Below are positions 1-64,000 of a DNA stretch of 64,000 nt, one piece after another. Origin of the DNA: Frankiales bacterium (GTDB taxonomy: Bacteria > Actinomycetota > Actinomycetes > Mycobacteriales > Jatrophihabitantaceae); the NCBI GenBank assembly GCA_025966315.1, contig JAOPUZ010000042.1, positions 124,001 to 188,000 on the forward strand, read 5' to 3'. A model generated the notes under the pieces. It saw only the letters and a program-made list of their open reading frames with translations, searched no databases and was not told where the DNA came from. The first letter of the stretch is position 1. Each line of letters begins with the position of its first letter. A program made the position numbers and the translations under genes.

Positions 1-279
1 GCCATCGTCGACGACGAGGCCTCCGAGCCCGACAATGCCGATGGTCATTCCGGACGCCCCGGTCAGGTTCCGGTCTGGACCGTCGGGCAACTGCTCGCCT
101 ACGTCACGGTGGTCCGCGTCAACGAGCGATTCCAGTACCGCATTGCCCGGAATCCGGATCGAAGCGCCAGCCACATCATGCAGCGACACCTCGCCGATGA
201 CGGCTTGTCCTACGTATCCACGGTGATCTCCGCGGCGGGCGTCCCGAGCCTGATCAGGGTGTTCGACCGGCTTACCTGA
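1..279 (+). CDS. C-terminal part of an unrecognised protein (cut by window edge)
   Basis: An open frame runs from the first base to a TGA at 277-279, giving 92 residues with no start in the window. The visible part has an acidic, Asp/Glu-rich beginning and then a more regular segment ending in LIRVFDRLT. Codon use is G/C-ending like the neighbours, which supports a real gene. I recognise no family. It is followed by about 90 bases without a gene and then the convergent M56 gene, so nothing in the context suggests a function. Confidence 0.5.
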   Translation, partial: AIVDDEASEPDNADGHSGRPGQVPVWTVGQLLAYVTVVRVNERFQYRIARNPDRSASHIMQRHLADDGLSYVSTVISAAGVPSLIRVFDRLT

Positions 280-371
280 CCGGCAGTCCACTCGAACAAG
301 AGTGATCCGAGCAAGGGTGTCGTCGACACGATCACTCGCGAGGCTTATGCAACTGGGGGTGCCGTTCCTGG

Positions 372-1292
372 TCAGCTGAAATAGGCGTGTTCGGCCAGCT
401 CGATCAGCCCGTGGGTTCGGATGGCCACGACGGCAGCGGCAAGCCAGCACAGCGGGACGACCAGGGCCAACAGAGCCGCCAGTTGGCGGCGTTGAGTCGG
501 CGGCGCGGACAGCAAGGCGCGGACGCGCAGTACGACGTCGCCGTCGGAGATCCCCAGAGCGGCGCGGGTCATCGGCTGCCCGGTCGAGCACGCCAATGCC
601 GCCCGGGCCAGACCGCGGGCGGCGAGCGCGCGATCACCGACATCGCGCGCGGCAACTTCGTCCGCCCATCTTTCAACGGATACCCGGACGGCGCTGACGG
701 AGGCACGAACCAGCGGATTCGCCGCCGCGGCGACCTCGCACAGCTGCACGAACAGATAGTGGTGGTGGCGTACGTGCGCGGCCTCATGGGCCAGCAACAC
801 TCGGCGTTCGCCGGCAGACAACGCCCGCAACATCGAGGTGGACACGACGATTCGTCCGTGCAGCCCTCCGACGGAGTAGGCCGTCGGCGAAGCGTTCTCG
901 ATGACGACCAGATTGGACTGCGGAACCTCGAGGCCGCGCAGGGCGTAGCGCGCCGCCGCAATTGCGCTGATCGATCGCAGGCTGCGAATCAAAGCCATGC
1001 TCAGTAGCAAGCTCACCACCAGCGTCGCCAGCACGCCGAGCCAGACCGGTGGCGCCCCGCCGTGTTCGATGATCGGAGCCGACCAGTGCCCGAGCTGAGC
1101 TGCCTCGGGCAGCCGGGCCAGCGAGATGACGGCCGCGGCGGACAGGATGAGGCCGCAGGTGACTGAGACAGTCAGGCTCAGCACGGTGAGCAGCCAGCTG
1201 GCCCAGGCGGGCGGCAGCGCGCGCGAAATGAACGCACTCGTGAAATGTAGCGCCAGCGCAAACACGAAGGGAACGATCGCGAACAGGATCAC
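372..1292 (-). CDS. M56 family membrane metallopeptidase (BlaR1/HtpX-like)
   Basis: This is a 306-aa polytopic membrane protein with hydrophobic segments at the N-terminus, around residues 35-60 and 85-110, and near the C-terminus. The zinc protease motif HEAAH (LLAHEAAHVRHHH) sits near the middle on the cytoplasmic face. M56 proteins paired with BlaI repressors cleave or inactivate the repressor in response to cell-wall stress; that role is known for BlaR1/MecR1 and is inferred here. It lacks the large C-terminal penicillin-sensor domain of BlaR1, as is usual for the short actinobacterial members, so the signal is unknown. The start is GTG at 1292, overlapping the TGA of blaI in GTGA, so the two are translationally coupled. 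Confidence 0.85.
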   Translation of the reverse strand: MILFAIVPFVFALALHFTSAFISRALPPAWASWLLTVLSLTVSVTCGLILSAAAVISLARLPEAAQLGHWSAPIIEHGGAPPVWLGVLATLVVSLLLSMALIRSLRSISAIAAARYALRGLEVPQSNLVVIENASPTAYSVGGLHGRIVVSTSMLRALSAGERRVLLAHEAAHVRHHHYLFVQLCEVAAAANPLVRASVSAVRVSVERWADEVAARDVGDRALAARGLARAALACSTGQPMTRAALGISDGDVVLRVRALLSAPPTQRRQLAALLALVVPLCWLAAAVVAIRTHGLIELAEHAYFS

Positions 1293-1672
1293 GGCTGCTC
1301 GTCGCTGCGTGCCAACAGTTCGGCCAGCAGTTGCTCGTCGTCGGGATTGAGCTCGGCGACGAATCTAGTCAGCACGCTCGCCCGGTCGGTCCCGTCGGCG
1401 AGCAGCTTGTGCATCTGGTGAGCGGTGACGTTGGCGCGCACGCCCTCGGCGTCGCCGGCGAGTGAATACCTGAACGCCCGCCCGCGCAGACAGCGATCGA
1501 GCGCGCGCTTGTCGTGCAGGCGGGACAGCGTCGTCATCACCGTCGTATAGGCGAGGTCGCGGCCGAGTTCGGCCTGTACTTCGGCGGGTGTCATCGGGCG
1601 CCCCGTCGAGACCAGGCAGGCCAGAATCTCTTGCTCGAGCGCACCGCGGGACCGATTTCCCTTTGCTGGCAT
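1289..1672 (-). CDS. BlaI/MecI/CopY family transcriptional repressor
   Basis: This 127-aa protein has the usual length of the family. It is a winged-helix DNA-binding protein: residues about 10-75 carry the MTPAEVQAELG...AYTTVMTTLSRL recognition region typical of BlaI, and the C-terminal helical part would dimerise. A strong purine-rich ribosome site (GGAAAGGGG) precedes the ATG at 1672. It is the first gene of a two-gene unit with the M56 protease downstream. The palindrome at 1689-1709, just upstream of its start, fits autoregulation. The same operator lies between this gene and the divergent uppP. Confidence 0.9.
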   Translation of the reverse strand: MPAKGNRSRGALEQEILACLVSTGRPMTPAEVQAELGRDLAYTTVMTTLSRLHDKRALDRCLRGRAFRYSLAGDAEGVRANVTAHQMHKLLADGTDRASVLTRFVAELNPDDEQLLAELLARSDEQP

Positions 1673-1688
1673 CCGGACCCCTTTCCGT

Positions 1689-1709
1689 CTACTACAATTG
1701 CCGTAGTAG
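1689..1709. promoter_or_regulatory. BlaI-type operator palindrome
   Basis: CTACTAC at 1689-1695 and GTAGTAG at 1703-1709 form a perfect 7-bp inverted repeat with a 7-base spacer, AATTGCC. BlaI/MecI family operators are known as TACTACA/TGTAGTA-type dyads, so this fits well. It lies 17 bases upstream of the BlaI start and in the leader of the divergent uppP gene. Confidence 0.75.
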
Positions 1710-1883
1710 TTGCCGCTGCTACCTGCATTCTTCCATGGCGGTCAGTTTTGCAGCCGGCTAAGCAAATGGAGGCTCGATGCTTTCGTCACAGTTACTTGCG
1801 GTGAACGTGCCCAGCCAACGCAGCCTGCTCGCCCGTACGCCCTTCGTGCCGGCGCTGAACCACCCGGACGGCGGCCCCGACCG

Positions 1884-2789
1884 ATGAGCGGCAACCTGGG
1901 CTGGCTCGAGGCCGGCGTCATTGGGGCGTTCCAAGGCGTGTCAGAGCTCTTTCCGGTTTCGAGTCTGGGCCACAGTGTGTTGATCCCGGCGCTGGTGGGC
2001 GGGTCATGGCAACGACATCTCGACGTCAGCAGCCCCGAATCGCCGTATCTGGCGTTTATCGTCGGTCTGCACGTCGCTACCGCAATTGCATTGATCATCT
2101 ATTTCTGGCGGGATTGGCTTCGCATCATTGCCGGCTTGGCCACCAGCATCTCGCGCCGTGAGGTCCGTTCGGCCGATCAGCGGCTGGCCTGGCTGCTCAT
2201 CATGGCTACGATTCCGGTCGGATTAGTGGGCCTTCTCGGCGAGCACTTCGTCCGTACCCACCTGGGTAAACCGGTGCCGACGGCAATCTTCCTGACTATC
2301 AACGGCCTGATCCTGTTCGCGGTGGAACAGTTGCGCCGCAATGACCCGCGGTTGAATTCCGAATACGTCGACGAGCGGATCAGCGGCATCGGATCAGATC
2401 ACCGACTGGCTGCGCTGCCTGTGCGCAAGGCCCTGTTGATCGGTTCCCTGCAGATTGCGGCGCTGGCGCCGGGCATTTCACGATCGGGGATCGCCATGGT
2501 CGGCGGCCTCTGGCGCGGACTGTCCCGCGAGGATGCCGCGCGCTTCTCATTTCTGCTGGCCACGCCGGTGATTCTGGCCGCCGGTGCGCTCAAACTAGGA
2601 GATCTGTTCGGCCCGCTCGGCTCTGGCATCCGTGGGCAGATCCTGTTCGGATCAGTACTTTCCGGGGTCGGCGCCTACTTGGCCGTGCGGTTTCTGACCC
2701 GCTATCTCGCCGATCGATCCCTGCGACCGTTCGGTGTCTATTGCATCGTCGCCGGCCTCGCCAGCTTGATCGTCTTCGCGGTCAGGTAA
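1884..2789 (+). CDS. uppP: Undecaprenyl-diphosphate phosphatase (bacitracin resistance type)
   Basis: This integral membrane enzyme hydrolyses undecaprenyl pyrophosphate to the monophosphate, recycling the lipid carrier of peptidoglycan synthesis and giving bacitracin tolerance. Both family signatures are present: the N-terminal (E/Q)-rich ELFPVSSLGH motif near residue 25 and the PGISRSG motif (GISRSGIAMVGGL) near residue 200. About eight hydrophobic segments fill its 301 aa. I chose ATG 1884 because the family normally begins just before the first conserved helix (GWLEAGVIGAFQGVSE); the open frame extends upstream to 1710 without family-like sequence. It is divergent from the BlaI/M56 pair with the BlaI operator between, suggesting shared control. 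Confidence 0.92.
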   Translation: MSGNLGWLEAGVIGAFQGVSELFPVSSLGHSVLIPALVGGSWQRHLDVSSPESPYLAFIVGLHVATAIALIIYFWRDWLRIIAGLATSISRREVRSADQRLAWLLIMATIPVGLVGLLGEHFVRTHLGKPVPTAIFLTINGLILFAVEQLRRNDPRLNSEYVDERISGIGSDHRLAALPVRKALLIGSLQIAALAPGISRSGIAMVGGLWRGLSREDAARFSFLLATPVILAAGALKLGDLFGPLGSGIRGQILFGSVLSGVGAYLAVRFLTRYLADRSLRPFGVYCIVAGLASLIVFAVR

Positions 2790-2848
2790 CCCATTCCGCG
2801 CCCGACGCGCTGGCACCCCCTGTCGGAGTCGGAATCTAAACTAGCGCG

Positions 2849-3235
2849 ATGACTGAGCCCCTGACCGACAGCGAAATTGCCTTGCTGAACGGCGTCCTCG
2901 ATCTTGCTCGCTATGGTCCACCAAACGAACTGCTGCTCATGATCGACGCCGGCGTGCCGGTCAACCTGACCAGCGCCAGCGGCGACACGCTGCTGATGCT
3001 CGCCGCGTACTACAAGCAGACCGAAACGGTGCGGGCGCTGCTGCAACGTGGTGCGGATACCGGCCGGATCAACGACCGCGGCCAGACCGCTCTGGGTGCC
3101 GCCGTCTTCCGCCAGGACGGCGACGCCGTGACGGCCTTACTGGCGGCCGGGGCCGATCCGGCCCAGGGCAGCAAATCGGCGTTGGACATTGCCCGGTTCT
3201 TCGACCTGCCCGACATGCTTGCGTTGCTCGAGTAG
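2849..3235 (+). CDS. Ankyrin-repeat protein
   Basis: A 128-aa soluble protein made almost entirely of ankyrin repeats. Three units are visible, with the landmarks G-D-T-L-L-M-L-A-A-Y-Y, the RGADTGRINDRGQTALGAAV unit and AGADPAQGSKSALDIAR. Ankyrin repeats bind other proteins; no enzymatic domain is present. Small actinobacterial ankyrin proteins are often found beside catalase or as solitary adaptors. Here the neighbours (uppP upstream, a membrane protein convergent) give no clear partner. The start is ATG 2849, 59 bases after uppP. Confidence 0.85.
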   Translation: MTEPLTDSEIALLNGVLDLARYGPPNELLLMIDAGVPVNLTSASGDTLLMLAAYYKQTETVRALLQRGADTGRINDRGQTALGAAVFRQDGDAVTALLAAGADPAQGSKSALDIARFFDLPDMLALLE

Positions 3236-3259
3236 CGCGCGGTATCGCAGGGAGCGGCG

Positions 3260-3982
3260 TCAGATCCCCGGACGGTCTTGCGCCGGACGCTCAGCCGGGC
3301 GGTCGTCCGGGCGGTCGTCCGGGCCGTGTGCCAGGACCTCGACCGGACGCTCGACCGGCACCGGGTCATCGTCGTAGCCGTCCCGGGTGCCGACATCGCT
3401 TCGACGTTCGCCCGTCCGCACGACACGCTGCTGTTGGTTTTGCTGATCGGCGACGGCGCGCTGATCACGCTTGCGGGCCGCACGGACATCACGGACGCCG
3501 ACAACCGAGAGCCGGCCGAGCGCGAACGAGCCCAAGAAGAGGATCAGCGCCCCGAGCCCGTAGAAAAATCCGAGTTGCTGGATGGTGCGCCCGCCGTCCG
3601 TGGTTGCGGTGGGTGACCCGACCGAACCTATCCTGAGAACCTCCGACAAGGTCTGGCCGACAACGAACCAAGCCCCGGCCAGCGCGGCAAGCCAGCCGCC
3701 GAGGCCACCGGCGATCCGGTTGGCGCTGATCAGCAGCAGCAGCCCACCCAGCGCGGCCGCGCCACCGGGCAGCACCTCCAGCCAGAAGCGGGCGGTGGTC
3801 CAGATCCAGGTGTCATCGCGTTGATAGGAATAATGGAAGTACGGCCCGACGAACGGGATCAGCGCCCCCCAGATACCCAGGACGACGAGTAGAAGGCCGC
3901 TGACCGCGCCCCGGGTCCGCGGTATCCGGATCGTCCGGGCGTGGCTGGAATCGATGTCGTACGTATTCTGTGTTCGGGCCAT
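3260..3982 (-). CDS. Four-helix membrane protein with charged C-terminal tail, unknown function
   Basis: A 240-aa protein with four hydrophobic segments at about residues 25-45, 70-95, 100-125 and 145-165, followed by a long Arg/Asp-rich cytoplasmic tail ending in DDRPDDRPAERPAQDRPGI. The tail is encoded partly by a duplicated 12-bp unit at 3297-3320. The start ATG 3982 is preceded by AAGGAG at good spacing, which decides against the longer open frame starting at 4084. It is convergent with the ankyrin gene. I do not recognise a named family; the architecture resembles actinobacterial hypothetical membrane proteins. Confidence 0.7.
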   Translation of the reverse strand: MARTQNTYDIDSSHARTIRIPRTRGAVSGLLLVVLGIWGALIPFVGPYFHYSYQRDDTWIWTTARFWLEVLPGGAAALGGLLLLISANRIAGGLGGWLAALAGAWFVVGQTLSEVLRIGSVGSPTATTDGGRTIQQLGFFYGLGALILFLGSFALGRLSVVGVRDVRAARKRDQRAVADQQNQQQRVVRTGERRSDVGTRDGYDDDPVPVERPVEVLAHGPDDRPDDRPAERPAQDRPGI

Positions 3983-4231
3983 GAGGTGCTCCTTCGACCA
4001 GCAACCTCGTCGCTGATGGTCGATGACCGCAAGCCTGCGGCCGACCGCGCCGGGTTCCCACTGGGAGCTTTTGATCAAGCTCACCGGACTGCGTACTCAG
4101 CATGTTCAGCGTGTGAGCCCGGTCCAACAGATAGTACGCCGCTGCGGGTCAGCCGCAGGGGCATTGTTGGCCCGCCCGCGCGAGTACCGTGGTAGCAGTA
4201 CAGACATACTCTGAACGACGAAGGATATTTG

Positions 4232-4387
4232 GTGATTTACCACTACAGCGACGATGACAATCTCGAATCCGCATTGCAGCTGATCGATGATCCCGCCGAG
4301 CGGGCTCGTCTAATAGAGAAGGCGTATGCCCGTTTGCACAACGCGGGGCCGCACGTTTCGCACATTTCTCAGGGCCAGCGTTCATGA
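4232..4387 (+). CDS. Small protein of unknown function (51 aa)
   Basis: A GTG start at 4232 has an AAGGAT ribosome site six bases upstream. The protein is acidic at first (IYHYSDDDNLESALQLIDDP) and then helical with a basic segment ERARLIEKAYARLHN. The TGA overlaps the ATG of the next small gene (ATGA at 4384-4387), implying co-translation. No family is recognised. The coupling and the ribosome site are the reasons for calling it real. Confidence 0.55.
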   Translation: MIYHYSDDDNLESALQLIDDPAERARLIEKAYARLHNAGPHVSHISQGQRS

Positions 4388-4566
4388 CTGAGGCGGACTA
4401 CACCGAGTGGAGTACGGACCGTCTGGAACGGCGGCTCCGCGACCTCAAGGATTCCGCCAACGTCAATCACAGCGCGGAGCGGATGAGCGAAATTGCTCGT
4501 AGCATCGGGCGGCTGACCTTCGAGCTCGATATACGTAAGACCGCTGCACAAACCTCGGACAGCTGA
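4384..4566 (+). CDS. Small charged helical protein of unknown function (60 aa)
   Basis: It begins with ATG inside the stop of the preceding 51-aa gene. Its composition is strongly amphipathic and charged (STDRLERRLRDLKDS ... SEIARSIGRLTFELDIRK), suggesting one or two long helices, possibly a coiled coil. No transmembrane segment and no known motif were seen. Together with its partner it could be a small two-component complex; nothing shows what it does. It is followed by a G+C-rich tandem repeat. Confidence 0.55.
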   Translation: MTEADYTEWSTDRLERRLRDLKDSANVNHSAERMSEIARSIGRLTFELDIRKTAAQTSDS

Positions 4567-4595
4567 CTCTCAGGGACCCGGCCCGGCTGGCCGCG

Positions 4596-4680
4596 GGCCG
4601 GCTAGTCACGGCTGGGCTGGGCTGGGCGCTGGCCGGCTAATCGCGGCCGGGCTGGGCGCTGGCCGGCTAGTCGCGGGTCG
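4596..4680. repeat. Tandem repeat duplicating the tail of the adjacent gene
   Basis: Three units each begin GGCCGGCTARTC: 4596-4630 (35 bp), 4631-4660 (30 bp) and 4661-4680 (partial). The last unit contains the stop codon and final codons (T-R-D-stop) of the minus-strand gene ending at 4667, so the repeat looks like the gene's tail copied twice outward. Confidence 0.75.
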
Positions 4681-5044
4681 GCGTGGCGTGCCAGAGGGCG
4701 AAACGCCATTCGCCGTCCACGAGCACCCAGATCGCGCTGTAGCGAACGGTCACGCCGACCGGCGACTGATCGACCATCAGATCGATCTCGGCTCGGCCGG
4801 TGACGATCGCGGTGGATTCATACATCCGCACTTGCGTCTGCGACCGTCTCGACTCCCGATAATCCGAGCCGTCCATCAAATCCAGCCACGAGGCCTTATC
4901 GTCGACCCGGGCGTTCGAGTGGGTGTAGATCAGCTCGGGTGAGGTCAACGCGTCGAGGGTGGCGACATCGGCGCTCAGCATGGCCGTCCAGCGTCGGTCC
5001 TCGAGCGAGCGAATGGTGTCGGCGGAATTCGTCGGGTTCGTCAT
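4667..5044 (-). CDS. NTF2-like / DUF4440 family protein
   Basis: A 125-aa protein with the cone-shaped NTF2-like fold signature: an N-terminal helix (TIRSLEDRRWTAML), DVATLDALTSPELIYTH in the first strand region, then strands ending VRYSAIWVLVDGEWRFALWH. Such proteins are ketosteroid-isomerase-like enzymes or ligand binders; the substrate is unknown. The start ATG 5044 gives the typical family beginning and lies 10 bases after the stop of the upstream aldolase gene, so the two are probably one operon. The longer frame to 5101 would overlap the aldolase and adds no family-like sequence. Confidence 0.8.
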   Translation of the reverse strand: MTNPTNSADTIRSLEDRRWTAMLSADVATLDALTSPELIYTHSNARVDDKASWLDLMDGSDYRESRRSQTQVRMYESTAIVTGRAEIDLMVDQSPVGVTVRYSAIWVLVDGEWRFALWHATPTRD

Positions 5045-5054
5045 GCGCGGTGCC

Positions 5055-5804
5055 TCATCCCTTCCGCGCCACCGCAAGCTCCGTACGAGCCTGCTGAGCA
5101 AGCAGGGTGTAATCCTGGGTCACCGTGACCAACCGATAGCCGCCGGCCAGGAACTTCGCGGACTGCTCGCCTGACCCGCCGTGAATTCCGGCCGTCACGC
5201 CGGCCTGATCGCAGGCCTCGCGGATCGTATTGATCGCCTCGTAGACCACGTCGGACTTCGGGTAGAGCGGGCTGCCCAACGTCAGCGCCAAGTCGGATGG
5301 GCCGACGTACACGCCGTCCAGCCCGGGCACGGCACAGATCTCGGCCACATTGTCCAGTCCCAGCTTCGTTTCGACCATGACGAAGCAGGCCACGTCCGAA
5401 GCGCCGGCGGTGTCCGCGCCGAAGGCCAGTCCGCCCCGGGTCGGACCGTAACTCCGGGTGCCGACCGGGCTGTAACGGCAAGCCGCCACCGCTACCCGCG
5501 CTTGTTCGGCCGTCTCGACCATCGGCACGATGACGCCGTATGCGCCGGCGTCCAGTACGCGCTCAACCGATGACGGGTTCCGGTCGTGCACCCGAACGAT
5601 CGGGACCGCGGGGGTACTGCCGACCGCCTGCAGCATCTGCAGTGTCTGGGCGTAGTCCATCAACCCGTGCTGGTTGTCGATGCAGACATAGTCGAAGCCC
5701 GCGTGCCCGAATGTTTCGGCGTTGAAGACGCCATCGGTCATCACGAAGGCGCCCAGTGCGGTGCCACCGTTCGCGAGGTTTGCCCGTAATTCATTGCCTG
5801 CCAT
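5055..5804 (-). CDS. HpcH/HpaI family aldolase (2-oxo-3-deoxy acid / 4-hydroxy-2-oxo acid aldolase type)
   Basis: A 249-aa class II, metal-dependent aldolase. Family landmarks are DYVCIDNQHGLMDY (about residues 38-51), the PIVRVHDRNP strand, GAYGVIVPMVETAEQA, the metal-ligand segment VMVETKLGLDNV and GPSDLALTLG. These enzymes cleave 4-hydroxy-2-oxo acids to pyruvate plus an aldehyde, as in aromatic or sugar-acid catabolism; the exact substrate cannot be told. A purine-rich AAAAGGG lies upstream of ATG 5804. It is followed closely by the NTF2-like gene. Confidence 0.88.
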   Translation of the reverse strand: MAGNELRANLANGGTALGAFVMTDGVFNAETFGHAGFDYVCIDNQHGLMDYAQTLQMLQAVGSTPAVPIVRVHDRNPSSVERVLDAGAYGVIVPMVETAEQARVAVAACRYSPVGTRSYGPTRGGLAFGADTAGASDVACFVMVETKLGLDNVAEICAVPGLDGVYVGPSDLALTLGSPLYPKSDVVYEAINTIREACDQAGVTAGIHGGSGEQSAKFLAGGYRLVTVTQDYTLLAQQARTELAVARKG

Positions 5805-5926
5805 TTCGACCCTTTTCTGTGAATTATTGCCGCTCGTGCGAAAATGTCGAAGAATCGAAAGTTACCGAGCAATCTTGCGAACCGTCAAGCACCTCCCCGG
5901 GCTAACTCGAACCGCAGCAGCATCGC

Positions 5927-7585
5927 TCAGCGTTGGTCGCTTCGCCGAAGTCGAATCCAGCGGTAGCCCCAGCCGTGCAACTCCAGACCAGCAAGGCGAG
6001 CGGTCGGTGCGGCGTAGGGGCCGTCCACCAACAGGTCGTACGGGCGCGTGTCCATCCCACTGAGTTCTCCGATGTCGACGGTCACGCTCGCGTCGGCCAG
6101 GTTGTGCAGCAGCAGGATCGAGCCGGCCGGTGCATCAAAGCGGTGCGCCAGCACCGAGCGTGGCAATGGCACATCCACCACCGAACAACGTCCCGTTCCG
6201 ATCTCGGGTGCTTCCCGCAGGGTGTGCACGAGGTTCTCGAACCACCGCAACAACGAGTTGGGGTCACGCTGCTGTGCTCGGACGTTGACCTGCTTGGCGC
6301 CGAACCGGCCGCGGGTGATGACCGGCCGGGTCAGCTCCGCTCGGTCGGCCGTGGAGAAGCCCGCGTTCGGCCCATCGTCCCATTGCATCGGTGTCCGCAA
6401 GGCCTCCCGGCCGTCCAATGCGAGGTCCTCGCCCATCCCGATCTCTTCGCCGTACCGGACGGCCGGCGTGCCGGGCATGGCGAATTGCAACGCGTAGGCC
6501 AGCTCGATATGGCGCCGATCGCCTTTCAGCATCGGCGCCAGCCGCCGTCGGATTCCGCGGCCGTATAGCCGCATCTCAGCCCGGGGCGCGAAGGCCTTGA
6601 ACGCGTCGCCACGCTGCTCCTCGGTGAGCCGGCTCAGATCCAGTTCGTCGTGGTTGCGCAAAAACGTCACCCACTGAGCCCCGGGCGGAAGCACGATCGC
6701 GGTCGTCAAGGCTTCGATCAACGGCTCGGCGTCGTTTCGCGCCAGCGCCAGCCACATCTTCGGATTGAGGACGAAATCGAACATCATCTGGGCGCGGTCG
6801 GCGGGACCGTCCGAACGGGAGCCCGCGTAGCGCCCGACCAGCGTTGGGGCGACGTTGGCTTCACACAGCAGCACCGAATCGCCCGTCTGCCATTGGGTTT
6901 CGTGTCGCCAGCTGTCCAGGATGGAGAAGTCGCTCGGGCCCGGGTCAACGCCTGGGGTGGTCTGTTCGATGACGAAAGGCGCAGCGTCGATCCGGAAGCC
7001 GGACGCGCCCAGCGCCAGCCAGAAAGCCATCACCTTCTGGATCTCCGCGCGCACCTCCGGGTTGGACCAGTTCAGATCGGGCTGGAAGTCGTAGAACCGG
7101 TGGAAGTACCAGGCACCGGCCTGTTGGTCATACGTCCAGGTCTCCGTTTGTTCACCCGGGAACACCGTGCCCTGATGGCGATCGGCTGGTTCATCCGAAC
7201 TCCAGATGTACCAGTCTCGAAAAGGAGATTCGGGATTGCTGCAGGCGTCGCGAAACCACGGATGCTGGTCGGAGGTGTGGTTCACGACCAGGTCCAGTAC
7301 TACCCGGATGCCGCGCTCGCGGGCCCGGCGGGTGAGTTCGGCAAAGTCGCCCAGGCTGCCGAAGGCCGGGTCGACGGCGTAGTAGTCGCTGATGTCGTAA
7401 CCGTTGTCACGCCACGGGCTGGGGTGGATCGGATTGAGCCAGAGGCAGCTGACGCCGAGGCGCGACAGGTAGTCCAGCCGGCTGATCAAACCGCGGAAGT
7501 CGCCGCGCCCGTCACCGTTCGAGTCCTGGAAGGTGCCGACCTCGACGCAATAGATGACTGCTTCCTGGTACCAGCGTTCTCCCAT
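5927..7585 (-). CDS. GH13 family glycosidase, trehalose-synthase-like
   Basis: A 552-aa alpha-amylase-family enzyme. The TIM barrel shows the conserved regions DLVVNHTSDQHPWF (about 98-111), GFRIDAAPF with the nucleophile Asp200, LLCEANV with the acid/base Glu242, and RNHDELDL with His312/Asp313. A small C-terminal beta domain follows. The sequence order (VEVGTFQDSNGDGRGDFRG, NPIHPSPWRDNGYDISDY) is closest to trehalose synthase (maltose-trehalose isomerase) and related glucosidases, but the EVGTF N-terminus suggests a divergent subgroup, so the reaction is not certain. I chose ATG 7585 because the family begins with W-Y-x-x-A-V-I-Y. It is divergent from msrA. Confidence 0.85.
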   Translation of the reverse strand: MGERWYQEAVIYCVEVGTFQDSNGDGRGDFRGLISRLDYLSRLGVSCLWLNPIHPSPWRDNGYDISDYYAVDPAFGSLGDFAELTRRARERGIRVVLDLVVNHTSDQHPWFRDACSNPESPFRDWYIWSSDEPADRHQGTVFPGEQTETWTYDQQAGAWYFHRFYDFQPDLNWSNPEVRAEIQKVMAFWLALGASGFRIDAAPFVIEQTTPGVDPGPSDFSILDSWRHETQWQTGDSVLLCEANVAPTLVGRYAGSRSDGPADRAQMMFDFVLNPKMWLALARNDAEPLIEALTTAIVLPPGAQWVTFLRNHDELDLSRLTEEQRGDAFKAFAPRAEMRLYGRGIRRRLAPMLKGDRRHIELAYALQFAMPGTPAVRYGEEIGMGEDLALDGREALRTPMQWDDGPNAGFSTADRAELTRPVITRGRFGAKQVNVRAQQRDPNSLLRWFENLVHTLREAPEIGTGRCSVVDVPLPRSVLAHRFDAPAGSILLLHNLADASVTVDIGELSGMDTRPYDLLVDGPYAAPTARLAGLELHGWGYRWIRLRRSDQR

Positions 7586-7742
7586 GGCTCTGCCTTCCGT
7601 CGCGAGAATCTGACCGCGGCCTGTCCTGCGTCGGCTCGACGGTAACCGGCCGAGCCTCGGGCAGCTCGTTTTGCGGCGCTGACCACACCACGGCGGTACC
7701 TTGTAGGCAAGCGATAGCCGTTGACAAGGATGAGGTGTCACG

Positions 7743-8264
7743 ATGACCGAAACCACGGAAAAGGCCATACTTGCCGGTGGGTGCTTCTGGGGAATGCAGG
7801 ACCTGATTCGCCGCCGGCCAGGGGTCATTTCTACGCGGGTCGGGTATACCGGTGGTGAAGTGCCGAACGCCACCTATCGGAATCACGGCTCGCACGCCGA
7901 ATCGATCGAGATCATTTTCGACCCGAAGCAGACTTCTTACCGGGATCTTCTCGAATTCTTCTTCCAGGTTCACGACCCGACCACGAAGAACCGTCAGGGC
8001 AATGACCTCGGTGTCAGCTACCGGTCGGCCATCTTCTATACCAATGACGAGCAGAAGCGGATCGCCGAAGACACCATTGCCGACGTCGACGCCTCTGGAT
8101 TATGGCCGGGCAAGGTTGTCACCGAGGTCCAGGCGGCTGGTCCGTTCTGGGAAGCCGAGCCGGAGCACCAGGACTATCTCGAGCGCATTCCGAACGGCTA
8201 TACCTGCCACTTCGTCCGGCCGAACTGGAAGTTGCCGCATCGCGAAGCCGCCGTCGGCCGCTGA
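7743..8264 (+). CDS. msrA: Peptide-methionine (S)-S-oxide reductase
   Basis: A 173-aa MsrA that reduces methionine-S-sulfoxide in oxidised proteins. The catalytic motif GGCFWGMQ puts the reactive cysteine at residue 14. Also visible are [14 protein letters not shown], the [11 protein letters not shown] segment and a C-terminal region [19 protein letters not shown] lies upstream of ATG 7743. It is transcribed divergently from the GH13 gene and followed by the phosphodiesterase gene after a short repeat. Confidence 0.96.
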
Positions 8265-8290
8265 GAGCCGCTGGGATCGAGCGCCCCGCC

Positions 8291-8362
8291 GGAACGCCCG
8301 CCAATGCCGGAACGCCCGTCAACGCCGTAGCGCCCGTCAACGCCGTAGCGCCCGTCAACCCT
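8291..8362. repeat. Four 18-bp tandem units ahead of the phosphodiesterase gene
   Basis: Units at 8291-8308, 8309-8326, 8327-8344 and 8345-8362 share the core CGCCCGTCAACGCC. In the frame of the downstream gene they would read as repeated A-P-V-N-A-V, but no good start codon lies upstream of them, so they are probably leader. Confidence 0.8.
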
Positions 8363-8377
8363 GTAGCCGTCAACCCC

Positions 8378-9511
8378 GTGCGGTACGGCGAAACGTCGCT
8401 AGCTGACGTCCTGCCCTCCGCTTGTGCTGCGCTGGGTGCGCCGTTTCCAAATTCACTGGCGATGCCGGCCTGCCAACGGGTCGTGGTGGTCGTGATCGAC
8501 GGGCTGGGCTGGATTGCGTTGCAACGGCAGCCGGACGCCGCGCCGTTTCTGGCCACGTTGCCTGCTCGTATCCTGACCGCTGGCTTTCCGACCACTACGG
8601 CGACCAGCCTGGCCTCGATCGGCACCGGATTGAGCCCGGGCGAACACGGGCTCATCGGGTACACGAGCGCGCTTCCGGACATGCCGCTGCTGACCGAGCC
8701 GATCAACTGGCTCCGCTGGGCCGGCGCGGCCAGCGGGACGGATCTGCGCGAATCGGTCGTGCCCGAGCAGGTGCAACCCCGTCCGACCGTGTTCGAGCAG
8801 GCCCAGCAGCACGGGATCGAAACCTTCGCCGTCGCCCCGCACGATCACCGCAGTAGCGGGCTGACCCGCGCCGTCCTGCGAGGGGCGTCCTATCGGTCGA
8901 CCTCGACGCCGGGGGACTGGGTCAGCACCGTGGCCCAGGCCACGCTGGGCTCGCGTCCGGCGCTGGTGTACGCCTATATCGGCGACCTGGACTTGGTTGG
9001 TCACAAGCACGGGCCGTCCGCCGACGCGTGGCGGATCCAACTCAGCTTGATCGACCGGGCCATCGAGATGTTGGCGGCCCGGTTGCCGGCGCGGACCCGG
9101 TTGGTCGTGACGGCTGATCACGGGATGGTCGATGTGCCCGAGTCGGCGAAGATCGACTACGACGATTCTCCTGAGCTGGCCGAGGGTGTTCTGCAACTTG
9201 CCGGCGAAGCGCGGGCCCGCTTCATCTACGTTGCGCCGGGCCAGCAGGTCGCGGTGCAGGACCGCTGGCGGCAGCGTCTCGGTGATTCCGTGCAGGTCTT
9301 GGCGGTGGACGAAGTGATCGGCAACGGCTGGCTCGGGCCTATCGTGTCGACCGCGGCCCGGGCTCGTGCCGGCGATCTGCTGGCGGTGTCGCGTGACCAG
9401 ACCACCGTGGTGCGACGCCGAGCCGAGCATTACCTCGCGGCCATGCGCGGCCACCATGGCGCGCTGACCGAGGACGAACTGCTGGTCCCGCTGCTGAGCT
9501 GGCCCAGCTGA
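8378..9511 (+). CDS. Alkaline phosphatase superfamily protein (nucleotide pyrophosphatase/phosphodiesterase type)
   Basis: A metal-dependent hydrolase of the alkaline-phosphatase superfamily of about 377 aa. Metal and nucleophile sites are visible: VVVVVIDGLGW (first Asp), AGFPTTTATSLASIGTG with the nucleophilic Thr, IGDLDLVGHKHGP and VVTADHGMVDVP. Such proteins cleave phosphodiesters or sulfates; the substrate is unknown. The start is uncertain: GTG 8378 (VRYGETSLADVLPS) retains the conserved N-terminal RYG...LADVLP segment, while ATG 8462 would remove it. The upstream 18-bp repeats stay open in the same frame. It is followed 36 bases later by the helicase gene. Confidence 0.82.
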   Translation: MRYGETSLADVLPSACAALGAPFPNSLAMPACQRVVVVVIDGLGWIALQRQPDAAPFLATLPARILTAGFPTTTATSLASIGTGLSPGEHGLIGYTSALPDMPLLTEPINWLRWAGAASGTDLRESVVPEQVQPRPTVFEQAQQHGIETFAVAPHDHRSSGLTRAVLRGASYRSTSTPGDWVSTVAQATLGSRPALVYAYIGDLDLVGHKHGPSADAWRIQLSLIDRAIEMLAARLPARTRLVVTADHGMVDVPESAKIDYDDSPELAEGVLQLAGEARARFIYVAPGQQVAVQDRWRQRLGDSVQVLAVDEVIGNGWLGPIVSTAARARAGDLLAVSRDQTTVVRRRAEHYLAAMRGHHGALTEDELLVPLLSWPS

Positions 9512-9547
9512 GAGCGGGCGCAGCCGGATGACCAGCGAGCAAGCGTC

Positions 9548-11197
9548 GTGACCAAGCCGACCGCGATCGAGGAACTGGCGAGCACCCTGCTGGGCGTGAG
9601 CCTGCGTGCCTCGCAACGAGGTGCGATCGAGTCGATCCTGTCCGGCCGCGACACCCTGGCCGTGCTGCCCACCGGGAGTGGCAAGAGTGCGATCTACCAG
9701 GTGGCCGGCCTCGCGCTGGGCGGTTTGACTGTCGTCGTCTCGCCGTTGATCGCCTTACAACGTGACCAGCTCCGATCGCTGACCGCGTTGATACGGGGCG
9801 ACGGTGCCCCGGTGCGGGCGGCCATGCTCAACTCGACGCAACGAACAGCGCAGCGCGCTGGCGTCCTCGCTGACCTGAGCGCGGGCACGCTGGACTTCCT
9901 GCTGCTCAGTCCCGAACAGCTCGGCAATGCAGAAACCCATACCGCGCTGGCCGAAACTCAACGGCCGGTTACCCTCGTCGCCGTCGATGAAGCGCACCTG
10001 GTCAGCGAGTGGGGCCACGACTTTCGTCCGGAATACCTGAACCTGCCCGCGACGATCGAGGCGGTCGGGCGGCCGGCTGTGCTCGCGCTGACGGCCACCG
10101 CCGCACCGCCGGTGCAAGCCGACATCACTCGGCAGTTGAAGATGCGAGCGCCGCACGTCATCGTGGCCGATTTCGACCGTCCAAATATCGACCTGGCAGT
10201 CCGCCGGACGCGTAACAGCCTGCCCGAAGCGCAGGCGATCGATGACCGGACCGTCGAGGTCGTGATCGATCATGAGACACCCGCGCTCGTCTATGCGCTC
10301 AGCCATGTGCGCTGCGAGAGCCTCGCGGAGCGGCTCAGCCTGGATTCGCTACGGGCCGCGGCCTATCACGCGGGCCTGCCGGCCGCGCAGCGCAGCGACA
10401 TCCAGGATCGGTTCTTCAGCGGCCGCCTCGACGTGATCGTCGCAACCAGCGCCTTCGGGATGGGCATCGACAAATCCGATGTCCGCACGGTCGTCCACGC
10501 TGGCGTGCCGGGCAGCCTCGACGAGTACTACCAGGAGATCGGACGGGCGGGTCGCGACGGGCAGCCGGCGCACGCCGTCCTGGTGTACGACCCGCGGACG
10601 GTGCGCATTCCGAGGCTGCTCGCGGCCCGATCGCGGATCTCGGCGGCGACCATTCATGCGGTGGTCGACGCGCTCGAGGCGGCGAATGCACGGGTGACGC
10701 TGCGGGCGTTGGCCGACACGAGCAAGGTGAACGTGCGCACGGTGCAGCGGGTAGTTGACGAGCTGTTGGAGCTCGGTGTTCTGGAGCCGGACGGCACGGA
10801 CGCGGTGCAACGGCGGCAACCGTTGCCGGCCGACACTGGGGCCCAGATCTCGGCCGTCGGCGACCGGCGGCAGGCAATTCTCGCCAGCCAGATCGACGCC
10901 GCCCGGCACTACGGAGAATCGGTGCACTGTCGTCGAGCGGAATTGCTCGGCTACTTCGGCGAGAACTATCCGCCGCCATGCGGAAGCTGCGACAACGATC
11001 GGGCGTCCGGGGCGCTGCGCGAACCCGCCTCCGACGTCGACCATTCGACCGGCGGGGTCCGCGTGCGGCATCAGGTCTGGGGGACGGGAACCTTGCTGTC
11101 GCAGGACGACCACGAACTCGTCGTCGCCTTCGATTCAGTCGGCTATCGGCATCTCGTTGCCGCCTCGTTGCACAACGGTCTGCTCACGCTGGTGTGA
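9548..11197 (+). CDS. RecQ-like DEAD/DEAH-box ATP-dependent DNA helicase
   Basis: A 549-aa superfamily 2 helicase. Walker A PTGSGKS at residues 41-47, then VDEAHLVSEWGHDFRPEY (Walker B plus the RecQ aromatic-rich loop), ALTATA (motif III), the ATSAFGMGIDKSDVRTVVH motif V region and QEIGRAGRDG (motif VI). A short RecQ zinc-binding segment follows, with Cys pairs ending PPCGSCDND, and a winged-helix region. It unwinds 3'-tailed duplexes in recombination or repair. No HRDC domain is present, so it is shorter than E. coli RecQ. The start is GTG 9548. The C-terminal part (HQVWGTGTLLSQDDHELVVAF) resembles the small domain of actinobacterial RecQ-like proteins. Confidence 0.92.
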   Translation: MTKPTAIEELASTLLGVSLRASQRGAIESILSGRDTLAVLPTGSGKSAIYQVAGLALGGLTVVVSPLIALQRDQLRSLTALIRGDGAPVRAAMLNSTQRTAQRAGVLADLSAGTLDFLLLSPEQLGNAETHTALAETQRPVTLVAVDEAHLVSEWGHDFRPEYLNLPATIEAVGRPAVLALTATAAPPVQADITRQLKMRAPHVIVADFDRPNIDLAVRRTRNSLPEAQAIDDRTVEVVIDHETPALVYALSHVRCESLAERLSLDSLRAAAYHAGLPAAQRSDIQDRFFSGRLDVIVATSAFGMGIDKSDVRTVVHAGVPGSLDEYYQEIGRAGRDGQPAHAVLVYDPRTVRIPRLLAARSRISAATIHAVVDALEAANARVTLRALADTSKVNVRTVQRVVDELLELGVLEPDGTDAVQRRQPLPADTGAQISAVGDRRQAILASQIDAARHYGESVHCRRAELLGYFGENYPPPCGSCDNDRASGALREPASDVDHSTGGVRVRHQVWGTGTLLSQDDHELVVAFDSVGYRHLVAASLHNGLLTLV

Positions 11198-11216
11198 CGC
11201 CCCGACCTGCTGGCGG

Positions 11217-11591
11217 CTAGTCGGCCACCGAGATATCGGCGCGATCGGGGTAGAAGGCAACGTGGCCGGCGATCTCAGCCACGGATGGGTATGGAGCCTC
11301 GTAGGTCCAAATCACGTCGGTGAGCAGCTCGCCGGCTGACGTCTGGACGCTGTAGTAGGAGGCATCGCCCTTGTACGGACAGTAGGTCTGGGTGTCCGTG
11401 CGCTGCAGCAGTGCCTGGTCGACGTCGGCCAGCGGGATGTACTGCACGGCCGGGTAGCTCGACTCCTGCAACGTCAAGGCCTTGGACGACGCGGCCACGA
11501 GCTCGCCGTTGATGCGAACCTCGACCCGAGAATTCGTCGGCTCGATGGTGATGGGGTGCTCGGCGTTGGGTAGCAACACGCTCTTAGTCAT
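11217..11591 (-). CDS. DUF427 domain protein
   Basis: A 124-aa protein with the DUF427 signature: V-R-I-N-G-E-L-V-A-A-S-S-K-A, then YIPLADVD, the TYCPYKGDASYYSV motif and VIWTYEAPYPSVAEIAGHVAFYPD. The family is common in actinobacteria and fungi; its biochemical role is unknown to me. ATG 11591 was chosen because the family starts just before V-x-x-P-x-x-x-H-P-I. It is convergent with the helicase gene, 19 bases apart. Confidence 0.9.
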   Translation of the reverse strand: MTKSVLLPNAEHPITIEPTNSRVEVRINGELVAASSKALTLQESSYPAVQYIPLADVDQALLQRTDTQTYCPYKGDASYYSVQTSAGELLTDVIWTYEAPYPSVAEIAGHVAFYPDRADISVAD

Positions 11592-11673
11592 GTCAGCCCC
11601 AACGCCCGCCCCACCGACCAGATTCCCGCGCCGACAAGGACCCCAGCCAGTAGTCAGGCGGCCCGACAACCGC

Positions 11674-11979
11674 TCAGGTTCTGTGGAGATCGTTCATGAG
11701 GAAGGGTTGATGTGGCCGCTTCGCCGCGGCGGATTCCCCGAGCGGCTCGAGCAGTTCTAGGTGATTGCGGACCGCATGGTCAAGCTGCGGCGCAGGCGCC
11801 GACGTAGATGCGGCGCGTAGCTGGCGTGCTGCGGGACCGAGCAGCGATTCTGGTATCTGAGCCAGGTAGGCCGCCGCAATTTCACGCTGCTCCTCCAACC
11901 AGGACGGGCTAGGTCGCCACTCGTCCTCCTCTGGTGATGCCGCGCCGATGACCAGCGGGGAAGTGACAACGTTGTCCAT
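11674..11979 (-). CDS. Hypothetical protein (101 aa)
   Basis: ATG 11979 has an excellent GGAGGA ribosome site, better than the longer frame from 12063. The protein is soluble and helical, with a central W-L-E-E-Q-R-E-I-A-A-A-Y-L-A-Q-I-P segment and a hydrophilic C-terminus. No family is recognised. It lies 109 bases downstream of the dCTP deaminase gene on the same strand, so it could be co-transcribed, but nothing links it to defence. Confidence 0.6.
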   Translation of the reverse strand: MDNVVTSPLVIGAASPEEDEWRPSPSWLEEQREIAAAYLAQIPESLLGPAARQLRAASTSAPAPQLDHAVRNHLELLEPLGESAAAKRPHQPFLMNDLHRT

Positions 11980-12088
11980 GGTTCCTCCGAATTCGAGCTT
12001 CACAGGTTTGTGCTGACGGTAGACCGGCGGTACGACAGAACCGGCCTGAGTACACCACGCCACGCTCGGACATCATGGCGAACCTGAC

Positions 12089-13843
12089 TCACATCTCGCG
12101 AGTCTGTTGTGGCAGCGGCGCACTCGGGGCGCGACTTGGTGCATCTTGTTCGGGTTTAGGTTGCGCCCTAGCCTTGCGACTCTTCGTCGGCGGCGCCGGT
12201 GTCACTTCAGCTGGCGAACTCACAACCAAGGGATACGTCTGAGCTATCACGCTCCCGATCGCGTTTGCCGTTGAGCGCTCCCGCTCCGCCACGGCAACCT
12301 CACTCCACCCGCCTCCCCTGGGGTGGGCTAACTTTCGATTAAATCGGGCTGCCGCAACTCCCTCACGGCGCGTTCCCGCAACGAATACATCGTCGTAACG
12401 ATGTGGAGCGAAGCCCACGAATGCTGAGAATGGGACCTTCGTGAGTTCGGCTGGAGGGTGGTCATCGAACGCCTCGGCTGCAGGCAACGGAGGCCTCGTA
12501 TCGATCAGATCTCTATACAAATGTCGTACCATGCTCTTCGGATAAGGCTCGATGTACACGACCCTCCGAACCCCTGCGCCCACGATGAACTTGGCGCACT
12601 CGTGGCACGGGAATGTCGTGGTGATCAGCAGCGCATCCTGTGTTGAAATGCCTTGCCGGGCAGCATTCACAATCGAGGCTTGCTCTGCATGCAGGCATCG
12701 CGTGAACTCAATCACCGATTCAACCCTCGTGCCTTTGAGCACTGACTCACCATTGTCGTCTTGCTTCTGTGCCAGGACGAGCAATTCAGCGGGAGTCTCT
12801 CGGCGGAATCTTGGTTCTAACCATGCCCAGTCGATGAGTCGGCCGAAAAGTTCCTTCAGCATCGTCGCCATGTGCGACGGGTTAGGGTCGTCCCCGGCCT
12901 GAAAGTCGCGGTGGTCGGGTTCATCGCCGGCCCAGAACTGGCCGCCGCCGGGCTTGGGCACTTCATTGGTTCCTGTCACATAGGTCGTGCCGCTGACGGG
13001 CAGCAGCACGGCACCGACCTGCCGCGCCATAGAGGCTGACCGAAGGCTGGCACTATGGGCCAGGCGCATGCCTTCCTCGACGGCGTACGGCGTAAAGAAA
13101 GGTTGACCGAAGATGCCGTCGAGAAATCTTTCGACATCCTTCTTTGATGCGTGTCCTCGGCGGTAAGGCAGGAACACGTCTGCCTTCGCAAATACCTTCT
13201 GCACATGCTGGCCGTGAGGTTTGGCCTGATCGTTCTCGTCTCGATCGATGAGGAGCTGCGCTTGAGCACGGCCATCGTCGAATGTCGCTCCGTCACGCGC
13301 TAGCTTTTCCGCGAAATCATCACGCCGGTCGTCGGGACCGCTCACCACTGCGACCAGCCAGAAGGCGTCGCCATAGATGTGTCTCAGCAGCTCGGCCTCG
13401 TCGGGGTGCTTCAGGCTTGGCAGCAGATAAGCCGTGGTTCGGTTCTTGGTAGGCCGCAGTTGAGCAATGCGCGTCGCCGCCAAGGCGGCTAGCGCCCCGT
13501 CTATTCCAGTGTCCCGTCGAAGGTCATCGCCAGCGTCCATCCTTTGCTGGTAATAGTTGATCGCGCCGCGGCGAGGTAATGACTGCCAAGGTGCGTTGGC
13601 CACACCGTCAAGGAAGTCGGATAGCGGTACGCGCTTGGTGTCATAGCCGAAGAGCTCGAATCCGGTCTCGAGCTCGACGATGATCGTCTCGAGGTCAGTG
13701 CCGAGTGGAGCTGCAAAGGCGATGACGAGTGGGTGCCGGTCGCGCTCTTGATCAACGAGTTTTCGAAGAGCACCCTTCGCTTCAGAAAGGGATTTTGGTG
13801 GCCCCGGTTGATCTGTCGTACTCACCAATCTCCCATTCACCAT
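12089..13843 (-). CDS. Anti-phage dCTP deaminase (AvcD type)
   Basis: A 584-aa two-domain protein. The N-terminal half (about 35-250) is a P-loop-kinase-like domain starting VIAFAAPLGTDLETI. The C-terminal half is a zinc cytidine/dCMP-deaminase domain with C-L-H-A-E (His385, Glu387) and PCHEC (Cys413, Cys416). This architecture is that of AvcD and related anti-phage deaminases, which deplete dCTP on phage infection; that activity is known for the family and inferred here. A Lys/Pro-rich tail follows. The gene is visibly richer in A+T than its flanks, consistent with horizontal acquisition. ATG 13843 has only a weak GAGG site; an internal TTG or GTG is possible. About 217 bases separate it from the palindrome behind the MFS gene. 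Confidence 0.88.
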   Translation of the reverse strand: MVNGRLVSTTDQPGPPKSLSEAKGALRKLVDQERDRHPLVIAFAAPLGTDLETIIVELETGFELFGYDTKRVPLSDFLDGVANAPWQSLPRRGAINYYQQRMDAGDDLRRDTGIDGALAALAATRIAQLRPTKNRTTAYLLPSLKHPDEAELLRHIYGDAFWLVAVVSGPDDRRDDFAEKLARDGATFDDGRAQAQLLIDRDENDQAKPHGQHVQKVFAKADVFLPYRRGHASKKDVERFLDGIFGQPFFTPYAVEEGMRLAHSASLRSASMARQVGAVLLPVSGTTYVTGTNEVPKPGGGQFWAGDEPDHRDFQAGDDPNPSHMATMLKELFGRLIDWAWLEPRFRRETPAELLVLAQKQDDNGESVLKGTRVESVIEFTRCLHAEQASIVNAARQGISTQDALLITTTFPCHECAKFIVGAGVRRVVYIEPYPKSMVRHLYRDLIDTRPPLPAAEAFDDHPPAELTKVPFSAFVGFAPHRYDDVFVAGTRREGVAAARFNRKLAHPRGGGWSEVAVAERERSTANAIGSVIAQTYPLVVSSPAEVTPAPPTKSRKARAQPKPEQDAPSRAPSAPLPQQTREM

Positions 13844-14060
13844 CGCCTCACTGCTTTGGAGCAAACCAGGCCCGTGGCAGCAGCCTTCTAGGCAAACTAG
13901 CTCGGTTCGGGAGTCTGCGGGCAGAAGAGTCGCGGAGTTGGTCACATGCGGGTCGTGTCGACGCGATCGGCAGGTAAAAACGGGCAAGGTACCAAATGCC
14001 GATGGCGCAACACCTTCCGCCTGGGCGGACGGATGCTGCGCGATCGGGTGATTCACGGCG
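13844..14060. other. Non-coding leader of the dCTP deaminase gene
   Basis: This gap, with the palindrome at 14061-14123, separates the deaminase from the MFS gene. It must contain the deaminase promoter. In Vibrio AvcD is held inactive by an adjacent small RNA (AvcI); this is where such an RNA would be sought, but I see no clear structure or conserved motif that proves one. Confidence 0.3.
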
Positions 14061-14123
14061 GCATAGCGCGGGCCGAGTTCCCGGAAAAACTCGATCGAAC
14101 CGGGAACTCGGGCCGCACTATGC
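14061..14123. repeat. 63-bp palindromic element, copy 1 (also a likely terminator)
   Basis: Left arm 14061-14084 and right arm 14100-14123 pair over 24 positions with two mismatches, leaving a 15-base A-rich loop. It lies 13 bases beyond the stop of the minus-strand MFS gene, so its transcript would form a strong hairpin, possibly a terminator. A second element of exactly the same length lies at 35220-35282; the right arms match at about 25 of 28 bases including flank. Confidence 0.8.
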
Positions 14124-14136
14124 GTTCGGCAAGCGA

Positions 14137-15621
14137 TCAGCCCGCGGCGGCGGCCGTCTCCAGTTCGATGGCCAGCTCGTCGCTCAGCTCGTCGACGGCG
14201 ACCGGACGCTGTGACGGCCGCATGGCCAGCACGAGCAGTGCGGCCACCGCGAGCAGACCGGCCCCGACTCCGAAGGCCCATTGGGCGCCGTGCACGAATC
14301 CGTACACAGCCGGGTCCACCCCAGCCGCCGGGTGTTTGGCCGCGGACCGGCTGACGCTGCCGAACACCGTGACCAGCACGGCCAGTCCGAGTGAACCGCC
14401 GACCTGCTGCATGACGTTCACCAGCCCGGACGCGGCACCGGAATCGGCCGGGGCAACCCCGGCCAGCGCGGCCGTGGTCAGCGGCACGAAGGCGACGCCG
14501 TTACCGAACCCAACCAGCAGCAGCGGACCGAGCACCATGAGGTAGCCACTGGTCTGCGACAGCTGCGTCAGCCACAGCAGCCCGAGCATGGACAACAGGA
14601 TGCCGCTCGTCATCGTCAGCCGCTGGTTGAACCGGGCCGACAGCACCCGGGAGCTGAACTGGGACGAGGCAAACAGGGCTGCGGTCAGCGGCATGAAGGC
14701 CAACCCGGTGACCAGTGCGCTGTAATGCAGAACGCCCTGCAGGAACTGGGTCAGGAAGAAGAACATGCCGAACATGCCGGCAATCAGGGTCAGCCGCGCC
14801 AGGTAGGACAGGTTGCGGGTGCGGTTGGCGAACAGCCGCAGCGGCGTGATCGGCATCGGGGCGCGGGTCTCGACGAGGACGAACAGGCCGAGCAGCACCA
14901 GTCCACCAGCAAGGGCCGCGATGGTTCCGACGTCGCCCCAACCGTCCGAGGACGCCCGCACGATGCCGTATACGAGTGCTCCCATACCGAGGGTGGACGT
15001 CAGTGCTCCGGGCAAATCGATCTTGCCGACGTGGCGGTCCGTCTCGGGCAGGGATCGCCGGGCGAGCACCAGCAAGGCGAGGCCGATCGGCACGTTGACG
15101 AAGAAGACCCAGCGCCAGGAGACCCACTCGGTGAGCAGGCCGCCCGCCATCAGGCCGACGGCACTGCCGCCAATGGAGACGGCGGTGTACAGGCCGATCG
15201 CGCGAGTGCGTTCCGGTCCCTCACGGAAGGTCACCATGAGCAGCGCGAGCGCGGACGGTGAGGCGAAGGCAGCCCCGATGCCCTGGGCAAAACGAGCGGT
15301 GAGCAGCAGGCTGGCCGAATCGGTCAGGCCACCGGCCAATGAAGCCACGGTGAACACGACGATCCCGGCGAGGAAGACTCGGCGGCGGCCGTAGAGGTCA
15401 CCGGCTCTGGCGCCGAGCAGCAGCAGACCGCCGAAGGCGAGCGTGTACGCGTTGAGCACCCAGGACAGGCTCGTGGGCGTGAAGTCCAGAGCGATACGAA
15501 TGTCGGGAAGGGCGATGTTGACGATGGTCGCGTCGAGCACGACCATCAACTGGCAGACGAGGATGGCAATCAAAGCAAAATTTGCTGATCGCGGCAGACG
15601 AGTGTGGGTATCCGGTTGCAT
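14137..15621 (-). CDS. MFS drug exporter, DHA2 (EmrB/QacA) family
   Basis: A 494-aa transporter with 14 predicted membrane segments, typical of the DHA2 family. Landmarks are the first helix motif ILVCQLMVVLDATIVNIALP (motif D1), GARAGDLYGRRRVFLAG (motif A between helices 2 and 3) and the helix-5 GGSAVGLMAGG motif. It exports toxic compounds using the proton gradient; the substrate is unknown. It is divergent from a TetR-family gene with palindromes between, the usual regulator-exporter arrangement. ATG 15621 gives the expected short N-terminus. Confidence 0.93.
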   Translation of the reverse strand: MQPDTHTRLPRSANFALIAILVCQLMVVLDATIVNIALPDIRIALDFTPTSLSWVLNAYTLAFGGLLLLGARAGDLYGRRRVFLAGIVVFTVASLAGGLTDSASLLLTARFAQGIGAAFASPSALALLMVTFREGPERTRAIGLYTAVSIGGSAVGLMAGGLLTEWVSWRWVFFVNVPIGLALLVLARRSLPETDRHVGKIDLPGALTSTLGMGALVYGIVRASSDGWGDVGTIAALAGGLVLLGLFVLVETRAPMPITPLRLFANRTRNLSYLARLTLIAGMFGMFFFLTQFLQGVLHYSALVTGLAFMPLTAALFASSQFSSRVLSARFNQRLTMTSGILLSMLGLLWLTQLSQTSGYLMVLGPLLLVGFGNGVAFVPLTTAALAGVAPADSGAASGLVNVMQQVGGSLGLAVLVTVFGSVSRSAAKHPAAGVDPAVYGFVHGAQWAFGVGAGLLAVAALLVLAMRPSQRPVAVDELSDELAIELETAAAAG

Positions 15622-15664
15622 TGCTGGATCTCCGACGTAGTTGATGTCACAATAAATGGAAGGC

Positions 15665-15695
15665 GCCTCCAGTTACGATACGGAGGCATCCTCCG
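15665..15695. promoter_or_regulatory. Candidate TetR operator between exporter and regulator
   Basis: Two overlapping dyads are present. GCCTCC (15665-15670) pairs with GGAGGC (15682-15687) across 11 bases, and CGGAGG (15681-15686) pairs with CCTCCG (15690-15695) across 3 bases. The region lies between the divergent MFS and TetR starts, where a repressor of both would bind. Confidence 0.6.
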
Positions 15696-15784
15696 GTTAG
15701 CAAATCGTTTTCCGAGTTCTGAATCACAGCCGCAACCGCGGCGCAGCGAAGTGAACGCGAGCAGGCATCGACAGAGGGGTTCGA

Positions 15785-16378
15785 GTGACCACGACATCCA
15801 GCGCTGCCCGTCCCCGCCGGGCCGACGCCCAGCGAAATTACGACGCGCTGATCAAGGCCGCGTCCGAGGTGTTCGCCACCAAGGGGGCCGACGCTTCGTT
15901 GGAGGATGTCGCCAAGGCCGCCGGCGTGGGCATCGGCACGCTGTACCGGAACTTCCCCTGCCGGGAGGACCTCGTGGTTGCCGCGTACCGGCTGGGCGTC
16001 GAGCATCTTGCCGCCGCGGCGGACACCTTGCTGGCCGAGAACCAGGCCGACCAGGCCCTCGAATTGTGGATGCAGCGTTTCATCGGCTACGTAGCCACCA
16101 AACGCGGCTTGGCTTCGGTGCTCAAGGCGGCGCCCGAGAACCACACCGAGCTGTTCGGTTACGTACACCAGATCATGATCGACGCCGTGGCCAAACTGCT
16201 GAACGCCGCGAGCGCACAAGGCCAGATCCGGGCCGACATGGACCCGAACGATCTGCTGCGGGCCATGGGCGGCATCTGCCTGGTGTCCGATCAGCCGGGA
16301 TGGGAAGACCAGGCCATGCGCTTGATCAGTCTGTTGATGGACGGCCTGCGCTTCGGGGCCACAGCAGCGCGTACCTAA
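15785..16378 (+). CDS. TetR/AcrR family transcriptional regulator
   Basis: A 197-aa repressor. The N-terminal helix-turn-helix (residues about 15-60) is canonical: YDALIKAASEVFATKG, DASLEDVAKAAGVGIGTLYRNF. The C-terminal ligand-binding domain resembles the SBP/TetR_C type seen with exporters. The start is GTG 15785. It is divergent from the MFS exporter and most likely represses it and itself through the dyads at 15665-15695. Its stop overlaps the convergent transglutaminase stop by four bases. Confidence 0.93.
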   Translation: MTTTSSAARPRRADAQRNYDALIKAASEVFATKGADASLEDVAKAAGVGIGTLYRNFPCREDLVVAAYRLGVEHLAAAADTLLAENQADQALELWMQRFIGYVATKRGLASVLKAAPENHTELFGYVHQIMIDAVAKLLNAASAQGQIRADMDPNDLLRAMGGICLVSDQPGWEDQAMRLISLLMDGLRFGATAART

Positions 16379-17265
16379 GCCGCATCGAGGACCGCGACTC
16401 GCCGCGACGTGGTGAGCCGGCCGTCGACGGCGCCGATGTAGCTGCCCGACGTCGGCGGCACGTCCGAGTAGTCGCGCCCGATGGCCACGGTCAGATAGTG
16501 CGCCGTCGCGGGCTTGCCGTGGCACGGGTCGAACGCCATGGCTACCGCGTGATCGCCCTGCGGAACGACCACCTCGACCCACGCGTGCGTGCCGCCCTGG
16601 CCGAGCAAATGACCGGATACATAGCGCGCCGGCACGGCCAGCAGATGGCAGAGCGCCAGCATCACGTGGGCTGAGTCCTGGCAGACCCCGCGGCCACCGG
16701 CCAGCGCCTCCGCGGCTGTGGTTTTCACGCTGGTGATGCCGTACTCGTACGTCATGGCGCGATAGACCGCGGCACAGATCCGCGCGGCCCGCTCGGCGGC
16801 GGGTGTGGCCCCGAGGGTGCCGAGCGAAGCGGCGAGTTCGCGCAGGCCGTGGTCCGCGGCGGTCAATCGGGTCGGCCGCAGCAACCTCGGATCGGTGAGC
16901 ATCGACGCCGGCAAGCGGGCCGGATCACGCGGGTTCAGGCGTTCGACCAGCGCGCCGACCCGGAACTCGACGCTCTGCTCAACCCGTTCGGCGTGCAGCC
17001 GGACGACAGTGTTGCCGCGGGCGTCGCGCCGCGTCGCGCGACGAGTTGCCGCCCCGCTGATGTCCAGCCGGTGCGCCCGCAGATGTTGGTTGCCGTGTCG
17101 GACCGGCGGCAGCACAACCAGCCGGTGCCGCAGATTCCGGACCGGGCCATCGTAGGAGTAGCGGAACGTCTGTTCGAGCAGGTACGTGACTCGGCTGGCC
17201 GCATCAAGGTTCACATTGGCGTGATCCAGTACCGGCGCCGCCAGCAATTCCGGGTCGAGCATCAT
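16375..17265 (-). CDS. Transglutaminase-like family protein (second gene of pair)
   Basis: A 296-aa protein with an N-terminal bacterial transglutaminase-like domain (RVTYLLEQTFRYSYDGPVRN) and a catalytic core with Cys in GGRGVCQDSAHVMLALC, His in GGTHAWVEVVVP and Asp in AFDPCHGK: the papain-like triad. Such cytoplasmic proteins probably act as amidases or transpeptidases; they often occur in operons with alpha-E and circularly permuted ATP-grasp proteins, which are absent here. ATG 17265 overlaps the stop of the upstream paralogue (ATGA), so the pair is co-translated. Confidence 0.87.
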   Translation of the reverse strand: MMLDPELLAAPVLDHANVNLDAASRVTYLLEQTFRYSYDGPVRNLRHRLVVLPPVRHGNQHLRAHRLDISGAATRRATRRDARGNTVVRLHAERVEQSVEFRVGALVERLNPRDPARLPASMLTDPRLLRPTRLTAADHGLRELAASLGTLGATPAAERAARICAAVYRAMTYEYGITSVKTTAAEALAGGRGVCQDSAHVMLALCHLLAVPARYVSGHLLGQGGTHAWVEVVVPQGDHAVAMAFDPCHGKPATAHYLTVAIGRDYSDVPPTSGSYIGAVDGRLTTSRRVAVLDAA

Positions 17266-18062
17266 TCGGACACTTCCTCGGCCAGTACGGTCATTGTCTC
17301 CAGCCAGGGGCCACCGAACGTGGTCGCCATCGCCACGTCGGAGGCGTCTCGTCCCCGGCCGATCACTGCACGGCCCTTGCGAGGCCTGTTGTTGCGCGGG
17401 TCGAACGTCCACCAGCGGTCTTCGAGCCACACCTCCATCCAGGCCGCGAAGTCCATCGGAGCCGGGTCGAACGGCACGTCCATGTCCGGCAGGTAGCCGA
17501 AGACGTACCGGGCCGGGATGTTCAGCGCCCGGCAGAACGAGATGGCCAGATGCGTGAAGTCACGGCATACCCCGAACCGGGTGCTGTTCACATCGGCTGC
17601 CGTCGACCAGGCTGTAGAGCTGCCGTACTGGAAGGTCAGGTGCGAGTTCACGTGATCGCAGATCGCCGCGACCCGGCTGTAGCCCGGTGCCGTCGCTCCG
17701 AATCGCGACCACGCCTCGTTACCGAGCACGTCCGGCAGGCAGTATCGGCTCGGCAGCGTGTATATCAGGGTCTCGTCCGGCAGCTTGTCGGGCGCGATCT
17801 CGACGGCCGCCAGGTTCACGTCCTCGGTGGCGTCCAGGACCTGGAGCTCGGAACGGTAGGTGAAGGTGGACCGGCCCGCGGGCAGTACCACCCGGATGCA
17901 GGGATTGCCGTACAGGTCGGTGTACGAACGAAGCGTCATCTGCGGATTGGACGACCAGGCCTCCGACGTCCGGAAGAAGTCGTCCGACGCGGCCGGCTGC
18001 ACCTGGAAGATCGCCGGGGTCTCGACGGCGGATTCATAGGTGAAGTCGCAGCCCACCGTCAT
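17262..18062 (-). CDS. Transglutaminase-like family protein (first gene of pair)
   Basis: A 266-aa protein with the same fold as its partner. The catalytic Cys is in TRFGVCRDFTHLAISFCRAL, followed by ARYVFGYLPD, the His-position segment AAWMEVWLEDRWWTFDPRNNRP (Asp in FDPRN) and RGRDASDVAMATTFG. At the usual HAW position it reads AAWMEV, so the His ligand may be replaced by Ala, which would affect catalysis. The start is uncertain: ATG 18062 gives MTVGCDF, the usual family beginning, and ATG 18089 would add nine residues. It is divergent from the GDPD gene. Confidence 0.83.
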   Translation of the reverse strand: MTVGCDFTYESAVETPAIFQVQPAASDDFFRTSEAWSSNPQMTLRSYTDLYGNPCIRVVLPAGRSTFTYRSELQVLDATEDVNLAAVEIAPDKLPDETLIYTLPSRYCLPDVLGNEAWSRFGATAPGYSRVAAICDHVNSHLTFQYGSSTAWSTAADVNSTRFGVCRDFTHLAISFCRALNIPARYVFGYLPDMDVPFDPAPMDFAAWMEVWLEDRWWTFDPRNNRPRKGRAVIGRGRDASDVAMATTFGGPWLETMTVLAEEVSE

Positions 18063-18247
18063 TCGTCGTGTCCCCGCCGACGTCCCCATCGAAGCATGAT
18101 CGCAGCCAAATGTTTCCGATGGCGACACCGCGCCCGAGCGGGGCGCCGGAAAACCCGGCACGGGGTGTGACGAAGCGCCATGAACGGTTCATCTGTCGTT
18201 TCGCCCACGCGCGCGGTTCGTTCGTACGGCCGGCGGACTTTGGTTCT

Positions 18248-19072
18248 ATGCAACCGGCCCGTCCTGCCGTCCGACCGTTGCTTTCCGCCCATCGCGGCGG
18301 CGGCGAAGGTGTCCTGCCACCCAATAGCCTCTCCGCGATCTCAGCCGCCAGCGATCTCGGCGCCGACCTCATCGAATTCGACGTCCGGGTCACCAGCGAT
18401 GATCAGTTTGTCGTCCATCACGACGCGACGATCAAGATCGGTGACGGGAATTATCCGATCGGCGCACTCACTCGCTTCGAGGTTCGCCGCTATGCACCGC
18501 GTATTGCCTCACTGACCGAGGTACTCGGTTTGCTCGCCGGGCGAACGCGCGCTCACGTCGACCTGAAGGACACCGTCAAGGAAGTCGAAATTGCCGATCT
18601 TTGTGCGCAATTCCTGGGTACGGCGGGGTTCGTGATCACCTCGCTGGAAGACAGTAGCGTCGCGGCGTTGCGCTCAGCGCGTCCGCAGTTCGCGACCGGG
18701 CTGTCGCTCGGACGAAACACCGAAGGCCTCGACCGGCTCGCCATCGCGCGCGTGCGGCGATCCGAACTCCGACCCTGGTCCCGGGTCGAGCGGTGTGGCG
18801 CGAGCTTCCTCGCCGTGCATCACCGGATCGCCCGGCTGGGGGTACTGGCCGGCGCTCGGCGGCGCGGACTTCCGGTGTTGCTGTGGACGCTCAACTCGGC
18901 CGAGCTGATCCTGGCCGCCCAGCGCGATGAGCGGGTTTGGGCTTACACCACCGACCTGCCCCGATTGGCTCGCCGACTGTCGCCGGCGTTCGGTTACGAC
19001 TCGGAAAACTTTCGTCCCACTCGCGAGCCGAGCCGGACCAACCCCCATCCGCTGCCTAACCTGCTGAAGTAG
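18248..19072 (+). CDS. Glycerophosphodiester phosphodiesterase family protein
   Basis: A 274-aa TIM-barrel enzyme. GDPD signatures are visible: SAHRGGGEGVLPPNSLSAI (His and metal-binding region, about 14-32), LIEFDVRVTSDDQFVVHHD (Glu/Asp metal ligands and catalytic His), then VDLKDTVKEVEI and the C-terminal VLLWTLNSAELILAAQ. It would release glycerol-3-phosphate from deacylated phospholipids. No signal peptide is seen, so it is probably cytoplasmic. ATG 18248 starts just before the conserved core; the open frame to 18068 is antisense to the transglutaminase gene. Confidence 0.9.
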   Translation: MQPARPAVRPLLSAHRGGGEGVLPPNSLSAISAASDLGADLIEFDVRVTSDDQFVVHHDATIKIGDGNYPIGALTRFEVRRYAPRIASLTEVLGLLAGRTRAHVDLKDTVKEVEIADLCAQFLGTAGFVITSLEDSSVAALRSARPQFATGLSLGRNTEGLDRLAIARVRRSELRPWSRVERCGASFLAVHHRIARLGVLAGARRRGLPVLLWTLNSAELILAAQRDERVWAYTTDLPRLARRLSPAFGYDSENFRPTREPSRTNPHPLPNLLK

Positions 19073-19101
19073 TCGAACGGGCGCGGTTCTAGGAGGCAGC
19101 G

Positions 19102-19395
19102 ATGGCGATCAGCATTACCACGGACGAGCAGTCCCGCAGTACCCGGATTCGCTTCGTTCTGCCGGACGACGTACACGACGGCCCGGTCTCGGCGGTCGGA
19201 TCGTTCAACGACTGGACGCCTGGTAAGCACAAGCTGGTCCGCCGCACGAACGGAACTCGCAGCGTCACGTTGACGGTGCCGGCCGGCGACGAGATCCAGG
19301 AGATAAAGTTCCGCTACCTCGGCTCTGGTGGCGTGTGGTTCGACGACCCGGACGCCCACGACGTGCTCCCAGACGGCGGCGTACTGCACCTCTGA
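19102..19395 (+). CDS. Stand-alone CBM48 / isoamylase early-set domain protein
   Basis: A 97-aa single-domain protein. The sequence RFVLPDDVHDGPVSAVGSFN followed by DWTPGKHKLVRR matches the glycogen-binding early-set (AMPK-beta/isoamylase N-terminal) fold, and it ends with FRYLGSGGVWFDDPDAHDV. It probably binds alpha-glucan or another protein; no catalytic domain is present. TAGGAGGCAGCG precedes ATG 19102, a strong ribosome site. It follows GDPD by 29 bases and may be co-transcribed with it. Confidence 0.88.
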   Translation: MAISITTDEQSRSTRIRFVLPDDVHDGPVSAVGSFNDWTPGKHKLVRRTNGTRSVTLTVPAGDEIQEIKFRYLGSGGVWFDDPDAHDVLPDGGVLHL

Positions 19396-19432
19396 GCTTT
19401 CGCCTATCGGCAAAGGTGATTCTGCTCGCGTC

Positions 19433-20479
19433 TCAGCCAACCCGCAGCGACGGAAACGCCACCCCGAACGCCAGTCCGAGGATGAAGAGCCAGCCGAACG
19501 CCCGGTTGTGAACCAGGCACACCCGGTGGTACCAGAGCGGCCAACCGATGTAACCAGCTGGCGGTGCGGCCGGCGTGACCTCGCTCATAACCCGCCAGGC
19601 GCGCAGCGCGCGGGGGAGCGCCACCACGATGACGAGCGCGAACGGGGTGAGCGCCCCGACCGCGATGCCGACCACCGTCAGGACGTACATCAGGGCCAGC
19701 ACCGTGCGGTTGAGCCGCCGCGCGTTTGCTTCACCCAGCAGTACGGGCAACGTCCGCTGGTCCTGCGAGGAATCGAAGCCCCGCTGGTCGATGTGCTTGC
19801 CGATGAGGATCGAGGCGACCCCCAGCCCGTACGGGACCGAGGCCAGGAACGCGTCCCCGGACCAACGGCCGGTGATCACGTAGTAGCCGCCGCCGATCAT
19901 CAACGGCCCCCAGACCACGAAGGCCGCGACCTCGCCGAGACCGAGCTCCTTCAAGGCCCGCGGGGCAGCGTCGTAGGCGTACAGGAACAGCGCGCCGATC
20001 AGGGCGAGCGCTACCGCGCCCCAGCCCCGCAAGGCGATGAAGTACCCCCCGATGGCTGCGGCGACCACGCCCATGACGAGCAGTCCCGTGGCCAGAAACC
20101 GCATTGTGAACGCACCACTGGCCACCGGGTGCAGGGTGTAACGCCGGCGGGGGGAGTCTTCGGTGTCATGACCGCGGCGATAACCGAAGTAGTCATTGGA
20201 CAGGTTGCTGATGCCGTGCAGCACCAGATAGCCCAGCAGGACCAGAATGAACGGCAGCACCTCGAAGTGCCGGTCCGTCGCGGCGAGCAAGCCGGCAATG
20301 ATGGCCGACTGGGCCGAGATCACTAGGATCACGCTGCGCGCCGCGTAGAGGAACCGGGTTACCGGGTCGAGGCCGGTTAGATCGTCCGCGCGGGCCGGGT
20401 AGAAGCCGGTGAACGCACCGACCCAGGCGAAGGGCCCAGGTTTTGGCGTGCTGCCTAACGCGGGAGTCGTGCTGGTCAC
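19433..20479 (-). CDS. UbiA family prenyltransferase (MenA-like)
   Basis: A 348-aa polytopic membrane enzyme with eight or nine hydrophobic segments. The two Asp-rich prenyl-diphosphate sites are recognisable: NLSNDYFGYRRGHDTED (about residues 88-104) and DQRGFDSSQDQRT (about 225-237). UbiA enzymes attach an isoprenoid chain to an aromatic or lipid acceptor; MenA makes demethylmenaquinone. The spacing and the GHDTED motif differ enough from canonical MenA that another acceptor is possible. The start is GTG 20479 with AAAGG upstream; the longer frame reads into the divergent ligase promoter. Confidence 0.85.
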   Translation of the reverse strand: MTSTTPALGSTPKPGPFAWVGAFTGFYPARADDLTGLDPVTRFLYAARSVILVISAQSAIIAGLLAATDRHFEVLPFILVLLGYLVLHGISNLSNDYFGYRRGHDTEDSPRRRYTLHPVASGAFTMRFLATGLLVMGVVAAAIGGYFIALRGWGAVALALIGALFLYAYDAAPRALKELGLGEVAAFVVWGPLMIGGGYYVITGRWSGDAFLASVPYGLGVASILIGKHIDQRGFDSSQDQRTLPVLLGEANARRLNRTVLALMYVLTVVGIAVGALTPFALVIVVALPRALRAWRVMSEVTPAAPPAGYIGWPLWYHRVCLVHNRAFGWLFILGLAFGVAFPSLRVG

Positions 20480-20642
20480 GGGTCGGCCTTTCGTACCGGC
20501 CAGGGCATTGACCAGCTGTTTGGCTGCGATGGCTCCTCCCAGCCTACGACGCCCGGCGCCCGATGCTCTGCACCTAACGCTCTGCACCCAACGAACTGGG
20601 TTTGGTACACCCTTCGCGCGATCGTCGGCGACACTTGTTGCC

Positions 20643-21725
20643 ATGACGCGCCGGCGAGTAGGTATCGAGGAGGAGCTGTTGCTCGTCCATCCCAAGGACG
20701 GCACCCCGCAGCCGGGCTTCGCCAAGGTCCGGGCCGAGGCGCTGGCCCGCGACGAGACGCCGGCCGAGCACGAGTTGAAGCAGGAACAGGCCGAAATTGC
20801 CTCCGCCCCGTTCAAGAACCTGAATCACGTACGGGTCGATCTGCGCCAGCGTCGTGACCAGCTGCAGGCCGCGGCCGCCGCGCACGAGCTTGCCGTCGCG
20901 GCCTGCGCCACCAGCCCGATGCAGGTGTCGTCCACCGTGACGCCGGACGCTCGCTACCAACAGATGGAAGGACGATTCGGCTTACTGGGACGGCAACAAC
21001 TCACCTGCGGCATGCATGTGCACGTGTCGATCGAGTCGCCCGACGAAGGCGTCGCGATCATTGATCGGATCCGGCCGTGGCTGCCGGCCCTGATCGCCAT
21101 GTCGGCCAATTCGCCGTACTGGCAAGGCACCGAGACCGGCTACGCGAGCTTCCGGACGGTCATCTGGGGTCAATGGCCGACCGCCGGCCCGACCGAATTG
21201 TTCGGTGGCCTCAGCGAGTACAACGCCTTGGTGGCCGACCTGCTGACCTCAGGCACCATTCTCGACGAGGGCATGGTCTACTTCGACGCTCGGCTGTCCC
21301 GCAAGTACCCGACGGTGGAAATCCGAGTGGCCGACGTGTGCACCGACGTCAATGACGGCGTAGCCATCGGCGCGATCTGCCGCGCACTGGTGGACACGGT
21401 GGCTCAGCAGGCCCTCAACGGCTATGCGGCGCCGGCAATTCGGAGTGAGCTGTTACGGGTCGCCTCGTGGGGCGCGGCCCGCTACGGATTGACCGATACG
21501 CTCTTCGACTCCGTCGACCGGCGACCGGTCCCGGCCGCCGATCTGCTGGATCGGCTACTGGATCTCGTCCACGATGCACTGGTACACAACGGGGATCTGG
21601 CCATGGTCGAGCATGCCGTGTCGCGGATGCTCACCCGTGGCACCGGCGCCGACCGCCAACGACGCATGTTCACCGCCAACGGTGACCTGACCGATGTTGT
21701 GCTGGACGTAGTAGGGCGAACCTGA
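20643..21725 (+). CDS. YbdK-type carboxylate-amine ligase (glutamate-cysteine ligase family 2)
   Basis: A 360-aa ATP-dependent ligase. Family landmarks are the first strand RRVGIEEELLLV (Glu metal ligands), ELKQEQAEIAS, QQLTCGMHVHVSIES (His metal/substrate site), SANSPYWQGTETGYASFR and YPTVEIRVADVCTDV. YbdK proteins have weak gamma-glutamylcysteine ligase activity in vitro; in actinobacteria the physiological substrate is unclear. ATG 20643 is right before the conserved RRVGIEEE. It is divergent from the UbiA gene. Confidence 0.93.
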   Translation: MTRRRVGIEEELLLVHPKDGTPQPGFAKVRAEALARDETPAEHELKQEQAEIASAPFKNLNHVRVDLRQRRDQLQAAAAAHELAVAACATSPMQVSSTVTPDARYQQMEGRFGLLGRQQLTCGMHVHVSIESPDEGVAIIDRIRPWLPALIAMSANSPYWQGTETGYASFRTVIWGQWPTAGPTELFGGLSEYNALVADLLTSGTILDEGMVYFDARLSRKYPTVEIRVADVCTDVNDGVAIGAICRALVDTVAQQALNGYAAPAIRSELLRVASWGAARYGLTDTLFDSVDRRPVPAADLLDRLLDLVHDALVHNGDLAMVEHAVSRMLTRGTGADRQRRMFTANGDLTDVVLDVVGRT

Positions 21726-21740
21726 CCGGCCGCATGTCGC

Positions 21741-22475
21741 TCAGCGCAGCTGTGCCACCGCCCGCTGAGCCAGCGACTTCAGGGTGGCATCGTTCGGATC
21801 GGATGCCCCGCTGAGGTAGGCCGCCTCGGCGACCCGTACCTGCGTCCCGCTCTGCGTGGAAAAGAACGCCGCCGGCGGCAGCCGCTTTGGTGAACCGGTG
21901 ATGGAAACGCCTTCGCGTAACAGGTCGCTGACGTTGCCGGTGCCGTCAGAGGTCACCAGGGCGTTGAACTGGGCGGCCGTCGCCGCTTGGCTGAAGGTGA
22001 TGAGGTAGCTCGCCATCACGATCGGCCGGCCGGCATCACCGGTGGTCGTGAGCAACTCCCGATGCACGCGCTCGCACGGATGCTGGCTGAAGAACGCCGG
22101 AACCTGACCGTAGGAGTGGGCGGCGCAGTTGGTCTGATCATCGGCGGCCTGCCGTTGCCAACCCGCGGGCAGCGCCGCGAAAGCGCTGGCGCCGTTGCTG
22201 GCCGCGCCGGTGGGCTTGGGTGAACCGGCCTGATCGTTGGCTCCCGGGCCGCGAACGGCGAGCAAGATGAGTAGCACGACAACGCTGACCGCGAGCCAAC
22301 CAGCGACAACGGCGGCGATGAGCTTCCCGCGAGACCCACGTGGGCCCATTATCCCGGGTGGGCCCGTAGACCCGCCAGATCCGCTCGACTCGGCCGATTC
22401 CGTCGATCCACCGTGCCCGCCGTCCGCTACGGAGGGTTGTTCCTGCCACTCGGCGGGATCGGTCAGCCAACTCAC
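21741..22475 (-). CDS. Single-pass membrane protein of unknown function
   Basis: A 244-aa protein. The first 50 residues are Gly/Ser/Pro-rich and cytoplasmic. One membrane segment follows at about residues 52-74 (LIAAVVAGWLAVSVVVLLIL), and then an extracytoplasmic domain of about 165 residues with two cysteines (TNCAAHSY, SQHPCERVHREL) that may form a disulfide. No signal-peptidase site was recognised. It is convergent with the ligase gene, 15 bases apart, and divergent from the oxidase gene. No family is known to me. Confidence 0.72.
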   Translation of the reverse strand: MSWLTDPAEWQEQPSVADGGHGGSTESAESSGSGGSTGPPGIMGPRGSRGKLIAAVVAGWLAVSVVVLLILLAVRGPGANDQAGSPKPTGAASNGASAFAALPAGWQRQAADDQTNCAAHSYGQVPAFFSQHPCERVHRELLTTTGDAGRPIVMASYLITFSQAATAAQFNALVTSDGTGNVSDLLREGVSITGSPKRLPPAAFFSTQSGTQVRVAEAAYLSGASDPNDATLKSLAQRAVAQLR

Positions 22476-22522
22476 CCGGACACGGTAGCCGTCGTCGCCG
22501 CCAGGGTGTGCATGATGGACGC

Positions 22523-23701
22523 GTGACTCCGGTAGATCATTTCGACGTCGTCGTGGTCGGCCTGGGTGCGATGGGCTCGGCGGCGGCGTACGAATCGGCC
22601 CGCCGCGGTCGCCGGGTGCTGGGGATCGAGCAGTTCACACCGGCCCACGAACTGGGATCGTCGCACGGCCAGACCCGGATCGTCCGAAAGGCGTACTTCG
22701 AAAAACCGGACTACGTACCGCTCCTGCAACGGGCGTACGAACTGTGGGACGACCTGTCGGCGCGGTACGGCCAGCAGCTGTTCACCCGCTGCGGCTCGCT
22801 GATGATCGGGGCGGCGGACAGCCCGGTCGTGACCGGCACCCTCGAATCGGCTCGGCGCTGGTCGTTACCGCACGACGTCCTGGACGCCCGCCAGCTGCGA
22901 GCGCGGTTCCCACAATTCGCAATGCCTGCCGATCAGCTCGCGGTGTTCGAGGCGGACGCCGGCTTCGCGCTGGCTGAGCCGAGCGTGCTGGCCAACCTGG
23001 AACTGGCGATGGCCGAGAACGCCGAGCTATGGTTCGACACCGCCGTGGAGGCAGTCGAACTCGGTCCGTCCGGCGTGCACATCACCGCGGGCGGCACCGA
23101 ACTGACCGCCGACAAGGTCGTCATCGCCAGTGGCGCCTGGGCGTCCCGGCTCGCCAATCTCGAGCAGTTTCCGCTGAACGTGCAACGGCAAACGATGCAC
23201 TGGTACGAGCCGGCGAGCGGATCGTCCGGGCTGACGGATTTTGACCCGGCGCGGTTCCCGGTCTACGTGTGGGATTGGCCGGTGCCGGTGGGGCAGCCGC
23301 CGGCCGAGCTTTACGGCTTTCCGCACCAGCCGGGGGACACCGCCGTGAAGATCGGTCTCTATCACGACGGCTATGACGTCGACGCCGACGACTTGGACCG
23401 GACCGTCGGGCCGCCTGACGCGGCGCGCCTGACCGACCTGCTCCCGCAGACGCTGCCGGGGTTGGCCGGGCCGTGGCAGAGCGGGACGGCCTGCATGTAC
23501 ACCGGCTTGCCCGGGGACGATTTCATGCTCGGTATGCATCCCGGCGGCTCGGGCCGGGTGGTGCTCGCGCTCGGATTTTCCGGTCACGGCTTCAAGTTCA
23601 TGCCGGTCGTCGGCGAGATCGTGGCCGACCTGGTCATCGACGGGTATACCCGCCACGACATCGAGTTCCTGTCGCCGGCCCGATTCGCGCGGCACGCATG
23701 A
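22523..23701 (+). CDS. FAD-dependent oxidase, sarcosine / N-methyltryptophan oxidase family
   Basis: A 392-aa flavoenzyme. The Rossmann motif VVVVGLGAMGSAAAYE starts near residue 8. GSSHGQTRIVRKAYFE is the MSOX/MTOX signature, and ACMYTGLPGDDFML holds the Cys that carries covalent FAD in MSOX. It ends with LGFSGHGFKFMPVVGEIVADL. It would oxidise an N-methyl amino acid, releasing formaldehyde and hydrogen peroxide. The start is GTG 22523; GTG 22508 would add five residues. Its TGA overlaps the start of glycerate kinase, so both products are made together, hinting at one-carbon/glyoxylate-type metabolism. Confidence 0.9.
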   Translation: MTPVDHFDVVVVGLGAMGSAAAYESARRGRRVLGIEQFTPAHELGSSHGQTRIVRKAYFEKPDYVPLLQRAYELWDDLSARYGQQLFTRCGSLMIGAADSPVVTGTLESARRWSLPHDVLDARQLRARFPQFAMPADQLAVFEADAGFALAEPSVLANLELAMAENAELWFDTAVEAVELGPSGVHITAGGTELTADKVVIASGAWASRLANLEQFPLNVQRQTMHWYEPASGSSGLTDFDPARFPVYVWDWPVPVGQPPAELYGFPHQPGDTAVKIGLYHDGYDVDADDLDRTVGPPDAARLTDLLPQTLPGLAGPWQSGTACMYTGLPGDDFMLGMHPGGSGRVVLALGFSGHGFKFMPVVGEIVADLVIDGYTRHDIEFLSPARFARHA

Positions 23702-24771
23702 GTCGAGTTCTCATCGCGCCGGACAAGTTCAAGGGCACCCTCACCGCGAGCGAGGCCGCGCTCGCGCTCGCTACCGGTTGGCGGGCGGCGCGCTCGGCGG
23801 ACGAACTGGTGCTGCTGCCCATTGCCGACGGCGGCGACGGGACGGCAACGGCATTGGCCGAGGTGTTGCCCGGTGCCCGCTGGGTGCACGTGATGGCCGT
23901 CGACGCCCTCGGCCGCCCGAAGATGGCCAGCTATGTGCGGGCCGGTGACACCGCAGTGGTCGAGCTGGCCTCGGTGTGTGGCATCGCCGGACTGACCGAG
24001 CTCGATCCGATGCGCGCGCACACTGTCGGGCTGGGCATCGTGATGGCCGCGGCGATCCGGGCCGGGGCCCAGCGGCTGATCGTGGCGTCCGGCGGCTCGG
24101 CGTCCACCGACGGTGCCAGCGGCGCGCTGGTCGCGCTCGGTGCCCAGCTGATCGGCGCGCACGGCATCCTGCCCATCGGGGGCGAGGGGCTCGCAAATCT
24201 AGCGCGGGTCGATCGGCGCCGGTTGTTGGCTCCGCCGCCCGGTGGCGCCGAGGTTCTCGTGGACGTCGACAACCCGTTGGCCGGGCCGTCCGGGGCCGCG
24301 TTCGTGTTCGGTCCCCAGAAGGGTGCCGTCGGGGAGCAACTGAGCGTGCTGGACGCGGGGCTTCGCCGGTACGCCTCGGTGCTGGGCGGCGCCCCGGACG
24401 AACCGGGCGCCGGCGCGGCCGGCGGCACCGGATACGGCCTGGCCTGGTGGGGTGCCCGGCTGGTGCCCGGCGCGATCACCGTGTCCGAGCTGATCGGGCT
24501 GCCCGCGGCGATCGCGGCCGCCGACGTCGTCGTCACCGGCGAGGGACGGTTCGACGAGACCTCGCGGCGCGGCAAAGCGTGCGGGAATGTGCTGGCACTG
24601 GCCGGTCCGAAGCGGACCCTGCTCGCGGCCGGTTCGGTGGCTGAGGCCATGCGCAGCGACCGTACGGTCAGCTTGGCCGAGCTGGCCGGATCAACGGCGG
24701 CGGCGATGCGGGACCCCGAGCGCTGGCTGGTCGCGGCCGGCACCGAGCTGGCCCGCTCCTTCGACGGCTGA
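23698..24771 (+). CDS. Glycerate kinase (GlxK/GarK type)
   Basis: A 357-aa type II glycerate kinase. Conserved segments are VLIAPDKFKGTLTASEAA at the N-terminus, LPIADGGDGTATAL, the VASGGSASTDGASGALVALG glycine-rich region, NPLAGPSGAAFVFGPQKGA and VVTGEGRFDETSRRGKA. It phosphorylates D-glycerate, feeding glycolysis. The ATG 23698 lies within the ATGA overlap with the oxidase stop. It is followed by a short 16-bp tandem repeat and the convergent AI-2E-type permease gene. Confidence 0.94.
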   Translation: MSRVLIAPDKFKGTLTASEAALALATGWRAARSADELVLLPIADGGDGTATALAEVLPGARWVHVMAVDALGRPKMASYVRAGDTAVVELASVCGIAGLTELDPMRAHTVGLGIVMAAAIRAGAQRLIVASGGSASTDGASGALVALGAQLIGAHGILPIGGEGLANLARVDRRRLLAPPPGGAEVLVDVDNPLAGPSGAAFVFGPQKGAVGEQLSVLDAGLRRYASVLGGAPDEPGAGAAGGTGYGLAWWGARLVPGAITVSELIGLPAAIAAADVVVTGEGRFDETSRRGKACGNVLALAGPKRTLLAAGSVAEAMRSDRTVSLAELAGSTAAAMRDPERWLVAAGTELARSFDG

Positions 24772-24778
24772 GCGCCTT

Positions 24779-24826
24779 GCCGGCCGTTGCTGTTGCCGGC
24801 CGTTGCTGTTGCCGGCGGTCGCTGCC
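24779..24826. repeat. Three 16-bp tandem units between convergent genes
   Basis: Two identical units GCCGGCCGTTGCTGTT at 24779-24794 and 24795-24810 are followed by a diverged third at 24811-24826. They fill almost the whole gap between the glycerate kinase stop and the permease stop. Confidence 0.8.
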
Positions 24827-24833
24827 GCGGCTG

Positions 24834-25907
24834 TTAGGCGCGGTCGACGGCTGGGAAGACGATGTCGCGGATCAGCAGCCGCAGGATGAGCGCGATCGGG
24901 ACCGCGAACAGCGCGCCGGGTACGCCCAGGATCGCTCCGCCCAGGATCACCGACGGGACGGTGACGACGCCCGGCAGCTCGACCGAGAATCGCATCACCC
25001 GGGGTTGGATCAGGTAGTCCTCGGCGACCCGGTAGCCGATGTAGAAGATCAGCGTCGCGATGGCCGTCGGTAAGCCAACACTCAGCGACACGAGGGTGAC
25101 GATGACGCCGCCGATCGTCGAGCCGATGACCGGCACCAGCGACAGCACCGACACCAGCGCGCCCAGCAGGATCGCGTAGGGGATTCCCCAGCAGACAGCC
25201 CAGATCGTCGTGCCGGTGCCGCACAGCAGGGCGATCATGACCGTGGAGAGCATGTAGCGACCGACCTGGGTGATCAGGTCGTCGAGCATCATCCCGGCCC
25301 GAACCCGGCGCGAGGCGGGCACCACTTTCAGGGCTACGTCGTGCAGCTTGGGCAACTCGCTCGCGAAGTACAGGGACAGGAACGCGACCACCACGATGTC
25401 GGTGACCGCACTGAAGATCAGCTCGCCGCTGGTCAGTACGTAGTCGATGATCTTCGTCGGATTGAACGAACCTCCGGTGCTGGAGTCGGTGATCGTGGAC
25501 AGCCGGTCGCCCAGCGAGCCGAGATGCGATTCAGCCTTGTCGATCAGGTCCGGCGCCGTTTTGATGAGCGTGGGCAACTCGCTGGTCGCCGCATTGACGG
25601 CGAGCACGACCGGCGCGGCAAGTAGCGCCACCACGGCTAGCCAGGTCAACAGGGCCGCGAGCCGCCGGTTCATGCCGCGCCGTTGCAGGAACTGGATGAG
25701 CGGATCCAGGGTCACCCCGATGAGCAGCGCGAACGCGATGATGAGGATGACGGTTTGCAGCTTCACGAACAGCCGGAAGCCTAGGTACGCGACCCCGACC
25801 CCGAGGGCGAACCACAGCGCGAACGCGACCACCGAGCGCGGTCGGCGGACCGTTACTTCTTGGGTCACCGGACTGGCGCCGACCGGGACGGCTCCCTTGG
25901 TGTCCAT
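24834..25907 (-). CDS. AI-2E family transporter
   Basis: A 357-aa membrane protein with the PerM/AI-2E pattern: a helix pair near the N-terminus (ALWFALGVGVAYLGFRLFV, LIIAFALLIGVTLDPLIQFL), a helical amphipathic domain and a C-terminal cluster of helices containing LVPVIGSTIGGVIVTLVSL and the IQPRVMRFSVELPGVVTV motif. Family members export small molecules or sodium; the substrate is not deducible. ATG 25907 was chosen as the first good start. It is divergent from the HtrA-like protease gene. Confidence 0.92.
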   Translation of the reverse strand: MDTKGAVPVGASPVTQEVTVRRPRSVVAFALWFALGVGVAYLGFRLFVKLQTVILIIAFALLIGVTLDPLIQFLQRRGMNRRLAALLTWLAVVALLAAPVVLAVNAATSELPTLIKTAPDLIDKAESHLGSLGDRLSTITDSSTGGSFNPTKIIDYVLTSGELIFSAVTDIVVVAFLSLYFASELPKLHDVALKVVPASRRVRAGMMLDDLITQVGRYMLSTVMIALLCGTGTTIWAVCWGIPYAILLGALVSVLSLVPVIGSTIGGVIVTLVSLSVGLPTAIATLIFYIGYRVAEDYLIQPRVMRFSVELPGVVTVPSVILGGAILGVPGALFAVPIALILRLLIRDIVFPAVDRA

Positions 25908-26064
25908 AGCTGGTCAGGTTATCCGCTGTACCTCCGCTGAGGCGGCATTCGCCTCACAGGTAGCACCTGGTTTTCTCACAGTCCATATCGAGCTGCGCGG
26001 AGTGTTCTGTTCTAGACAACGCGAACGACGTTGCCAGACTTACGTTTCGAACGAGGAAGCAGCC

Positions 26065-27777
26065 ATGAACCCGAGCGGCGACAACTCCGACCACGACAAC
26101 TCCGGCGCGGGCAACTCCAACGCCGACAAGCCGGAGTCGGCGACCAACGGTGGTTACGACGCGCCACATTATTACGGACCGCCGACCCCGCAGGGGGACG
26201 CCCCTCAGGCTCCGGGCGCTGACGCCGCCGCGATGAGTGACGGGCAGCCCGCGAGTGCTGACGGGTCATACGAGATTCCGTCTGGCGAGCAGACCAACCC
26301 CAGCCAGCCGACCGCACGCCAGCCCTATCCCGGTTGGCCGTACGCAGGCCAGCCCCACCCAGGCCAGCCGTACGGGACCTACGGCGCCTTTGGCGCTCAG
26401 CAAGCTCCGAACGGCGATGCAGCAGGCCCGCAATCGCCCTATGCCGGCCCGCCGTACGGTCCGTACGTGGCCGGTCCGCACGGCTGGGCGCCACCGCCCG
26501 TCCCACCGGCAGCTGCGTCCAAGAACCGCAAGCACCGCCGCGCCCTGTTCGGCGCCCTAGCGGGTGCGACCGCCGCAGCGGTAGCTGCGGGCGGGATTGC
26601 ATTCGGGGTGTCGCAGGCGCACGACAACTCGTCCCAGCAGACCGCGCTGTCGACGCCGAACTCGCAAACCAGTCCGTTCGGCGGCAACGGTTACGGCAAC
26701 GGCTTCGGTTCCAACGGGTCTAATGGGTCCAATGGATCGGGCGGGTCGAACGGTAGCGGTTCGACGGGCAATGGCTCGTCAGGCAACGGTTCATCCTCGG
26801 ATCCGTTCGGGCGGTTCTTCCCCGGTCAGGGATCCGGGACCTCGGGTTCGAGCGGATCGACCCAAGCGACGTCGACCCAATCCGTCGGCGTGGTGGACAT
26901 CAACACGGTGCTGCAGTATGGCGCGGGTAAGGCTGCCGGCACCGGCATCGTGCTGACGTCCAGCGGCGAGATTCTCACCAACAATCACGTGGTTGACGGC
27001 TCCACCAGCATTTCGGTGACGGTGGTCAGTACGGGCAAGACCTATACCGGCACGGTCGTCGGGACGGACCCGACCGATGACGTCGCGGTCATTCAGCTCA
27101 AGGACGCGTCCGGGCTCACGACCGCCAAGCTCGGTGACTCGGCCAACGTGGCAGTGGGCGACGCGGTTACGGCCGTCGGCAATGCTGGCGGCACTGGTGG
27201 CACACCCAGCGCGGCAGCCGGCACCGTCACCGCCCTGGATCAGTCCATCACGGCCAGCGACACGGGCGGCAGCAACGCCGAACAGCTGACCGGCATGATC
27301 GAGATCGACGCGGACATCCAGGCTGGTGACTCGGGCGGTCCGCTGTACAACGCCAGCGGTGAGATCGTCGGCATCGACACGGCTGCGTCCTCGGGCACCA
27401 CCAACGTCACCGGCTATGCCATTCCGCTGGCCAAGGCGGTCGGCATCGCCGAGCAGATCGTCTCCGGGACCGATAACGCGACGATCCATCAGGGTTACCC
27501 GGCGTTCCTGGGCGTGGAGCTCAGCAGCACTGGATCGACGACGGCCAGCGGCGCGGTGATCAGCGGTGTAGTCGATGGTTCGGCTGCCGCCAAGGCCGGC
27601 CTGGCTCAAGGTGACACGGTCACCGCCGTCAACGGCACCCCGGTTGCCGACGCGACCGCGCTGTCCGCGGCGATGGCCAAGCTCGACCCGGGCCAGAAGG
27701 TCAGCGTCAGCTGGACCGACTCGTCCGGCCAGTCCCACCAGGCGACCCTCACGCTCGGCAGCGGCCCGGCCGACTAA
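26065..27777 (+). CDS. HtrA-like S1C serine protease with PDZ domain, membrane anchored
   Basis: A 570-aa protein. Residues 1-150 are a cytoplasmic Pro/Gln/Tyr-rich region, followed by a membrane anchor at about 157-180 (ALFGALAGATAAAVAAGGIA), a Gly/Ser/Asn linker of about 90 residues with NGS-type repeats, a trypsin-like protease domain and a C-terminal PDZ domain. The triad reads NNHVVD (His308), TDDVAV (Asp339) and GDSGGPL (Ser423). It would degrade or refold extracytoplasmic proteins. ATG 26065 follows GAGGAAGC; the longer frame is antisense to the permease gene. A strong terminator lies downstream. Confidence 0.93.
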   Translation: MNPSGDNSDHDNSGAGNSNADKPESATNGGYDAPHYYGPPTPQGDAPQAPGADAAAMSDGQPASADGSYEIPSGEQTNPSQPTARQPYPGWPYAGQPHPGQPYGTYGAFGAQQAPNGDAAGPQSPYAGPPYGPYVAGPHGWAPPPVPPAAASKNRKHRRALFGALAGATAAAVAAGGIAFGVSQAHDNSSQQTALSTPNSQTSPFGGNGYGNGFGSNGSNGSNGSGGSNGSGSTGNGSSGNGSSSDPFGRFFPGQGSGTSGSSGSTQATSTQSVGVVDINTVLQYGAGKAAGTGIVLTSSGEILTNNHVVDGSTSISVTVVSTGKTYTGTVVGTDPTDDVAVIQLKDASGLTTAKLGDSANVAVGDAVTAVGNAGGTGGTPSAAAGTVTALDQSITASDTGGSNAEQLTGMIEIDADIQAGDSGGPLYNASGEIVGIDTAASSGTTNVTGYAIPLAKAVGIAEQIVSGTDNATIHQGYPAFLGVELSSTGSTTASGAVISGVVDGSAAAKAGLAQGDTVTAVNGTPVADATALSAAMAKLDPGQKVSVSWTDSSGQSHQATLTLGSGPAD

Positions 27778-27852
27778 GCAGGACAGCTCGACCTGCCCGC
27801 CCAGCCCGATGGCTTCGAGGCCATTCGAAAGCTGTCCGGTTGGCCGGCACAC

Positions 27853-27900
27853 GAACGGCGCGACTCGCCTCCCCCAGCGAGTCGCGCCGTTCTTTGTATT
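27853..27900 (+). terminator. Rho-independent terminator after the HtrA-like gene
   Basis: A perfect 16-bp stem (27853-27868 with 27877-27892, beginning GAACGGCGCGACTCGC) encloses an 8-base loop, CTCCCCCA, and is followed by TTTGTATT. It lies 76 bases past the protease stop. Confidence 0.9.
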
Positions 27901-27940
27901 GCACCGACCGGGTGTTGCGCCGGCGTTGTCGTAGCTGTGC

Positions 27941-30496
27941 TCAGTACCCCCAGTTGACGATCGGCTCGGTGCCGCTGATGTCGATCATCGCGTGGGCATC
28001 GCGGTAGTAGGACGGGATATCGTCGCTGTGGTGCTTGGCCGGTGTCGAGAAAATGCCGGTCACGGCCGGTTCGGTGTACTCGAAATGAGCCGGGACGGTG
28101 ACGTCATAGCTCACCCGTCCGGGGCCATCGTCGCTCGGAGTGCCGAACGAGATCGGTGAGTTCAGCGTCCAGCTGACCTTCGGATCCGGCCCTCCGCTGA
28201 AGCCGAAATAGGACGTCGAGAACGGGCAGCCATCCGGTTCGAAGTCCGTCGACGTCAAGCAATGATCGATGGACTGCTTGATCGCGCCGCGGATCTTGTC
28301 CTGTGCGGCCGACGACAAAGACGCCCGCACCTCGATCGTCGTCGTGCCACCGAATCCGGTCGCCACGCTCTGATCCGCCGTTGCGGCGTACCAGGTTGAG
28401 CCGCCGCCCACGCTGAACGTGCCCGGGAACGCCGCGAGTTTCTGCGTCGGGTCGACGTTCACCCCGTTGAGGCTGACCGAACTGATCAGCCCGGAGGTCC
28501 CGTCCGTCAGATCGAGGGTGACCGTCGGATTGACGAGTCGCCAGGCGTCGAAGACCAGATCGCGATGGCCGTCCTTCACCAACTGCAAATCGCTGGTGGT
28601 GGCCTTACCGGCGATGGAGTATTTGATGCCGACGCTGGCGTGATCGCCGCTGATCTTCGCCTTGCCGACTTTTACGTCGGTGAGGCCGCCGAGTCGGTTC
28701 TGTTCGGCCAGGACGGCGTTGGTTAGCAACGGTCCCGGCGCTGGGTCCAGTACATAGGACAGCGCCTGGCTCGCATTTCCGTGCCCGACCGCCGCGAGAA
28801 ATTGCTGTGCGGTTCGGGCTGGTCCGAACGCGTGGCCGTTGACGTAGGACACCACGCCGTGGGCGACCAAGGCCAGCACTATGACACCGGCGCCGACGGC
28901 TAGGCCGATTTTGGCCCGCGGCGACCAGGGTTTGGCCGACGTGGGGCTGGACCTGACGTCCGGCGTTGGTGTCCAGTTTTCGGTTGCCGAAGTACCGGCC
29001 GGCATCGAGGTGCGGGCCGGCATCGAGGTGCGCGCCGGCATCGAGGTGCGGGCCAGGAAGGCAGCCAGGCGCGGTGCCCGAGAACTGGCCAACGGCGCCA
29101 GCCAATGCCCGAGTACCGGCAGCAGCGCTCCGCTCAGCAGCGCCGCCAGGATGGCCGCGCTCGGATCGAGGCGCGCGGACATCGTGCCGTCCTCACCGAA
29201 CGTAAGCAGTCCACTGCCCCCGGCCCCGTTAACTCGAAAGCCGAAATACCAGTTGAGCAACACCGTCGCCATGACCAGCAGACCACCCGTGGTGACGGCC
29301 TGCTGCCATCGTGGGCGCGGCTGGGCCACCGGCGCCGCGCGGTTCAGCAGACCGGTCCGGATGGCCGCGATCGCCAGGGCGAGCAGCGGAACGAGTACCA
29401 GCAACAGGTACCAGCTGGAAACGTCATCAGAGGCCAGCGACTCGACCCCCGATGTCGTTTGTCCGGCCAGGCCCGCCGTCCCTCGGATGGGCACGAACTC
29501 GGCGAACTGCGCCACCTCGTAACCCAGTAGCGGCGTCTCGGCCAGGACGGTGCCGACCGCGGCGCCCTTCGGCGCATCGACGAACAACGCGTAGCCGATC
29601 GAGAACGCCGAGCCGATGAGCGCTGTCGCGGCCAGGTAGGCCAGCACTGACTGCACGGGGACGGCGAACTGGGCTCGCCGGGCCGGATTGATCTCGAACA
29701 TCTGCAAGCGATCGGCGAATACGGCGCGGCCGATGAAGGTAGCAACGAATATGAGGGCGAAAGCCATCACCATCGCGCGGAACGGTGCGACCCCCAAATG
29801 GCCCGAGCCCGACATCAATTCGGTATCCGCGGACCCTGTGACGCGGCTGAACCGGGCGGCCAGAAACGTGATCACGGCCGAAACGGCGCCGGCTGCGGCG
29901 GCTTGCACCAGCAGCTGCGATCGGTCCCGACTGGGGGTGAGCCCTTCGAATCGGAAGGCGAGATAGCCGGCCACCCCGAGCGTCACCACCAACGGGAGCG
30001 CGATCGGAACGTGCGTGCTGAACGTGAGCGAGGTGGTGGTGAAACCTGAATCAGCGGTGATGCGGCCGGTTATCGGCGCGCCGAATGCGGCTCCGAATGC
30101 CCATAGGCCGAGCCGAAATCCGCCGGGCGCCAACGCGCCGACCTCGTGCGTTCTGGAGCCGAGCAGGCCCAGCGCGATGAAGGACCCGATGATCGCAACG
30201 ACCATCCCGACAACGGTGGCTCCGGCACCGATCTGCGCAGCCTGAATGGCCAACGGCGACAGGGCGGACGGGGTCTCCCTGGGCGCACCGGCCAGCTCCG
30301 GCGGCGCGCCGGCCGCTGGCGAACCGCTGGCTGGTGACGGATTCCGTAACGCCTCCGACGACGCGGTGGCCCGACCAATCGGGGGTGGCGTCCAAGCGAA
30401 GTCGTCTGTTTCGACGAAGGGATCGAACTCCGGGGCGAACCGGGGTTGGTCTGAGTTCTTGTCCTCGCGGCCGGAGATGGGCGCGTCGTCGGTCAT
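27941..30496 (-). CDS. Large multi-pass membrane protein with extracytoplasmic C-terminal region, unknown function
   Basis: An 851-aa protein in three parts. First comes a Pro/Ala/Asp-rich cytoplasmic N-terminus (about 80 residues). Then about nine or ten membrane segments (residues about 90-490) include the helix SVLAYLAATALIGSAFSIGY. After a linker with three A-R-T-S-M-P repeats there is a last membrane segment (IGLAVGAGVIVLALVAHGVV) and an extracytoplasmic beta-rich domain of about 300 residues containing a Cys pair (HCLTSTDFEPDGCPF). No catalytic motif was recognised. It is convergent with the protease unit across the terminator. Confidence 0.78.
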   Translation of the reverse strand: MTDDAPISGREDKNSDQPRFAPEFDPFVETDDFAWTPPPIGRATASSEALRNPSPASGSPAAGAPPELAGAPRETPSALSPLAIQAAQIGAGATVVGMVVAIIGSFIALGLLGSRTHEVGALAPGGFRLGLWAFGAAFGAPITGRITADSGFTTTSLTFSTHVPIALPLVVTLGVAGYLAFRFEGLTPSRDRSQLLVQAAAAGAVSAVITFLAARFSRVTGSADTELMSGSGHLGVAPFRAMVMAFALIFVATFIGRAVFADRLQMFEINPARRAQFAVPVQSVLAYLAATALIGSAFSIGYALFVDAPKGAAVGTVLAETPLLGYEVAQFAEFVPIRGTAGLAGQTTSGVESLASDDVSSWYLLLVLVPLLALAIAAIRTGLLNRAAPVAQPRPRWQQAVTTGGLLVMATVLLNWYFGFRVNGAGGSGLLTFGEDGTMSARLDPSAAILAALLSGALLPVLGHWLAPLASSRAPRLAAFLARTSMPARTSMPARTSMPAGTSATENWTPTPDVRSSPTSAKPWSPRAKIGLAVGAGVIVLALVAHGVVSYVNGHAFGPARTAQQFLAAVGHGNASQALSYVLDPAPGPLLTNAVLAEQNRLGGLTDVKVGKAKISGDHASVGIKYSIAGKATTSDLQLVKDGHRDLVFDAWRLVNPTVTLDLTDGTSGLISSVSLNGVNVDPTQKLAAFPGTFSVGGGSTWYAATADQSVATGFGGTTTIEVRASLSSAAQDKIRGAIKQSIDHCLTSTDFEPDGCPFSTSYFGFSGGPDPKVSWTLNSPISFGTPSDDGPGRVSYDVTVPAHFEYTEPAVTGIFSTPAKHHSDDIPSYYRDAHAMIDISGTEPIVNWGY
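28998..29051. repeat. In-gene 18-bp tandem repeat (A-R-T-S-M-P linker)
   Basis: Three units, 28998-29015, 29016-29033 and 29034-29051, differ at a single base. They encode the repeated six-residue linker of the large membrane protein and keep the frame. Confidence 0.85.
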
Positions 30497-30691
30497 GCAG
30501 GTTCCTTTCGAGAGCTGGCTGCGGGTGACGCGAGTGGTACTCGGTCGGCCAGCTCAGGAGCCTAGGGAAATTCGATGGCCTACTCAGACCATCTGTGGAT
30601 AACTTGGGCTGTCCTGCGCTTCCTACTTCAGGGTCCGGACCAGGGGATTCCCCGATCCGCCTGAGGGACCCGTCGATCTAGGTTCGGTTCC

Positions 30692-31396
30692 ATGCTCGAG
30701 ACAACGACCAAGCCCAGCCGCTGGCGACTGAATCCAGCCGCCGTGCTGGCCGCCGCCTGGTCCGCGGTCTTCGCCACCGCCCAGCTGTACTGGGCCGGCG
30801 GCGGCCGGCTCGGGATGCCGTCCGACGTCACGATGCGCGACCACGGGGCGCTGTTCACGATCGATCTGCTGGCCGTCCCCGCGTGCCTCTGCGGCGTCCT
30901 GCTGGCGCTTCGGATAACGCGAAGCCCTTACCGCGGCGGCCTATTCGTCATCGGCACGGTCGGGGCCTCGCTGATGCTCTGGCACGCGGCCCTCAACTAC
31001 CTGTTCCTGGGCGTGCGGACCGTACTCGGCCAACCGTTCACCGACCACGACCGGTTCTACTCGTTCGGCTACGAACCGTTCTGGCTGGTCGGCGGCGTGC
31101 TCTGGTTGATCGCGGTGTTCCGCTTCCGGAGCAACGGGACGCTGCGGTCAGCGCCCCGAGTCGCCGCTGCCCCGCTCGGCGGTGTAGCCGGCGATCTCGG
31201 TGAGCAGTCGCGCCTTGACATCAGCCGGCGCGAACGACGCCTGGACGGCATTCTCGGCCAGCGCGGCGACGCCCTGTTCGTCGAGGTCGAGCAACTCGGC
31301 CGCGATCGCGTATTCGCGGTTGAGGTCGGTGGCGAACATCGGGGGATCGTCGGAGTTGATCGTGACCAGGACGCCCGCTTTCACCATCTCCGGTAA
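30692..31396 (+). CDS. Small four-helix membrane protein; 3' part antisense to the deaminase gene
   Basis: The first 150 or so residues form four hydrophobic segments (about 14-36, 55-76, 85-108, 128-143) with a loop containing RDHGALFTIDLLAVPACL. This part has normal codon use and looks genuine. No in-frame stop occurs until 31396, so the last 80 or so residues run antisense over the deaminase gene and look like noise (Arg/Asp/Gly-rich). Either the natural stop near 31140 was lost by mutation or frameshift, or the overlap is real. No family is recognised. Confidence 0.6.
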   Translation: MLETTTKPSRWRLNPAAVLAAAWSAVFATAQLYWAGGGRLGMPSDVTMRDHGALFTIDLLAVPACLCGVLLALRITRSPYRGGLFVIGTVGASLMLWHAALNYLFLGVRTVLGQPFTDHDRFYSFGYEPFWLVGGVLWLIAVFRFRSNGTLRSAPRVAAAPLGGVAGDLGEQSRLDISRRERRLDGILGQRGDALFVEVEQLGRDRVFAVEVGGEHRGIVGVDRDQDARFHHLR

Positions 31397-32188
31397 GGGA
31401 TGCCGGTCCAGCGAAGGCACCGCCCGAGTGGCCAGATTCGACGTCGGGCAGACCTCGAGCGCGATCTGGTGCTCGGCCAGGTAGGCCAGCAAGTCAGGGT
31501 CCTGAACGGCCGAGGTGCCGTGCCCGATCCGCTCAGCGCCCAGGCTGCGCAAGGCGTCCCAGATCGTCTCCGGGCCGGTCGTCTCACCGGCGTGCGGGAC
31601 GCTGTGCAACCCGATCGCCCGCGCCGCGTCGAAGTACGGCTTGAACTGCGGACGGGGCACGCCTACCTCCGGGCCGCCCAGCCCGAAGCTCACCAGCCCG
31701 TCCGGGGTCAGCTCGGTGGCCATCCGGGTGGTCAGTTCGGCTGACGGCAAACCGGCCTCGCCCGGGATGTCGAAGCACCAGCGCAGCACGACCCCGAGAT
31801 CCCGCTCGGCCGTGGTGCGGGCGTCCTCGATGGCCTCCAGGAAGGCCTGCTCGGCAATGCCTCGATGCACCGACGAGTACGGGGTGATGGTCAGCTCGGC
31901 GTACCGGATCTGCTGCGCGGCCATATCCCGGGCCACCTCGTAGGTCAGCGTCCGTACGTCCTCGGCGTCCCGGATCAGGTCCACCACCGACAGGTACACC
32001 CGGATGAAATGCCCGAAGTCGGTGAAGTCGAAGTACTCGGCCAGCAGTTCGGGATCGGCCGGGACGCCCGCCTGCGGATGCCGGGCGGCCAGCTCCGCGA
32101 CAATGCGCGGCGACGCCGACCCGACGTGGTGGACGTGCAATTCCGCCTTGGGCAGTCCCGCGATGAATTCCCGCAATTCGGCCCGCAT
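31148..32188 (-). CDS. Adenosine deaminase family protein, possibly aminodeoxyfutalosine deaminase
   Basis: A 346-aa TIM-barrel deaminase. The zinc site starts with KAELHVHHVGSASPRI (metal His pair), then HAGETTGPETIWDAL (His/Glu), ERIGHG and VLVTINSDDPPMF (metal Asp). The HVHHVGS variant, in place of the HxHLxG of classical adenosine deaminases, is typical of actinobacterial proteins assigned to 6-aminodeoxyfutalosine in the futalosine menaquinone route; this is from memory of the family, so I give it as a possibility. ATG 32188 touches the TGA of pgm (TGATG), so the two are coupled. Confidence 0.85.
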   Translation of the reverse strand: MRAELREFIAGLPKAELHVHHVGSASPRIVAELAARHPQAGVPADPELLAEYFDFTDFGHFIRVYLSVVDLIRDAEDVRTLTYEVARDMAAQQIRYAELTITPYSSVHRGIAEQAFLEAIEDARTTAERDLGVVLRWCFDIPGEAGLPSAELTTRMATELTPDGLVSFGLGGPEVGVPRPQFKPYFDAARAIGLHSVPHAGETTGPETIWDALRSLGAERIGHGTSAVQDPDLLAYLAEHQIALEVCPTSNLATRAVPSLDRHPLPEMVKAGVLVTINSDDPPMFATDLNREYAIAAELLDLDEQGVAALAENAVQASFAPADVKARLLTEIAGYTAERGSGDSGR

Positions 32189-33849
32189 CAACGTTGCGCC
32201 GAACCGAGGGCCGCGGCGATGATTTGCTGCGCCTCGTCCTGGATCTCGGCCAGGTGATCCGGCCCGGCAAAGGACTCGGCGTAGAGCTTGTAGACGTCCT
32301 CGGTACCCGACGGACGGGCTGCGAACCAGCCCCGATCGGTCGTCACCTTCAGTCCGCCGATGGACGCTCCGTTGCCGGGCGCGGTGGTCAGCCGCGCTGT
32401 GATCGGGTCGCCGGCCAGCGACGTGGCGCTGACCTGGTCCGGTGACAACCTGCTGAGCACGGCCTTCTGCTCGCGGGTGGCCGGCGAATCGATCCGGGCG
32501 TACGCCGGCGCACCGAACTTCTCGGTAAGCCGGCGGTAGTGCACGGACGGGGATTCACCGGTGACGGCGAGGATTTCCGAGGCGGCCAGGCACAACAGGA
32601 TGCCGTCCTTGTCGGTGGTCCACACGTCGCCGTCCCGCTGCAGGAACGACGCCCCGGCCGACTCCTCGCCGCCGAAACCCACGCTGCCGTCGAGCAGACC
32701 GGGTACGAACCACTTGAATCCGACCGGCACCTCGATCAAGCTGCGACCCAGCGAGGCCGCCACCCGGTCGATCATGGACGAGCTGACGAGCGTCTTGCCG
32801 ATGGCCGCCGCCTCGCCCCAACCAGGCCGGTGCGTGAACAGGTACTCGATGGCCACGGCCAGGAAATGGTTCGGATTCATAAGGCCGGCGTCCGGAGTCA
32901 CGATGCCGTGCCGGTCGGAGTCGGTGTCATTGCCGGTCGCGACGTCGAAATCGTGTTGCCGCTTGATGAGGGACGCCATCGCGTACGGGGACGAGCAATC
33001 CATCCGGATCTTTCCGTCCCAGTCCAGGGTCATGAACCCAAATTGCGGATCGATGTCCGGGTTGACCACCGTGAGTTCGAGCGCGTATCGGTCAGCGATC
33101 TCGGACCAGTAGGCCACCGAGGCGCCACCCAGCGGATCCGCTCCGATGCGGATGGCCGCCTGCCGGATCGCGTCCACATCCACGGCCTGCGGCAAGGCCG
33201 TGACGTACTCGTTCAAGAAGTCGAAGCCGATCACGTTGTCCGCCCGGCGCGCCCGTTCGTACGGGATTCGCTTGACGCCGGCCAGGTCGTCGGCCAGCAG
33301 CGCGTTGGCACGGTCCTGGATCCAGCCGGTGATCTCGGTGCCGGCGGGGCCGCCGTCCGGTGGGTTGTACTTGAAGCCGCCGTCAGCGGGCGGGTTGTGG
33401 CTCGGGGTGACGACCACGCCGTCGCCTCGGGACGGATCGTTGGCGGCCCGGGGACGGTTGTGGGCCAGGATCGCTCGCGACACGGCGGGCGTCGGAGTGA
33501 GGCCGGCGCGGGAGTCGATCAGCACCTGCAGGTCGTTGGCGACGAACACCTCGAGGGCGCATTGGGTGGCCGGCTCGGACAGCGCGTGACTGTCGGCGCC
33601 GAGGAAGAGTGGGCCGTCGATGCCCTGAGCGGCACGATATTCCGCGATGGCCTGGCTGGTCGCCGCGATGTGGTCATAGTTGAACGTGGTGTGCAGGGAC
33701 GAGCCGCGATGCCCCGACGTCCCGAAGGACACGCGCTGCTCGGGCACCGAGACGTCCGGGCGGTTGGCGTAGAAGGCCTCGATCAGGACCGTCACGTCGA
33801 TCAGGTCGGATGGCTCGGCTGGCTGTCCGGCGCGCGGCGAATTGGGCAT
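32188..33849 (-). CDS. pgm: Phosphoglucomutase (alpha-D-glucose phosphate specific)
   Basis: A 553-aa alpha-D-phosphohexomutase interconverting glucose-1-phosphate and glucose-6-phosphate. The N-terminal [20 protein letters not shown], the phosphoserine loop [20 protein letters not shown], the metal-binding [16 protein letters not shown] and the sugar-binding [12 protein letters not shown] are all present, as is the C-terminal phosphate site [17 protein letters not shown] 33849 gives the typical start R-A-G-Q-P-A-x-P-S-D-L-I-D-V. It is coupled to the downstream deaminase and divergent from xylA. Confidence 0.95.
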
Positions 33850-33901
33850 GCCGCTATCGAACCACCATCGCTGGTCGGGTGCGTAACCCACGGTCCCGGA
33901 C

Positions 33902-33928
33902 GGAATTACCGGACCCGGCCGGTAATCC
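33902..33928. promoter_or_regulatory. Inverted repeat upstream of pgm
   Basis: GGAATTACCGG (33902-33912) and CCGGTAATCC (33919-33928) pair over ten bases with one bulged A. It sits between the divergent pgm and xylA genes, about 53 bases from the pgm start, where a regulator might bind. Which protein is unknown. Confidence 0.35.
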
Positions 33929-33973
33929 TGACCGGATCGGCCGTTTTGGCGCTTGCGTTCACCCGGCCGAGAG

Positions 33974-33998
33974 AATAAGTTCAGTGCCTAAACTAATT
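33974..33998. promoter_or_regulatory. Candidate ROK (XylR-type) operator upstream of xylA
   Basis: Two 10-base arms, AATAAGTTCA (33974-33983) and TAAACTAATT (33989-33998), pair at eight of ten positions around GTGCC. The A+T-rich AGTTYA...TRAACT dyad lies 16 bases before the xylA ATG and resembles the AGTTTG/CAAACT operators of ROK xylose repressors. The ROK gene at the end of this operon is the obvious partner. Confidence 0.55.
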
Positions 33999-34014
33999 CC
34001 CTTGCGAGGTAATC

Positions 34015-35202
34015 ATGGTGGCTCCCACCCCCACTCCGGCCGACCGTTTCACCTTCGGACTGTGGACCGTCGGATGGCGCGCGTCCGACCCGTTCGGCGA
34101 TCCCACCCGGCCTGCACTCGACGCCGTCGAAGCGGTTGAGCGGCTGGCCGAACTGGGGGCCGCGGGCCTGACCTTTCACGATGACGACCTGATCCCGTTC
34201 GGTTCGACCGAGGCCGACCGTGACAAGCGCATCAGCCGGCTCAAGGACGCGCTATCGGCGACCGGCATGACCGTCCCGATGGTTACCACGAACCTCTTCT
34301 CGCACCCGGTGTTCAAGGACGGTGGGTTCACCAGCAACCACCGGGATGTCCGGCGGTTCGCACTGCGAAAGGTGCTGCGCCAGATTGAGCTCGCGGCCGA
34401 ACTCGGGGCCAAGACGTTCGTGCTCTGGGGCGGTCGCGAGGGCAGCGAGTACGACAGCGCGAAGGACGTGCAGGCTGCGCTGGAGCGCTACCGCGAGGCG
34501 ATGAACCTGCTCACCGGCTACGTGCTGGAGCGCGGTTACGACCTGAGGTTTGCCATCGAGCCGAAGCCGAACGAGCCCCGCGGGGACATCCTGCTACCCA
34601 CGGTGGGCAGCGCGCTGGCCTTCATCGGGTCGCTGGAACATTCCGAACTGGTCGGCGTGAACCCCGAGGTCGGTCACGAACAGATGGCCGGGTTGAACTT
34701 CGTACACAGCATTGCCCAGGCGTTGTGGCACGGGAAGCTCTTCCACATCGACCTCAACGCCCAGCGGGGGATCAAGTTCGATCAAGATCTCGTCTTCGGG
34801 CACGGCGACCTGATGAATGCGTTCGGACTGGTCGACCTGCTGGAACACGGCGGACCCGGTGGCGGCCCGGCCTACACCGGCCCCCGGCACTTCGACTACA
34901 AGCCCTCCCGCACCGAAGACATCGACGGGGTCTGGACTTCGGCGGCCGCGAACATGCGCATGTACCTGTTGCTCAAGGAACGCGCTGAGGCGTTTCGCGC
35001 TGACCCGCGGGTACAGCAGGCACTTGCCGCCGCGCGGGTTGCCGAACTGGCCACGCCGACGTTGTCGCCGGGCGAGAGCGTCACCGAGCTGCTGACCGAC
35101 CGGTCGGCCTTCGAGGACTTCGACGCCGATGCGGCCGGCCAACCTGGCTACGGCTTCGTCAACCTCAACCAACTGGCCATAGATCACCTGCTCCGCGCGT
35201 AG
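34015..35202 (+). CDS. xylA: Xylose isomerase
   Basis: A 395-aa class I (actinobacterial-length) enzyme converting D-xylose to D-xylulose. Catalytic landmarks are [11 protein letters not shown] with the active-site His, [28 protein letters not shown] (metal Glu and Lys), [14 protein letters not shown] (metal His) and [17 protein letters not shown] (Asp ligands). ATG 34015 follows GAGGTAATC. It is the first gene of the xylA-xylB-ROK unit, with a candidate operator just upstream. Confidence 0.97.
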
Positions 35203-35219
35203 CCACCCCCGTCCGAGCC

Positions 35220-35282
35220 GCATAGGGCGGCTCGACGGCCCGGTTTCGTTGCGAAGAAGCGGGAACTCAGGCCGCACAATGC
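35220..35282. repeat. 63-bp palindromic element, copy 2
   Basis: The right arm (35260-35282, CGGGAACTCAGGCCGCACA onward) is nearly identical to that of the copy at 14061-14123. The left arm (35220-35243, starting GCATAGGGCGGC) matches its counterpart at 18 of 24 positions. It begins 17 bases after the xylA stop, in the gap before xylB, so it may be a processing or attenuation hairpin. Confidence 0.7.
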
Positions 35283-35329
35283 AGGCTCGGGGACGGGGCA
35301 ACAGCAGAGGTGAGTGGAAGGATGGCCGG

Positions 35330-36745
35330 ATGACGCTGGTGGCCGGGGTGGACTCGTCGACCCAGTCCTGCAAGGTCGTCATCCGGGACGCCGCCTCCGG
35401 GCGGCTGGTTCGCCAGGGCCGCGCCAGTCATCGCGACGGAACCGAGATAGATCCCGCGAACTGGTGGGCCGCCCTCACCGCAGCCGTCGAGCAGGCGGGC
35501 GGCCTGGACGACGTCGGTGCCATCAGTATCGGCGGTCAGCAGCACGGCATGGTCTGCCTGGACGAAACCGGGGCGGTCGTTCGCCCCGCGTTGCTCTGGA
35601 ACGACACCCGCTCCGCCCAGGCGGCTACCGACCTGGTCGCCGAGCTGGGCCCGCAAGCATGGGTGGACGCCGCCGGATCCGTTCCCCTGGCCGCCTTCAC
35701 GGTGACCAAGCTGCGCTGGCTCGCTGAGCACGAACCCGAACACGCGGCCCGGACGGTCGCCGTCTGCCTACCGCACGACTGGCTATCCTGGAAGCTGTCG
35801 GGCTCGACCGACCTCGCGACCCTGGCCACCGACCGCTCGGACGCTTCCGGCACCGGCTATTTCGACCCGGTAACCAACTCCTACCGCCGTGACTTACTGG
35901 TCCGTGCACTCGGCCACGATGCTCAGCTGCCCCGGATCGCCGGTCCGACTGAGGTGATCGGGGCGCTCGGGCGGACGCTGATCGGCCCGGGCGCCGGGGA
36001 CAACGCCGCCGCCGCATTCGGGTTGCAGGCCGGCGACTCCACCGTCATATCACTGGGTACCAGTGGGACCGTGTTCGCCAGCAGCAGCCGTCGACCCAAC
36101 GATCCGGCCGGGCTGGTCGCCGGTTTCGCTGACCTGGAAGGCCAGTTCCTGCCGCTGGTGTGCACGTTGAACGCGGCCCGGGTACTGGACGCCACCGCGG
36201 CCATGATTGGGGTCGACCTGGCTGAATTCAGCCGGCTGGCCCTGGCCGCTGAGCCGGGCGCGGCCGGACTCACCCTGGTGCCGTACCTCGATGGCGAGCG
36301 CACCCCGAACCTGCCCGACTCGACCGGTGCCGTCCACGGGCTGACTGTGGCCAATGCGTCACCGCAGAATCTGGCCCGCGCCGCGGTGGAAGGAATGCTC
36401 AGCGGGCTCGCGGGCGGCGTCGACGCGCTGATCGCCCAAGCCGTGGCCGTACCCAGCGTCCTGCTGATCGGCGGGGCGGCCCAATCCGAGTCGGTACGCC
36501 GCATCGCGCCGTCGGTGCTCGGCGTGCCGGTCTTCGTCCCGCCGCCGGGTGAGTACGTCGCCGACGGCGCCGCCCGGCAGGCTGCCTGGGTGCTCGCGGC
36601 GTCCAGCCCGCCGCCGGACTGGTCCGGGGCCTCCGGCGAGGTGTTGCGCTTCGACGCCCCGATCACGCCCGGACTGGCCGAGCGCTATGCCCAGGCCGCC
36701 CAGCGCTACCTGCCCCGGATGCCCCGGACCGCGGTCGACGCGTGA
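35330..36745 (+). CDS. xylB: Xylulokinase
   Basis: A 471-aa FGGY-family sugar kinase phosphorylating D-xylulose. The N-terminal domain has [16 protein letters not shown] (phosphate loop) and [10 protein letters not shown] (substrate site with Gln/His). The DNTRS-type segment reads [12 protein letters not shown], and the C-terminal domain has the GTSGTVFAS and [20 protein letters not shown] nucleotide-binding motifs. ATG 35330 follows GGAAGGATGG; the open frame to 35249 crosses the palindromic element and is not coding. The next gene overlaps by GTGA. Confidence 0.95.
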
Positions 36746-37992
36746 CCCGGCCCGGCGTCCCGGCCGGGCAGCAGGAGGTCCGGCGGCACAACACTTCCCT
36801 GGTCCTTGGAGCAATCGCGGCCCGGCCCGGCTCCCGCGCCGAGCTGGCGCAGCGCACCGGGCTGACCAAGGCGACGGTGGCCAGCGTCGTCGACGCCTTA
36901 CTGGCCCGGCAGGTGCTGGCTGAGGGCGAGCCGATTCCCGGCGCCGGCCGCGGCCGACCCTCCCGGCTGGTGGCGCTGGCCGCGACCGGCCCGGTCGCGC
37001 TTGGCCTGGAGATCAACGTCGACTACTCGGCGGCCGCGCTGCTGGACCTGAGCGGCGCGATGATTGCGCACCGCCGGGTGATCGTGGACAACCGACGGCA
37101 CTCGGTCCCCGAGGTGCTGGCCGGGCTGATCGCCCTGGCCGGCCAGCTCATTGCCGGCCGGCTCGGTTCCGGCCAGCTCAGTTCCGGGCCGGCCCGCGCG
37201 GTGCTGGGCGCCGGCCTGGCCGTGCCCGGGGTGGTCGGGCCGGACCGTGAACTGCTGCGGGTGCCCAACCTGCCCGAGTTCACCGGACTAGCCATCGGGC
37301 CGGCCCTGGATGCGGCCCTCACCGGCGTAGCCGGCTTAGCCGCGCTCACCGCCGTAGCTGGCATCGAGCAGACAGCGGCGTCGGTCGAGAACGAAGCCAA
37401 CCTGGGCGCGCTGGCCCGACTTTGGTCCAACGTGGACGGCTCGGTGGCCGGCCGCAACTTCGTCTACGTGTCCGGCGAGGTCGGGGTGGGTGCCGGCCTG
37501 GTCGTGGATGGCCAGCTGTTCCGTGGGGTGAACGGGTTCGCCGGTGAGCTCGGACATGTGGTGGTCGACCATGACGGCCCGCGGTGCGGCTGCGGCGGCC
37601 AGGGCTGTGTCGAGCAGTACGCAGGACAAGAGGTGTTGCTGCGAGCGGCGCGCCAACCCGACGTGGACGCGTTGCTGGTGGCCGCGGCGAGCCGGGACCG
37701 GGCAACCCTGCGTGCGCTCGATCAGGCTGGCTCCGCGCTGGGCGTCGGGTTGTCCTCACTGCTGAACGTGGTCGACGTGCCGATGGTCGTGCTCGGCGGT
37801 TTGTACGCACGGCTGTTCGATCTGGTGACTCCGAGCTTGACCGAGCAGCTGTCCCGGCGGGTACTCGCTTCGCGCTTCGCGGGCGGCCAGGTGCGACGCT
37901 CGTCGCTCGGTCCGGATGCAGCCGTACGGGGTGCCGCCGGTCAAGTGGTGGCTGCCGCGTTGCGCGCGCCAGATCGGTTACTCGCCGGCTGA
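36742..37992 (+). CDS. ROK family transcriptional regulator (XylR-type)
   Basis: A 416-aa repressor. The N-terminal winged helix ([20 protein letters not shown] then [20 protein letters not shown]) is followed by a sugar-kinase-like ROK domain with the zinc motif [14 protein letters not shown] and [12 protein letters not shown] (His ligand). Members of this type in xyl operons repress xylA/xylB and are relieved by xylose. The GTG start overlaps the xylB stop, so it is the third gene of the operon. The likely operator is at 33974-33998. Confidence 0.93.
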
Positions 37993-38113
37993 CGGCCGCG
38001 CGCCCTGATTGCCCTAAAAGCGCTGATTGATACTCGTGTGTTTCGTGTTGGGGAAGGTGCTCCAATACTGGCGGAGCAGATCGGATCCGAAGCCAGAAAG
38101 GCCGAGGACAAGG

Positions 38114-38127
38114 GGGTCCAAGGACCC
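38114..38127. promoter_or_regulatory. Short palindrome in the GntR leader
   Basis: GGGTCC (38114-38119) and GGACCC (38122-38127) form a perfect dyad across AA, 70 bases upstream of the GntR start. The gap 37993-38197 must hold the promoter of the import/amidase locus. Assigning this dyad to GntR is a guess; short G+C palindromes are common in such DNA. Confidence 0.25.
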
Positions 38128-38197
38128 TTGAACTGGCGTAACTCCTGAGAAATGGACGAGACTCGCGTGGGTAACTGCGTTTCTCGAAGCTTCGCCC

Positions 38198-38986
38198 ATG
38201 TCACGACGCCATGTGGGCTCGATCGAGAAGCCGGACCAACTGTCCGGCCGCCGTCGACGTGTCGATGACGCGTCGCGGATTCGCGATCTGCTGCGTAGCG
38301 AGATCGCGTCCGGGCGATACGGCGAGCAAGCCATGCTGCCGTCGGAATCCGAGCTCATGCTCGAGTACGCCGTCGGTCGCAACGTGGTGCGTGACTGCCT
38401 GGACCTGTTGCGCGACGAGGGCCTGATCGAGCGCATCCAGGGTTCCGGCACTTTCGTCTTAGAAACAAAGGCACAACACCGATTCGACCGGGTGCACGCG
38501 ATCCACGACTCGGTCCGCCGGTCGGGACGGGTCAGCGGCGCGGTGCTGTCGATGAGCACGGTGACCGCGCCGCGGCCGGTGGCCGAGCACCTGGCGTTGG
38601 CCGCGGGCGCGGCGTGCACCTTGATCGAGTACACCGCGGTCATCGCGGGGACGCCGTTCTCGGTCAGCACGAGCTACCTGCCCGTGCCGGTCGGCAGCCA
38701 GCTGGATCGCGGCGTGTTCAGCGGCGACTTCTACCAATTGCTCGAAGCGGCCGGATTCACCGTCAACGGTGGCGACCTGTCCGTGGAAGCCATTTCGGCC
38801 GACGAGCGGGCAGCAACGACGCTGCGCATCCGCGTCGGTGCCCCGCTCATCATGTTCCAACGCAAGCTCGTCAGTCCCGATGGATCGCCACTCGAGTACG
38901 GCTACGTCCGCTGCCGCGGTGACCGGCTCAGCCTGCAGATCCAGCTTCCTCGTTCGGTGCAGTCCGAGAAGGAGACAGCTCAGTGA
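38198..38986 (+). CDS. GntR family regulator with UTRA ligand domain
   Basis: A 262-aa HutC-type regulator. The N-terminal winged helix contains LLRSEIASGRYGEQAMLPSE, SELMLEYAVGRNVVRDCLDL and LRDEGLIERIQGSGTFV. The UTRA domain (about 90-255) ends with the typical PLEYGYVRCRGDRLSLQIQL. UTRA domains bind a small-molecule effector, here likely a substrate or product of the import/amidase locus. Its stop overlaps the first permease gene (GTGA), so the regulator is co-transcribed with the system it probably controls. Confidence 0.92.
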   Translation: MSRRHVGSIEKPDQLSGRRRRVDDASRIRDLLRSEIASGRYGEQAMLPSESELMLEYAVGRNVVRDCLDLLRDEGLIERIQGSGTFVLETKAQHRFDRVHAIHDSVRRSGRVSGAVLSMSTVTAPRPVAEHLALAAGAACTLIEYTAVIAGTPFSVSTSYLPVPVGSQLDRGVFSGDFYQLLEAAGFTVNGGDLSVEAISADERAATTLRIRVGAPLIMFQRKLVSPDGSPLEYGYVRCRGDRLSLQIQLPRSVQSEKETAQ

Positions 38987-39927
38987 TCACGTTCCTGTCC
39001 AGGCGCATCGCCGCCGCGATCCCCATTCTCATCGGGGTCTCGATCGTTGTGTTCATCACGATCAAGATCATCCCGGGCGATCCGATCGCCAGTTTGCTGG
39101 GGCCGACGAGTACGCCGGAGGCGCGCTCAGAGCTCACCGCACGCCTGGGCCTGAACCGAGCGCTGCCGATCCAGTACTTCTCGTGGATCGGGCACACCGT
39201 GCGGGGCGATCTCGGCAACTCGATCGCCAAGCAGACCGCGGTCCGGCCGCTGGTGTTCGACGCGTTCAAGAACACCCTGATCCTGACGCTGTTTGCGGCC
39301 ATCCTCGCGTTCGCCGCCGGCTTGCTGCTGGGTGCGATAGCCGCGCTGCGGCGGGGCAAGATCTCGGCCGCGATCAGCAACGCGATCTCGCTGTTCTCGA
39401 TCTCGGTGCCGCAGTACTCCATCGCGCTGTTGCTGATCATCTACCTGGCCACCGGAACCGGCTGGTTCCCCTCGGCCGGCATGTACAACGCGATCGGCGG
39501 CGGCGGCTGGGGCGACTTGTTCGCGCACATCGTCCTGCCGGGTATCTCGGCGGCCCTGGTGCCAGCCGGCATCATCGCCCGGATGTTCCGCTCGGTCGTC
39601 ATCGACGTGATGAGCATGGACTTCATCGACTCGATGCGAGCCCGTGGCCTGAGCGAACGAAAGATCCTCTGGCACGCCTTTCACAACACGATGCCCACCC
39701 TGCTGACCATCGCCGGCTTGCAGCTCGGTTACCTGCTCGGCGGCGTGATCTTCGTCGAGACCATTTTCGCCTGGCCCGGACTGGGTTTGCTGGTCTACCA
39801 ATCGATCACGCAACGCGATCTTCCGGTCATCCAGGCCGGTGTCATCGTCTCGGCGCTGGCCTTCGTACTGATCAACCTCATCGTGGATGCGCTGCACGCC
39901 ACCATCGACCCGCGAGTCCGAGCGTGA
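38983..39927 (+). CDS. Dipeptide/oligopeptide-type ABC importer permease (DppB-like)
   Basis: A 314-aa permease with six membrane segments, the first at residues 9-27 (AAIPILIGVSIVVFITIKII) preceding the large periplasmic-side loop usual for DppB/OppB. GRLGLN-type conservation appears as TARLGLNRALPIQY. The EAA coupling loop is near SMRARGLSERKILWHAFHNT, followed by FVETIFAWPGLG. GTG 38983 overlaps the GntR stop; GAAGGAGA upstream supports this start. Confidence 0.95.
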   Translation: MITFLSRRIAAAIPILIGVSIVVFITIKIIPGDPIASLLGPTSTPEARSELTARLGLNRALPIQYFSWIGHTVRGDLGNSIAKQTAVRPLVFDAFKNTLILTLFAAILAFAAGLLLGAIAALRRGKISAAISNAISLFSISVPQYSIALLLIIYLATGTGWFPSAGMYNAIGGGGWGDLFAHIVLPGISAALVPAGIIARMFRSVVIDVMSMDFIDSMRARGLSERKILWHAFHNTMPTLLTIAGLQLGYLLGGVIFVETIFAWPGLGLLVYQSITQRDLPVIQAGVIVSALAFVLINLIVDALHATIDPRVRA

Positions 39928-40012
39928 GCGTGAGCGTGAGCGAGGCTCCAGAGGTACAGCCGAGCGTGAGCACCGTGCCGAGCAACGACCGTAATCAGAA
40001 AGAGGACCGAGG

Positions 40013-40897
40013 ATGACTGCCACTGCAGACGTCGGCATCGCGGCCACCGCGGTCGCCGCCCCGCAAGCCGCTACGTCGAAACGCCGGTTGCCACTGTCGG
40101 CCAAGATCGCCGGCGGGGTAATCCTGATCATCGTGTTGCTGGCGATCTTCGCCCCGCTGCTGACCAGTTACAGCCCGACCGTCGGATCGCTGACCGATCG
40201 CTTGCAGCCGATCGGGACGTCGGGCCACCTGCTCGGCACCGACGGCCAGGGTCGCGACATCCTGACCCGCATGCTCTACGGCGCGCGGCCGTCACTGATG
40301 ACCGGGCTGATCCCGGTCGCGGTGTCGGGCACCTTGGGCACCACGCTCGGCCTGATCGCCGGGATGGGTAGCAAGTTCACTCGCGGTGCGATCATGCGAA
40401 CCCTGGATGTCTTCTACGCGTTCCCGGCCGTGCTGCTGGCCATCGCAATCGCGGCCGCACTCGGTTCGGGTATCTCGAACTCGGTCATCGCGCTGGCGGT
40501 CATCCTGATCCCACCGGTCGCCCGGGTCGCCGAATCCGAGACCGGACGCCTTCGCTCGGCGGACTTCATCGAGGCGGCCAACGCCAGCGGCGCCCGCAAG
40601 AGCGCGATCGCGTTCCGCCAGGTACTGCCCAACATTGCGCCGGCGGTGGTCGTCTACTGCACTGCCTTGATCGGCCTGTCGATCGTGTACGCCGCCGGTC
40701 TGAGCTTCCTCGGTCTGGGCATCTCACCGCCGAAGGCCGAATGGGGCCTGATGATCAGCGACCTTCAGCAATACATCTTCACCCAGCCGCAACTGCTGCT
40801 GGTCCCCGCCATCGCGATCCTGATCGCCTCGGTCGCCTTCAACGTCCTCGGTGACGGGCTTCGCAGCTACCTCAACGTTCGATCGGAAACGGCATGA
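40013..40897 (+). CDS. Dipeptide/oligopeptide-type ABC importer permease (DppC-like)
   Basis: A 294-aa permease with an N-terminal membrane helix (ISILIIVLLAIFAPLL-like, about 35-55), the DppC hallmark HLLGTDGQGRDILTRMLYGA and an EAA loop ASGARKSAIAFRQVLPNIAP followed by GLSFLGLG. It pairs with the DppB-like protein to form the channel. The ATG 40013 follows AGAGGACCGAGG. The 85-base gap upstream contains a repeated CGTGAG hexamer (39924-39945). Confidence 0.95.
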   Translation: MTATADVGIAATAVAAPQAATSKRRLPLSAKIAGGVILIIVLLAIFAPLLTSYSPTVGSLTDRLQPIGTSGHLLGTDGQGRDILTRMLYGARPSLMTGLIPVAVSGTLGTTLGLIAGMGSKFTRGAIMRTLDVFYAFPAVLLAIAIAAALGSGISNSVIALAVILIPPVARVAESETGRLRSADFIEAANASGARKSAIAFRQVLPNIAPAVVVYCTALIGLSIVYAAGLSFLGLGISPPKAEWGLMISDLQQYIFTQPQLLLVPAIAILIASVAFNVLGDGLRSYLNVRSETA

Positions 40898-41979
40898 CCC
40901 ACTCGGAGAACAGCACAATGACGGTTGACACGCCTGCCCCTGCCACCGCGACGACCACTGCGCCGGCCGGCCCGGCGCTCCGGGTGGTCAACCTGAGCAC
41001 GGTGTTCCGCACCCGGACCGCAGAGGTCAAAGCCGTCCGCTCGGTCAGCTTCGAGGTGGAACCCGGCGAGACGCTGGTATTGCTCGGTGAGAGCGGCAGC
41101 GGCAAATCGGTGACCGCCCGTTCGATCATGCGGCTGCACAACTCGCGGGCCAAGATCGAAGGCGAGGTGACGCTGTCCGGCGAATCCGTGCTCGACCTGG
41201 ACGAGAAGTCGATGCGGGCCCTGCGTGGCGGCCGGGTCGCGATGGTGCCGCAGGACCCGAGCGCGGCGCTGGATCCGCTGCGCCGGGTGGGTAAGCAGAT
41301 CACTGAAGTGTTGCTGCTGCACAAGCAGGCCTCGTCGAAGAAGGACGCCAAAGCCCAGGCCGTCGAACTGCTGCGCCTGGTGGGCATTCCGGATCCGCAG
41401 CGGGCGTTCCGGTCCTACCCGCACGAGCTGTCCGGCGGTATGCGGCAGCGCGTCGTCATCGCCATCGGCATCAGCTGCGACCCGGCGGTGATCATCGCGG
41501 ACGAGCCGACCACCGCCCTGGACGTCACGGTGCAGGCACAGATCCTCGATCTCTTCGCCGAACTGCAGAAGCGGCTTTCCACCGCACTGCTGATGGTTAC
41601 CCACGATGTGCTGGTGGCGGCCGATGTCGCTGATGTCGTCGCGGTGATGTACGCCGGCAGCATCGTCGAAACCGGTCCGGCCCGCGAGGTGCTGGAAAAC
41701 CCGCGGCACCCGCACACCAAAGCTCTGCTGGGTGCCCTGCCTCGACACGACACCGCCCGGGGCGAGCTGGAATCGATCCCCGGGGCGCCGCCGATCGCCG
41801 GTCAGGACTTCGCTGGTTGCTCGTTCGCCTCGCGGTGCGGGTTCGCGCAGGAGAGTTGCGTCGAGCACGCCCCGCCGCTGCTGCAGGTCGGCAGCCGGCA
41901 CTTGGCTGCCTGCCCGGTCCTGAACCCGGCCGCAGCCGTCGGGGACCCGCTGTCGGCTCGTCCGGCCGAGGTGGCCTGA
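40894..41979 (+). CDS. ABC importer ATP-binding protein (DppD-like)
   Basis: A 361-aa ATPase. Walker A GESGSGKSVTARS, the signature HELSGGMRQRVVIAIGI and Walker B VIIADEPTTALD are intact, with the C-terminal oligopeptide-transport domain containing HPHTKALLGALP and the Cys-rich CSFASRCGFAQESC cluster typical of DppD/OppD. It overlaps the permease stop by ATGA. A second ATG at 40918 is possible but less supported. Confidence 0.95.
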   Translation: MTHSENSTMTVDTPAPATATTTAPAGPALRVVNLSTVFRTRTAEVKAVRSVSFEVEPGETLVLLGESGSGKSVTARSIMRLHNSRAKIEGEVTLSGESVLDLDEKSMRALRGGRVAMVPQDPSAALDPLRRVGKQITEVLLLHKQASSKKDAKAQAVELLRLVGIPDPQRAFRSYPHELSGGMRQRVVIAIGISCDPAVIIADEPTTALDVTVQAQILDLFAELQKRLSTALLMVTHDVLVAADVADVVAVMYAGSIVETGPAREVLENPRHPHTKALLGALPRHDTARGELESIPGAPPIAGQDFAGCSFASRCGFAQESCVEHAPPLLQVGSRHLAACPVLNPAAAVGDPLSARPAEVA

Positions 41980-42055
41980 GCAATGAGTGCCGCCAAGAGC
42001 CTTCGTGTTGGGGACGATTCTGTGGACGATTTACACGCTGTGAATGGGGTTTCTG

Positions 42056-43024
42056 ATGCCTGATACATCCGAGGTGCTGCTGGACGCGGTCTCGCTGACC
42101 AAGACGTTCGGCAACGGCACCCGTGCCGTCGATTCGGTCAGCCTGCTGGTCAATCGTGGCGAGACAGTCGGCCTGGTCGGCGAGTCCGGTTGTGGGAAGT
42201 CCACCACGGCCAAGATGTTGTTGCGACTGCTCTCGCCCGACTCGGGCAGCGTGCGCTTCGACGGTGTGGACCTGCTCGCCGCACGTGGCAAGCAACTACG
42301 CGCCATGCGCAAGCGGCTGCAGGTCGTCCCGCAGAACCCGCAGACCTCGCTCAACCCGCGCCTCACGGTCCGGGCCTCGATCGAGTTCAACCTGCGTGCC
42401 CATGACTTTCCTAAGTCGGAGTGGAAGACGCGGGTTGCCGGTCTGCTGGATCGGGTCGGTCTGGCCGAGCGGCATGCCGAGGCCTTCCCGCACGAGATGT
42501 CCGGTGGCCAGCTGCAACGCGCCGCCATTGCTCGGGCACTGGCCAGTGAGCCTGACCTGGTGGTCTGCGACGAAGCCGTGTCGGCCCTCGACAAGTCCGT
42601 CCAAGCCCAGGTGCTCAACCTGCTGGTCGAGCTGCAACGCGATCTCGGGGTGGCCTACCTGTTCATCTCACACGACCTGTCCGTGGTCGAGCACATCAGT
42701 GATCGGGTGGTGGTGATGTATCTCGGCAAGGTCGTCGAGGAAGGCACCGCCGCCGATCTCTGGAGTCAGCCGAAGCACCCTTACACCACAACGCTTTTGT
42801 CGGCCTCGCCCGGCACCGGACGCGAGCGCATCGTGCTGAAGGGCGACCCGCCCAACCCGGCCAACCCGCCGTCGGGTTGCACCTTCCACACCCGGTGCCC
42901 GGCGGCCTTCGACCGTTGCTCGGTCGAGGTACCGCAGCTCCTGACCGTCGGCCGGCAGCACAACAGTGCCTGCTGGCTGAACGAAACCGCCGACACGATC
43001 GAGCCCGCGGCGGTGAGCGCCTGA
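42056..43024 (+). CDS. ABC importer ATP-binding protein (DppF-like)
   Basis: A 322-aa ATPase. Walker A is GESGCGKSTTAKM, the signature is EMSGGQLQRAAIARAL and Walker B is LVVCDEAVSALDKSVQ, with HPYTTTLLSASP and the CTFHTRCPAAFDRCS cluster at the C-terminus. It forms the second half of the ATPase heterodimer. The start is uncertain by four codons: ATG 42056 has GGGG at good spacing, while ATG 42044 is in the same frame. A 76-base gap separates it from the DppD-like gene. Confidence 0.93.
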   Translation: MPDTSEVLLDAVSLTKTFGNGTRAVDSVSLLVNRGETVGLVGESGCGKSTTAKMLLRLLSPDSGSVRFDGVDLLAARGKQLRAMRKRLQVVPQNPQTSLNPRLTVRASIEFNLRAHDFPKSEWKTRVAGLLDRVGLAERHAEAFPHEMSGGQLQRAAIARALASEPDLVVCDEAVSALDKSVQAQVLNLLVELQRDLGVAYLFISHDLSVVEHISDRVVVMYLGKVVEEGTAADLWSQPKHPYTTTLLSASPGTGRERIVLKGDPPNPANPPSGCTFHTRCPAAFDRCSVEVPQLLTVGRQHNSACWLNETADTIEPAAVSA

Positions 43025-43221
43025 GCGCGCTTGTGCAAGCCATCGCAGCAAACTGATCCACCGCCCAATCCGAGCCAACGACCAACGCTCCACTGATCCA
43101 CCGATTCGTCAAGCCACTGCGCCGCCGACGCCGTCAGCCAGCTGGACGCAACGTATCTCGATCCCGTGCGCCTCGAGCACACCAGTTCAGCTGACCATGC
43201 CCTTTTATGAAAGGACAGACC

Positions 43222-44898
43222 ATGCCCAACGAACGTCCAGCGCCTACCGCGTTGCCCGTCGCTGAGTCGAGTTCCGCCCCGTCGTCCCCACGGCGCCGTC
43301 CATCCCGTCGTAATTTCCTCGCCGGCGTCGGCGGCGTTTCGCTGGCCAGCGTGCTGGCTGCGTGCACGCCCGGTGCGAAATCCACCAGCGGTTCAGGTGG
43401 CGGCGCCAAGGCCAACATCCTGGTCATCGCGATGACGGCGTCCGACATCCCGCTGCTCGACACCGGCCTGGCCCAGAACCAGGGCTACGAGGGACTCCGG
43501 TTCGTAGCCAACCAGTTGTTCGACGGCCTCACGAAGTTCGACCTGAAGCAGGGGGAGAAGATCCCGCCGGTCATTCCCGGCTTGGCCTTGAGCTGGACGG
43601 CCAACGCGGCCGCGACGGTGTGGACGTTCAAACTGCGCCCGAACGTGAAGTTCACCGACGGCACGCCGTGGAACGCTGACGCGGCCATTTTCAACTTCAA
43701 CCGCTACATCAACAAGTCGGCACCCGAATTCTATCCGGCGCTCAACGCCGCGGCCGGCTTGACCATTTCCAGTCTGAAGTCCTCGAAGAAGATCGACGAC
43801 ATGACGATCGAGGTGACGACGAACGGTCCGTTGGCGTACCTGCCGTCAAACTTGACCACCGTGTATTTCGCCAGCCCGACGGCGGTCAAGGCCGAGGGCA
43901 ACGAGGGGTTCGGCGCCAAGCCGGTCGGAACCGGCCCGTTCACCTTTGTCAGCATGACCCGCGGACAGCAGCTGGTGCTCAAGGCCAACCCGGACTACTG
44001 GGGCGGCGCGCCGAAGGTGGAGCAGGTCATCCTGCGCCCGATCCCCGACCCGACGGCGAGGATCGCGGCATTGCGCTCCGGCCAGGTCAACTGGGCCGAG
44101 GTACCGCCGCCGGACGACGTCCCGACGCTGACCAAGGACGGCTTCCAGGTCCTGACCAACAGCTACGACCACGTCTGGCCCTGGGTCATCAACGGGCAGA
44201 AGAAGCCGTTCACCGATGTGCGGGTCCGGCAGGCCATGAACTACGCCATCAACCGGGAAGCCCTGATCAAGAACGTGTTGCAGGGCACGGCCGATCCGGA
44301 GTTCCAGGCCGCAGCGCGGGCCAACGCCGCCTACCGGGAAGAAAACAACCTCTACAGCTACGACCCGGCCAAAGCCAAGTCGCTGCTTGCCGCGGCAGGC
44401 TTGCCAAACGGATTCTCGACCACTCTTTCTTACCCGACTAGTGGTAGCGGAAACATGGTGCCGACACCGATGAACGAGGCATTGCAGCAGGACCTGGCCG
44501 CCGTCGGGATCAAGGTGAAGCTGCAGCCGGTTGAGTGGGCGTCCATGCTCACCGACTACTTCGTAGGCAAGATCCCCGGCAACGCCGACATGATCAACAT
44601 CAGTTTGAGCATGCAGCAGGAAGGATTCTGGAACACCTGGTTCGGTGCCGGCAGCGGCCCGAACGTTGGTAAGTACAACAATCCCAAGGTCCAGGCGCTG
44701 TTCACCCAGGCTGCCGCCACGCTCGATGACACCAAGCGGTCCGACCTGTACGCCCAGGCGGTCAAGTACATCACCGAGGACGCCCCGTGGGTGTTCATCG
44801 TCGATGACCGGAACCCGCGGGTACTCGCCGCCAACGTCAAGGGCTTCATCGAACCGAAATCCTGGTTCGCCGACCTGACCACGCTGTCGGTCTCCTAG
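43222..44898 (+). CDS. Family 5 solute-binding lipoprotein, Tat exported (copy 1)
   Basis: A 558-aa extracellular binding protein of the peptide/nickel (DppA) family. The N-terminus carries a twin-arginine motif SRRNFLAGVGG and a lipobox LAAC, so it is exported folded by Tat and lipid-anchored. Family landmarks are QLFDGLTKFD, WTFKLRPNVKFTDGTPWNA, GTGPFTFVS and LKANPDYWGG. ATG 43222 follows AAAGGAC; an upstream ATG at 43207 lies over that ribosome site. It delivers substrate to the importer encoded just upstream. The adjacent gene is a close duplicate. Confidence 0.95.
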   Translation: MPNERPAPTALPVAESSSAPSSPRRRPSRRNFLAGVGGVSLASVLAACTPGAKSTSGSGGGAKANILVIAMTASDIPLLDTGLAQNQGYEGLRFVANQLFDGLTKFDLKQGEKIPPVIPGLALSWTANAAATVWTFKLRPNVKFTDGTPWNADAAIFNFNRYINKSAPEFYPALNAAAGLTISSLKSSKKIDDMTIEVTTNGPLAYLPSNLTTVYFASPTAVKAEGNEGFGAKPVGTGPFTFVSMTRGQQLVLKANPDYWGGAPKVEQVILRPIPDPTARIAALRSGQVNWAEVPPPDDVPTLTKDGFQVLTNSYDHVWPWVINGQKKPFTDVRVRQAMNYAINREALIKNVLQGTADPEFQAAARANAAYREENNLYSYDPAKAKSLLAAAGLPNGFSTTLSYPTSGSGNMVPTPMNEALQQDLAAVGIKVKLQPVEWASMLTDYFVGKIPGNADMINISLSMQQEGFWNTWFGAGSGPNVGKYNNPKVQALFTQAAATLDDTKRSDLYAQAVKYITEDAPWVFIVDDRNPRVLAANVKGFIEPKSWFADLTTLSVS

Positions 44899-44906
44899 TT
44901 CGAGCG

Positions 44907-44936
44907 GGTGGACGGCCGTTTCGGCGGCCGTCCACC
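44907..44936 (+). other. Hairpin between the two binding-protein genes
   Basis: GGTGGACGGCCG (44907-44918) and CGGCCGTCCACC (44925-44936) form a perfect 12-bp stem with a TTTCGG loop, eight bases after the first binding-protein stop. There is no T-run, so it is more likely an mRNA-stabilising or partial attenuation hairpin, as commonly found after binding-protein genes, than a full terminator. Confidence 0.75.
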
Positions 44937-45011
44937 GGGCCATTCGCAACAGCACAAGCCATTGGCAGCAGCACAAAGTTCAAAATCCGAAACAGAAGGT
45001 AGTCCAGCCAG

Positions 45012-46682
45012 ATGCTAAACACACGCCTTGCTGATGCTCCACCGCCGGACCAGGCTGCTTCCAGGATGCCCCGATTCCGGCCGAACCGCCGGAGCTTCCT
45101 GGTCGGTACCGGAACCGTGGGGCTGGCCAGCTTGCTGGCGGCGTGTGCACCCGGCAAGAAATCGACCGGCGGTGGGGGCGGCGGTAGCAGCAAGGGAAAT
45201 ATTCTGGTCATCGGCATGACCGCCTCGGACATTCCGGTGCTGGACACCGCGCTGGCCGCCAACCAGGGCTACGAGGGCGTGCGGTTCGTCGGCAATCAGC
45301 TCTACGACGGGCTCACGCGCTTCAACCTGAAGCAGGGAACCGAGATCCCGCCGGTCGTGCCGGGCCTGGCCGTCAGCTGGACGGCGGACTCCACGGCCAA
45401 GACCTGGACGTTCAAGCTGCGACCGGACGTGACCTTCCACGACGGCACGCCGTGGAACGCCGACGCGGCGATCTTCAACTTCAACCGCTACCTGGTGAAG
45501 ACGAGCCCGGATTATTACGCGGCCGTGGCCGTCCAGGCCGCGCAGTCCCTGCCGGCCGGTACCACGGTGAGCAAGGTCGACGACATGACGATCAAGATCG
45601 TCCTGACCAACCCGTTGTCCTACCTGCCCTCCAATCTCACTACGGTGTTCATGGCCAGTCCGGCCGGCGTGAAGAAGTCCGGCAACGCGGGCTTCGCCAA
45701 CCAGCCGGTGGGCACCGGCCCGTTCTCGTTCGTCAGCCTGACCCGCGGCCAGCAGCTCGTCCTCAAGGCCAACCCGAAGTACTGGGGTGGCGCGCCGAAG
45801 GTGGAGCAGGTCATCCTGCGCCCGATTCCGGACACCACCGCCCGGGTCGCGGCGTTGCGCTCCGGCCAGGTCAACTGGATCGAAGTGCCGCCGCCGGACG
45901 ACATTCCCACGCTGACCAAAGAGGGATACCAGGTTCTGACCAACAGCTACGACCACGTCTGGCCCTGGGTCATCGACATGAAGCAGAAGCCGTTCAACGA
46001 CGTCCGGGTGCGGCAGGCGATGAACTACGCGATCAACCGCGACGCCCTGATCAAGAACGTGCTGCAGGGCACGGCCGATGCGGAGTTGCAGGCCTCGGCC
46101 CGAGCCAATGCCTCGTACCGCGAAGCCAACAACATCTACAGCTACGACCCGGCCAAGGCCAAGTCGCTACTGGCGGCCGCCGGCTACCCGAACGGGTTCT
46201 CGACCACGCTGTCCTATCCGACCAGCGGCAGCGGCAACATGGTGCCGATTCCGATGAACGAGGCCCTGCAACAGGATATGGCCGCCGTCGGCATCAAGGT
46301 GAAACTCGAGCCGGTCGAGTGGGCGTCGATGCTCACCAGCTTCTTCGTCGGCAAGATCCCCGACAATGCCGCGATGATCAACATCAGCCTGACCATGCAG
46401 GCGGAATCGTCCTGGGCGCTCTTCTTCGGCGGTGGCAGCCCGGTCAACGTCGGTGGATACAACAACGCCAAGGTCAATGCGCTGTTCACGCAGGCCCAGT
46501 CCGAGCTCGACGACACCAAGCGCTACGACCTGTACGCCCAGGCCAGTGCCCTGATCACCGAGGACGCCGCGTGGGTCTTCATCGTCGACGATCGGAACCC
46601 GCGAGTGCTCGCCTCGAACGTGAAGGGCTTCATCCAACCAAAGTCGTGGTTCTGCGATCTGACCACGCTGACCGTGGGCTGA
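45012..46682 (+). CDS. Family 5 solute-binding lipoprotein, Tat exported (copy 2)
   Basis: A 556-aa paralogue of the preceding protein, about three quarters identical by eye. The Tat motif NRRSFLVGTG and lipobox LAAC are retained. The mature domains align throughout: QLYDGLTRFN, WTFKLRPDVTFHDGTPWNA, GTGPFSFVS, LKANPKYWGG and TSYPTSGSG-type loops. Differences concentrate at about residues 160-190 (ASPDYYAAVAVQAAQSLP region) and near 470, possibly altering the ligand pocket. AGAAGG precedes ATG 45012. Two binding proteins with one transporter suggest a broadened ligand range. Confidence 0.95.
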   Translation: MLNTRLADAPPPDQAASRMPRFRPNRRSFLVGTGTVGLASLLAACAPGKKSTGGGGGGSSKGNILVIGMTASDIPVLDTALAANQGYEGVRFVGNQLYDGLTRFNLKQGTEIPPVVPGLAVSWTADSTAKTWTFKLRPDVTFHDGTPWNADAAIFNFNRYLVKTSPDYYAAVAVQAAQSLPAGTTVSKVDDMTIKIVLTNPLSYLPSNLTTVFMASPAGVKKSGNAGFANQPVGTGPFSFVSLTRGQQLVLKANPKYWGGAPKVEQVILRPIPDTTARVAALRSGQVNWIEVPPPDDIPTLTKEGYQVLTNSYDHVWPWVIDMKQKPFNDVRVRQAMNYAINRDALIKNVLQGTADAELQASARANASYREANNIYSYDPAKAKSLLAAAGYPNGFSTTLSYPTSGSGNMVPIPMNEALQQDMAAVGIKVKLEPVEWASMLTSFFVGKIPDNAAMINISLTMQAESSWALFFGGGSPVNVGGYNNAKVNALFTQAQSELDDTKRYDLYAQASALITEDAAWVFIVDDRNPRVLASNVKGFIQPKSWFCDLTTLTVG

Positions 46683-46761
46683 CCTCGAATCACCCACCGG
46701 GCCACTTCTACAACTGAACAGCAGCAAATCCTGAACCGCCCCCAGCGAAGGACGTACGCCC

Positions 46762-46980
46762 ATGACCGACAGCACGGTTCCGACCATCGAGGACTTCCAG
46801 AGTCGAGCCGCCGACCAAGGCTTCGAGTTCGAGCTCGCGCGCTACGCCGCGGCCCTGTCAACGCACGCCGGTATGCGGGATGCGTTGTTGCGACTGCGCA
46901 AAGTGCCGCTCTCATTCTTGGAACCGACCGAACCGAACAGTGCCCTGGTGTGGATTGAAAACGGTGGGGAGAGCAAATAA
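46762..46980 (+). CDS. Small AtzG/GatC-like amidase accessory protein (first)
   Basis: A 72-aa helical protein. The pattern of two helices (IEDFQSRAADQGFEFELARY, then MRDALLRLRKVPLSFLEP) followed by an extended tail with N-S-A-L-V-W-I matches the layout of AtzG and GatC, small subunits that bind amidase-signature enzymes. That match is by pattern, not by search. Its TAA overlaps the ATG of the first amidase gene (TAATG), implying co-translation and complex formation. GCGAAGGACG precedes the ATG. Confidence 0.6.
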   Translation: MTDSTVPTIEDFQSRAADQGFEFELARYAAALSTHAGMRDALLRLRKVPLSFLEPTEPNSALVWIENGGESK

Positions 46981-48380
46981 TGAGTGATTTGGCTGATCTG
47001 ACTGCCACTGAGCTGCTGGGCTTGTTCGCCTCGAAAGAGGCGACGCCGATCGATGCCGTGCAGGCCTGCCAGGCCCGCATCGATGCGGTGGACGGCAAGC
47101 TCAACGCCGTCCTGGTGAACCTGGGTGAGCAAGCCCTGGTCGAAGCCGAGGCCAGCACCGCTCGCTGGGCGGGCGGCACCGCGGGCCCGCTGGACGGGAT
47201 CCCCTTCGGCCTCAAGGACATCGTGTCGAGCGAGGGCGTCACCACGACCGGCGGCTCGGCGTTGTTCAAGGACAACGTGCCGATGACCGACGCGGCGTTG
47301 GCGACCCGACTCAAGGCGGCTGGCGGCATCCTGCTGGCCAAGCTGCACACGTTCGAATTCGCCTGCGGCGGCGCGGAGAACCGTACCTTCGGTCCGTGCC
47401 ACAACCCGTGGGACCTGGACCGCACCACCGGTGGTTCGTCGTCCGGCTCGGGCGCGGCTGTCGCGGCCGGTGAGGTCACGCTGGCCATCGGCACCGACAC
47501 CGGCGGCTCGATCCGCATCCCGGCCGCATATTGCGGGATCACCGGCATCAAGGCCACCTACGGCCGGGTGCCGCGGCACGGTGTGATGGGCCTGTCCTGG
47601 ACGCTGGACCACGCCGGTCCGATGACCCGTTCGGTTGCCGACGCCGCCCTGATGCTGGGCGTCATTGCCGGCTACGACGAGCGCGACTCGACCTCGTCGA
47701 AGCGGGCTGTCCCCGACTACGCGCCCTCGATCGGGGCGCCCGTCGGGGGGATGGTGATCGGCCGGCCGCGCGGTTGGTTCGAGGACCAGATCCAGCCGGA
47801 GATGATCGACGCCCTCGAAGCGGCTGTTGCCCAGTACGAATCGATGGGTGTGCAGGTCGTGGACGTCGACCTGCCCGACGTCGACCTGTGGGACGTCGCG
47901 GCCTGGAGCGTGATGTACCCCGAGGCACTGTCCTATCACGAAGCCCACGTGTACGACGTGGAGAACCGGGACGCGATGGGCGCGGGCATGCTTGCCGCCA
48001 GCCCGTACGTGCACGCCGTCGACTACCTGCGCGGGCTGCGTTACCGGCGGATCGCGCAGGGCCAGCTCGAGGTGGCCATGCGCGGCATCTCGGCCCTGAT
48101 CGTGCCGGGAGCCAGCTCGGTGGCCCCGCCGTTGAGCTCCATTTCCGACACCGGCAACAGCGCGGACTGGCTGATCAGCGCCACCCGGACCTCGATCCCG
48201 TTCAACTACACCGGCAACCCTGGACTCTGTTTGCCGTCCGGACTGGCCGGCGGGCTGCCCACCAGCATTCAGCTGGTCGGGCGGCCGCACGACGAGGCGA
48301 GCTTGTTCGCGCTCGGTTCGGCGTACCAGGCGGTCACCGATTTTCACCTGGCCCGGCCGTCGATGCTGGCGGGGGTCTGA
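46980..48380 (+). CDS. Amidase-signature enzyme 1 (divergent first member)
   Basis: A 466-aa amidase hydrolysing a C-N amide bond, with the complete triad Lys79 (DGIPFGLKD), cis-Ser153 (GGSSSGSG) and nucleophile Ser177 (GTDTGGSIRIP). It is clearly different from the array that follows: the N-terminus DLTATELLGLFASKEATPID is GatA/AtzE-like, and the C-terminal half lacks the TAADFVQ...RVRR segment of the others. It directly follows the small AtzG-like gene, which may be its subunit. The downstream array begins two bases after its stop. Confidence 0.93.
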   Translation: MSDLADLTATELLGLFASKEATPIDAVQACQARIDAVDGKLNAVLVNLGEQALVEAEASTARWAGGTAGPLDGIPFGLKDIVSSEGVTTTGGSALFKDNVPMTDAALATRLKAAGGILLAKLHTFEFACGGAENRTFGPCHNPWDLDRTTGGSSSGSGAAVAAGEVTLAIGTDTGGSIRIPAAYCGITGIKATYGRVPRHGVMGLSWTLDHAGPMTRSVADAALMLGVIAGYDERDSTSSKRAVPDYAPSIGAPVGGMVIGRPRGWFEDQIQPEMIDALEAAVAQYESMGVQVVDVDLPDVDLWDVAAWSVMYPEALSYHEAHVYDVENRDAMGAGMLAASPYVHAVDYLRGLRYRRIAQGQLEVAMRGISALIVPGASSVAPPLSSISDTGNSADWLISATRTSIPFNYTGNPGLCLPSGLAGGLPTSIQLVGRPHDEASLFALGSAYQAVTDFHLARPSMLAGV

Positions 48381-48382
48381 TC

Positions 48383-49849
48383 ATGACCGCCACCACCTCG
48401 AAGTCCACGGCCACTGCGATTTCGGCCGCGCCCGACGGGTTGCCGCTGACCATCACGGCCGCCGCCGAGGCGTTACGTGACGGCACGTTCACCTCGGTCT
48501 CGCTGACCCAAGCCGTCCAAGCCCGGTCGGACACGCTGGACCCGCTGCTGGGGACCTACATCAGCCGGCTGGACGAGGCGGCGTTGGACGCGGCCGCGGC
48601 GGCGGATGCCGAGCTGGCCGCGGGCGTCGACCGTGGCTTGTTGCACGGAATCCCACTCGGCATCAAGGACATCATCGCCACCCGTGAGGGGCCGTCGACG
48701 GCCCAGAGCCTGATCTTGGATCCAGGCTTCGGCACTGGTCCGGACGGTGACCGTTATGACGCCGTCGTCGTCCAGCGGCTGCGGGCCGCCGGCGCCGTGC
48801 TCACCGGCAAGACGACCACCACCGAGTACGCCATCGGAATGCCTGATGAATCAAAGGGATTCCCGACGCCGCACAACGCCTACGACCTGGACTTCTGGCC
48901 CGGTGGGTCGTCCTCGGGCACCGGCAACGGGGTCGCGTCCGGCCAGTTCTTGGGTGGTCTGGGGACCGATACCGGCGGCTCGATCCGGATGCCGGCGGCC
49001 TGGTCGAACCTGTCCGGGATGAAGCAGACCTTTGGCCGGGTGCCCAAATCCGGCTGCGTGCCGCTCGGGTTCAGCTACGACCACATCGGTCCCTTGACCC
49101 GTTCCGCGCGGGATGCCGCGGCGATGCTGGCCGTGCTGGCCGGTCACGACGAGTCCGATGCCTGCAGCGTGAACCGTCCGGTGGACGACTACGTCGGCGC
49201 GCTGACCGGCTCGATGGCGGGCCTCAAGGTCGGCGTCGATCTGTCCTTCCTGGACTGGGCGGCCTGCGATCCGGATGTCGCCGGGCTGACCCGCGATGCC
49301 GTCGCGGTATTCAAAGACGCCGGCGCGATCGTCACCGAGGTGAAGCTGCCCCTCTGGCAAGAACTGTGCACGGCCACCATGTGTGGGCTGGTCATCGAGG
49401 GAATGGCCTATCACCGCGGCGACTTCCGATCCCGGTGGAACGATTACGGCCGGCCGACCCGGCTGTCGATCGGGCAGGGCATGTTCATGACCGCCGCGGA
49501 CTTCGTGCAGGCCCAGCGGGTGCGCCGGGTCGGGGTGCGTGCCGTCACCGAGCTCTTCGGCCAGTACGACCTGTTGATCACGCCGACTACGTTGGTGCCG
49601 CCGTTGCCGGTGGACAACCTGGACTTCGGTGACCTGATCGCCTCGATCCTGACGCCGTACTGGAACGCGACCGGCAATCCCGCGATGTCGATCCCGATGG
49701 GGCTGACGTCCGGTGGCCTGCCGGTGGGGCTGCAGTTGGCGGCCAAGCCGTTCGACGAGGCCACGATCTTCCAGGCCGCGGATGCCTTCCAGTTGCTGAC
49801 CGATCACCACCTGGTCGAATCCGCCGCCATCTTGGAGTTGCTCTCATGA
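48383..49849 (+). CDS. Amidase-signature enzyme 2 (array copy)
   Basis: A 488-aa amidase with Lys95, cis-Ser176 and Ser200 as the triad. As the first of the ten close paralogues, it sets the pattern: N-terminal PLTITAAAEALRDG helix, HGIPLGIKDII, TAQSLILDP, a Gly-rich serine loop (here GNGVASGQFLGG; other copies have A-A-G-M/L-F), MKQTFGRVPKSG, HDESDACSV and the C-terminal MTAADFVQAQRVRRVGVRAV. Its N-terminal third resembles copy 57724-59187. ATG 48383 leaves two bases after the previous stop; the larger frame from 47531 is out of phase with enzyme 1 and not real. Confidence 0.93.
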   Translation: MTATTSKSTATAISAAPDGLPLTITAAAEALRDGTFTSVSLTQAVQARSDTLDPLLGTYISRLDEAALDAAAAADAELAAGVDRGLLHGIPLGIKDIIATREGPSTAQSLILDPGFGTGPDGDRYDAVVVQRLRAAGAVLTGKTTTTEYAIGMPDESKGFPTPHNAYDLDFWPGGSSSGTGNGVASGQFLGGLGTDTGGSIRMPAAWSNLSGMKQTFGRVPKSGCVPLGFSYDHIGPLTRSARDAAAMLAVLAGHDESDACSVNRPVDDYVGALTGSMAGLKVGVDLSFLDWAACDPDVAGLTRDAVAVFKDAGAIVTEVKLPLWQELCTATMCGLVIEGMAYHRGDFRSRWNDYGRPTRLSIGQGMFMTAADFVQAQRVRRVGVRAVTELFGQYDLLITPTTLVPPLPVDNLDFGDLIASILTPYWNATGNPAMSIPMGLTSGGLPVGLQLAAKPFDEATIFQAADAFQLLTDHHLVESAAILELLS

Positions 49850-49965
49850 GCGAGCGCGCCGGGCCGCGGGTGGTCCTGCCCCGCGAGGCACGAGCTGATT
49901 GCGAACAGCGAGCGACAACGAATGTCAGCGATGAGCGCGCGCGCGAAGAGCAGGTGACCTCATGA
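49846..49965 (+). CDS. Possible 39-aa linker peptide between two amidase genes
   Basis: An open frame starts in the ATGA overlap with the previous amidase stop and ends in an ATGA overlap with the next amidase start. The product is very Arg/Glu/Ala-rich (ADCEQRATTNVSDERAREEQ) and matches nothing I know. It may be a translational bridge keeping ribosomes moving through the 112-base gap rather than a functional protein. Confidence 0.3.
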   Translation: MSERAGPRVVLPREARADCEQRATTNVSDERAREEQVTS

Positions 49966-51428
49966 CATCCACCGAAACCACCACCGGCAACGCCCTTTCT
50001 GCGGCGGCCGATCAATTGCCGCTGACCATCACGGCGGCCGCGGCCGCCTTGCGGGACGGGTCGTTGACCGCCGTCGCGCTGACCCAGGCCGTGATTGCCC
50101 GGGCCGATAAACTGGATGGCCCGATCGGCACGTACATCGTCCGCTCCGACGAGACCGCACTGGCCGCCGCGGCAAAGGCGGACGAGGAGTTGGCCGCCGG
50201 CCTCGACAAGGGCCTGCTGCACGGAATCCCGTTGGGCATCAAGGACATCATCACCACGATCGAGGGAAAGTCCACGGCCCAGAGCCTGATCCTGCGCCCG
50301 GAGTTCGGGCTGGTCGACGGTAAGCACCAGGACGCGGTGGTGGTGCAGCGGCTGCGTGCGGCCGGTGCCATCATCACCGGCAAGACGACCACCGCCGAGT
50401 ACGCCATCGGTTCGCCGGACGAGCGGGCCGGTTTCCCGATCCCGCGCAACCCGTTCGGGCTCGACAACCATCCCGGAGGCTCGTCCTCGGGGACCGGCAG
50501 CGGCGTGGCCGCCGGCATGTTCCTGGGCGGCCTGGGCACCGACACGGGTGGATCGATCCGGCTGCCGGCGTCCTGGTGCGGGATCTCCGGCATGAAGCAG
50601 ACGTTCGGGCGGGTGCCCAAGTCCGGGTGTGTGCCGCTGGGGTTCAGCTATGACCACATCGGCCCGATGACCCGTTCGGCTCGGGATGCCGCGGCGATGC
50701 TGGCGGTGCTGGCCGGTCACGACGAGTCCGATGCCTGCAGTGTCGATCGTCCTGTCGACGACTATGTGGGTGCGCTGACCGGTTCGATGGAAGGCCTGCG
50801 GGTCGGTTTCGACCTGTCCCTGCTGGACTCGCCGCTGTGTGACCCGGACGTCGCCGAGCTGACCCGGGCCGCCTTCACGGTGTTCAGTGACGCCGGGGCC
50901 ATCGTGTCCGACGTGGCCTTGCCGTACTACGACGAGATCAGTTCCACCGCCATGTACGGCCTGGTCGGCGAGGCGCTGGCCTACCACCGCGAGGACATGC
51001 TGGACCGCTGGGCCGATTACGGCCGCCGGACCCGCCTGACCATCGGCCGCGGCATGATGATGACGGCCGCGGATTTCGTGCAGATGCAACGGGTACGCCG
51101 GGTTGGCGTGCGGCGCACCACCGAGCTGTTCGGCGACTACGACCTGCTGGTCACGCCGACCTGCCGGATTCCCGGGCCGCTCATCGTGGACGGCTGGGGC
51201 CCGGGGGAGTTGTGGACGAAGATCCTCACCCCGTATTGGAACGCCACCGGCAACCCGGCGATCTCGATCCCGATGGGGCTGACCGGCGACGGATTGCCGG
51301 CCGGGCTGCAGATCGCGGGCCGCCCGTTCGACGAAGCCAGCGTGTTCCGCGCGGCGGACGCCTACCAATTGCTCACCGATCACCACCTGACCGAGTCACC
51401 CATCGTGCTCGACCTGTTGGAGGGATAG
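49962..51428 (+). CDS. Amidase-signature enzyme 3 (array copy)
   Basis: A 488-aa amidase; triad Lys94, cis-Ser174, Ser198. Distinctive features are TIEGKSTAQ before the first strand, ERAGFPIPRNPFGLDNHPGG in place of the usual SKGFPTPRN...Y/W, RRTTELFGDYDLLVTPTCRI and a unique GWGPGELWTK segment that contacts the substrate side in this fold. These differences lie in regions that shape the pocket, so its specificity probably differs. ATG 49962 is preceded by GAGCAGGTGACCTC, a leader also seen before the gene at 53212. Confidence 0.93.
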   Translation: MTSTETTTGNALSAAADQLPLTITAAAAALRDGSLTAVALTQAVIARADKLDGPIGTYIVRSDETALAAAAKADEELAAGLDKGLLHGIPLGIKDIITTIEGKSTAQSLILRPEFGLVDGKHQDAVVVQRLRAAGAIITGKTTTAEYAIGSPDERAGFPIPRNPFGLDNHPGGSSSGTGSGVAAGMFLGGLGTDTGGSIRLPASWCGISGMKQTFGRVPKSGCVPLGFSYDHIGPMTRSARDAAAMLAVLAGHDESDACSVDRPVDDYVGALTGSMEGLRVGFDLSLLDSPLCDPDVAELTRAAFTVFSDAGAIVSDVALPYYDEISSTAMYGLVGEALAYHREDMLDRWADYGRRTRLTIGRGMMMTAADFVQMQRVRRVGVRRTTELFGDYDLLVTPTCRIPGPLIVDGWGPGELWTKILTPYWNATGNPAISIPMGLTGDGLPAGLQIAGRPFDEASVFRAADAYQLLTDHHLTESPIVLDLLEG

Positions 51429-51430
51429 CA

Positions 51431-52876
51431 ATGACCGCAGTAACCGAGAAACCGGGCGCGATCTCGGCGGTGGCCGACGAGCTGCCACTGACCATCACCG
51501 CCGCGGCCGCCGCGCTCCGGGACGGCACGCTGACCGCGGTGGCCTTGTTCGAAAAGGTGAAAGCCCGCGCCGACAAGCTGGACGCCGCGATGGGCACGTA
51601 CATCGTGCGGACGGACGAGGCGGCATTGGCCGCGGCCATCCAGGCCGACGCAGACTTCGCGGCCGGCATCGACAAGGGCCTGCTGCAGGGCATCCCGCTC
51701 GGCGTCAAGGACATCATCGCCACCTCGGACGCACCGTCAACGGCCCAGAGCCTGATCCTGGATCCAGCCTTCGGTGAGCAGGGTGACGCCGTAGTGGTGC
51801 AGCGGCTGCGGGCCGCTGGGGCGGTGTTGACCGGCAAGCTGACCACGATGGAGTACGCGATCGGAACGCCCGATCCGTCCAAGGGTTTCCCGACGCCGCG
51901 TAACGCGTTCGGGTTGAACTACTGGCCCGGCGGGTCGTCCTCAGGCACTGGCTCGGGCGTCGCGGCCGGCATGTTCCTGGGCGGCCTCGGGACGGATACC
52001 GGCGGCTCGATCCGGATGCCGGCGTCCTGGTCCGGCATCACGGGCATGAAGCAGACCTTCGGCCGGGTGCCCAAGTCTGGTTGTGTGCCGCTCGGTCTGA
52101 GCTATGACCACATCGGCCCGTTGACCCGTTCGGCCCGCGATGCCGCAGCGATGCTGGCCGTGCTGGCCGGTCACGACGAGTCCGATGCCTGCAGTGTGGA
52201 CCGTCCGGTGAACGACTACGTCGGTGCGCTGACCGGTTCGATGGAGGGCCTCAAGGTCGGCGTCGACACCTCCTTCCTGGACTGGCAGACCTGTGATCCC
52301 GATGTCGCGAGCCTGACCCGGGCCGCCATTGCGGTATTCAAAGACGCCGGGGCCATTGTCACCGAGGTCAAGCTGCCGTTCTGGGACGAGCTGTGCACGT
52401 CCACCATGGCCGGCCTGATCGCCGAGGCGCTGTCCTACCACCGCGGCGACATGATCGCCCGCTGGAACGACTACGGCTACGGCACTCGGATGGCCATCGG
52501 CACCGCGATGATGATGACCGCCGCCGACTTCGTACAGGCCCAGCGAGTGCGCCGGGTCGGGGTGCGCGCGGTCACCGAATTGTTCGGCCAGTACGACGTG
52601 TTGATCAACCCGACCTGCCTGGTACCGCCGCCACCGGTCGACAACCTCACGTTCGGCGAGCTGATTCCCTCGATCCTCACGCCGTACTGGAACGCCACCG
52701 GCAACCCGGCCATGTCGGTGCCGATGGGTCTCACGTCCGCCGGCCTGCCGGTCGGCCTGCAGATCGCCGGCCGCCCGTTCGAGGAGTCCACGGTGTTCCG
52801 CGCCGGGGACGCCTTCCAGTTGTTAACCGATCACCACCTGCAGGAATCCACCCTAGTTAAGGAGATGTTGGCATGA
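51431..52876 (+). CDS. Amidase-signature enzyme 4 (array copy)
   Basis: A 481-aa amidase; triad Lys93, cis-Ser169, Ser193. It reads LLQGIPLGVKD where others have LLHGIPLG, and GLSYDHIGPL where others have GFSYDHIGPM. The C-terminal part with NDYGYGTRMAIGTAMMM groups it with copy 59184-60638, while its MEYAIGTPDPSKGF segment is shared with 54657-56129. The stop overlaps the second small AtzG-like gene (ATGA). It begins two bases after the previous stop. Confidence 0.93.
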   Translation: MTAVTEKPGAISAVADELPLTITAAAAALRDGTLTAVALFEKVKARADKLDAAMGTYIVRTDEAALAAAIQADADFAAGIDKGLLQGIPLGVKDIIATSDAPSTAQSLILDPAFGEQGDAVVVQRLRAAGAVLTGKLTTMEYAIGTPDPSKGFPTPRNAFGLNYWPGGSSSGTGSGVAAGMFLGGLGTDTGGSIRMPASWSGITGMKQTFGRVPKSGCVPLGLSYDHIGPLTRSARDAAAMLAVLAGHDESDACSVDRPVNDYVGALTGSMEGLKVGVDTSFLDWQTCDPDVASLTRAAIAVFKDAGAIVTEVKLPFWDELCTSTMAGLIAEALSYHRGDMIARWNDYGYGTRMAIGTAMMMTAADFVQAQRVRRVGVRAVTELFGQYDVLINPTCLVPPPPVDNLTFGELIPSILTPYWNATGNPAMSVPMGLTSAGLPVGLQIAGRPFEESTVFRAGDAFQLLTDHHLQESTLVKEMLA

Positions 52877-53058
52877 GCCCCACCGCAGAAGAGACCGTGA
52901 CCGTCATGTTGGCGGCCGCTGGAATCACCGTTCCGGACGATGAGAAAGCCGAGTTCGTAGCGGCCTATCCCGCGTTCCGCGCCTCGCTCGATGCGCTGTA
53001 CGCCGTCCCGATGTCACATGAAGAGGAGCCGCAGCTCATCTTCAGCCCGTTCGTCTAA
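52873..53058 (+). CDS. Small AtzG/GatC-like amidase accessory protein (second)
   Basis: A 61-aa protein overlapping the stop of the preceding amidase by ATGA. Its two-helix pattern (TVTVMLAAAGITVPDDEKAE then FRASLDALYAVPMS) and its C-terminal EEEPQLIFSPF follow the DUF4089/AtzG style, with the conserved V-P and E-P-x-x-x-F-x-P ending. It is only weakly similar to the 72-aa protein at 46762, so the two may serve different amidases. It is followed by 153 bases that include a long hairpin. Confidence 0.62.
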   Translation: MSPTAEETVTVMLAAAGITVPDDEKAEFVAAYPAFRASLDALYAVPMSHEEEPQLIFSPFV

Positions 53059-53134
53059 ATCGCCGCGGTCGTCCAGATTTTGGGAGGAAAACAACTCCAT
53101 GACGCTGATTTCGCTCCCAGGATCTGGCGGGGCT

Positions 53135-53185
53135 GAACTTTTGAAGGGTTCTGCACCTATACGGTGCAGAACTCTTCAAAAGTTC
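53135..53185. repeat. Array hairpin element, copy 1
   Basis: Arms 53135-53157 and 53163-53185 (starting GAACTTTTGAAGG) pair over 23 positions with a single G-U type mismatch (53147 with 53173) and a 5-base TATAC loop. It lies between the second small gene and the next amidase. A closely related hairpin is at 63526-63574. There is no trailing T-run, so a simple terminator is unlikely. Confidence 0.85.
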
Positions 53186-53211
53186 GACGAGCGCGACGAG
53201 CCGGTGACCTT

Positions 53212-54660
53212 ATGACTGCCACCACGCCTTCAGTCGACGCTGCTGTCTCCCGGGCACCGGACGGTCTGCCGCTGACGATCACGGCCGCGGCGACGGCGTT
53301 GCGCGACGGAACGCTGACCGCGGTCGACCTGCTGGCGGCGGTGACGGCGCGGGCCGATCGGTTGGACGGTGTGCTCGGCACGTACATCACCCGGACTGAC
53401 GACAGTGCATGGGCGGCCGCGACCCGGGCGGACGAGGAACTCGCGGATGGTATCGACAAGGGGTTACTGCACGGGATCCCCTTAGGGGTCAAGGACATCA
53501 TCGCTACCGCGGACGCGCCGTCGACCGCGCAGAGCCTGATCCTGCGGCCGGAGTTCAGCGACGGTGCTGATGCCATCGTCGTGCAGCGGCTGCGCGCGGC
53601 CGGTGCCGTGCTGACCGGCAAGGTCACCACGATGGAGTACGCGATCGGCATGCCCGATCCCAGCAAGGGATTCCCGACCCCGCGCAATCCGTTCAGCCTC
53701 GACCACTGGACCGGCGGCTCGTCGTCCGGTACCGGCAACGGCGTGGCGGCCGGCCTGTTTCTCGGTGGGCTCGGCACGGACACCGGCGGCAGCGTTCGGT
53801 TGCCGGCCGCCTGGTGCGGGATCTCCGGCATGAAGCAGACGTTCGGGCGGGTGCCCAAGTCCGGCTGTGTGCCGCTGGGGTTCAGCTACGACAACATCGG
53901 CCCGATGACCCGTTCGGCCCGGGATGCCGCGGCCATGCTGGCGGTGCTGGCCGGCCACGACGAGTCCGATGCCTGCAGCGTGGACCGCCCGGTGGAGGAC
54001 TATGTGGATGCGCTGACCGGCACCATGGCGGGGCTCAGGGTCGGCGTCGACCTCAGCTTCCTCGATCGGCCCGCCTGCAGCCCGGACGCGGACGCCATGA
54101 TCCGGGCCGCGATCGCCGTCTTCATCGAGGCCGGCGCCTCGGTGACCGAGATTCGCCTGCCGTTGTGGGATGAACTGAGCCTGAGCACCCTGGCCGGCTC
54201 GATGGCCGAGGCGTTCGCCTACCACCGGGGCGATATGCAACAACGCTGGACCGACTACGGCCGTCCGACCCGGATGACCGTCGGCATGGGGGTGTTCGCC
54301 ACGGCCGCGGACTTCGTCCAATCCCAGCGGGTGCGCCGGGTCGGCGTGCGGGCGCTGACCGAGGTGTTCAGCAACTACGACCTGGTGCTCACGCCCAGCA
54401 GCCTGACCCCGGCCCTTGAACTGACCGGCATGGACTTCGACGAGCTGGCCGAGTCCGTCCTCACCATGTATTGGAATGCCTCCGGCTTCCCGGCGATGTC
54501 GATCCCGATGGGTCTGACCACCAGCGGGCTGCCGATGGGCTTGCAGATTGCCGGCCGCCCGTTCGAAGAATCCACCGTGTTCCAGACCGCGGACGCCTTC
54601 CAACTCCGCACCGACCACCATCTGGCCGAATCGCCAGTCGTATTGGGGATGATGGCATGA
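53212..54660 (+). CDS. Amidase-signature enzyme 5 (array copy)
   Basis: A 482-aa amidase; triad Lys94, cis-Ser170, Ser194. This is the first copy with SYDNIGPM (Asn for His). It has RPACSPDADAMIRAA in the region where the others have CDPDVA, and MYWNASGFPAM instead of PYWNATGNPAM near the C-terminus. It does not overlap its upstream neighbour but follows the hairpin by 26 bases. The start ATG 53212 has GACCTT before it and matches the paralogues' N-termini; the frame extends to 53164 within the hairpin and is not used. Confidence 0.93.
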   Translation: MTATTPSVDAAVSRAPDGLPLTITAAATALRDGTLTAVDLLAAVTARADRLDGVLGTYITRTDDSAWAAATRADEELADGIDKGLLHGIPLGVKDIIATADAPSTAQSLILRPEFSDGADAIVVQRLRAAGAVLTGKVTTMEYAIGMPDPSKGFPTPRNPFSLDHWTGGSSSGTGNGVAAGLFLGGLGTDTGGSVRLPAAWCGISGMKQTFGRVPKSGCVPLGFSYDNIGPMTRSARDAAAMLAVLAGHDESDACSVDRPVEDYVDALTGTMAGLRVGVDLSFLDRPACSPDADAMIRAAIAVFIEAGASVTEIRLPLWDELSLSTLAGSMAEAFAYHRGDMQQRWTDYGRPTRMTVGMGVFATAADFVQSQRVRRVGVRALTEVFSNYDLVLTPSSLTPALELTGMDFDELAESVLTMYWNASGFPAMSIPMGLTTSGLPMGLQIAGRPFEESTVFQTADAFQLRTDHHLAESPVVLGMMA

Positions 54661-56129
54661 CCACGATCGAAACAAGCATTGGCGCGACCACAGTCTCGGC
54701 GGCCGCGGACAGCATTCCGCTGACGATCACCGCGGCCGCGGCCGGCCTGCGGGATGGCTCGCTGACGTCGGTCGGGCTGGTGCAGGCGATGCAGGCCCGG
54801 GCCGACATCCTGGACGGCACCCTCGGCAGTTACATCGTCCGGACCGACGAGGCCGCACTGGCCGCCGCGGCGAAGGCGGATCGAGAGCTGGCGGCCGGCA
54901 TCGACAAGGGGCTGCTGCACGGAATCCCGTTGGGCATCAAGGACATCATCACCACCAGTGACGGACCGTCCACCGCGCAGAGCCTGATCCTGGATCCGCA
55001 GTTCGGCTCGGTCGACGGCAAGTACTCCGACGCCCTGGTCGTGACCAGGCTGCGCGATGCCGGTGCCGTGGTGATGGGCAAGCTGACCACGATGGAGTAC
55101 GCGATCGGCACACCCGATCCGTCCAAGGGATTCCCCACCCCGCGCAACCCGTTCGGCCTGGACTACTGGACCGGCGGCTCGTCGTCCGGCACCGGGAACG
55201 GCGTGGCGGCCGGCCTGTTTCTCGGTGGGCTCGGCACGGATACCGGCGGCAGCATCCGATTGCCGGCCGCCTGGTGCGGGATCAGCGGCATGAAGCAGAC
55301 CTTCGGACGGGTGCCTAAATCCGGCTGTGTGCCGCTCGGTTTCAGCTATGACCACATCGGCCCGATGACCCGTTCGGCCCGCGACGCCGCGGCGATGCTG
55401 GCGGTGCTGGCCGGTCACGACGAATCCGACCCGGCCAGCGTGGACGTGCCGGTGCCGGACTACCTCGCCGCGCTGACCGGCACCATGGAAGGACTCAAGG
55501 TCGGCGTCGATGTGTCCTTCCTGGACTCGGCGGCCTGCGATCCGGCCACCGCTGGCTTGACTCGCGCGGCCCTGGCGGTCTTCGTCGAGGCCGGGGCGAC
55601 GGTGACCGAGATCAAGCTGCCGCTGTGGGACGAGCTGTCCACCGCGATGATGGCCGGGATGGCCTCGGAGTCCTTCACCTATCACCGGCCGGACATGCAG
55701 TCACGCTGGACCGATTACGGGCGGCCGACCCGCAAGACCGTCGGCCTGGGCATGTTCATCGGCGCGGCGGATTACGTGCAGGCCCAGCGGGTCCGCCGGG
55801 CCGGCTTGCGCGCCATGGAAGCGGTGTTCGCCGATTACGACATCGTGCTGACGCCGACCAGCCTGGCACCGGCGCCACTGCTCGACGGCCTGGACTTCGA
55901 AGAGATGGTGCCGAGCGTGCTGACGCCGTACTGGAACTCGGTCGGCTACCCCGCGATGTCCATCCCGATGGGGCAGACCGCGGCCGGGCTCCCGATGGGA
56001 TTGCAACTGGCCGGTAGGCCCTTCGACGAGGCCACCGTGTTCCGCGCGGCGGACGCCTTCCAGCTCCGTACTGATCACCATCTGGCGGAATCGCCGGTAA
56101 TGCTCGACCTGCTGGCCGCCTCGTCATGA
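54657..56129 (+). CDS. Amidase-signature enzyme 6 (array copy)
   Basis: A 490-aa amidase, the longest of the array; triad Lys95, cis-Ser175, Ser199. It carries HDESDPASVDVPVPDYLAAL where most have SDACSVDRPVDDY; only 57724-59187 shares this VDVPVPDY variant. FIGAADYVQAQRVRRAGLRA and the closing LLDGLDFEEMVPSVL are also particular to it. It overlaps the previous stop (ATGA at 54657) and its own stop overlaps the start of the relic gene at 56126. Confidence 0.93.
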   Translation: MTTIETSIGATTVSAAADSIPLTITAAAAGLRDGSLTSVGLVQAMQARADILDGTLGSYIVRTDEAALAAAAKADRELAAGIDKGLLHGIPLGIKDIITTSDGPSTAQSLILDPQFGSVDGKYSDALVVTRLRDAGAVVMGKLTTMEYAIGTPDPSKGFPTPRNPFGLDYWTGGSSSGTGNGVAAGLFLGGLGTDTGGSIRLPAAWCGISGMKQTFGRVPKSGCVPLGFSYDHIGPMTRSARDAAAMLAVLAGHDESDPASVDVPVPDYLAALTGTMEGLKVGVDVSFLDSAACDPATAGLTRAALAVFVEAGATVTEIKLPLWDELSTAMMAGMASESFTYHRPDMQSRWTDYGRPTRKTVGLGMFIGAADYVQAQRVRRAGLRAMEAVFADYDIVLTPTSLAPAPLLDGLDFEEMVPSVLTPYWNSVGYPAMSIPMGQTAAGLPMGLQLAGRPFDEATVFRAADAFQLRTDHHLAESPVMLDLLAASS

Positions 56130-56274
56130 CGGCGGACCACTGGACCGACGGCGGATCCCGGGCCGGCCGTCCGACGAAGCCACCCTGTTCCGGGCTGCCG
56201 ACGCCTTTCCGCAACTGACCGATCACCATCTCACCGAGGCCCCCGTGGTCCTCCAGAGTCTGGGAGCCAACTAA
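56126..56274 (+). pseudogene. Internally deleted amidase relic
   Basis: The relic keeps a start ATG in the ATGA overlap with the previous stop and about 12 codons, then jumps to the last 33 codons of an amidase in another frame: from 56173 it reads DEATLFRAADAFPQLTDHHL followed by TEAPVVLQSLGAN and a TAA at 56272. AGRP just upstream is followed by loss of four bases, so the frame is broken as well. About 1.3 kb of the gene is gone. Its V-V-L-x-x-L-G ending is closest to that of copy 59184-60638. Confidence 0.9.
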
Positions 56275-56278
56275 CCCT

Positions 56279-57727
56279 ATGACGACTATTGCACTCCCGA
56301 AATCGGAAGTGGACGCGCTGCCGCTGACCATCACGGCCGCCGCCGCGGCACTGCGGGACGGGACCCTGACCGCGGTGCAGCTGCTGGCGTCGGTAACCGC
56401 GCGGGCTGACAAGCTGGACCGCACCATCGGGACGTACATCGTCCGGACCGACGAAGCGGCGTTGGGTGCCGCGACGAAGGCGGATGAGGAACTCGCGGCC
56501 GGGATGGATCGCGGCCCGCTGCACGGAATCCCGTTGGGCGTCAAGGACATCATCACCACCTCCGACGGTCCGTCCACCGCGCAGAGCCGCATCCTGCGCC
56601 CGGAATTCGGGACGGACGGGACCGGTGCGTACCAGGATGCACTGGTCGTCCAGCGGCTGCGCGCGGCCGGCGCGGTGATCACCGGTAAGACGACCACCAA
56701 CGAGTACGCGTGCGGAATGCCCGATGAAACCAAGGGATTCCCGTTGCCACGCAACCCGTTCGGGCTGGACTACTGGACCGGCGGCTCGTCGTCGGGCACC
56801 GGGAATGGCGTGGCGGCGGGTCTGTTCCTGGGCGGCCTCGGCACGGACACCGGGGGTAGCGTCCGGTTGCCGGCGTCCTGGTGCGGGATCTCCGGCATGA
56901 AGCAGACGTTCGGCCGGGTGCCCAAGTCCGGCTGTGTGCCCCTGGGGTTCAGCTACGACAACATCGGCCCGATGACCCGTTCGGCGCGGGATGCCGCGGC
57001 GATGCTGGCCATCATGGCCGGGCACGACGAGTCCGACGCCTGCAGTGTGGACCGGCCGGTGGATGACTACGTCGGCGCGCTGACCGGCTCGATGGAGGGT
57101 CTGAAGGTCGGCGTCGATCTCACCGGCCTGGAGTCACCGATCTGTGATCCGGACGTCGCCACCCTGACGCGGGCGGCCATCGAGGTGTTCAAAGACGCCG
57201 GGGCCATCGTCACCGAGATCACGCTGCCGTTCTTCAAGGAGCTGGACACCACCACCATGGTCGGCCTGTTCGCCGAGGCGCTGGCTTATCACCGCAAGGA
57301 TCTGCGCGAGCGTCAGCCGGTCTACGGGCGGTCCGCTCGCAGCGTGATCACCAAGGCAGCCATGGTGACCGCGGCCGACTACGTGCAGATGCAGCGGGTC
57401 CGCCGGGTCGGGGTGAAGGCGGTGACCGGGCTGTTCGCAACGTACGACCTCATCGTAAACCCGACCTGCCTGATCGTCGCGCCGTCGGTCGAGAGCCTGG
57501 TCTTCGGGCGGACGGCCGGCGCGGTGCAGACGTCGTACTGGAACGCCACCGGGAACCCGGCCATGTCGATCCCGATGGGCCGGACGTCGCTGGGACTGCC
57601 GGTCGGGCTGCAGCTCGCCGGCAAGCCGTTCGACGAGGCCACCATCTTCCAGGCCGCCGACGCCTTCCAGCAGTTGACCGATCACCACCTAGCCGAAGCC
57701 CCGATCGTGATGGAGATGAAAGCATGA
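56279..57727 (+). CDS. Amidase-signature enzyme 7 (array copy)
   Basis: A 482-aa amidase; triad Lys89, cis-Ser170, Ser194. It belongs, with 60643-62094, to a subgroup with RGPLHGIPLGVKD, TAQSRILRPEFG and an N-terminus MTT-x-x-L-P-x-S. Its C-terminal half (ADYVQMQRVRRVGVKA, YDLIVNPT, TSYWNATGNP) is instead of the 57724-59187 type, so it looks like a hybrid. YGRSARSVITKAAM is unique. ATG 56279 begins four bases after the relic's stop. Confidence 0.93.
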   Translation: MTTIALPKSEVDALPLTITAAAAALRDGTLTAVQLLASVTARADKLDRTIGTYIVRTDEAALGAATKADEELAAGMDRGPLHGIPLGVKDIITTSDGPSTAQSRILRPEFGTDGTGAYQDALVVQRLRAAGAVITGKTTTNEYACGMPDETKGFPLPRNPFGLDYWTGGSSSGTGNGVAAGLFLGGLGTDTGGSVRLPASWCGISGMKQTFGRVPKSGCVPLGFSYDNIGPMTRSARDAAAMLAIMAGHDESDACSVDRPVDDYVGALTGSMEGLKVGVDLTGLESPICDPDVATLTRAAIEVFKDAGAIVTEITLPFFKELDTTTMVGLFAEALAYHRKDLRERQPVYGRSARSVITKAAMVTAADYVQMQRVRRVGVKAVTGLFATYDLIVNPTCLIVAPSVESLVFGRTAGAVQTSYWNATGNPAMSIPMGRTSLGLPVGLQLAGKPFDEATIFQAADAFQQLTDHHLAEAPIVMEMKA

Positions 57728-59187
57728 CCACGACAGCCACCACCCCCACCACCGCCGACACGTCAGCAGCACCGGACGGCCTACCGCTGACCATCTCGGC
57801 CGCCGCCGCCGCACTGCGGGACGGCAGCCTCACCTCGGTGGCACTGACCCAAGCCGTGCAAGCCCGGGCTGACAAGCTCGATAGCGCGCTGGGCACCTTC
57901 ATCGGTCGCTACAACGAGACGGCGCTCGCCGCCGCGGCGAAGGCGGACGAGGAGCTGGCGGCCGGCGTCGACAAGGGCCTGCTGCACGGCATCCCGTTGG
58001 GCATCAAGGACATCATCGCCACCTCCGACGGTCCGTCCACCGCCCAGAGCCTGGTGCTGCGGCCGGAATTCGGCCAGTTCGAGGACGGCCGGCACGACGC
58101 GCTGGTGGTATCCCGGCTACGGGCGGCCGGCGGCATCATCACCGGTAAGGTCACGACCAGCGAGTACGCGTGCGGCATGCCCGATGAATCAAAGGGATTC
58201 CCCACCCCGCACAACCCGTTCGGCCTGGACTACTGGACTGGCGGCTCCAGCGCGGGCACCGGAAGTGGCGTGGCGGCGGGGTTGTTCCTGGGCGGGCTGG
58301 GCACCGACACCGGCGGCAGCATCCGGATCCCGGCGTCCTGGTGCGGGATCAGCGGCATGATGCAAACCTTCGGGCGGGTGCCTAAGTCCGGGTGTGTGCC
58401 GCTCGGTTTCAGTTACGACCACATCGGCCCGATGACCCGTTCGGCTCGCGATGCCGCCGCCATGCTGGCGGTGCTGGCCGGGCACGACGAGTCCGATGCC
58501 ACCAGCGTGGACGTGCCGGTGCCGGACTACGTCGCGGCCTTGACCGGCACCATGGAAGGCTTGAAGGTCGCGGTCGACCTGACGTCGCTGAGCTCACCCA
58601 AATGCGATCCGGCCATCGCCGAGCTCACGCTGGCCGCCATCGAGGTGTTCAAGCAGGCCGGCGCCGAGGTCACCGAGATCACGTTGCCGTTCTTCGCCGA
58701 ACTGGACACCACGGCGATGACCGGCCTGTTCGCCGAGGCGCTGGCTTATCACCAGACCGACCTGCAGAAGCGGTTCCTGGACTACGGCCGCAACACCCGC
58801 AAGATGCTCACCTCGGCGGCGATGATCACCGCCGCCGACTACGTGCAGATGCAGCGGGTCCGCCGGGTCGGGGTCAAGGCGGTGACCGAGTTGTTCGGCC
58901 AGTACGACCTGATCGTCAACCCGACCGGCATCATCGCCGCCCCACCGAACGGCGCGCTCGATTACGAGGGGCTGGCCGGCACGATCCTCACCTCGTACTG
59001 GAACGCCACCGGCAACCCGGCCATGTCGATCCCGATGGGGCAGAACGCGCTGGGGCTGCCGGCCGGCCTGCAGATCGCCGGCAAGCCGTTCGACGAAGCA
59101 ACGGTGTTCCAGGCGGCAGACGCCTTCCAACTGCTGACCGACCACCACCTGGCCGAAGCCCCGACCGTGTTGGAGATGCTCGCATGA
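57724..59187 (+). CDS. Amidase-signature enzyme 8 (array copy)
   Basis: A 487-aa amidase; triad Lys95, cis-Ser175, Ser199. The serine loop reads GGSSAGTG rather than GGSSSGTG, and the next segment GMMQTFGRVP has Met for the usual Lys, both near the active site. It has FIGRYNETAL where others have YIVRTDE. It shares VDVPVPDY with 54657-56129 and its C-terminal half with 56279-57727. Overlaps of ATGA at both ends tie it into the chain. Confidence 0.93.
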   Translation: MTTTATTPTTADTSAAPDGLPLTISAAAAALRDGSLTSVALTQAVQARADKLDSALGTFIGRYNETALAAAAKADEELAAGVDKGLLHGIPLGIKDIIATSDGPSTAQSLVLRPEFGQFEDGRHDALVVSRLRAAGGIITGKVTTSEYACGMPDESKGFPTPHNPFGLDYWTGGSSAGTGSGVAAGLFLGGLGTDTGGSIRIPASWCGISGMMQTFGRVPKSGCVPLGFSYDHIGPMTRSARDAAAMLAVLAGHDESDATSVDVPVPDYVAALTGTMEGLKVAVDLTSLSSPKCDPAIAELTLAAIEVFKQAGAEVTEITLPFFAELDTTAMTGLFAEALAYHQTDLQKRFLDYGRNTRKMLTSAAMITAADYVQMQRVRRVGVKAVTELFGQYDLIVNPTGIIAAPPNGALDYEGLAGTILTSYWNATGNPAMSIPMGQNALGLPAGLQIAGKPFDEATVFQAADAFQLLTDHHLAEAPTVLEMLA

Positions 59188-60638
59188 CATCCACCCAGAC
59201 CAGTACCGACGCCCAGTCGATCGCGCCGGACCACCTTCCGCTGACCATCACCGCGGCCGCGGCGGCGCTGCGGGACGGATCGCTCACGGCGGTTGCCCTG
59301 ACCCAAGCCGTCCAGGCTCGCGCCGACCAGCTCGACGAGGCCATCGGCACGTACATCGTGCGGACGGACGAGACCGCGCTCGCCGCCGCGGCGAAGGCGG
59401 ACGAAGAGCTGGCGGCCGGTGTCGACAAAGGGCTGCTGCACGGAATCCCGTTGGGTATCAAGGACATCATCGCTACCGCCGACGCGCCGTCCACCGCGCA
59501 GAGCCTGATCCTGCGGCCAGAGTTCAGCGACCAGGGCGACGCGGTGGTCGTGGCCCGGTTGCGGGCAGCCGGCGCCGTGATCACCGGCAAGGTCACCACG
59601 ATGGAGTATGCGGTCGGGCACCCCGATCCGTCCAAGGGCTTCCCGACGCCGCACAACGCCTGGAACCTGGAGCACTGGGCCGGCGGCTCGTCGTCCGGCA
59701 CCGGTAACGGTGTGGCGGCCGGCATGTTCCTCGGTGGCCTGGGTACCGACACCGGCGGCAGCATCCGGTTGCCCTCGGCCTGGAACGGCATCTCCGGCAT
59801 GAAGCAGACCTTCGGCCGGGTGCCCAAGTCCGGCTGTGCGCCGCTGGGTTACAGCTACGACCACATCGGCCCGATGACCCGTTCGGCCCGGGATGCCGCG
59901 GCCATGCTGGCCGTGCTGGCCGGGCACGACGAGTCCGACGCCTGCAGCGTGGATCGTCCCGTCGACGACTATGTGGCTGCGCTGACTGGTTCGATGGAAG
60001 GCCTGCGGATTGGGGTCGACCTGTCCTTTCTGGAGTCGGTGAATTGTGACCCGGACATTGCCGCCCTGACCCGGGCGGCAATCGAGGTCTGCACCGCGGC
60101 CGGTGCGATCGTCAGCGAGGTCAGCCTGCCGTTCTTCACCGAACTGCAGACCGCCACCGTGGCCGGTTTCTGCGCCGAGGCACTGGCCTATCACCGCAAC
60201 GACCTGGCCGCCCGCTGGGACGACTACGGCTACGGCACCCGGTTGGCCATCGGCCGCGGCATGCTGCTGACCGCGGCGGACTTCGTCCAGGCCCAGCGGG
60301 TGCGGCGGGCCGGACTGCGGGCACTGACCGACTTGTACGGCAGCGGTTTCGATCTGATGCTGACGCCGACCACGCTGGTGCCTGCCCCGAAGCTGGGCAG
60401 CCTGAGCTTCAACGGGATCGTGGGCGCGCTGCTGACCCCGTACTGGAACGCATCGGGCTACCCGGCCATGTCGATCCCGATGGGTCTCACCTCGGCTGGG
60501 CTGCCCGCCGGACTGCAGCTCGCGGGCAAACCGTTCGACGAGGCCACCGTGTTCCAGGCCGCGGACGCCTTCCAGCTGCGGACCGATCATCACCTGGTCG
60601 AATCCCCGGTCGTGCTCGGGATTCTGGGCGGGAAGTGA
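59184..60638 (+). CDS. Amidase-signature enzyme 9 (array copy)
   Basis: A 484-aa amidase; triad Lys93, cis-Ser169, Ser193. Special features are AVGHPDPSKGF, NAWNLEHWAGG, CAPLGYSYDHIGP (Tyr for Phe), ICTAAGAIVSEVSLPFF and DLYGSGFDLMLTPTT with an inserted Gly-Ser. The segment YGYGTRLAIGRGM is like 51431-52876. ATG 59184 overlaps the previous stop. The large frame from 58392 is not coding before this start. Confidence 0.93.
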   Translation: MTSTQTSTDAQSIAPDHLPLTITAAAAALRDGSLTAVALTQAVQARADQLDEAIGTYIVRTDETALAAAAKADEELAAGVDKGLLHGIPLGIKDIIATADAPSTAQSLILRPEFSDQGDAVVVARLRAAGAVITGKVTTMEYAVGHPDPSKGFPTPHNAWNLEHWAGGSSSGTGNGVAAGMFLGGLGTDTGGSIRLPSAWNGISGMKQTFGRVPKSGCAPLGYSYDHIGPMTRSARDAAAMLAVLAGHDESDACSVDRPVDDYVAALTGSMEGLRIGVDLSFLESVNCDPDIAALTRAAIEVCTAAGAIVSEVSLPFFTELQTATVAGFCAEALAYHRNDLAARWDDYGYGTRLAIGRGMLLTAADFVQAQRVRRAGLRALTDLYGSGFDLMLTPTTLVPAPKLGSLSFNGIVGALLTPYWNASGYPAMSIPMGLTSAGLPAGLQLAGKPFDEATVFQAADAFQLRTDHHLVESPVVLGILGGK

Positions 60639-60642
60639 TCCG

Positions 60643-62094
60643 ATGACCACGACATCACTCCCACAATCGGCAGCTGTCTCGACGGCGTCGGACGGGTTGC
60701 CGCTCACCATCACGGCCGCTGCGGCTGCCTTGCGCGACGGCACCCTCACCGCAGTCGAGCTGCTGGCCAAGGTGACCGCCCGCGCCGACGTACTGGACGG
60801 CCCGATGGGCGTGTACATCGCCCGCAGCGACGAAGCCGCCATGGAAGCAGCAGCGGCCGCCGACCGAGACCTGGCGGCCGGTATCGACAAGGGCCCGCTG
60901 CACGGAATCCCCTTGGGCGTCAAGGACATCATCGCCACGGCCGACAGCCCGACCACCGCGCAAAGCCGCATCCTGCGGCCGGAATTCGGCACGCAGGGCG
61001 ACGCGGTGGTGGTGCAACGACTGCGGGCCGCCGGCGCGGTGATCACCGGCAAGGCGACGACGATGGAGTACGCCTGCGGTTTCCCTGATCCCAGCAAGGG
61101 ATTCCCCACCCCGCGCAACGCCTACGGCCTGGACTACTGGCCCGGCGGTTCATCGTCCGGCACCGGAAACGGCGTCGCGGCGGGGTTATTCCTGGGCGGG
61201 CTCGGGACCGACACCGGTGGCAGCGTGCGGCTGCCGGCGGCCTGGTCGAACATCAGCGGGCTCAAGCAGACCTTCGGCCGGGTGCCGAAGTCTGGCTGCA
61301 CCCCGCTGGGCTTCAGCTTCGACAACATCGGCCCGATGACCCGTAGCGCGGCCGACTGTGCCGCGATGCTCGCCGTGCTGGCCGGGCACGACGAGTCCGA
61401 TGCCTGCAGCGTCGACCGTCCGGTGGACGACTACGTCGGGTCGCTGGCTGGCAGCTCGGTCGAGGGCCTGCGGATCGGCTTCGACTCGTCTTTCCTGGAC
61501 CTGGCCGCCTGCGATCCCGACGTGGCCAGCCTGACCCGGGCCGCGGTCGAGGTGCTGGCCGGGGCCGGCGCGATCGTGACCGAGATGAAGCTGCCGCTCT
61601 ACGACGAGCTGGTCACCGTGGTCATGACCGCCCAGTTCGGTGAGGCGTTGGCCTATCACCGCACCGACCTGATCCCGCGCTGGGACGACTACGGCCGGCC
61701 GACCCGGTTGGCCATCGCCAGCGGCGCGATGATGACGGCCGCTGATTTCGTCCAGTGCCAGCGAGTGCGGCGGGCCGCGGTCAAGGCGGCGGCCGAGTTG
61801 TTCGGCGAGTACGACGTGATCCTCACGCCCAGCACGCTGATCCCGCCGCTGGAGCCGCTCGGGCCGTCGCTGGGCGAGTTGCTGGCCACGATCCTGACCC
61901 CGTACTGGAACGGGGTGGGTTATCCGGCCATCTCGATCCCGATGGGGCTCACGTCCGGCGGCCTGCCGGTCGGGCTGCAACTGGCCGGCCGGCCCTTCGA
62001 GGAGTCGACCATCCTGCGGGCGGCCGACGCGTTCCAGAACCTGACCGACCATCACCTGGTCGAATCCGCCCTGGTATTGGAGATGCTCGCGTGA
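60643..62094 (+). CDS. Amidase-signature enzyme 10 (array copy)
   Basis: A 483-aa amidase; triad Lys94, cis-Ser170, Ser194. It is the second member of the subgroup with KGPLHGIPLGVKD and TAQSRILRPEFG. It carries an extra residue in GSLAGSSVEGLRIGFDSSFL, RSAADCAAML in place of RSARDAAAML, and FDNIGPM with CTPLGFSFD. It starts four bases after the previous stop rather than overlapping it, exactly as the other subgroup member follows the relic. Confidence 0.93.
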   Translation: MTTTSLPQSAAVSTASDGLPLTITAAAAALRDGTLTAVELLAKVTARADVLDGPMGVYIARSDEAAMEAAAAADRDLAAGIDKGPLHGIPLGVKDIIATADSPTTAQSRILRPEFGTQGDAVVVQRLRAAGAVITGKATTMEYACGFPDPSKGFPTPRNAYGLDYWPGGSSSGTGNGVAAGLFLGGLGTDTGGSVRLPAAWSNISGLKQTFGRVPKSGCTPLGFSFDNIGPMTRSAADCAAMLAVLAGHDESDACSVDRPVDDYVGSLAGSSVEGLRIGFDSSFLDLAACDPDVASLTRAAVEVLAGAGAIVTEMKLPLYDELVTVVMTAQFGEALAYHRTDLIPRWDDYGRPTRLAIASGAMMTAADFVQCQRVRRAAVKAAAELFGEYDVILTPSTLIPPLEPLGPSLGELLATILTPYWNGVGYPAISIPMGLTSGGLPVGLQLAGRPFEESTILRAADAFQNLTDHHLVESALVLEMLA

Positions 62095-63536
62095 CCTCTA
62101 CTCAGACCGGCACCGACGCTATCTCGGCCGCGGCGGATGAGCTGCCGCTGACCATCGCGGCCGCGGCCGCCGCGCTGCGGGACGGCACCCTCACCGCGGT
62201 CGAGCTGCTGGCCAAGGTGACGGCCCGGGCCGATGTGCTGGACGGGCCGATCGGCACCTACATTCTGCGGACGGACGAGGCGGCGTTGGCCGCGGCCGCG
62301 CGTGCGGACGAGGAGCTGGCCGCCGGCCTCGACAAAGGCCTGCTGCACGGAATCCCGTTGGGTATCAAGGACATCATCGCGACCGCGGACGCCCCGTCCA
62401 CCGCCCAGAGCCTGATCTTGCGTCCGGAGTTCAGCGACGGGACCGACGCGGTCGTAGTGTCGCGGCTGCGCGCGGCCGGTGCCGTGATCACCGGCAAGGT
62501 CACCACCATGGAGTACGCCTGCGGCGCGCCGGATCCGTCCAAAGGCTTTCCGACGCCACGGAACGCGTTCGGCTTGGGCTACTGGCCGGGCGGTTCGTCG
62601 TCCGGCACCGGATCTGGCGTGGCGGGCGGCATGTTCCTGGGTGGATTGGGGACCGATACCGGCGGCAGCGTTCGGATGCCGGCGTCCTGGTCGGGCATCA
62701 CGGGCATGAAGCAGACCTTCGGCCGCGTGCCCAAGTCGGGCTGCGTACCGCTCGGGTTCAGCTTCGACAACATCGGCCCGATGACCCGTTCGGCCCGCGA
62801 TGCCGCGGTAATGCTGGCGGTGCTGGCCGGGCACGACGAGTCCGATGCCTGCAGCGTGGACCGTCCGGTGGACGACTACGTCGGCGCCCTCACCGGTGAC
62901 ATCGCGGGCCTGACCATCGGCGTGGACACTTCCTTCCTGGACATGCCGTTCTGCGATCCGGACGTAGCCAGCCTGACCCGCGCGGCCATCGCGGTCTTCG
63001 CCGACGCCGGCGCCACCGTTGTCGAGGTGAAGCTGCCCGTTTATGAGGAACTGACCACCGCCACGATTGCCGGTCAGATGTCAGAGGCGCTGGCTTACCA
63101 TCGCGGCGACCTGCAAAAACGCTGGATCGACTACGGCCGGCCGACCCGAGGCGCCATCGCCATGGGTATGTGGGTGACGGCGGCCGACTTCGTGCAGGCC
63201 CAGCGGGTGCGCCGGGTCGGCGTGCGGGCCGTCACGGAGCTATTCACCGGCGTGGACCTGATCATCACGCCCACCTGCCTGATCCCGCCGCCGGCCATCG
63301 ACGACCTGTCGCTGGAACTGATCATCAACGGGATGCTCACGCCGTATTGGAATGCCACCGGCAACCCGGCGATGTCGATCCCGATGGGACTCACGTCGGC
63401 CGGCCTGCCGGTCGGATTGCAGCTGGCCGGGCGTCCCTTCGAGGAGACCACCGTGTTCCGCGCCGGCGACGCGTTCCAGCAACTCACCGACCATCACCTA
63501 GCTGAATCCCCGTACGTCCTGGCCCAACTTTTGTAG
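62091..63536 (+). CDS. Amidase-signature enzyme 11 (array copy)
   Basis: A 481-aa amidase; triad Lys93, cis-Ser169, Ser193. The start is GTG 62091 within a GTGA overlap, the only GTG in the array. It has GSGVAGGMFLGG, FDNIGPM with RDAAVML, TGDIAGLTIGVDTSFLDMPF and a short ELFTGVDLIITPT. Its last codons (AQLL-stop) lie inside the left arm of the second array hairpin, so the natural C-terminus (ELLS/EMLA in siblings) seems to have been replaced by the element. Confidence 0.93.
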   Translation: MTSTQTGTDAISAAADELPLTIAAAAAALRDGTLTAVELLAKVTARADVLDGPIGTYILRTDEAALAAAARADEELAAGLDKGLLHGIPLGIKDIIATADAPSTAQSLILRPEFSDGTDAVVVSRLRAAGAVITGKVTTMEYACGAPDPSKGFPTPRNAFGLGYWPGGSSSGTGSGVAGGMFLGGLGTDTGGSVRMPASWSGITGMKQTFGRVPKSGCVPLGFSFDNIGPMTRSARDAAVMLAVLAGHDESDACSVDRPVDDYVGALTGDIAGLTIGVDTSFLDMPFCDPDVASLTRAAIAVFADAGATVVEVKLPVYEELTTATIAGQMSEALAYHRGDLQKRWIDYGRPTRGAIAMGMWVTAADFVQAQRVRRVGVRAVTELFTGVDLIITPTCLIPPPAIDDLSLELIINGMLTPYWNATGNPAMSIPMGLTSAGLPVGLQLAGRPFEETTVFRAGDAFQQLTDHHLAESPYVLAQLL

Positions 63537-63574
63537 AGAACTGCACCATATAGGTGCAGTTCTCTACAAAAGTT
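63526..63574. repeat. Array hairpin element, copy 2
   Basis: Arms 63526-63547 and 63553-63574 (starting AACTTTTGTAGAGAACTG) pair perfectly over 22 bp with an ATATA loop. The left arm contains the stop codon of the preceding amidase. Compared with the copy at 53135-53185, several positions differ on both arms so that pairing is kept. AAGGAG and the start of the next amidase follow 19 bases later. Confidence 0.9.
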
Positions 63575-63592
63575 TGAACAAGGAGAGCTGAC

Positions 63593-64000
63593 ATGACCGA
63601 GTACCTGACCATTGCCGAGGCTGGCCGCGCGCTCCGGGCCGGCGAGACGACCTCCCGGGCGCTGGTCGAGGCCGCGCAGGCCGCCGCCGATGCCTGGGAG
63701 CCGGACCTCGGCGTCTTCCTGGCCCGGTTCGACGAGACCGCGTTGGCCGCCGCCGACGCTGAGGACGCCGACCTGGCGGCGGGCATCGACAAGGGCCCAT
63801 TGCACGGAATCCCGTTGGGCATCAAGGACATCCTGGCCACCGAAGAGGGGGCGGCCACGGCCCAGAGTCTGATCCTGGATCCAGCTTGGATCGAGGCCGG
63901 CCTGGACGCCCCGGTGGTGGCCCGGCTGCGGCAAGCCGGCGGCGTGGTCGTCGGCAAGACCACGACGTGTGAGTACGCGATCGGCTTTCCCGATCCGGAA
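63593..64000 (+). CDS. Amidase-signature enzyme 12 (partial at window edge, divergent)
   Basis: The first 136 codons of another amidase, cut by the window. Lys78 of the triad is in KGPLHGIPLGIKD; the serine residues lie beyond the edge. The N-terminus (MTEYLTIAEAGRALRAGETT) and DILATEEGAATAQSLILDPA differ more from the other copies than they do from each other, so it is a separate lineage like enzyme 1. AAGGAGAG lies before ATG 63593. The array may continue past 64000. Confidence 0.88.
   Translation, partial: MTEYLTIAEAGRALRAGETTSRALVEAAQAAADAWEPDLGVFLARFDETALAAADAEDADLAAGIDKGPLHGIPLGIKDILATEEGAATAQSLILDPAWIEAGLDAPVVARLRQAGGVVVGKTTTCEYAIGFPDPE

Follow-up and report, generated by a model that had tools for sequence, protein, structure and literature searches.

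An amplified row of amidase-signature genes behind a Dpp/Opp-type importer, with one subfamily in ten diverged copies

Genes of the locus and continuity of the row

The window, that is, the whole stretch of 64,000 nucleotides that was analysed, contains at 46980–63536 eleven complete amidase-signature genes (A01–A11), all head to tail on the + strand, a twelfth (A12) that is cut by the window edge and, between A06 and A07, a relic with an X2-type tail of about 47 residues, which by its sequence is most likely the C-terminal end of a deleted X2-type gene (Table 1). Coordinates and PF01425 matches agree with the preliminary description of this DNA, which had counted the same eleven complete genes, the edge-cut one and the relic, and the Pfam domains also bear out its account of what precedes the row: a GntR regulator, a full Dpp-type importer and two binding proteins. 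The importer combines two BPD_transp_1 permeases, two oligo_HPY ATPases and SBP_bac_5 proteins, as expected of the Dpp/Opp type. The two binding proteins are 75% identical and scored 169.5 and 162.8 bits with the dipeptide-specific DppA equivalog, for which the cut-off is 1005; amides may not be what this importer carries.

Table 1. Features of the locus within the window.
Feature	Position	Strand	Evidence or remark
GntR-family regulator (GntR + UTRA)	38198..38986	+	PF00392, PF07702
Dpp/Opp-type permease 1	38983..39927	+	PF00528, PF19300
Dpp/Opp-type permease 2	40013..40897	+	PF00528, PF12911
Importer ATPase 1	40894..41979	+	PF00005, PF08352 (oligo_HPY)
Importer ATPase 2	42044..43024	+	PF00005, PF08352 (oligo_HPY)
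Binding protein SBP1	43207..44898	+	PF00496 (SBP_bac_5)
Binding protein SBP2, tandem duplicate of SBP1	45012..46682	+	PF00496 (SBP_bac_5)
S1, small gene, 72 aa, overlaps A01 start	46762..46980	+	sequence comparison
A01, amidase X1 (single copy)	46980..48380	+	PF01425, tree
A02, amidase X2	48383..49849	+	motifs, tree
A03, amidase X2	49962..51428	+	motifs, tree
A04, amidase X2	51431..52876	+	motifs, tree; model pLDDT 89, nearest folds GatA and AtzE
S2, small GatC/AtzG-like gene, 61 aa, ATGA overlap with A04	52873..53058	+	model and fold search
Near-perfect inverted repeat, dispersed family	53135..53185		stem strength, genome search
A05, amidase X2	53212..54660	+	motifs, tree
A06, amidase X2	54657..56129	+	motifs, tree
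Relic, probable C-terminal tail of deleted X2 copy	56131..56273	+	sequence match
A07, amidase X2	56279..57727	+	motifs, tree
A08, amidase X2	57724..59187	+	motifs, tree
A09, amidase X2	59184..60638	+	motifs, tree
A10, amidase X2	60643..62094	+	motifs, tree
A11, amidase X2	62091..63536	+	motifs, tree
Perfect inverted repeat over A11 stop, same family as 53135..53185	63526..63574		
A12, amidase X3, window-cut	63593..64000	+	ends at C6:189008

Beyond the window, its contig (C6) extends to base 191775 and carries, in this order, the rest of A12, the small gene S3, a complete A13 and the start of a broken A14. Across a probable join with a second contig (C26) follow the rest of A14, A15, A16 and an asparaginase-like gene. 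Through this overlap (104 bp, 103 of them identical), the row probably consists of 16 different amidase genes, which makes the array larger than the at least twelve genes first proposed. Misassembly inside the row is unlikely, since the X2 proteins are 65–78% identical and no two of the ten X2 copies share an exact match longer than 55 nt; the same figures speak against collapsed or misassembled copies, which the preliminary description had named as the finding that would overturn it. Three contigs (C6, C26 and C31) all terminate within amidase genes, as they might if the array were an assembly artefact, but the X2 copies on C6 show a mean DNA identity, by window of comparison, of 55–88%, and a Paractinoplanes locus (L062) has the same subfamilies in the same order with one copy each, so that we see next to no chance of an artefact.

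Every one of the row's 14 PF01425 matches reaches the Pfam cut-off, that of the contig-end fragment among them, and the row belongs to the amidase signature family by this score and by the retention of the Lys and the two Ser. The KD motif, the GGSS(S/A)G(T/S)G block and the G(T/A)D(T/E)GGS(I/V)R block were present in 16 of the 16 row proteins examined, 15 of which were read from a single contig each and one (A14) from two joined contigs. Catalytic residues were assigned on the assumption that they correspond to those of FAAH/GatA, and the first Ser of GGSS is taken to be the cis-Ser; counted from it, the later Ser is 24 residues away, as had been claimed, the 23 residues given by the script being counted from the second Ser of GGSS. 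The claim that ATGA/GTGA overlaps or gaps of 2–4 bases join most of the genes held for seven of the eleven amidase-to-amidase junctions but not for the other four, which measure 112, 335 (S2 and a hairpin), 149 (the relic) and 56 bases (a hairpin).

Four subfamilies and the divergence of the X2 copies

The row is made up of four subfamilies, X1 with one copy, X2 with ten, X3 with two and X4 with three, between which identity is about 28–55%. In the tree, which had been suggested as a check, A02–A11 form one clade (support 100/99), within which the neighbours A07/A08 and A10/A11 pair strongly and A05/A06 weakly. Several amidases of the same genome from outside the array sit on long branches with unsure placement; the C31 fragment, too short, and one of the overlapping C37:53741/C37:55162 were left out. 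A single family expansion was rejected on account of the four subfamilies and the identity between them; each subfamily was amplified to a degree of its own.

The divergence of the X2 copies is about that found among 12 relatives from 11 other genomes, and column diversity in the copies tracks that in the relatives (Spearman 0.65). Sites fixed in the copies but variable in the relatives number 64 of 210, and those fixed in the 12 relatives but variable among the copies 31 of 177. Given this correlation and these two counts, most of the X2 divergence looks ordinary. Such a pattern, together with the retention of the same motifs by all copies, would be expected if the array served dosage, supplying more of a single activity against a single abundant amide, and copy divergence were mostly neutral. 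However, near-identical copies are absent, the 31 sites just mentioned vary among the copies, the stretches 321–360 and 381–400 are more diverse in the copies than in the relatives (a comparison with no significance figure attached), and duplication extends to the binding protein; we consider the dosage explanation rather unlikely.

Reading frames are intact in 13 of the 13 complete amidase copies on the contig, and NG86 dN/dS was 0.23–0.40 over the ten pairs tried, YN00 giving no result for nine of them. Around codons 201–270, fourfold sites are more alike (0.65, compared with 0.52–0.58 elsewhere); the Mann–Whitney p of 0.019 refers to a stretch picked after the data had been seen, and the best window is matched or surpassed in 1098 of 5000 column shuffles, leaving gene conversion in this region unproven.

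Small genes beside the amidases

Small genes of 61–72 aa, absent from the preliminary description, lie before A01 (S1, at 46762), after A04 (S2, at 52873) and, beyond the window, between A12 and A13 (S3). S1 is 79% identical to the small gene that precedes the Paractinoplanes relative of A01. No Pfam model reached E 0.1 in a search of the small proteins, and the best match to PDB sequences was weak (E 0.11). A model of the small genes that was kept free of GatC, by taking seven GatC genes and one chance-like member (L102) out of 57 members, found the gene beside the genome's own presumed GatA (contig C29) at E 2.1e-5 and one GatC at 6.5e-4, the other six of the seven GatC genes being at E 0.02–8.3 or unlisted, and the next non-members including L102 (0.0055), L128:11597 (0.014) and an own-genome frame in L035 (0.022). 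The AF2 model of S2 (pLDDT 86.9), built from an alignment that included GatC genes (4 of 49 rows), retrieved GatC chains at ranks 1–5 and 7 and AtzG at rank 12 with Foldseek, every E being above 0.6. A remote kinship of the small proteins with GatC/AtzG has some support from these results, while the poor scores of most GatC genes and the Foldseek E-values speak against it.

A small gene was found near 40 of 59 X2/X3-type relatives (+ strand amidases with a match of at least 350 residues), none was detected within 400 bp of 13, and six more lay at contig edges. As 13 of the 59 have no small gene within that distance, X2 may not always need a small partner. In the row, an S2-type gene is linked to only one of the ten X2 copies, the other nine being without their own. 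This linkage, the C-terminal relic and a possible N-terminal remnant would fit a neutral birth-and-death process, in which the row grew by recombination between repeats and many of its copies lack a selected role, but the intact frames of all complete copies on the contig and dN/dS values well below 1 in the pairs tried argue against it, and we regard such a process as very unlikely.

The small genes suggest two-subunit amidases. With the A04 model, Foldseek placed GatA at ranks 1–4 and AtzE at rank 5. Seven amidases submitted to NCBIfam miss the cut-off by a wide margin in all rows listed: 222.6–253.9 bits for AtzE TIGR02715 (cut-off 425.75), 226.8–262.5 for AtzE NF006631 (461) and 240.2–276.4 for GatA TIGR00132 (481.1). 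The best model for A15, of subfamily X4, was PRK07235 (456 bits, below its cut-off of 545), a type that we take to be that of the Rhodococcus sp. N-771 amidase. The locus resembles AtzE/AtzG, the 1-carboxybiuret hydrolase of Pseudomonas sp. ADP and an obligate heterotetramer, in having an amidase chain with an adjacent small gene for a putative GatC-derived partner, but has one linked small gene for ten large chains and belongs to Actinomycetota, not Proteobacteria. It likewise resembles the GatCA part of the GatCAB transamidosome, with its large amidase and putative small two-helix partner, although the kinship of the small proteins is remote, the GatA cut-off is missed and the presumed GatA of the genome, with a GatC-like gene, lies elsewhere (C29). 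Passages of one study describe AtzG as non-catalytic and AtzE as insoluble without it, and some atzG-atzE-atzH clusters as adjoining ABC importers and further amidases (PMC6219798). A small GatC-like partner would matter for amidases that were expressed alone and found insoluble. Small GatC-like proteins are encoded beside amidases of Actinomycetota, Acidimicrobiia and Chloroflexota, which points to a family without a name.

Related loci and the predicted role

The Paractinoplanes locus holds relatives of A01 (75%), A05 (66%) and A16 (70%) together with an importer, a binding protein and a GntR match. Loci of Paractinoplanes ferrugineus, Pseudonocardia, Amycolatopsis, Kineococcus and a Modestobacter MAG likewise have an importer, a binding protein, related amidases and small genes, with GntR in several. 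In these and other actinobacteria, the locus carries about one gene per amidase subfamily, whereas the row described here is amplified. This genome has 27 PF01425 matches, compared with 3–7 in each of eight sampled congeners, in which no X2-type match was found at E 1e-150. The genome yielded no 16S rRNA gene; its RpoB, compared with 16 named genomes of which 10 gave usable rows, came closest to that of Geodermatophilus sabuli (81.6%). Loose first-look counts were 31 here and at most 20 in 395 other genomes of a phylum sample; PF01425 counts are only a proxy, as is seen from G018, an 8.9-Mb genome belonging to the same order, for which 27 first-look candidates and 15 matches were counted. Loci with at least five adjacent amidases, a search for which had also been proposed earlier, did not appear in a scan of genome contigs: none of the 79 loci that hold the best 80 of 195 relatives had more than four amidase matches. 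The genome scans revealed no other row with ten diverged amidase copies; in the large ones, at most four candidates per genome were scored, so that counts are lower bounds and arrays of more than four are undercounted. In the literature covered, which took in few subscription journals, no title or opening of an abstract describes an amidase array of this kind, and we know of no other row with one catabolic amidase in ten diverged copies.

We consider it probable that the locus is a recurring uptake-and-hydrolysis operon that was amplified in this one lineage. The ancestral operon would have held about one gene each of X1, X2/X3-type and X4 with small GatC-like genes. From it, X2 would have been copied to ten, with at least one further copy lost, X4 to three, and X3 and the binding protein to two each, the copies diverging afterwards and perhaps broadening the substrate range. 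The binding proteins and the Dpp-type importer may take in small molecules of the amide, acyl-amino or ureido type, which cytosolic amidase-signature enzymes would split into an acid and ammonia or an amine, serving mainly the supply of nitrogen and carbon. The X2 enzymes would most likely be AtzE/AtzG-like complexes of a large catalytic and a small non-catalytic chain, the ten X2 chains probably drawing on the single linked S2 chain. More tentatively, the locus could be a combinatorial panel in which S2 both folds and partners the ten X2 chains, giving heteromeric amidases for different substrates on a common scaffold behind two variant binding proteins and one importer.

The preliminary description had the locus taking up related amides, polyamides among them, and splitting them with differently tuned enzymes. 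An importer-linked set of differing amidases stands, given the co-occurrence of importer, binding protein and amidase subfamilies in other genera, the divergence of X2 and the duplicated binding protein, and it is plausible that the enzymes are differently tuned. Hydrolysis of polyamides or urethanes found no support, the closest solved relatives being GatA, plant FAAH and AtzE, with cyclic nylon-oligomer hydrolase and urethanases lower by both profile and fold. Should the copies differ in specificity, the locus would be a natural panel for substrate change in the amidase signature family, and may serve its host as an enzyme panel for harvesting many different amides. It would also be one more case for asking how catabolic two-subunit amidases arose from a tRNA-amidation module.

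An MFS transporter gene lies within or adjoining the amidase row in all four sister loci tested, and the best NCBIfam models for one of these proteins are efflux pumps, below cut-offs. This would fit the synthesis or tailoring of a secreted amide, in a biosynthetic or resistance role and not in catabolism, but the same locus has an importer with binding proteins and a GntR regulator, and the neighbour genes run against Pfam include no synthetase, which makes this role highly improbable.

Strong hairpins occupy two gaps of the row (A04–A05 and A11–A12), with stem z-scores of -10.2 and -9.3 and no long T-run seen after either, so that they are possible but not clear terminators. They were considered as a private operator of the locus, which was rejected because the inverted repeat is dispersed over six contigs, at eight exact places, two of them in the array; degenerate copies lie on contigs C23 and C52.

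Extent, subfamilies and flanks of the amidase row

The source genome (4.56 Mb in 77 contigs, 95.8% complete) holds 27 matches to the amidase model PF01425, fragments counted, and 14 of these stand together as a row where contig C6 ends; the window covers C6:124001-188000. The preliminary description had reported at least twelve amidase genes in tandem, and this count holds: 13 complete genes and a cut fourteenth lie on C6 (table), which within this assembly is certain. Over its final 104 bases, C6 matches the beginning of reversed contig C26 with one mismatch (103 of 104 identical), and joining the two gives an unbroken A14 reading frame of about 510 residues, after which A15 and A16 follow. 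Because of the C6/C26 mismatch, and because the C6 end is roughly 90% identical in DNA to A16 over 503 bases, a row of 16 genes after this join is probable. C31 also ends inside an amidase gene (L032 10595-11371, profile positions 1-216), which is left unassigned to the array.

Features of the amidase locus (window positions unless a contig or locus is named)
Feature	Position	Strand	Remarks
A01-A11			complete, inside the window
A12	from 63593		crosses the window edge; complete on C6
A13	beyond the window		complete on C6
A14			cut by the C6 end
S1 (small gene)	46762-46980		end falls on the A01 start codon
S2 (small gene)	52873-53058		ATGA overlap with the A04 stop
S3 (small gene)	C6:189010-189201		between A12 and A13
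Inverted repeat	53135-53185 and 63526-63574		near-perfect, about 50 bp; core CTGCACC-5-GGTGCAG
Asparaginase-superfamily gene	L030 7645-9354 (C26)	minus	

Protein identity splits the row into four groups: A01 (X1) stands alone, at 29-39% to every other member; A02-A11 (X2) share 65-78%; A12-A13 (X3) share 74% and have 49-55% to A02-A11; and A14-A16 (X4) share 71-77%, against about 30% to the rest. The tree of the copies that had been proposed as a check (73 proteins) places A02-A11 in one clade (100/99), whose neighbours, at a fork that the tree leaves open, are another, dispersed gene from the source genome (C29:97290) and a Paractinoplanes gene. Within it, A07/A08 and A10/A11 are strongly supported pairs and A05/A06 a weak one (92/63). 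A12-A13 cluster with a gene of a Frankiales MAG, A14-A16 with a Paractinoplanes X4 gene and A01 with a Paractinoplanes X1 gene. A dispersed satellite locus (L034 9144-13182, C29:97143-101181) carries a GntR paralogue, a binding-protein paralogue and an X2-like gene 69% identical to A05.

The two array copies of the inverted repeat have hairpin z values of -9 to -10. Its core has eight exact copies genome-wide, the further ones at C5:46517, C24:36549, C24:37523, C35:25950, C61:7453 and C74:10566, with degenerate copies at C23 and C52, and the repeat is perhaps a mobile or REP-like element. The bases directly ahead of the hairpin (53100-53134) hold a ribosome-binding-like stretch and a short start similar to the opening residues of A07 and A10, perhaps the N-terminal stub of a further, lost X2 copy.

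A recurring operon with an apparently rare expansion

The X2 alignment was scanned against a contig collection with one genome per species (84,980 species), and the best 80 of the 195 relatives found were kept, which make up 79 loci. The preliminary description knew of no comparable expansion beside a peptide importer, and each of these 79 loci, with flanks of at most 10 kb and many on short contigs, has at most four amidase matches: one in 57, two in 5, three in 11 and four in 6, several of the fourth matches being weak or locus-edge fragments.

The Paractinoplanes ferrugineus locus (L062) runs from the importer through a single binding protein and a small gene to X1 (75% to A01) and X2 (66% to A05), followed by a second small gene, an MFS transporter and X4 (70% to A16), and it includes a GntR match. 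Pseudonocardia dioxanivorans (L054) and a Nocardia (L098) have importer, binding protein, X4-type, MFS, X1-type, X2/X3-type and small gene, and Amycolatopsis (L052) shares their amidase order. In the window, the two binding proteins SBP1 and SBP2 are 75% identical. Given the orders in these four genera, the window locus is of a recurring operon kind, here with ten copies of the X2 step and two of the binding protein.

PF01425 matches number 3-7 in the eight other sampled congeners and 2-15 in 17 genomes of the same family and order but different genera. At E 1e-60, the family's 23 other genomes have 1-10 matches, against 25 in the source genome. A loose first-look count for PF01425 over a phylum sample gave 31 in the source genome versus at most 20 in 395 others; a larger same-order genome outside that sample had 27 first-look candidates, of which 15 were true matches. 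With the source genome counted, X2-type matches occur at E 1e-150 in 17 of 397 genomes from the order (none of eight congeners) and at E 1e-180 in 3 of 394 from the class; scoring in these scans was limited to four candidates per genome, which makes long arrays uncountable there. Only 2 of 72,556 plasmid records have a match at E 1e-60, at one place each. The host is an actinomycete, and among usable rows its RpoB comes nearest to that of Geodermatophilus sabuli (81.6%).

Small genes beside the amidases

No Pfam model matched S1, S2 or S3, and six relatives gave two matches (E 0.12 and 0.25). An iterative search for short reading frames in the 79 loci and in the array collected 57 members, the majority no more than 400 bp from an amidase; its later rounds drew in GatC genes adjoining relatives of GatA (both subunits of the GatCAB transamidosome). 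A GatC-free model of 49 members, which left out seven GatC genes and a member probably present by chance, found at E 2.1e-5 the neighbour of the source genome's presumed GatA (C29:160896), presumed as such since it is the strongest PF01425 match there and has counterparts in congeners. Against the seven GatC genes, the same model gave 6.5e-4, 0.02, three values of 1.0-8.3 and two unlisted. A PDB sequence search placed GatC second (E 0.11). The AlphaFold model of S2 (pLDDT 86.9) has mainly two helices, and may have been helped by the GatC genes that made up 4 of its 49 alignment rows. With it, Foldseek ranked GatC chains 1-5 and 7 and AtzG (6c62_C) 12, all at E >0.6. From these sequence and model comparisons, we read the small proteins as putative GatC kin, by a kinship real but remote.

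Among 59 X2/X3-type amidases of the 79 loci, a small gene stands no more than 400 bp away from 40, while 6 are at a contig edge and 13 have none detected. This last count is too high by at least one, as the Kineococcus amidase listed among the 13 has a small gene visible by eye. Three adjacent amidases come with three small genes in Microlunatus, a Propionibacteriaceae genome and Rhodococcus. In the whole source genome, the model from A2 finds three S2-type genes, namely S2, S3 and one ahead of an amidase pair on C37; it misses S1 and the GatC-like gene, and more distant small genes could therefore be missed. Hence, there is one linked S2 for ten X2 chains. AtzG is described as the non-catalytic partner required for the solubility of AtzE, with which it forms 1-carboxybiuret hydrolase (PMC6219798). 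The C37 locus (L031 9667-13907, C37:53666-57906), with GntR, the S2-type gene and two amidases, is probably a second two-subunit amidase locus. In Acidimicrobiia (L100, L083, L079, L097, L070, L072, L105 and others), a small GatC-like gene lies shortly ahead of a single X2/X3-type amidase as a recurrent pairing, and the small partners tested have no Pfam match.

Divergence of the copies and candidate substrates

All copies keep the motif residues and open frames, and NG86 dN/dS is 0.23-0.40 for ten pairs drawn from X2, X3 and X4, nine of which gave no value with YN00. At fourfold sites, the X2 copies agree at 58%, versus 41% expected at saturation. Mean identity among the ten X2 copies (71%) is close to the 69% of 12 X2/X3-type relatives that come from 11 genomes (three in the X2 clade proper, the rest in the adjoining clade with X3), and column diversity correlates between the two sets (Spearman 0.65). 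Of the 177 sites that never vary in the relatives, 31 do so in the copies; of the 210 that never vary in the copies, 64 do so in the relatives. Diversity is higher among the copies at A04 residues 321-360 and 381-400 and lower at 241-260, 281-300 and 461-480; the GatA helix around 320-345 is, we assume, near the substrate pocket. On these alignments, divergence of the X2 copies in specificity is plausible.

By profile, the solved proteins nearest to X2 are GatA, plant FAAH and AtzE, and by fold they are GatA and AtzE; cyclic nylon-oligomer hydrolase and urethanases come lower than GatA/AtzE by both. SBP1 and SBP2 score far under the cut-offs of the DppA, GsiB and NikA models that they match. 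We lean towards a scheme in which the importer would take up the substrate and AtzE/AtzG-like enzymes with diverged catalytic chains would then hydrolyse it in the cytosol. The chief rival reading is dosage, in which the copies would serve one substrate.

Downstream of A16, and overlapping it, lies a distant asparaginase-superfamily gene (569 aa, PF00710 E 2.9e-7), which would be consistent with deamidation for nitrogen. Its close relatives occur in 2 of the 79 loci: L078 (Chloroflexota), on the opposite strand to two X2/X3-type amidases, and L065 (Acidimicrobiia), with one such amidase. Further past this gene on C26 is an L-serine dehydratase. Hydantoinase A/B genes adjoin the three-amidase locus of Pseudonocardia dioxanivorans (L054 12289-16239), a possible hint at cyclic ureides.
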